Part shown: positions 1-31,641 of the stretch, piece after piece
How positions within the stretch are numbered: position 1 is the first letter of the stretch
Layout: each line of letters starts with the position of its first letter
Assembly: GCF_000003605.2 (NCBI RefSeq)
Contig: NW_003108232.1
Coordinates: 1 to 31,641 of the forward strand
DNA from: Saccoglossus kowalevskii
Taxonomy: Eukaryota; Hemichordata; Enteropneusta; Harrimaniidae
Direction of reading: 5' to 3'
Length of the DNA: 31,641 nucleotides
The notes under the pieces: generated by a model
Database searches by the model: none
Told to the model about the DNA's origin: nothing
Seen by the model: the letters and a program-made list of their open reading frames with translations, nothing else
Made by a program: the position numbers and the translations under genes

Positions 1-1048
1 CATGGACTAGGGGGTTTTACCCAGTGAACTAGGGGGTTTTACCCAGTGAACTAGAGGGTTTTACCCAGTGAACTAGAGGGTTTTACCCAGTGGACTAGAG
101 GGTTTTACCCAGTGGAGTAGAGGGTTTTACCCAGTGGACTAGAGGGTTTTACCCAGTGGACTAGAGGGTTTTACCCAGTGCACTAGAGGGTTTTACCCAG
201 TGCACTAGAGGGATTTACCCAGTGGAGTAAAGGGTTTTACCCAATGGACTAAAGGGTTTTACCCAGTGGACTAGAGGGTTTCATCCAGTGGACTAGAGGG
301 TTTCATCCAGTGGACTAGAGAGTTTTACCCAGTGGACTAGAGGGTTTTACCCAGTGGACTAGAGGGTTTTACCCAGTGGACTAGAGGGTTTTACCCAGTG
401 GACTAGAGGGTTTTACCCAGTGAACTAGAGGGTTTTACCCAGTGGACTAGAGGGTTTCATCCAGTAGACTAGAGAGTTTTACCCAGTGAAATAGAGGGTT
501 TTACCCAGTGGACTAGAGGGTTTTACCCAGTGGACTAGAGGGTTTTACCCAGTGGACTAGAGGGTTTCATCTAGTGGACTAGAGAGTTTTACCCAGTGGA
601 CTAGAGGGTTTTACCCAGTAGACCAGAGGGTTTTACCCAGTAGACCAGAGGGTTTTACCCAGTAGACCAGAGGGTTTTACCCAGTGGACTAGAGAGTTTT
701 GCCCTGTGGACTAGAGGGTTTTACCCAGTAGACTAGAGGGTTTTACCCAGTAGACGAGAGGGTTTTACCCAGTAGACTAGAGGGTTTCATCTAGTGGACT
801 AGAGGGTTTTACCCCGTGAACTAGAGGGTTTTACCAGTGGACTAGAGAGTTTTACCCAGTGGAACTAGAGAGTGTTACCCAGTGGACTAGAGAGTTTTAC
901 CCAGTAGACCAGAGAGTTTTACCCAGTAGACCAGAGGGTTTTACCCAGTAGACCAGAGGGTTTTACCCAGCGGACTAGAGGGTTTTACCCAGTGGACTAG
1001 AGAGTTTTACCCAGTGGATTAGAGGGTTTTACCCAGTGGATTAGAGAG
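1..1048. repeat. Higher-order unit, partial (TCACAT to GAAATA to TTTTGCCC)
   Basis: The first bases (CATGGACTAG) match the end of a TCACAT-type monomer, so the window opens inside a unit. GAAATA lies at 488, two monomers later than the usual 446-bp spacing. TTTTG landmarks follow at 697 and 1049. Bases about 93-555 recur at 12937-13390 (offset 12,844), sharing the rare GGGATTTACCC (about 210) and CCCAATGG (about 240) monomers. A small indel patch lies at 831-870. Confidence 0.8.
831..875. other. Small indel patch
   Basis: One TTTTACCAG (C lost) and one GTGGAACTAG (A gained) occur in adjacent monomers, together with a GAGTGTTACCC core. The two indels cancel, so the array returns to phase. Confidence 0.55.
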
Positions 1049-3029
1049 TTTTGCCCAGTGGACTAGAGGGTTTTACCCAGTAGACTAGAGGGTTTTACCC
1101 AGTAGACGAGAGGATTTTACCCAGTAGACGAGAGGATTTTACCCAGTAGACCAGAGGGTTTTACCCAGCGGACTAGAGGGTTTCATCCAGTGGCCTAGAG
1201 AGTTTTACCCAGTGGACTAGAGGGTTTTACCCAGTGGACTAGAGGGTGTTACCCCGTGGACTAGAGAGTTTTACCCAGTAGACCAGAGAGTTTTACCCAG
1301 TAGACCAGAGGGTTTTACCCAGTAGACCAGAGGGTTTTACCCAGCGGACTAGAGGGTTTTACCCAGTGGACTAGAGAGTTTTACCCAGTGGATTAGAGGG
1401 TTTAACCCAGTAGACTAGAGAGTTTTAACCAGTGGACTAGAGGGTTTTACCCAGTGGACTTGAGGGTTTTACCCAGTAGACCAGAGGGTTTTACCCAGTA
1501 GACCAGAGGATTTTACCCAGCGGACTAGAGAGTTTTACCCAGTGGACTAGAGGGTTTCATCCAGTGGACTAGAGGGTTTCTACCAGTGGACTAGAAAGTT
1601 TTACCCAGTGGACTAGAGGGTTTTACCCAGTGGACTAGAGGGTTTCATCCAGTGGACTAGAAGGTTTTACCCAGTGGACTAGGGGGTTTCATCTCATGGA
1701 CTAGACGGTTTTACTCAGTGGACTAGAGAGTTTTACCCAGTAGACCAGAGAGTTTTACCCAGTGGACTAGAGGGTTTCATCCAGTGGCCTAGAGAGTTTT
1801 ACCCAGTGGACTAGAGGGTTTTACCCAGTGGACTAGAGGGTGTTACCCCGTGGACTAGAGAGTTTTACCCAGTAGACCAGAGAGTTTTACCCAGTAGACC
1901 AGAGGGTTTTACCCAGTAGACCAGAGGGTTTTACCCAGCGGACTAGAGGGTTTTACCCAGTGGACTAGAGAGTTTTACCCAGTGGATTAGAGGGTTTTAC
2001 CCAGTAGACTAGAGAGTTTTAACCAGTGGACTAGAGGGTTTTACCCAGTGGACTAGAGGGTTTTACCCAGTAGACCAGAGGGTTTTACCCAGTAGACCAG
2101 AGGATTTTACCCAGCGGACTAGAGAGTTTTACCCAGTGGACTAGAGGGTTTCATCCAGTGGACTAGAGGGTTTTACCCAGTGGACTAGAGGGTTTTACCC
2201 AGTGGACTAGAGGGTTTCATCTAGTGGACTAGAGGGTTTCATCCAGTAAGCTAGAGGGTTTTACCCAGTGGACTAGAGGGTTTTACCCAGTGGACTAGAG
2301 GATTTCATCACATGGACTAGAGGGTTTTACCCAGTGAACTAGAGGGTTTTACCCAGTGGACTAGAGGGTTTTACCCAGTGGAGTAGAGGGTTTTACCCAG
2401 TGGACTAGAGGGTTTTACCCAGTGGACTAGAGGGTTTTACCCAGTGGACTAGAGGGGTTTTACCCAGTGCACTAGAGGGTTTTACCCAGTGGAGTAAAGA
2501 GTTTTACCCAGTGGACTAAAGGGTTTTACCCAGTGGACTAGAGGGTTTCATCCAGTGGACTAGAGGGTTTCATCCAGTGGACTAGAGAGTTTTACCCAGT
2601 GGACTAGAGGGTTTTACCCAGTGGACTAGAGGGTTTTACCCAGTGGACTAGAGGGTTTTACCCAGTGGACTAGAGGGTTTTACCCAGTGGACTAGAGGGT
2701 TTTACCCAGTGGACTAGAGGGTTTCATCCAGTAGACTAGAGAGTTTAACCCAGTGAAATAGAGGGTTTTACCCAGTGGACTAGAGGGTTTTACCCAGTGG
2801 ACTAGAGGGTTTTACCCAGTGGACTAGAGGGTTTCATCTAGTGGACTAGAGGGTTTCATCTAGTGGACTAGAGAGTTTTACCCAGTGGACTAGAGGGTTT
2901 TACCCAGTAGACCAGAGGGTTTTACCCAGTAGACCAGAGGGTTTTACCCAGTAGACCAGAGGGTTTTACCCAGCGGACTAGAGGATTTTACCCAGTGGAC
3001 TAGAGGGTTTTACCCAGTGGATTAGAGAG
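1049..3029. repeat. Higher-order unit, complete but shortened (1,981 bp)
   Basis: All landmarks occur in the usual order: TTTTG 1049, GTGTTACCCC 1247, TCTCAT 1692, GTGTTACCCC 1841, AAGC 2248, TCACAT 2308, GAAATA 2755, next TTTTG 3030. Spacings are 198, 445, 149, 407, 60, 447 and 275. The first two are each one 22-bp monomer short of the usual 220 and 467. The 447 is the usual 446 plus one extra G at about 2455. The final interval is ten monomers shorter than 495. Confidence 0.85.
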
Positions 3030-5509
3030 TTTTGCCCAGTGGACTAGAGGGTTTTACCCAGTAGACTAGAGGGTTTTACCCAGTAGACGAGAGGATTTTA
3101 CCCAGTAGACTAGAGGGTTTCATCTAGTGGACTAGAGGGTTTTACCCCGTGAAGTAGAGGGTTTTACCCAGTAGACCAGAGGGTTTTACCCAGTAGACCA
3201 AATGGTTTTACCCAGTGGACTAGAGGGTTTTACCCAGTGGACTAGAGGGTTTCATCTAGTGGACTAGAGGGTTTCATCTAGTGGACTAGAGAGTTTTACC
3301 CAGTGGACTAGAGGATTTTACCCAGTAGACCAGAGGGTTTTACCCAGTAGACCAGAGGATTTTACCCAGTAGACCAGAGGGTTTTACCCAGTAGACCAGA
3401 GGGCTTTACCCAGCGGACTAGAGGGTTTTACCCAGTGGACTAGAGGGTTTTACCCAGTGGATTAGAGAGTTTTGCCCAGTGGACTAGAGGGTTTTACCCA
3501 GTAGACTAGAGGGTTTTACCCAGTATACGAGAGGATTTTACCCAGTAGACTAGAGGATTTTACCCAGTAGACCAGAGGGTTTTACCCAGCGGACTAGAGA
3601 GTTTTACCCAGTGGACTAGAGGGTTTCATCCAGTGGCCTAGAGAGTTTTACCCAGTGGACTAGAGGGTTTTACCCAGTGGACTAGAGGGTGTTACCCCGT
3701 GGACTAGAGAGTTTTACCCAGTAGACCAGAGAGTTTTACCCAGTAGACCAGAGGGTTTTACCCAGTAGACCAGAGGGTTTTACCCAGCGGACTAGAGTGT
3801 TTTACCCAGTGGACTAGAGAGTTTTAACCAGTGGATTAGAGGGTTTTACCCAGTAGACTAGAGGGTTTTACCCAGTGGACTAGAGGGTTTTACCCAGTGG
3901 ACTAGAGGGTTTTACCCAGTGGACTAGAGGGTTTTACCCAGTGCACTAGAGGGTTTTACCCAGTGGAGTAAAGGGTTTTACCCAGTGGACTAAAGGGTTT
4001 TACCCAGTGGACTAGAGGGTTTCATCCAGAGGACTAGAGGGTTTCATCCAGTGGACTAGAGAGTTTTACCCAGTGGACTAGAGGTGTTACCCCGTGACTA
4101 GAGAGTTTTACCCAGTAGACCAGAGAGTTTTACCCAGTAGACCAGAGGGTTTTACCAGTAGACCAGAGGGTTTACCAGTAGACCAGAGGGTTTTACCCAG
4201 CGGACTAGAGGGTTTTACCAGTGGACTAGAGGGTTTTACCCAGTGGACTAGAGGGTTTCATCTAGTGGACTAGAGGGTTTCATCTAGTGGACTAGAGAGT
4301 TTTACCCAGTGGACTAGAGGGTTTTACCCAGTAGACCAGAGGGTTTTACCCAGTAGACCAGAGGGTTTTACCCAGCGGACTAGAGGATTTTACCCAGTGG
4401 ACTAGAGGGTTTTACCCAGTGGATTAGAGAGTTTTGCCCAGTGGACTAGAGGGTTTTACCCAGTAGACCAGAAGGTTTTACCCAGCGGACTAGAGGGTTT
4501 TACCCAGTGGACTAGAGAGTTTTACCCAGTGGATTAGAGGGTTTTACCCAGTAGACTAGAGAGTTTTAACCAGCGGACTAGAGAGTTTTACCCAGTGGAC
4601 TAGAGGGTTTCATCCAGTGGACTAGAGGGTTTCATCCAGTGGACTAGAGGGTTTCATCCAGTGGACTAGAGAGTTTTACCCAGTGGACTAGAGGGTTTTA
4701 CCCAGTGGACTAGAGGGTTTCATCCAGTGGACTAGAAGGTTTTACCCAGTGGACTAGGGGGTTTCATCTCATGGACTAGACGGTTTTACTCAGTGGACTA
4801 GAGAGTTTTACCCAGTAGACCAGAGAGTTTTACCCAGTGGACTAGAGGGTTTCATCCAGTGGCCTAGAGAGTTTTACCCAGTGGACTAGAGGGTTTTACC
4901 CAGTGGACTAGAGGGTGTTACCCCGTGGACTAGAGAGTTTTACCCAGTAGACCAGAGAGTTTTACCCAGTAGACCAGAGGGTTTTACCCAGTAGACCAGA
5001 GGGTTTTACCCAGCGGACTAGAGGGTTTTACCCAGTGGACTAGAGAGTTTTACCCAGTGGACTAGAGGGTTTTACCCAGTGGACTAGAGGGTTTTACCCA
5101 GTGGACTAGAGGGTTTCATCTAGTGGACTAGAGAGTTTTACCCAGTGGACTAGAGAGTTTTACCCAGTGGACTAGAGGGTTTTACCCAGTGGACGAGAGG
5201 GTTTTACCCAGTGAACTAGAGGGTTTTACCCAGTGGACTAGACGGTTTTACCCAGTGGACTAGAGGGTTTTACCCAGTGGACTAGAGGGTTTTACCCAGT
5301 GGACTAGAGGGTTTCATCTAGTGGACTAGAGAGTTTTACCCAGTGGACTAGAGGGTTTTACCCAGTAGACCAGAGGGTTTTACCCAGTAGACCAGAGGGT
5401 TTTACCCAGTAGACCAGAGGGTTTTACCCAGTAGACCAGAAGGCTTTACCCAGCGGACTAGAGGGTTTTACCCAGTGGACTAGAGGGTTTTACCCAGTGG
5501 ATTAGAGAG
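3030..5509. repeat. Scrambled stretch with partial units
   Basis: Landmarks are TTTTG 3030, 3470 and 4432; GTGTT 3690, 4085 and 4916; TCTCAT 4767. The 3470 to 3690 interval is the usual 220 bp and 4767 to 4916 the usual 149 bp, but AAGC, TCACAT and GAAATA are missing. A stretch like that after TCACAT (GGAGTAAAG near 3966) jumps at about 4085 straight into a GTGTTACCCC module, inside a homopolymer-contraction patch. Two TTTTG modules 440 bp (20 monomers) apart at 3030 and 3470 suggest a local duplication. Confidence 0.75.
4076..4225. other. Homopolymer-contraction patch at a module junction
   Basis: At least five single-base losses fall within 150 bp: GAGGTGTT for GAGGGTGTT, CGTGAC for CGTGGAC, TTTTACCAG for TTTTACCCAG (more than once) and GTTTACCAG. 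Neighbouring monomers are intact. The patch coincides with an abrupt switch from a TCACAT-type module to a GTGTT module. It looks like a consensus error at an assembly join rather than natural decay. Confidence 0.7.
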
Positions 5510-6549
5510 TTTTGCCCAGTGGACTAGAGGGTTTTACCCAGTAGACTAGAGGGTTTTACCCAGTAGACGAGAGGATTTTACCCAGTAGACGAGAGGATTT
5601 TACCCAGTAGACCAGAGGGTTTTACCCAGCGGACTAGAGGGTTTTACCCAGTGGACTAGAGAGTTTTACCCAGTGGACTAGAGGGTTTTACCCAGTGGAC
5701 TAGAGGGTTTTACCCAGTGGACTAGAGAGTTTTACCCAGTAGATCTAGAGAGTTTTACCCAGTAGACCAGAGGGTTTTACCCAGTAGACCAGAGGGTTTT
5801 ACCCAGTAGACCAGAGGGTTTTACCCAGTAGACCAGAGGGTTTTACCCAGTAGACCAGAGGGTTTTACCCAGTGGACTAGAGGGTTTTACCCAGTGGACT
5901 AGAGGGTTTTACCCAGTGGATTAGAGAGTTTTACCCAGTGGACTAGAGGGTTTTACCCAGTAGACCAGAGGGTTTTACCCAGTGGACTAGAGAGTTTTAC
6001 CCAGTGGACTAGAGGGTTTCATCCAGTAGCCTAGAGAGTTTTACCCAGTGGACTAGAGGGTTTTACCCAGTGGACTAGAGGGTGTTACCCCGTGGACTAG
6101 AGAGTTTTACCCAGTAGACCAGAGAGTTTTACCCAGTAGACCAGAGGGTTTTACCCAGTAGACCAGAGGGTTTTACCCAGCGGACTAGAGGGTTTTACCC
6201 AGTGGACTAGAGAGTTTTACCCAGTGGATTAGAGGGTTTAACCCAGTAGACTAGAGAGTTTTAACCAGTGGACTAGAGGGTTTTACCCAGTGGACTTGAG
6301 GGTTTTACCCAGTAGACCAGAGGGTTTTACCCAGTAGACCAGAGGATTTTACCCAGCGGACTAGAGAGTTTTACCCAGTGGACTAGAGGGTTTCATCCAG
6401 TGGACTAGAGGGTTTCATCCAGTGGACTAGAGGGTTTCATCCAGTGGACTAGACAGTTTTACCCAGTGGACTAGAGGGTTTTACCCAGTGGACTAGAGGG
6501 TTTCATCCAGTGGACTAGAAGGTTTTACCCAGTGGACTAGGGGGTTTCA

Positions 6550-6708
6550 TCTCATGGACTAGACGGTTTTACTCAGTGGACTAGAGAGTTTTACCCAGTA
6601 GACCAGAGAGTTTTACCCAGTGGACTAGAGGGTTTCATCCAGTGGCCTAGAGAGTTTTACCCAGTGGACTAGAGGGTTTTACCCAGTGGACTAGAGGGTG
6701 TTACCCCG
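6550..6708. repeat. Landmark module: TCTCAT to GTGTTACCCC, 149 bp (reference copy)
   Basis: A GGGGGTTTCATCTCAT monomer is followed by a GACGG monomer with TTTTACTCAG, then a GGCCTAG monomer, then GGGTGTTACCCCGTGG. TCTCAT starts at 1692, 4767, 6550, 10092, 11764, 15000, 16812, 18352, 20619, 21675, 22643, 25239, 28837 and 30179 (14 copies). In ten the distance to GTGTTACCCC is exactly 149 bp. At 18352 it is 171 (one more monomer), and at 25239 about 126 (one fewer, changed core). At 21675 and 30179 the module is cut by a junction. Confidence 0.88.
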
Positions 6709-7105
6709 TGGACTAGAGAGTTTTACCCAGTAGACCAGAGAGTTTTACCCAGTAGACCAGAGGGTTTTACCCAGTAGACCAGAGGGTTTTACCCAGCGGA
6801 CTAGAGGGTTTTACCCAGTGGACTAGAGAGTTTTACCCAGTGGATTAGAGGGTTTTACCCAGTAGACTAGAGAGTTTTAACCAGTGGACTAGAGGGTTTT
6901 ACCCAGTAGACCAGAGGGTTTTACCCAGTAGACCAGAGGGTTTTACCCAGTAGACCAGAGGATTTTACCCAGCGGACTAGAGAGTTTTACCCAGTGGACT
7001 AGAGGGTTTCATCCAGTGGACTAGAGGGTTTTACCCAGTGGACTAGAGGGTTTTACCCAGTGGACTAGAGGGTTTCATCTAGTGGACTAGAGGGTTTCAT
7101 CCAGT

Positions 7106-7171
7106 AAGCTAGAGGGTTTTACCCAGTGGACTAGAGGGTTTTACCCAGTGGACTAGAGGATTTCATCACAT
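7106..7171. repeat. Landmark module: AAGC to TCACAT, 60 bp (reference copy)
   Basis: The CCAGTAAGCTAGAG monomer and the following TTTCATCACATGG monomer occur together at 2248/2308, 7106/7166, 17368/17428, 18952/19012, 21175/21235, 23199/23259, 25769/25829 and 29393/29453. All eight pairs are exactly 60 bp apart. I saw AAGCTAG, and therefore AGCT, nowhere else. TCACAT also occurs without AAGC at 13413, 27193 and 30222. Confidence 0.9.
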
Positions 7172-7617
7172 GGACTAGAGGGTTTTACCCAGTGAACTAG
7201 AGGGTTTTACCCAGTGGACTAGAGGGTTTTACCCAGTGGAGTAGAGGGTTTTACCCAGTGGACTAGAGGGTTTTACCCAGTGGACTAGAGGGTTTTACCC
7301 AGTGGACTAGAGGGTTTTACCCAGTGCACTAGAGGGTTTTACCCAGTGGAGTAAAGAGTTTTACCCAGTGGACTAAAGGGTTTTACCCAGTGGACTAGAG
7401 GGTTTCATCCAGTGGACTAGAGGGTTTCATCCAGTGGACTAGAGAGTTTTACCCAGTGGACTAGAGGGTTTTACCCAGTGGACTAGAGGGTTTTACCCAG
7501 TGGACTAGAGGGTTTTACCCAGTGGACTAGAGGGTTTTACCCAGTGGACTAGAGGGTTTTACCCAGTGGACTAGAGGGTTTCATCCAGTAGACTAGAGAG
7601 TTTAACCCAGTGAAATA
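7166..7617. repeat. Landmark module: TCACAT to GAAATA, 446 bp (reference copy)
   Basis: The series runs TCACATGG, GAACTAG, GGAGTAG, canonical monomers, GCACTAG, GGAGTAAAG, GGACTAAAG, two TCATCC monomers, a canonical run, AGACTAGAGAG and GAAATAG. Length is 446 bp at 7166, 27193 and 29453. It is 447 at 2308 (one extra G), 468 at 23259 (one extra monomer), 405 at 13413 (two fewer monomers, three extra C) and 463 at 30222 (468 minus five single-base losses). GAAATA starts at 488, 2755, 7612, 13332, 13818, 15710, 16532, 23727, 24277, 26539, 27639, 29899, 30685 and 31300. Confidence 0.86.
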
Positions 7618-8267
7618 GAGGGTTTTACCCAGTGGACTAGAGGGTTTTACCCAGTGGACTAGAGGGTTTTACCCAGTGGACTAGAGGGTTTCATCTAGTG
7701 GACTAGAGAGTTTTACCCAGTGGACGAGAGGGTTTTACCCAGTAGACTAGAGAGTTTTACCCAGTGGACTAGAGGGTTTTACCCAGTGGACGAGAAGGTT
7801 TTACCCAGTGAACTAGAGGGTTTTACCCAGTGGACTAGAGGGTTTTACCCAGTGGACTAGAGGGTTTTACCCAGTGGACTAGAGGGTTTTACCCAGTGGA
7901 CTAGAGGGTTTCATCTAGTGGACTAGAGGGTTTCATCTAGTGGACTAGAGAGTTTTACCCAGTGGACTAGAGGGTTTTACCCAGTAGACCAGAGGGTTTT
8001 ACCCAGTAGACCAGAGGGTTTTACCCAGTAGACCAGAGGGTTTTACCCAGCGGACTAGAGGATTTTACCCAGTGGACTAGAGGGTTTTACCCAGTGGATT
8101 AGAGAGTTTTGCCCAGTGGACTAGAGGGTTTTACCCAGTAGACTAGAGGGTTTTATGCAGTAGACGAGAGGATTTTACCCAGTAGACTAGAGGGTTTCAT
8201 CTAGTGGACTAGAGGGTTTTACCCCGTGAAGTAGAGGGTTTTACCCAGTAGACCAGAGGGTTTTACC

Positions 8268-8312
8268 CAGTAGACACAGAGGGTTTTACCCAGTAGACTA
8301 GAGGGTTCATCC
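8268..8312. other. Small indel patch
   Basis: AGACACAGAGG replaces AGACCAGAGG and GGGTTCATCC has lost one T. The patch lies just upstream of the block copied at 17526. Confidence 0.55.
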
Positions 8313-8319
8313 AGTGGAC

Positions 8320-9020
8320 TAGAGGGTTTCATCCAGTGGATTATAGGGTTTTACCCAGTGAACTAGAGGGTTTCATCCAGTGGACTAGACGGTTTTACCC
8401 AGTGGACTAGAGGGTTTTACCCAGTAGACCAGAGGGTTTTACCCAGTAGACCAGAGGGTTTTACCCAGTAGACTAGAGGGTTTCATCAAGTGGACTAGAG
8501 GGTTTCATCCAGTGGACTAGAGGGTTTCATCCAGTGGATTAGAGGTTTTTACCCAGTGGACTAGAGGGTTTTACCCAGTGGACTAGAAGGTTTTACCCAG
8601 TGGACTAGACGGTTTTACCCAGTGGACTAGACGGTTTTACCCAGTGGACTAGAGTATTTTACCCAGTAGACCAGAGGGTTTTACCCAGTGGACTAGAGAG
8701 TTTTACCCAGTGGACTAGAGGGTTTCATCCAGTGGCCTACAGAGTTTTACCCAGTGGACTAGAGGGTTTTACCCAGTGGACTAGAGGGTGTTACCCCGTG
8801 GACTAGAGAGTTTTACCCAGTAGACCAGAGAGTTTTACCCAGTAGACCAGAGGGTTTTACCCAGTAGACCAGAGGGTTTTACCCAGCGGACTAGAGGGTT
8901 TTACCCAGTGGACTAGAGAGTTTTACCCAGTGGATTAGAGGGTTTTACCCAGTAGACTAGAGAGTTTTACCCAGTGGACTAGAGGGTTTTACCCAGTGGA
9001 CTTGAGGGTTTTACCCAGTA
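8320..9020. repeat. Duplicated block, partner at 17526-18226
   Basis: At offset 9,206 the two copies share several monomers seen nowhere else: TCATCAAG, GATTAGAGGTTTTTACCC, two consecutive GACGG monomers, GAGTATTTT and GGCCTACAGAG. Differences noticed include TTTTACCC against TTTTACAC (near 8571 and 17777) and GAGGGTGTT against GAAGGTGTT. The shared rare monomers make common descent clear. Confidence 0.82.
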
Positions 9021-11114
9021 GACTAGAGAGTTTTACCCAGTGGACTAGAGGGTTTTACCCAGTGGACGAGAAGGTTTTACCCAGTGAACTAGAGGGTTTT
9101 ACCCAGTGGACTAGAGGGTTTTACCCAGTGGACTAGAGGGTTTTACCCAGTGGACTAGAGGGTTTTACCCAGTGGACTAGAGGGTTTCATCTAGTGGACT
9201 AGAGGGTTTCATCTAGTGGACTAGAGAGTTTTACCCAGTGGACTAGAGGGTTTTACCCAGTAGACCAGAGGGTTTTACCCAGTAGACCAGAGGGTTTTAC
9301 CCAGTAGACGAGAGGGTTTTACCCAGTGGACGAGAAGGTTTTACCCAGTGAACTAGAGGGTTTTACCCAGTGGACTAGAGGGTTTTACCCAGTGGACTAG
9401 AGGGTTTTACCCAGTGGACTAGAGGGTTTTACCCAGTGGACTAGAGGGTTTCATCTAGTGGACTAGAGGGTTTCATCTAGTGGACTAGAGGGTTTCATCT
9501 AGTGGACTAGAGAGTTTTACCCAGTGGACTAGAGGGTTTTACCCAGTAGACCAGAGGGTTTTACCCAGTAGACCAGAGGGTTTTACCCAGTAGACCAGAG
9601 GGTTTTACCCAGCGGACTAGAGGATTTTACCCAGTGGACTAGAGGGTTTTACCCAGTGGATTAGAGAGTTTTGCCCAGTGGACTAGAGGGTTTTACCCAG
9701 TAGACCAGAAGGTTTTACCCAGCGGACTAGAGGGTTTTACCCAGTGGACTAGAGAGTTTTACCCAGTGGATTAGAGGGTTTTACCCAGTAGACTAGAGAG
9801 TTTAAACCAGTGGACTAGAGGGTTTTACCCAGTGGACTTGAGGGTTTTACCCAGTAGACCAGAGGGTTTTACCCAGTAGACCAGAGGATTTTACCCAGCG
9901 GACTAGAGAGTTTTACCCAGTGGACTAGAGGGTTTCATCCAGTGGACTAGAGGGTTTCATCCAGTGGACTAGAGGGTTTCATCCAGTGGACTAGAGAGTT
10001 TTACCCAGTGGACTAGAGGGTTTTACCCAGTGGACTAGAGGGTTTCATCCAGTGGACTAGAAGGTTTTACCCAGTGGACTAGGGGGTTTCATCTCATGGA
10101 CTAGACGGTTTTACTCAGTGGACTAGAGAGTTTTACCCAGTAGACCAGAGAGTTTTACCCAGTGGACTAGAGGGTTTCATCCAGTGGCCTAGAGAGTTTT
10201 ACCCAGTGGACTAGAGGGTTTTACCCAGTGGACTAGAGGGTGTTACCCCGTGGACTAGAGAGTTTTACCCAGTAGACCAGAGAGTTTTACCCAGTAGACC
10301 AGAGGGTTTTACCCAGTAGACCAGAGGGTTTTACCCAGCGGACTAGAGGGTTTTACCCAGTGGACTAGAGAGTTTTACCCAGTGGACTAGAGGGTTTTAC
10401 CCAGTGGACTAGAGGGTTTTACCCAGTGGACTAGAGGGTTTCATCTAGTGGACTAGAGAGTTTTACCCAGTGGACTAGAGAGTTTTACCCAGTGGACGAG
10501 AGGGTTTTACCCAGTAGACTAGAGAGTTTTACCCAGTGGACTAGAGGGTTTTACCCAGTGGACGAGAGGGTTTTACCCAGTGAACTAGAGGGTTTTACCC
10601 AGTGGACTAGACGGTTTTACCCAGTGGACTAGAGGGTTTTACCCAGTGGACTAGAGGGTTTTACCCAGTGGACTAGAGGGTTTCATCTAGTGGACTAGAG
10701 AGTTTTACCCAGTGGACTAGAGGGTTTTACCCAGTAGACCAGAGGGTTTTACCCAGTAGACCAGAGGGTTTTACCCAGTAGACCAGAGGGTTTTACCCAG
10801 TAGACCAGAGGGTTTTACCCAGTAGACCAGAAGGCTTTACCCAGCGGACTAGAGGGTTTTACCCAGTGGACTAGAGGGTTTTACCCAGTGGATTAGAGAG
10901 TTTTGCCCAGTGGACTAGAGGGTTTCACCCAGTAGACTAGAGGGTTTTACCCAGTAGACAAGAGGATTTTACCCAGTAGACTAGAGGATTTTACCCAGTA
11001 GACCAGAGGGTTTTACCCAGCGGACTAGAGAGTTTTACCCAGTGGACTAGAGGGTTTCATCCAGTGGCCTAGAGAGTTTTACCCAGTGGACTAGAGGGTT
11101 TTACCCAGTGGACT

Positions 11115-11422
11115 AGAGGGTGTTACCCCGTGGACTAGAGAGTTTTACCCAGTAGACCAGAGAGTTTTACCCAGTAGACCAGAGGGTTTTACCCAGTAGA
11201 CCAGAGGGTTTTACCCAGCGGACTAGAGGGTTTTACCCAGTGGACTAGAGAGTTTTACCCAGTGGATTAGAGGGTGTTACCCCGTGGACTAGAGAGTTTT
11301 ACCCAGTAGACCAGAGAGTTTTACCCAGTAGACCAGAGGGTTTTACCCAGTAGACCAGAGGGTTTTACCCAGCGGACTAGAGGGTTTTACCCAGTGGACT
11401 AGAGAGTTTTACCCAGTGGATT
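11115..11422. repeat. Tandem duplication of a seven-monomer (154 bp) block
   Basis: The series GTGTTACCCC, GGACTAGAGAG, AGACCAGAGAG, AGACCAG, AGACCAG, AGCGGACTAG, GGACTAGAGAG, GGATTAG occurs twice in succession, with GTGTT at 11121 and 11275, exactly 154 bp apart. It is found singly elsewhere. The copies look identical, implying a recent in-register duplication. Confidence 0.82.
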
Positions 11423-13384
11423 AGAGGGTTTTACCCAGTAGACTAGAGAGTTTAACCCAGTGGACTAGAGGGTTTTACCCAGTGGACTAGAGGGTTTTAC
11501 CCAGTAGACCAGAGGGTTTTACCCAGTGGACTAGAGGGTTTTACCCAGTAGACCAGAGGATTTCATCTAGTGGACCAGAGAGTTTTACCCAGTGGACTAG
11601 AGGGTTTCATCCAGTGGACTAGAGGGTTTCATCCAGTGGACTAGAGGGTTTCATCCAGTGGACTAGAGAGTTTTACCCAGTGGACTAGAGGGTTTTACCC
11701 AGTGGACTAGAGGGTTTCATCCAGTGGACTAGAAGGTTTAACCCAGTGGACTAGGGGGTTTCATCTCATGGACTAGACGGTTTTACTCAGTGGACTAGAG
11801 AGTTTTACCCAGTAGACCAGAGAGTTTTACCCAGTGGACTAGAGGGTTTCATCCAGTGGCCTAGAGAGTTTTACCCAGTGGACTAGAGGGTTTTACCCAG
11901 TGGACTAGAGGGTGTTACCCCGTGGACTAGAGAGTTTTACCCAGTAGACCAGAGAGTTTTACCCAGTAGACCAGAGGGTTTTACCCAGTAGACCAGAGGG
12001 TTTTACCCAGCGGACTAGAGGGTTTTACCCAGTGGACTAGAGAGTTTTACCCAGTGGACTAGAGGGTTTTACCCAGTGGACTAGAGGGTTTTACCCAGTG
12101 GACTAGAGGGTTTCATCTAGTGGACTAGAGAGTTTTACCCAGTGGACTAGAGAGTTTTACCCAGTGGACGAGAGGGTTTTACCCAGTAGACTAGAGAGTT
12201 TTACCCAGTGGACTAGAGGGTTTTACCCAGTGGACGAGAGGGTTTTACCCAGTGAACTAGAGGGTTTTACCCAGTGGACTAGACGGTTTTACCCAGTGGA
12301 CTAGAGGGTTTTACCCAGTGGACTAGAGGGTTTTACCCTGTAGACCAGAGGGTTTTACCCAGCGGACTAGAGAGTTTTACCCAGTGGACTAGAGGGTTTC
12401 ATCCAGTGGCCTAGAGAGTTTTACCCAGTGGACTAGAGGGTTTTACCCAGTGGACTAGAGGGTGTTACCCCGTGGACTAGAGAGTTTTACCCAGTAGACC
12501 AGAGAGTTTTACCCAGTAGACCAGAGGGTTTTACCCAGTAGACCAGAGGGTTTTACCCAGCGGACTAGAGGGTTTTACCCAGTGGACTAGAGAGTTTTAC
12601 CCAGTGGATTAGAGGGTTTAACCCAGTAGACTAGAGAGTTTTAACCAGTGGACTAGAGGGTTTTACCCAGTGGACTTGAGGGTTTTACCCAGTAGACCAG
12701 AGGGTTTTACCCAGTAGACCAGAGGATTTTACCCAGCGGACTAGAGAGTTTTACCCAGTGGACTAGAGGGTTTCATCCAGTGGACTAGAGGGTTTCATCC
12801 AGTGGACTAGAGGGTTTCATCCAGTGGACTAGAGAGTTTTACCCAGTGGACTAGAGGGTTTTACCCAGTGGACTAGAGGGTTTCATCCAGTGGACTAGAG
12901 AGTTTTACCCAGTGGACTAGAGGGTTTTACCCAGTGGACTAGAGGGTTTTACCCAGTGGAGTAGAGGGTTTTACCCAGTGGACTAGAGGGTTTTACCCAG
13001 TGGACTAGAGGGTTTTACCCAGTGCACTAGAGGGTTTTACCCAGTGCACTAGAGGGATTTACCCAGTGGAGTAAAGGGTTTTACCCAATGGACTAAAGGG
13101 TTTTACCCAGTGGACTAGAGGGTTTCATCCAGTGGACTAGAGGGTTTCATCCAGTGGACTAGAGAGTTTTACCCAGTGGACTAGAGGGTTTTACCCAGTG
13201 GACTAGAGGGTTTTACCCAGTGGACTAGAGGGTTTTACCCAGTGGACTAGAGGGTTTTACCCAGTGAACTAGAGGGTTTTACCCAGTGGACTAGAGGGTT
13301 TCATCCAGTAGACTAGAGAGTTTTACCCAGTGAAATAGAGGGTTTTACCCAGTGGACTAGAGGGTTTTACCCAGTGGACTAGAG

Positions 13385-13512
13385 GGTTTACCCAGTGGAC
13401 TAGAGGGTTTCATCACATGGACTAGAGGGTTTTACCCCAGTGAACTAGAGGGTTTTACCCAGTGGACTAGAGGGTTTTACCCCAGTGGAGTAGAGGGTTT
13501 TACCCCAGTGGA
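13385..13512. other. Patch with extra C in three monomers
   Basis: TTTTACCCCAG replaces TTTTACCCAG three times within about 80 bp, and one GGGTTTACCC (lost T) lies at about 13387. The three added bases account exactly for the 405-bp length of the 13413 module (446 - 44 + 3). Clustered changes of one homopolymer suggest a consensus problem. Confidence 0.65.
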
Positions 13513-14312
13513 CTAGAGGGTTTTACCCAGTGGACTAGAGGGTTTTACCCAGTGGACTAGAGGGTTTTACCCAGTGCACTAGAGGGTTTTACCCAGTGGA
13601 GTAAAGGGTTTTACCCAGTGGACTAAAGGGTTTTACCCAGTGGACTAGAGGGTTTCATCCAGTGGACTAGAGGGTTTCATCCAGTGGACTAGAGAGTTTT
13701 ACCCAGTGGACTAAAGGGTTTTACCCAGTGGACTAGAGGGTTTTACCCAGTGGACTAGAGGGTTTTACCCAGTGGACTAGAGGGTTTCATCCAGTAGACT
13801 AGAGAGTTTTACCCAGTGAAATAGAGGGTTTTACCCAGTGGACTAGAGGGTTTTACCCAGTGGACTAGAGGGTTTCATCTAGTGGACTAGAGAGTTTTAC
13901 CCAGTGGACTAGAGAGTTTTACCCAGTGGACGAGAGGGTTTTACCCAGTAGACTAGAGAGTTTTACCCAGTGGACTAGAGGGTTTTACCCAGTGGACGAG
14001 AGGGTTTTACCCAGTGAACTAGAGGGTTTTACCCAGTGGACTAGACGGTTTTACCCAGTGGACTAGAGGGTTTTACCCAGTGGACTAGAGGGTTTTACCC
14101 AGTGGACTAGAGGGTTTCATCTAGTGGACTAGAGAGTTTTACCCAGTGGACTAGAGGGTTTTACCCAGTAGACCAGAGGGTTTTACCCAGTAGACCAGAG
14201 GGTTTTACCCAGTAGACCAGAGGGCTTTACCCAGCGGACCAGAGGGTTTTACCCAGTGGACTAGAGGGTTTTACCCAGTGGATTAGAGGGTTTTACCCAG
14301 TGGATTAGAGAG

Positions 14313-16182
14313 TTTTGCCCAGTGGACTAGAGGGTTTTACCCAGTAGACTAGAGGGTTTTACCCAGTAGACGAGAGGATTTTACCCAGTAGACTAGAGGA
14401 TTTTACCCAGTAGACCAGAGGGTTTTACCCAGCGGACTAGAGAGTTTTACCCAGTGGACTAGAGGGTTTCATCCAGTGGCCTAGAGAGTTTTACCCAGTG
14501 GACTAGAGGGTTTTACCCAGTGGACTAGAGGGTGTTACCCCGTGGACTAGAGAGTTTTACCCAGTAGACCAGAGAGTTTTACCCAGTAGACCAGAGGGTT
14601 TTACCCAGTAGACCAGAAGGTTTTACCCAGCGGACTAGAGGGTTTTACCCAGTGGACTAGAGAGTTTTACCCAGTGGATTAGAGGGTTTTACCCAGTAGA
14701 CTAGAGAGTTTTAACCAGTGGACTAGAGGGTTTTACCCAGTGGACTTGAGGGTTTTACCCAGTAGACCAGAGGGTTTTACCCAGTAGACCAGAGGATTTT
14801 ACCCAGCGGACTAGAGAGTTTTACCCAGTGGACTAGAGGGTTTCATCCAGTGGACTAGAGGGTTTCATCCAGTGGACTAGAGGGTTTCATCCAGTGGACT
14901 AGAGAGTTTTACCCAGTGGACTAGAGGGTTTTACCCAGTGGACTAGAGGGTTTCATCCAGTGGACTAGAAGGTTTAACCCAGTGGACTAGGGGGTTTCAT
15001 CTCATGGACTAGACGGTTTTACTCAGTGGACTAGAGAGTTTTACCCAGTAGACCAGAGAGTTTTACCCAGTGGACTAGAGGGTTTCATCCAGTGGCCTAG
15101 AGAGTTTTACCCAGTGGACTAGAGGGTTTTACCCAGTGGACTAGAGGGTGTTACCCCGTGGACTAGAGAGTTTTACCCAGTAGACCAGAGAGTTTTACCC
15201 AGTAGACCAGAGGGTTTTACCCAGTAGACCAGAGGGTTTTACCCAGCGGACTAGAGGGTTTTACCCAGTGGACTAGAGAGTTTTACCCAGTGGACTAGAG
15301 GGTTTTACCCAGTGGACTAGAGGGTTTTACCCAGTGGACTAGAGGGTTTTACCCAGTGGACTAGAGAGTTTTACCCAGTGGAGTAGAGGGTTTTACCCAG
15401 TGGACTAGAGGGTTTTACCCAGTGGACTAGAGGGTTTTACCCAGTGGACTAGAGGGTTTTACCCAGTGCACTAGAGGGTTTTACCCAGTGGAGTAAAGGG
15501 TTTCATCTAGTGGACTAAAGGGTTTTACCCAGTGGACTAGAGGGTTTCATCCAGTGGACTAGAGGGTTTTACCCAGCGGACTAGAGAGTTTTACCCAGTG
15601 GACTAGAGGGTTTTACCCAGTGGACTAGAGGGTTTTACCCAGTGGACTAGAGGGTTTTACCCAGTGGACTAGAGGGTTTCATCCAGTAGACTAGAGAGTT
15701 TTACCCAGTGAAATAGAGGGTTTTACCCAGTGGACTAGAGGGTTTTACCCAGTGGACTAGAGGGTTTCATCTAGTGGACTAGAGAGTTTTACCCAGTGGA
15801 CTAGAGAGTTTTACCCAGTGGACGAGAGGGTTTTACCCAGTAGACTAGAGAGTTTTACCCAGTGGACTAGAGGGTTTTACCCAGTGGACGAGAGGGTTTT
15901 ACCCAGTGAACTAGAGGGTTTTACCCAGTGGACTAGACGGTTTTACCCAGTGGACTAGAGGGTTTTACCCAGTGGACTAGAGGGTTTTACCCAGTGGACT
16001 AGAGGGTTTCATCTAGTGGACTAGAGAGTTTTACCCAGTGGACTAGAGGGTTTTACCCAGTAGACCAGAGGGTTTTACCCAGTAGACCAGAGGGTTTTAC
16101 CCAGTAGACCAGAGGGCTTTACCCAGCGAACTAGAGGGTTTTACCCAGTGGACTAGAGGGTTTTACCCAGTGGATTAGAGAG
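14313..16182. repeat. Higher-order unit with AAGC and TCACAT missing (1,870 bp)
   Basis: TTTTG 14313, GTGTT 14533 (+220), TCTCAT 15000 (+467) and GTGTT 15149 (+149) are at the usual distances. GAAATA then appears at 15710, after only 561 bp instead of about 913. The missing part includes AAGC, TCACAT and the start of the module that follows. The unit is exactly 85 monomers (1,870 = 85 x 22), so the deletion is in register, as from unequal crossing-over between misaligned monomers. Confidence 0.8.
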
Positions 16183-16304
16183 TTTTGCCCAGTGGACTAG
16201 AGGGTTTTACCCAGTAGACTAGAGGGTTTTACCCAGTAGACGAGAGGATTTTACCCAGTAGACTAGAGGATTTTACCCAGTAGACCAGAGGGTTTTACCC
16301 AGCG

Positions 16305-16500
16305 GACCAGAGGGTTTACCCAGCGGACTAGAGAGTTTTACCCAGTGACTAGAGGGTTTCATCCAGTGACTAGAGAGTTTACCAGTGGACTAGAGGGTTT
16401 TACCCAGTGACTAGAGGGTTTACCAGTGGACTAGAGGGTTTACCAGTGGACTAGAGGGTTTACCAGTGGACTAGAGGGTTTACCAGTGGACTAGAGGGTT
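16305..16500. other. Longest homopolymer-contraction patch
   Basis: Several consecutive monomers read GGACTAGAGGGTTTACCAGT, 20 bp instead of 22, through loss of one T and one C. GTGACTAG also replaces GTGGACTAG repeatedly. Every loss shortens a homopolymer. On the left the array follows the same series as 24640-24740; on the right it enters the GAAATA module at 16532. The patch therefore bridges two different module contexts. Confidence 0.72.
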
Positions 16501-17525
16501 TCATCCAGTAGACTAGAGAGTTTAACCCAGTGAAATAGAGGGTTTTACCCAGTGGACTAGAGGGTTTTACCCAGTGGACTAGAGGGTTTTACCCAGTGGA
16601 CTAGAGGGTTTCATCTAGTGGACTAGAGAGTTTTACCCAGTGGACGAGAGGGTTTTACCCAGTAGACTAGAGAGTTTTACCCAGTGGACTAGAGGGTTTT
16701 ACCCAGTGGACGAGAAGGTTTTACCCAGTGAACTAGAGGGTTTTACCCAGTGGACTAGAGGGTTTCATCCAGTGGACTAGAAGGTTTTACCCAGTGGACT
16801 AGGGGGTTTCATCTCATGGACTAGACGGTTTTACTCAGTGGACTAGAGAGTTTTACCCAGTAGACCAGAGAGTTTTACCCAGTGGACTAGAGGGTTTCAT
16901 CCAGTGGCCTAGAGAGTTTTACCCAGTGGACTAGAGGGTTTTACCCAGTGGACTAGAGGGTGTTACCCCGTGGACTAGAGAGTTTTACCCAGTAGACCAG
17001 AGAGTTTTACCCAGTAGACCAGAGGGTTTTACCCAGTAGACCAGAGGGTTTTACCCAGCGGACTAGAGGGTTTTACCCAGTGGACTAGAGAGTTTTACCC
17101 AGTGGATTAGAGGGTTTTACCCAGTAGACTAGAGAGTTTTAACCAGTGGACTAGAGGGTTTTACCCAGTAGACCAGAGGGTTTTACCCAGTAGACCAGAG
17201 GGTTTTACCCAGTAGACCAGAGGATTTTACCCAGCGGACTAGAGAGTTTTACCCAGTGGACTAGAGGGTTTCATCCAGTGGACTAGAGGGTTTTACCCAG
17301 TGGACTAGAGGGTTTTACCCAGTGGACTAGAGGGTTTCATCTAGTGGACTAGAGGGTTTCATCCAGTAAGCTAGAGGGTTTTACCCAGTGGACTAGAGGG
17401 TTTTACCCAGTGGACTAGAGGGTTTCATCACATGGACTAGAGGGTTTTACCCAGTAGACCAGAGGGTTTTACCCAGTAGACCAGAGGGTTTTACCCAGTA
17501 GACTAGAGGGTTTCATCAAGTGGAC

Positions 17526-18226
17526 TAGAGGGTTTCATCCAGTGGATTAGAGGGTTTTACCCAGTGAACTAGAGGGTTTCATCCAGTGGACTAGACGGTT
17601 TTACCCAGTGGACTAGAGGGTTTTACCCAGTAGACCAGAGGGTTTTACCCAGTAGACCAGAGGGTTTTACCCAGTAGACTAGAGGGTTTCATCAAGTGGA
17701 CTAGAGGGTTTCATCCAGTGGACTAGAGGGTTTCATCCAGTGGATTAGAGGTTTTTACCCAGTGGACTAGAGGGTTTTACACAGTGGACTAGAAGGTTTT
17801 ACCCAGTGGACTAGACGGTTTTACCCAGTGGACTAGACGGTTTTACCCAGTGGACTAGAGTATTTTACCCAGTAGACCAGAGGGTTTTACCCAGTGGACT
17901 AGAGAGTTTTACCCAGTGGACTAGAGGGTTTCATCCAGTGGCCTACAGAGTTTTACCCAGTGGACTAGAGGGTTTTACCCAGTGGACTAGAAGGTGTTAC
18001 CCCGTGGACTAGAGAGTTTTACCCAGTAGACCAGAGAGTTTTACCCAGTAGACCAGAGGGTTTTACCCAGTAGACCAGAGGGTTTTACCCAGCGGACTAG
18101 AGGGTTTTACCCAGTGGACTAGAGAGTTTTACCCAGTGGATTAGAGGGTTTTACCCAGTAGACTAGAGAGTTTTACCCAGTGGACTAGAGGGTTTTACCC
18201 AGTGGACTTGAGGGTTTTACCCAGTA
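17526..18226. repeat. Duplicated block, partner at 8320-9020
   Basis: This is the second copy of the 8320 block. Part of its front (AGACCAG monomers, then a TCATCAAG monomer) is additionally present once more just upstream at about 17450-17520, so the TCATCAAG stretch occurs twice here, 176 bp (eight monomers) apart. Confidence 0.8.
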
Positions 18227-19930
18227 GACCAGAGGGTTTTACGCAGTAGACCAGAGGATTTTACCCAGCGGACTAGAGAGTTTTACCCAGTGGACTAGAG
18301 GGTTTCATCCAGTGGACTAGAAGGTTTTACCCAGTGGACTAGGGGGTTTCATCTCATGGACTAGAGGGTTTTACTCAGTGGAATAGAGAGTTTTACCCAG
18401 TAGACCAGAGAGTTTTACCCAGTAGACCAGAGAGTTTTACCCAGTGGACTAGAGAGTTTTACCCAGTGGACTAGAGTGTTTTACCCAGTGGACTAGAGAG
18501 TTTTACCCAGTGGACTAGAGGGTGTTACCCCGTGGACTAGAGAGTTTTACCCAGTGGACTAGAGAGTTTTACCCAGTAGACCAGAGAGTTTTACCCAGTA
18601 GACCAGAGGGTTTTACCCAGTAGACCAGAGGGTTTTACCCAGCGGACTAGAGGGTTTTACCCAGTGGACTAGAGAGTTTTACCCAGTAGATTAGAGGGTT
18701 TTACCCAGTAGACTAGAGAGTTTTACCCAGTGGACTAGAGGGTTTTACCCAGTGGACTTGAGGGTTTTACCCAGTGGACTAGAGGGTTTTACCCAGTGGA
18801 CTAGAGGGTTTTACCCAGTGAACTAGAGGGTTTTACCCAGTGAACTAGAGGGTTTTACCCAGTGGACTAGAGGGTTTTACCCAGTGGACTAGAGGGTTTT
18901 ACCCAGTGGACTAGAGGGTTTCATCTAGTGGACTAGAGGGTTTCATCCAGTAAGCTAGAGGGTTTTACCCAGTGGACTAGAGGGTTTTACCCAGTGGACT
19001 AGAGGGTTTCATCACATGGACTAGAGGGTTTTACCCAGTGAACTAGAGGGTTTTACCCAGTGGACTAGAGGGTTTTACCCAGTGGAGTAGAGGGTTTTAC
19101 CCAGTGGACTAGAGGGTTTTACCCAGTGGACTAGAGGGTTTTACCCAGTGGACTAGAGGGTTTTACCCAGTGCACTAGAGGGTTTTACCCAGTGGAGTAA
19201 AGGGTTTTACCCAGTGGACTAAAGGGTTTTACCCAGTGGACTAGAGGGTTTCATCCAGTGGACTAGAGGGTTTTACCCAGTGGACTAGAGGGTTTTACCC
19301 AGTGGACCAGAGGGTTTTACCCAGCGGACTAGAGAGTTTTACCCAGTGGACTAGAGGGTTTCATCCAGTGGACTAGAGAGTTTTACCCAGTGGACTAGAG
19401 GGTTTTACCCAGTGGACTAGAGGGTTTTACCCAGTGGACTAGAGGGTTTTACCCCGTGGACTAGAGGGTTTTACCCAGTGGACTAGAGAGTTTTACCCAG
19501 TGGACTAGAGAGTTTTACCCAGTGGACGAGAGGGTTTTACCCAGTAGACTAGAGAGTTTTACCCAGTGGACTAGAGGGTTTTACCCAGTGGACGAGAGGG
19601 TTTTACCCAGTGAACTAGAGGGTTTTACCCAGTGGACTAGACGGTTTTACCCAGTGGACTAGAGGGTTTTACCCAGTGGACTAGAGGGTTTTACCCAGTG
19701 GACTAGAGGGTTTCATCTAGTGGACTAGAGAGTTTTACCCAGTGGACTAGAGGGTTTTACCCAGTAGACCAGAGGGTTTTACCCAGTAGACCAGAGGGTT
19801 TTACCCAGTAGACCAGAGGGTTTTACCCAGTAGACCAGAGGGTTTTACCCAGTAGACCAGAAGGCTTTACCCAGCGGACTAGAGGGTTTTACCCAGTGGA
19901 CTAGAGGGTTTTACCCAGTGGATTAGAGAG

Positions 19931-21977
19931 TTTTGCCCAGTGGACTAGAGGGTTTTACCCAGTAGACTAGAGGGTTTTACCCAGTAGACGAGAGGATTTT
20001 ACCCAGTAGACTAGAGGATTTTACCCAGTAGATCAGAGGGTTTTACCCAGCGGACTAGAGAGTTTTACCCAGTGGACTAGAGGGTTTCATCCAGTGGCCT
20101 AGAGAGTTTTACCCAGTGGACTAGAGGGTTTTACCCAGTGGACTAGAGGGTGTTACCCCGTGGACTAGAGAGTTTTACCCAGTAGACCAGAGAGTTTTAC
20201 CCAGTAGACCAGAGGGTTTTACCCAGTAGACCACAGGGTTTTACCCAGCGGACTAGAGGGTTTTACCCAGTGGACTAGAGAGTTTTACCCAGTGGATTAG
20301 AGGGTTTAACCCAGTAGACTAGAGAGTTTTAACCAGTGGACTAGAGGGTTTTACCCAGTGGACTTGAGGGTTTTACCCAGTAGACCAGAGGGTTTTACCC
20401 AGTAGACCAGAGGATTTTACCCAGCGGACTAGAGAGTTTTACCCAGTGGACTAGAGGGTTTCATCCAGTGGACTAGAGGGTTTCATCCAGTGGACTAGAG
20501 GGTTTCATCCCAGTGGACTAGAGAGTTTTACCCAGTGGACTAGAGGGTTTTACCCAGTGGACTAGAGGGTTTCATCCAGTGGACTAGAAGGTTTTACCCA
20601 GTGGACTAGGGGGTTTCATCTCATGGCCTAGACGGTTTTACTCAGTGGACTAGAGAGTTTTACCCAGTAGACCAGAGAGTTTTACCCAGTGGACTAGAGG
20701 GTTTCATCCAGTGGCCTAGAGACTTTTACCCAGTGGACTAGAGGGTTTTACCCAGTGGACTAGAGGGTGTTACCCCGTGGACTAGAGAGTTTTACCCAGT
20801 AGACCAGAGAGTTTTACCCAGTAGACCAGAGGGTTTTACCCAGTAGACCAGAGGGTTTTACCTAGCGGACTAGAGGGTTTTACCCAGTGGACTAGAGAGT
20901 TTTACCTAGTGGATTAGAGGGTTTTACCCAGTAGACTAGAGAGTTTTAACCAGTGGACTAGAGGGTTTTACCCAGTGGACTTGAGGGTTTTACCCAGTAG
21001 ACCAGAGGGTTTTACCCAGTAGACCAGAGGATTTTACCCAGCGGACTAGAGAGTTTTACCCAGTGGACTAGAGGGTTTCATCCAGTGGACTAGAGGGTTT
21101 TACCCAGTGGACTAGAGGGTTTTACCCAGTGGACTAGAGGGTTTCATCTAGTGGACTAGAGGGTTTCATCCAGTAAGCTAGAGGGTTTTACCCAGTGGAC
21201 TAGAGGGTTTTACCCAGTGGACTAGAGGATTTCATCACATGGACTAGAGGGTTTTACCCAGTGAACTAGAGGGTTTTACCCAGTGGACTAGAGGGTTTTA
21301 CCCAGTGGAGTAGAGGGTTTTACCCAGTGGACTAGAGGGTTTTACCCAGTGGACTAGAGGGTTTTACCCAGTGGACTAGAGGGTTTTACCCAGTGCACTA
21401 GAGGGTTTTACCCAGTGGAGTAAAGAGTTTTACCCAGTGGACTAAAGGGTTTTACCCAGTGGACTAGAGGGTTTCATCCAGTGGACTAGAGGGTTTCATC
21501 CAGTGGACTAGAGGGTTTTACCCAGTGGACTAGAGGGTTTTACCCAGTGGACTAGAGGGTTTTACCCAGTGGACTAGAGGGTTTTACCCAGTGGACTAGA
21601 GGGTTTTACCCAGTGGACTAGAGGGTTTCATCCAGTGGACTAGAAGGTTTTACCCAGTGGACTAGGGGGTTTCATCTCATGGACTAGACGGTTTTACTCA
21701 GTGGACTAGAGAGTTTTACCCAGTAGACCAGAGAGTTTTACCCAGTGGACTAGAGGGTTTCATCCAGTGGCCTAGAGAGTTTTACCCAGTGGACTAGAGG
21801 GTTTTACCCAGTAGACCAGAGGGTTTTACCCAGTAGACCAGAGGGTTTTACCCAGTAGACCAGAGGGTTTTACCCAGTAGACCAGAGGGTTTTACCCAGT
21901 AGACCAGAAGGCTTTACCCAGCGGACTAGAGGGTTTTACCCAGTGGACTAGAGGGTTTTACCCAGTGGATTAGAGAG
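19931..21977. repeat. Higher-order unit truncated after TCACAT
   Basis: TTTTG 19931, GTGTT 20151 (+220), TCTCAT 20619 (+468), GTGTT 20768 (+149), AAGC 21175 (+407) and TCACAT 21235 (+60) are canonical. The extra base in 468 is one added C at about 20510. Instead of reaching GAAATA, the next module switches at about 21620 to another TCTCAT block (21675). That block also breaks off at about 21810, where the GTGTT expected at 21824 is replaced by an AGACCAG run leading to TTTTG 21978. Two junctions are therefore visible within 200 bp. Confidence 0.8.
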
Positions 21978-22207
21978 TTTTGCCCAGTGGACTAGAGGGT
22001 TTCACCCAGTAGACTAGAGGGTTTTACCCAGTAGACGAGAGGATTTTACCCAGTAGACTAGAGGATTTTACCCAGTAGACCAGAGGGTTTTACCCAGCGG
22101 ACTAGAGAGTTTTACCCAGTGGACTAGAGGGTTTCATCCAGTGGCCTAGAGAGTTTTACCCAGTGGACTAGAGGGTTTTACCCAGTGGACTAGAGGGTGT
22201 TACCCCG
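21978..22207. repeat. Landmark module: TTTTGCCC to GTGTTACCCC, 220 bp (reference copy)
   Basis: A GGATTAGAGAGTTTTGCCC monomer leads through GACGAG, AGAGGATTTT, AGACCAG, AGCGG and GGCCTAG monomers to GTGTTACCCC. The distance is 220 bp (ten monomers) at 3470, 10901, 14313, 19931 and 21978; 198 at 1049; 242 at 24530. Other TTTTG sites, at 697, 3030, 4432, 5510, 8107, 9669, 16183 and 26990, lack a GTGTT at this spacing. Confidence 0.85.
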
Positions 22208-24529
22208 TGGACTAGAGAGTTTTACCCAGTAGACCAGAGAGTTTTACCCAGTAGACCAGAGGGTTTTACCCAGTAGACCAGAGGGTTTTACCCAGCGGAC
22301 TAGAGGGTTTTACCCAGTGGACTAGAGAGTTTTACCCAGTGGATTAGAGGGTTTAACCCAGTAGACTAGAGAGTTTTAACCAGTGGACTAGAGGGTTTTA
22401 CCCAGTAGACCAGAGGGTTTTACCCAGTAGACCAGAGGATTTTACCCAGCGGACTAGAGAGTTTTACCCAGTGGACTAGAGGGTTTCATCCAGTGGACTA
22501 GAGGGTTTCATCCAGTGGACTAGAGGGTTTCATCCAGTGGACTAGAGAGTTTTACCCAGTGGACTAGAGGGTTTTACCCAGTGGACTAGAGGGTTTCATC
22601 CAGTGGACTAGAAGGTTTTACCCAGTGGACTAGGGGGTTTCATCTCATGGACTAGACGGTTTTACTCAGCGGACTAGAGAGTTTTACCCAGTAGACCAGA
22701 GAGTTTTACCCAGTGGACTAGAGGGTTTCATCCAGTGGCCTAGAGAGTTTTACCCAGTGGACTAGAGGGTTTTACCCAGTGGACTAGAGGGTGTTACCCC
22801 GTGGACTAGAGAGTTTTACCCAGTAGACCAGAGAGTTTTACCCAGTAGACCAGAGGGTTTTACCCAGTAGACCAGAGGGTTTTACCCAGCGGACTAGAGG
22901 GTTTTACCCAGTGGACTAGAGAGTTTTACCCAGTGGATTAGAGGGTTTTACCCAGTAGACTAGAGAGTTTTAACCAGTGGACTAGAGGGTTTTACCCAGT
23001 GGACTTGAGGGTTTTACCCAGTAGACCAGAGGGTTTTACCCAGTAGACCAGAGGATTTTACGCAGCGGACTAGAGAGTTTTACCCAGTGGACTAGAGGGT
23101 TTCATCCAGTGGACTAGAGGGTTTTACCCAGTGGACTAGAGGGTTTTACCCAGTGGACTAGAGGGTTTCATCTAGTGGACTAGAGGGTTTCATCCAGTAA
23201 GCTAGAGGGTTTTACCCAGTGGACTAGAGGGTTTTACCCAGTGGACTAGAGGATTTCATCACATGGACTAGAGGGTTTTACCCAGTGAACTAGAGGGTTT
23301 TACCCAGTGAACTTGAGGGTGTTACCCCGTGGAGTAGAGGGTTTTACCCAGTGGACTAGAGGGTTTTACCCAGTGGACTAGAGGGTTTTACCCAGTGGAC
23401 TAGAGGGTTTTACCCAGTGGACTAGAGGGTTTTACCCAGTGCACTAGAGGGTTTTACCCAGTGGAGTAAAGAGTTTTACCCAGAGGACTAAAGGGTTTTA
23501 CCCAGTGGACTAGAGGGTTTCATCCAGTGGACTAGAGGGTTTCATCCAGTGGACTAGAGAGTTTTACCCAGTGGACTAGAGGGTTTTACCCAGTGGACTA
23601 GAGGGTTTTACCCAGTGGACTAGAGGGTTTTACCCAGTGGACTAGAGGGTTTTACCCAGTGGACTAGAGGGTTTTACCCAGTGGACTAGAGGGTTTCATC
23701 CAGTAGACTAGAGAGTTTAACCCAGTGAAATAGAGGGTTTTACCCAGTGGACTAGAGGGTTTTACCCAGTGGACTAGAGGGTTTTACCCAGTGGACTAGA
23801 GGGTTTTACCCAGTGGACTAGAGGGTTTCATCTAGTGGACTAGAGAGTTTTACCCAGTGGACTAGAGAGTTTTACCCAGTGGACGAGAGGGTTTTACCCA
23901 GTAGACTAGAGAGTTTTACCCAGTGGACTAGAGGGTTTTACCCAGTGGACGAGAAGGTTTTACCCAGTGAACTAGAGGGTTTTACCCAGTGGACTAGAGG
24001 GTTTTACCCAGTAGACTAGAGAGTTTTACCCAGTGGAGTAAAGGGTTTTACCCAGTGGACTAGAGGGTTTTACCCAGTGGACTAGATAGTTTCATCCAGT
24101 GGACTAGAGGGTTTCATCCAGTGGACTAGAGAGTTTTACCCAGTGGACGAGAGGGTTTTACCCAGTAGACTAGAGAGTTTTACCCAGTGGACTAGAGGGT
24201 TTTACCCAGTGGACGAGAGGGTTTTACCCAGTGGACTAGAGGGTTTTACCCAGTAGACTAGAGAGTTTTACCCAGTGAAATAGAGGGTTTTACCCAGTGG
24301 ACTAGAGGGTTTTACCCAGTGGACTAGAGGGTTTCACCTAGTGGACTAGAGAGTTTTACCCAGTGGACTAGAGGGTTTTACCCAGTAGACCAGAGGGTTT
24401 TACCCAGTAGACCAGAGGGTTTTACCCAGTAGACCAGAGGGTTTTACCCAGTAGACCAGAGGGCTTTACCCAGCGGACTAGAGGGTTTTACCCAGTGGAC
24501 TAGAGGGTTTTACCCAGTGGATTAGAGAG
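21978..24529. repeat. Higher-order unit, complete (2,552 bp)
   Basis: TTTTG 21978, GTGTT 22198 (+220), TCTCAT 22643 (+445, one monomer short), GTGTT 22792 (+149), AAGC 23199 (+407), TCACAT 23259 (+60), GAAATA 23727 (+468, one monomer long), a second GAAATA at 24277, then TTTTG 24530. The total is exactly 116 monomers. A hybrid monomer at about 23320-23340 joins a GAACTTG start to a GTGTTACCCC core; a close relative is seen at about 30270. Confidence 0.85.
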
Positions 24530-26989
24530 TTTTGCCCAGTGGACTAGAGGGTTTTACCCAGTAGACTAGAGGGTTTTACCCAGTAGACGAGAGGATTTTA
24601 CCCAGTAGACTAGAGGATTTTACCCAGTAGACCAGAGGGTTTTACCCAGCGGACCAGAGGGTTTTACCCAGCGGACTAGAGAGTTTTACCCAGTGGACTA
24701 GAGGGTTTCATCCAGTGGCCTAGAGAGTTTTACCCAGTGGACTAGAGGGTTTTACCCAGTGGACTAGAGGGTGTTACCCCGTGGACTAGAGAGTTTTACC
24801 CAGTAGACCAGAGAGTTTTACCCAGCAGACCAGAGGGTTTTACCCAGTAGACCAGAAGGTTTTACCCAGCGGACTAGAGGGTTTTACCCAGTGGACTAGA
24901 GAGTTTTACCCAGTGGATTAGAGGGTTTTACCCAGTAGACTAGAGAGTTTTAACCAGTGGACTAGAGGGTTTTACCCAGTGGACTTGAGGGTTTTACCCA
25001 GTAGACCAGAGGGTTTTACCCAGTAGACCAGAGGATTTTACCCAGCGGACTAGAGAGTTTTACCCAGTGGACTAGAGGGTTTCATCCAGTGGACTAGAGG
25101 GTTTCATCCAGTGGACTAGAGGGTTTCATCCAGTGGACTAGAGAGTTTTACCCAGTGGACTAGAGGGTTTTACCCAGTGGACTAGAGGGTTTCATCCAGT
25201 GGACTAGAAGGTTTAACCCAGTGGACTAGGGGGTTTCATCTCATGGACTAGACGGTTTTACTCAGTGGACTAGAGAGTTTTACCCAGTAGACCAGAGAGT
25301 TTTACCCAGTGGACTAGAGGGTTTCATCCAGTGGACTAGAGAGTTTACCCAGTGGACTAGAGGGTTTTACCCCGTGGACTAGAGAGTTTTACCCAGTGGA
25401 CTAGAGAGTTTTACCAGTAGACCAGAGAGTTTTACCAGTAGACCAGAGGGTTTTACCCAGTAGACCAGAGGGTTTTACCCAGCGGACTAGAGGGTTTTAC
25501 CCAGTGGACTAGAGAGTTTTACCCAGTAGATTAGAGGGTTTTACCCAGTAGACTAGAGAGTTTTACCCAGTGGACTAGAGGGTTTTACCCAGTGGACTTG
25601 AGGGTTTTACCCAGTGGACTAGAGGGTTTTACCCAGTGAACTAGAGGGTTTTACCCAGTGAACTAGAGGGTTTTACCAGTGGACTAGAGGGTTTTACCCA
25701 GTGGACTAGAGGGTTTTACCCAGTGGACTAGAGGGTTTCATCTAGTGGACTAGAGGGTTTCATCCAGTAAGCTAGAGGGTTTTACCCAGTGGACTAGAGG
25801 GTTTTACCCAGTGGACTAGAGGGTTTCATCACATGGACTAGAGGGTTTTACCCAGTGAACTAGAGGGTTTTACCCAGTGGACTAGAGGGTTTTACCCAGT
25901 GGAGTAGAGGGTTTTACCCAGTGGACTAGAGGGTTTTACCCAGTGGACTAGAGGGTTTTACCCAGTGGACTAGAGGGTTTTACCCAGTGCACTAGAGGGT
26001 TTTACCCAGTGGAGTAAAGGGTTTTACCCAGTGGACTAAAGGGTTTTACCCAGTGGACTAGAGGGTTTCATCCAGTGGACTAGAGGGTTTCATCCAGTGG
26101 ACTAGAGAGTTTTACCCAGTGGACTAGAGGGTTTTACCCAGTGGACTAGAGGGTTTTACCCAGTGGACTAGAGGGTTTTACCCAGTGGAGTAGAGGGTTT
26201 TACCCAGTGGACTAGAGGGTTTTACCCAGTGGACTAGAGGGTTTTACCCAGTGGACTAGAGGGTTTTACCCAGTGGAGTAAAGGGTTTTACCCAGTGGAC
26301 TAAAGGGTTTTACCCAGTGGACGAGAGGGTTTCATCCAGTGGACTAGAGGGTTTCATCCAGTGGACTAGAGAGTTTTACCCAGTGGACTAGAGGGTTTTA
26401 CCCAGTGGACTAGAGGGTTTTACCCAGTGGACTAGAGGGTTTTACCCAGTGGACTAGAGGGTTTTACCCAGTGGACTAGAGGGTTTTACCCAGTGGACTA
26501 GAGAGTTTCATCCAGTAGACTAGAGAGTTTTACCCAGTGAAATAGAGGGTTTTACCCAGTGGACTAGAGGGTTTTACCCAGTGGACTAGAGGGTTTTACC
26601 CAGTGGACTAGAGGTTTTCATCTAGTGGACTAGAGAGTTTTACCCAGTGGACTAGAGAGTTTTACCCAGCGGACGAGAGGGTTTTACCCAGTAGACCAGA
26701 GAGTTTTACCCAGTGGACTAGAGGGTCTTACCCAGTGGACGAGAGGGTTTTACCCAGTGGACTAGAGGGTTTTACCCAGTGGACTAGAGGGTTTTACCCA
26801 GTGGACTAGAGGGTTTCATCTAGTGGACTAGAGGGTTTTACCCAGTGGACTAGATGGTTTTACCCAGTAGACCAGAGGGTTTTACCCAGTAGACCAGAGG
26901 GTTTTACCCAGTAGACCAGAGGGTTTTACCCAGCGGACTAGAGGGTTTTACCCAGTGGACTAGAGGGTTTTACCCAGTGGACTAGAGAG
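24530..26989. repeat. Higher-order unit, complete with patch (2,460 bp)
   Basis: TTTTG 24530, GTGTT 24772 (+242, one additional AGCGGACCAG monomer), TCTCAT 25239 (+467), a changed second GTGTT site at 25365 reading TTTTACCCC, AAGC 25769, TCACAT 25829 (+60), GAAATA 26539 and TTTTG 26990. The stretch 25372-26088 matches 18530-19271. The 404-bp distance 25365-25769 equals the 429 of that homologue minus one monomer and minus three single-base losses. TCACAT to GAAATA is 710 bp, twelve monomers above 446, from an internal repeat of the GGAGTAAAG stretch. Confidence 0.82.
25335..25450. other. Homopolymer-contraction patch at a module junction
   Basis: GAGTTTACCC and two TTTTACCAG monomers occur together, with a further TTTTACCAG at about 25676. 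The second GTGTTACCCC here reads TTTTACCCC. The patch sits where the array enters the block homologous to 18530-19271. Confidence 0.65.
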
Positions 26990-28369
26990 TTTTGCCCAGT
27001 GGACTAGAGGGTTTTACCCAGTAGACTAGAGGGTTTTACCCAGTAGATGAGATGGTTTTACCCAGTAGACTAGAGGGTTTCATCTAGTGGACTAGAGGGT
27101 TTTACCCCGTGAACTAGAGGGTTTTACCCAGTAGACCAGAGGGTTTTACCCAGTGGACTAGAGGGTTTTACCCAGTGAACTAGAGGGTTTCATCACATGG
27201 ACTAGAGGGTTTTACCCAGTGAACTAGAGGGTTTTACCCAGTGGACTAGAGGGTTTTACCCAGTGGAGTAGAGGGTTTTACCCAGTGGACTAGAGGGTTT
27301 TACCCAGTGGACTAGAGGGTTTTACCCAGTGGACTAGAGGGTTTTACCCAGTGGAGTAAAGGGTTTTACCCAGTGGACTAAAGGGTTTTACCCAGTAGAC
27401 GAGAGGGTTTCATCCAGTGGACTAGAGGGTTTCATCCAGTGGACTAGAGAGTTTTACCCAGTGGACTAGAGGGTTTTACCCAGTGGACTAGAGGGTTTTA
27501 CCCAGTGGACTAGAGGGTTTTACCCAGTGGACTAGAGGGTTTTACCCAGTGGACTAGAGGGTTTTACCCAGTGGACTAGAGGGTTTTACCCAGTGGACTA
27601 GAGGGTTTCATCCAGTAGACTAGAGAGTTTTACCCAGTGAAATAGAGGGTTTTACCCAGTGGACTAGAGGGTTTTACCCAGTGGACTAGAGGTTTTCATC
27701 TAGTGTACTAGAGAGTTTTACCCAGTGGACTAGAGAGTTTTACCCAGCGGACGAGAGGGTTTTACTCAGTAGACCAGAGAGTTTTACCCAGTGGACTAGA
27801 GGGTCTTACCCAGTGACGAGAGGGTTTTACCCAGTGGACTAGAGGGTTTTACCCAGTGGACTAGAGGGTTTTACCCAGTGGACTAGAGGGTTTCATCTAG
27901 TGACTAGAGAGTTTACCCAGTAGACTAGAGGGTTTACCAGTAGACAGAGGGTTTTACCCAGCGGACTAGAGAGTTTTACCAGTGGACTAGAGAGTTTTAC
28001 CCAGTGGACTAGAGGGTTTTACCCAGTGGACTAGAGGGTTTTACCCAGTGGACTAGAGGGTTTCATCCAGTGGACTAGAGAGTTTTACCCAGTGGACTAG
28101 AGAGTTTTACCCAGTGGACGAGAGGGTGTTACCCAGTGGACTAGAGAGTTTTACCCAGTGGACTAGAGAGTTTTACCCAGTAGACGAGAGGGTTTTACCC
28201 AGTGAACTAGAGGGTTTTACCCAGTGGACTAGAGGGTTTTACCCAGTGGACTAGAAGGGTTTTACCCAGCGGACTAGAGAGTTTTACCCAGTGGACTAGA
28301 GGGTTTCATCCAGTGGCCTAGAGAGTTTTACCCAGTGGACTAGAGGGTTTTACCCAGTGGACTAGAGGG
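26990..28369. repeat. Partial unit, duplicate of preceding TCACAT-GAAATA block
   Basis: TCACAT 27193 and GAAATA 27639 are the usual 446 bp apart, but no AAGC precedes them. Bases about 27330-27900 repeat 26250-26830 at an offset of 1,078 to 1,100 bp (49-50 monomers). They share the rare GAGGTTTTCATCTAG, GGGTCTTACCC and AGCGGACGAG monomers. The patch at 27810-27985 contains several single-base contractions. After it the array enters the copy of 5985-7843 at about 28272. Confidence 0.78.
27810..27985. other. Homopolymer-contraction patch
   Basis: Losses include GTGACGAG (GG to G), GTGACTAG, GAGTTTACCC, GGGTTTACCAG, AGACAGAGG (CC to C) and TTTTACCAG. The intact version of the same series is present at about 26720-26900, so the ancestral bases are known. 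Confidence 0.68.
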
Positions 28370-30130
28370 TGTTACCCCGTGGACTAGAGAGTTTTACCCA
28401 GTAGACCAGAGAGTTTTACCCAGTAGACCAGAGGGTTTTACCCAGTAGACCAGAGGGTTTTACCCAGCGGACTAGAGGGTTTTACCCAGTGGACTAGAGA
28501 GTTTTACCCAGTGGATTAGAGGGTTTAACCCAGTAGACTAGAGAGTTTTAACCAGTGGACTAGAGGGTTTTACCCAGTGGACTTGAGGGTTTTACCCAGT
28601 AGACCAGAGGGTTTTACCCAGTAGACCAGAGGATTTTACCCAGCGGACTAGAGAGTTTTACCCAGTGGACTAGAGGGTTTCATCCAGTGGACTAGAGGGT
28701 TTCATCCAGTGGACTAGAGGGTTTCATCCAGTGGACTAGAGAGTTTTACCCAGTGGACTAGAGGGTTTTACCCAGTGGACTAGAGGGTTTCATCCAGTGG
28801 ACTAGAAGGTTTTACCCAGTGGACTAGGGGGTTTCATCTCATGGACTAGACGGTTTTACTCAGCGGACTAGAGAGTTTTACCCAGTAGACCAGAGAGTTT
28901 TACCCAGTGGACTAGAGGGTTTCATCCAGTGGCCTAGAGAGTTTTACCCAGTGGACTAGAGGGTTTTACCCAGTGGACTAGAGGGTGTTACCCCGTGGAC
29001 TAGAGAGTTTTACCCAGTAGACCAGAGAGTTTTACCCAGTAGACCAGAGGGTTTTACCCAGTAGACCAGAGGGTTTTACCCAGCGGACTAGAGGGTTTTA
29101 CCCAGTGGACTAGAGAGTTTTACCCAGTGGATTAGAGGGTTTTACCCAGTAGACTAGAGAGTTTTAACCAGTGGACTAGAGGGTTTTACCCAGTAGACCA
29201 GAGGGTTTTACCCAGTAGACCAGAGGGTTTTACCCAGTAGACCAGAGGATTTTACCCAGCGGACTAGAGAGTTTTACCCAGTGGACTAGAGGGTTTCATC
29301 CAGTGGACTAGAGGGTTTTACCCAGTGGACTAGAGGGTTTTACCCAGTGGACTAGAGGGTTTCATCTAGTGGACTAGAGGGTTTCATCCAGTAAGCTAGA
29401 GGGTTTTACCCAGTGGACTAGAGGGTTTTACCCAGTGGACTAGAGGATTTCATCACATGGACTAGAGGGTTTTACCCAGTGAACTAGAGGGTTTTACCCA
29501 GTGGACTAGAGGGTTTTACCCAGTGGAGTAGAGGGTTTTACCCAGTGGACTAGAGGGTTTTACCCAGTGGACTAGAGGGTTTTACCCAGTGGACTAGAGG
29601 GTTTTACCCAGTGCACTAGAGGGTTTTACCCAGTGGAGTAAAGAGTTTTACCCAGTGGACTAAAGGGTTTTACCCAGTGGACTAGAGGGTTTCATCCAGT
29701 GGACTAGAGGGTTTCATCCAGTGGACTAGAGAGTTTTACCCAGTGGACTAGAGGGTTTTACCCAGTGGACTAGAGGGTTTTACCCAGTGGACTAGAGGGT
29801 TTTACCCAGTGGACTAGAGGGTTTTACCCAGTGGACTAGAGGGTTTTACCCAGTGGACTAGAGGGTTTCATCCAGTAGACTAGAGAGTTTAACCCAGTGA
29901 AATAGAGGGTTTTACCCAGTGGACTAGAGGGTTTTACCCAGTGGACTAGAGGGTTTTACCCAGTGGACTAGAGGGTTTCATCTAGTGGACTAGAGAGTTT
30001 TACCCAGTGGACGAGAGGGTTTTACCCAGTAGACTAGAGAGTTTTACCCAGTGGACTAGAGGGTTTTACCCAGTGGACGAGAAGGTTTTACCCAGTGAAC
30101 TAGAGGGTTTTACCCAGTGGACTAGAGGGT
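28272..30130. repeat. Long duplicated block, partner at 5985-7843
   Basis: This is the second copy of the block described at 5985. Its left edge follows a monomer with one inserted A (about 28255). Its right edge switches from TTTTACCC to TTTCATCC at about 30130, where it joins the junction shared with 16740. Confidence 0.85.
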
Positions 30131-30221
30131 TTCATCCAGTGGACTAGAAGGTTTTACCCAGTGGACTAGGGGGTTTCATCTCATGGACTAGACGGTTTTA
30201 CTCAGTGGACTAGAGGATTTA
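28370..30221. repeat. Higher-order unit, nearly complete
   Basis: GTGTT 28370, TCTCAT 28837 (+467), GTGTT 28986 (+149), AAGC 29393 (+407), TCACAT 29453 (+60) and GAAATA 29899 (+446) are all at the usual distances. The stretch up to about 30130 is the partner of 5985-7843. It then follows the same junction as 16500-16850 (offset 13,367) into TCTCAT 30179. The module expected after that is cut at about 30207, where a TCACAT monomer begins within a contraction patch. Confidence 0.84.
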
Positions 30222-30265
30222 TCACATGACTAGAGGTTTTACCAGTGACTAGAGGGTTTTACCAG
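30207..30265. other. Homopolymer-contraction patch at TCACAT junction
   Basis: Losses are visible in TTTATCAC (C lost), CATGAC, GAGGTTTT, TTTTACCAG (twice) and GTGACTAG. Five of them lie after position 30222 and exactly explain the 463-bp spacing to GAAATA against 468 in the homologous copy at 23259. The patch marks the switch from a TCTCAT block to a TCACAT block. Confidence 0.7.
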
Positions 30266-31641
30266 TGAACTAGAGGGTGTTACCCAGTGGAGTAGAGGGT
30301 TTTACCCAGTGGACTAGAGGGTTTTACCCAGTGGACTAGAGGGTTTTACCCAGTGGACTAGAGGGTTTTACCCAGTGGACTAGAGGGTTTTACCCAGTGC
30401 ACTAGAGGGTTTTACCCAGTGGAGTAAAGAGTTTTACCCAGAGGACTAAAGGGTTTTACCCAGTGGACTAGAGGGTTTCATCCAGGGGACTAGAGGGTTT
30501 CATCCAGTGGACTAGAGAGTTTTACCCAGTGGACTAGAGGGTTTTACCCAGTGGACTAGAGGGTTTTACCCAGTGGACTAGAGGGTTTTACCCAGTGGAC
30601 TAGAGGGTTTTACCCAGTGGACTAGAGGGTTTTACCCAGTGGACTAGAGGGTTTCATCCAGTAGACTAGAGAGTTTAACCCAGTGAAATAGAGGGTTTTA
30701 CCCAGTGGACTAGAGGGTTTTACCCAGTGGACTAGAGGGTTTTACCCAGTGGACTAGAGGGTTTCATCTAGTGGACTAGAGAGTTTTACCCAGTGGACTA
30801 GAGAGTTTTACCCAGTGGACGAGAGGGTTTTACCCAGTGGACTAGAGGGTTTTACCCAGTGGACTAGAGGGTTTCATCCAGTGGACTAGAGGGTTTACCC
30901 AGTGGAGTAGAGGGTTTTACCCAGTGGACTAGAGGGTTTTACCCAGTGGACTAGAGGGTTTTACCCAGTGGACTAGAGGGTTTTACCCAGTGGACTAGAG
31001 GGTTTTACCCAGTGCACTAGAGGGTTTTACCCAGTGGAGTAGAGAGTTTTACCCAGTGGACTAAAGGGTTTTACCCAGTGGACTAGAGGGTTTCATCCAG
31101 TGGACTAGAGGGTTTCATCCAGTGGACTAGAGAGTTTTACCCAGTGGACTAGAGGGTTTTACCCAGTGGACTAGAGGGTTTTACCCAGTGGACTAGAGGG
31201 TTTTACCCAGTGGACTAGAGGGTTTTACCCAGTGGACTAGAGGGTTTTACCCAGTGGACTAGAGGGTTTCATCCAGTAGACTAGAGAGTTTAACCCAGTG
31301 AAATAGAGGGTTTTACCCAGTGGACTAGAGGGTTTTACCCAGTGGACTAGAGGGTTTTACCCAGTGGACTAGAGGGTTTCATCTAGTGGACTAGAGAGTT
31401 TTACCCAGTGGACTAGAGAGTTTTACCCAGTGGACGAGAGGGTTTTACCCAGTAGACTAGAGAGTTTTACCCAGTGGACTAGAGGGTTTTACCCAGTGGA
31501 CGAGAAGGTTTTACCCAGTGAACTAGAGGGTTTTACCCAGTGGACTAGAGGGTTTTACCCAGTGGACTAGAGGGTTTTACCCAGTGGACTAGAGGGTTTT
31601 ACCCAGTGGACTAGAGGGTTTCATCTAGTGGACTAGAGTGA
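30222..31641. repeat. Partial unit with tandem 28-mer duplication at window end
   Basis: TCACAT 30222 to GAAATA 30685 is 463 bp. This equals the 468 of the 23259 copy minus five single-base losses in 30222-30262. A second GAAATA follows at 31300, 615 bp on: 28 monomers minus one T lost at about 30895. The block 30288-30890 is thus repeated at 30903-31505. The window ends with GAGTGA, where the last three bases depart from the monomer; too few to say whether the array ends here. Confidence 0.8.
30288..31505. repeat. Tandem duplication of a 28-monomer block
   Basis: The block from the GGAGTAG monomer through GCACTAG, the GGAGTAAAG position, GAAATA and GGACGAG occurs at 30288-30890 and again from 30903. 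The shift is 615 bp: 28 monomers minus one T in GGGTTTACCC at about 30893. In the second copy GGAGTAAAG is GGAGTAGAG (about 31036). Confidence 0.78.

What the first reader, a model, noticed from the sequence alone, without database searches (positions are those of the whole stretch)
1049..30221. About 102-monomer (2,244 bp) higher-order repeat built from a 22-bp satellite
Seven rare monomer landmarks recur in one order. Their usual spacings (220, 467, 149, 407, 60, 446, 495) sum to 2,244 bp, exactly 102 x 22. Four runs carry the whole order (from 1049, 5510, 21978 and 24530), and a fifth, from 28370, carries most of it. Higher-order repeats are well known for alpha satellite (about 171-bp monomers), but one of roughly a hundred very short monomers with such regular spacing is unusual. 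It implies that amplification acts on kilobase units rather than single monomers. I do not recognise this satellite.
Basis: partly seen in the sequence, partly recalled or inferred. Interest (0 to 1): 0.75.

Follow-up and report, generated by a model that had tools for sequence, protein, structure and literature searches.

The report
Scrambled kilobase repeats of 22-bp satellite
A 31.6-kb piece of an animal genome is nothing but a 22-letter sequence repeated about 1,440 times, and within it blocks of roughly 100 repeats (about 2.3 kb) have been copied as larger units and then shuffled; this looks like a new satellite sequence but a known kind of architecture.

Summary
The window is one whole contig, all of it a 22-bp tandem array (about 1,440 monomers, 150 types). 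Rare monomer types recur in one cyclic order (43 of 74 landmark steps; 12 expected from shuffled monomers, 28 from shuffled 25-monomer blocks). A composed 104-monomer cycle (2,288 bp) describes the array better than the real stretches of 20-360 monomers that I tried.

The claimed regularity is wrong. Unit lengths run from 1,981 to 2,597 bp and none is 2,244; lags of 96-100 monomers are depleted. It is a mosaic. 'Exactly 102 x 22' is forced by register.

Likeliest mechanism: in-register unequal exchange or conversion moving blocks of up to about 2 kb, plus single-monomer slippage. Short-monomer satellites with kilobase units are known (cattle 23-bp SATIII; human HSat2, DYZ1). The sequence was found nowhere else in the readable assembly, the collections searched or the paper library. 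Five of seven other arrays sampled in this assembly also show kilobase recurrences. Ordinary in kind, apparently new in sequence.

The parts
1..31641 (+). 22-bp tandem array, consensus TGGACTAGAGGGTTTTACCCAG, filling the whole contig C273; no inverted monomers; no flanks in the assembly
   Evidence: TRF: one row 3-31638, 1439.5 copies; contig length 31641; 0 reverse-strand copies of the consensus at up to 3 mismatches
1037..3017 (+). higher-order unit copy 1 (90 monomers, 1981 bp)
5498..8094 (+). higher-order unit copy 2 (118 monomers, 2597 bp); its first ~24 monomers are rearranged
8095..19918 (+). mosaic stretch: shorter or longer cycles and fragments of the unit (W-W gaps 1562, 1232, 3412, 1870, 3748 bp)
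21966..24517 (+). higher-order unit copy 4 (116 monomers, 2552 bp), directly after copy 3
24518..26977 (+). higher-order unit copy 5 (112 monomers, 2460 bp), directly after copy 4
28270..30117 (+). higher-order unit copy 6, partial (84 monomers, 1848 bp), starts inside the unit; one uninterrupted 78-monomer block 28270-29985
6578..7845 (+). 1,268-bp segment repeated without a single difference at 28865-30132, 22,287 bp away

Best explanation
This is a minisatellite/satellite array with 22-bp monomers. Secondary amplification has produced a higher-order unit of about 104 monomers (2,288 bp), which was later broken up. Shown: the array, the monomer types, the cyclic order, the near-identical long copies at large distances, and the largely preserved 22-bp register. 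Inferred: (1) an early 22-bp array diversified by point mutation; (2) unequal sister-chromatid exchange, gene conversion or break-induced copying between misaligned but in-register positions duplicated segments of up to kilobase length, first inside the unit (a near-perfect 17-monomer block occurs twice, 28 monomers apart), then the whole ~2.3-kb unit; (3) further exchanges at arbitrary in-register points deleted, inserted and transposed blocks, leaving a mosaic; (4) slippage still changes runs of identical monomers by one or more. No coding role is proposed: 22 is not a multiple of three and the longest closed reading frame is 59 codons. Any effect on the chromosome (heterochromatin, perhaps centromeric or pericentromeric) is unproven.
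For: Whole contig one 22-bp array; 1402 of 1441 cut pieces exactly 22 bp, 150 types. The 104-monomer cycle: 83% of monomers match their phase exactly, edits 1.1% of bases, 112 jumps. Description length 2860 nats against 4814 for order-free coding; data term 2547 against 7499 +/- 50 for the shuffled array and 7267 +/- 155 for the cycle with its order scrambled (20 shuffles each); a 76- or a 132-monomer version is worse (3589, 2980). Six copies at 99.1-99.9% identity over aligned monomers. 93 of 112 block junctions have only 22-bp monomers on both sides, as homology-guided exchange predicts. Best relatives lie far away: median 8.2 kb, 1.6% within 1 kb (440-bp windows at 97%). In rough simulations, short tandem duplication (mean 5 or 15 monomers) puts 42-100% of best relatives within 60 monomers, against 0.00 observed by the same monomer-level measure; tandem duplication averaging 40 or 100 monomers gives 5-40% and long-range tract copying 0-4%. 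Internal duplication: 16 of 17 monomers identical.
Against: No sharp period: lag 102 alone has no excess and 96-100 is depleted. I composed the 104-monomer cycle by eye from the monomer string before refining it, so its fit is partly by construction; the scrambled-master control shows that order matters, not that 104 is the only good length. Of the 113 fitted blocks 59 have 6 monomers or fewer (median 6); some of these jumps will be single variant monomers, not exchanges. 27 of the 37 monomers of odd length lie next to junctions, against 10.8 expected, so some junctions are not cleanly in register, or the odd monomers themselves forced jumps. Random 104-monomer stretches also align at 98.5-99.8% identity, so identity alone does not discriminate; the number of aligned monomers mostly does (75-98 against 52-81, which overlap). 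The simulations had two replicates per setting and far higher monomer diversity than the real array; the observed share of adjacent identical monomers (0.171) is approached only by the shortest-duplication model (0.136-0.159), not by the long-tract models (0.000-0.026).
Confidence: 0.8

Rival explanations
1. The kilobase pattern is an assembly artefact: reads from a much larger array were collapsed or chained wrongly, creating false order and false long identical copies.
For: The contig is array from end to end with no flanks; an exact 1,268-bp repeat; 4,830 contigs in 572 Mb; odd-length monomers cluster at junctions.
Against: All 15 pairs among the six copies differ at 0.1-0.9% of aligned bases and in length, and the same cyclic order recurs in six places; chaining errors would not make one order. 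Other arrays of this assembly show comparable recurrences, though the same assembler could err there too.
Confidence: 0.12
2. No higher-order unit: only monomer-scale slippage and short duplications, with recurrences by chance.
For: Adjacent identical monomers are in excess (17.1% against 9.1% expected); run lengths vary between copies; lag 102 itself is flat.
Against: 43 of 74 ordered landmark steps, reached in 0 of 2000 block shuffles; exact repeats of 402-1,268 bp at distances of 1.7-27 kb; best relatives not within 60 monomers.
Confidence: 0.02
3. Amplification went through extrachromosomal circles of about 2.3 kb, by rolling-circle copying and reintegration.
For: A kilobase unit and near-identical copies at long distance would fit.
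Against: Rolling-circle copying predicts regular head-to-tail units of one length; only three consecutive units are seen, and they differ in length (2047, 2552, 2460 bp). No direct evidence.
Confidence: 0.1
4. The array is a functional centromeric satellite whose order is kept by selection, as for alpha-satellite higher-order repeats.
For: Cattle SATIII, of 23-bp monomers, has the highest CENP-A signal of the seven bovine satellites (PMC12663436). CpG is strongly depleted (186 against 1758 expected), which would fit methylated heterochromatin but may be chance of the consensus.
Against: All copies within 3 mismatches in the readable part of the held assembly lie in this one contig; no chromosome position; many other short-monomer arrays in the same assembly.
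Confidence: 0.1

Closest known systems
Cattle satellites SATIII and SATV (SATIII recalled as the bovine 1.706 satellite, unit about 2,350 bp of 23-bp prototypes; [quoted passage not shown]
   Same: Diverse monomers of almost the same length (23 bp; PMC12663436, section 9 read); a unit of about 100 monomers at about 2.3 kb (unit length recalled, not read here); patchwork of monomer variants (from the title).
   Different: Sequence relation not tested (no Repbase or Dfam at hand). SATIII is one of the two most abundant centromeric satellites of cattle; this one is a single unplaced contig in this assembly.
Human HSat2 (1.77-kb unit) and DYZ1/HSat3 (3.6-kb unit)
   Same: Kilobase higher-order units made of a very short ancestral monomer (passages of PMC4022460); many subfamilies there lack a clean ring-like unit.
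   Different: Ancestral monomer is the pentamer CATTC; arrays are megabases long.
Cervid satellite I
   Same: Short (31-bp) subrepeats organised into 0.8-1-kb monomers (passages of PMC7288315).
   Different: Unit less than half as long (20-21 subrepeats in the rows seen); most common centromeric satellite of deer.
Alpha-satellite higher-order repeats (from general knowledge)
   Same: Multi-monomer unit copied as a block, units about 99% alike.
   Different: Monomers of 171 bp rather than 22; those arrays largely keep a constant period, this one does not.

Membership tests
Higher-order repeat (general definition) | Divergent monomers inside a unit, with units far more alike than monomers | tested here: met
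   150 monomer types; six unit copies at 99.1-99.9% over aligned monomers; neighbouring monomers 88% alike on average (lag 22). Monomer-level alignment with free gaps raises the unit figure.
Higher-order repeat (general definition) | Constant period, head-to-tail units | tested here: not met
   Unit lengths 1981-2597 bp; only three consecutive units (19919-26977); 113 blocks on the fitted cycle
Minisatellite / short-monomer satellite | Tandem array of monomers of roughly 10-60 bp, kilobases or longer | tested here: met
   22 bp, 1439.5 copies, 31.6 kb
Cattle SATIII/SATV | Sequence homology to the 23-bp cattle prototype | not tested
Human HSat2/HSat3 | CATTC-derived pentamers | tested here: not met
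   The doubled 22-bp consensus contains no CATTC on either strand
Alpha satellite | 171-bp monomers | tested here: not met
   Period 22
Centromeric satellite | CENP-A occupancy or centromere position | not testable with these tools
   Unplaced contig without flanks

The most novel reading that the evidence does not exclude
In this genome, formation of kilobase higher-order mosaics may be a general property of short-monomer arrays whatever their sequence. Different-looking arrays of 33-, 34-, 36-, 43- and 46-bp monomers on other contigs also show rare-monomer recurrences between about 1.75 and 4.25 kb. Exchange length would then be set by the recombination or replication machinery, not by the satellite, and such assemblies could be used to measure it.
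Probability: 0.2. Interest if true: 0.5.

Novelty: new member of a known kind. Interest (0 to 1): 0.3.

Why it matters
It gives a sequenced example of a short-monomer satellite caught between monomeric and higher-order states, with a readable string of about 1,440 monomers and exact long copies whose distances constrain the exchange mechanism. It also shows that an impression of a regular unit, built from modal landmark spacings, can hide a mosaic. The type of structure has been known since the 1970s-80s (recalled; titles of Pech 1979 and Nakahori 1986 seen only in reference lists).

Tried and rejected
A regular 2,244-bp period: rejected by the gap list and the lag counts. A sharp best unit length from real stretches: none among 20 lengths with starts every 14 monomers; cost falls steeply to about 100 monomers and then slowly to a shallow minimum at 180-220; only the composed 104-monomer cycle beats these. 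Hairpin-forming monomers: four short stretches of 44-66 nt folded as single-stranded DNA are not clearly more stable than shuffles (z -0.20, -0.10, -1.21, 1.10). A coding role: 13 reading frames of 40 codons or more, longest 59. Phage, plasmid and viral-contig relatives: none (first 8,000 bases against phages; first 4,000 against plasmids, both with BLAST's low-complexity filter on, which can hide simple repeats; an exact 42-base pattern in viral contigs). The metagenome and genome contig collections and the E. coli genomes were not scanned. Literature: four 15-16-base words of the monomer in no paper; phrases for a 22-bp monomer, satellite, minisatellite or tandem repeat gave 9 papers, none on this satellite by title; an earlier phrase search gave 0. 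Two searches aimed at the bovine 1.706 satellite did not give its unit length (0 papers; 20 papers of which 12 were listed), so that figure is recalled; a later broad search (6 papers listed) was not read further. Species: not identified. The mitochondrial contig C4830 carries COX1, COX2 and ND1 with TGA at Trp, ATA at Ile and AAA at Lys sites that I recall as conserved, so an invertebrate animal is likely; the COX2 protein matched 14 solved cytochrome c oxidase sequences, which names no species. The idea that all arrays share one unit length was not borne out: the other arrays peak at different lengths between 1.75 and 4.25 kb, and 2 of 7 show no kilobase peak by that measure.
Full report
What is in the window. 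The window is the whole of contig C273 (31,641 bp) of an unnamed 572-Mb assembly with 4,830 contigs. Tandem Repeats Finder gives one row, 3-31638, period 22, 1439.5 copies, 89% matches. Cutting it in register gives 1441 pieces, 1402 of exactly 22 bp, with 150 distinct sequences; the commonest, TGGACTAGAGGGTTTTACCCAG, occurs 350 times. No copy of the consensus lies on the other strand at up to 3 mismatches. In the held assembly the consensus has 705 matches at up to 1 mismatch and 1360 at up to 3. These equal the counts in the window alone (350+355 and 350+355+458+197), so no other readable contig carries it within that distance. Part of the assembly reads N to me (15 of 20 contig starts of 10 kb had N, 12 of them wholly), and a collapsed or unassembled larger array cannot be excluded. 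The longest closed reading frame is 59 codons.

Is there a higher-order order? Written as a string of monomer types, the array visibly repeats long phrases. I tested six landmark monomers (W, U, b, R, S, Z), chosen after seeing the string. The next landmark is the cyclic successor in 43 of 74 steps, against 12.2 in monomer shuffles, 20.7 in shuffles of blocks averaging 13 monomers and 27.7 for blocks averaging 25; 0 of 2000 shuffles reached 43 in any of them.

How long and how regular? A 104-monomer cycle, composed by eye from the string and then refined, was fitted with a jump model. 83% of monomers match their phase exactly, edits are 1.1% of bases, and 112 jumps are needed (113 blocks). 22 blocks of 20 or more monomers hold 814 of 1441 monomers, while 59 of the 113 have 6 or fewer, some of which will be variant monomers rather than exchanges. 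The longest uninterrupted block has 96 monomers (19479-21591). Total description length is 2860 nats, against 4814 for order-free coding and against 2970 for the best real stretch tried among 20 lengths from 20 to 360, starts every 14 monomers. Shuffling the array raises the data term from 2547 to 7499; scrambling the cycle raises it to 7267. Versions of 76 and 132 monomers are worse (3589, 2980). But actual units are 1981, 2597, 2047, 2552 and 2460 bp, plus one partial of 1848, and other gaps between first landmarks run from 440 to 3748. Rare-monomer pairs at 80-120 monomers are in excess (170 against 129), yet 96-100 is depleted (2 against 15.9) and lag 102 alone is flat. The phrase 'exactly 102 x 22' is a consequence of register.

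How alike are the copies? All 15 pairs of the six copies align over 75-98 monomers at 99.1-99.9% identity. Of 20 random pairs of 104-monomer stretches, 8 lay within 110 monomers of each other and were dropped; the other 12 align over 52-81 monomers at 98.5-99.8%. The aligned length, not the identity, mostly separates them. Exact repeats reach 1,268 bp (6578 and 28865). Of positions whose 440-bp window has a relative at 97% or more (53.6% of positions), the best relative lies at a median of 8.2 kb, within 1 kb in 1.6%, and at 1.8-2.7 kb in 11.7% (5.4% for random partners). Copying has therefore not been confined to neighbours.

Mechanism. 93 of 112 block junctions have only 22-bp monomers on both sides, although 27 of 37 odd-length monomers do lie near junctions (10.8 expected). 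I read this as mostly homology-guided, in-register exchange. Rough simulations (two per setting) of short tandem duplications (mean 5 or 15 monomers) place 42-100% of best relatives within 60 monomers; tandem duplication averaging 40 or 100 monomers places 5-40% there, and long-range tract copying 0-4%. The observed value is 0.00. Against this, the share of adjacent identical monomers (0.171) is approached only by the shortest-duplication model (0.136-0.159), and simulated monomer diversity was much higher than real, so this is a direction, not a fit: long-tract exchange and monomer slippage both seem needed. Inside the unit a 17-monomer block occurs twice, 28 monomers apart, with 16 of 17 monomers identical, and lag 28 is one of the strongest short lags (z 10.5): an earlier round of the same process. 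Runs of identical monomers differ by one or more between copies: slippage continues.

Context in the same genome. 40 other contig starts were fetched (20 of 10 kb; 20 of 1.5 kb); 13 read N throughout (12, one). Of the 27 readable ones, 13 are tandem array over 97% or more of the readable stretch: monomers of 21, 33, 34, 36, 41, 43, 44, 46, 48, 100 and 280 bp, and two tRNA-gene arrays. That these monomers are unrelated is judged by eye. In 9-10-kb samples of seven of the arrays, five (43, 34, 46, 36 and 33 bp) show at least one 250-bp bin between 1.75 and 4.25 kb with an excess of rare-monomer recurrences at z 2.5 or more; two (100 and 44 bp) do not (20 bins per array, not corrected, and some counts are small, e.g. 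6 against 1.7 in the 43-bp array). The 100-bp array does show base-level recurrences at 1.7 and 5.1 kb. Kilobase mosaics thus look common here. The window has 186 CpG against 1758 expected; other non-array stretches range widely (0.95 and 0.98 in two 10-kb contig starts, but 0.36 and 0.21 in two others), so I draw no firm conclusion on methylation.

Known kinds. Cattle SATIII and SATV are made of diverse 23-bp monomers (PMC12663436, section 9 and passages read). That the bovine 1.706 satellite has a unit of about 2,350 bp is recalled; [quoted passage not shown] HSat2 (1.77 kb) and DYZ1 (3.6 kb) are units of a pentamer-derived satellite (PMC4022460, passages). Cervid satellite I builds 0.8-1-kb units from 31-bp subrepeats (PMC7288315, passages). 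A Vicia faba satellite survey was read in passages only (PMC5895790) and added no closer case. The sequence appears new to what I could search; Dfam and Repbase were not available.

Verdict. Real, partly misdescribed, apparently new in sequence, known in kind. Interest 0.3.

Noticed in passing
L025 (C270), L027 (C272), L028 (C274), L032 (C267), L035+L051 (C276), L036+L052 (C277), L038+L053 (C279), L039 (C280), L040 (C500), L044+L054 (C2100), L049 (C4700): Other contigs of the same assembly are, in the readable stretch fetched, tandem arrays of different-looking monomers (43, 100, 34, 21, 46, 36, 33, 41, 280, 44, 48 bp); five of the seven examined at 9-10 kb show kilobase recurrences of rare monomers.
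   Followed up: partly
L037 (C278) 1-1500: Tandem array of tRNA-Leu genes, 157-bp unit, 8 genes called in 1,500 bp (anticodon taa in 7, caa in 1).
   Followed up: no
L045 (C2500) 1-1500: Tandem array of tRNA genes, about 262-bp unit, minus strand: 5 called tRNA-His (gtg in 4, atg in 1) and one unclear.
   Followed up: no
window 1-31641 and other array contigs: CpG is strongly depleted in several short-monomer arrays (window 186 against 1758 expected; 43-bp array 5 against 421) but not in the 46- and 280-bp arrays (1.03, 1.02); non-array stretches range from 0.21 to 1.79, so methylation of repeats is only a possibility.
   Followed up: partly
L050 (C4830): Mitochondrial contig with COX1 on the strand opposite to ND1 and COX2; TGA reads Trp, ATA sits at Ile and AAA at Lys sites, and one AGA in ND1 sits where Ser is usual (conservation from recall).
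   Followed up: partly
window, monomer positions 16 and 18: The two changes T16C and C18T go together: C16 in 219, T18 in 216 and both in 215 of 1402 monomers, pointing to one ancestral variant spread by copying.
   Followed up: partly
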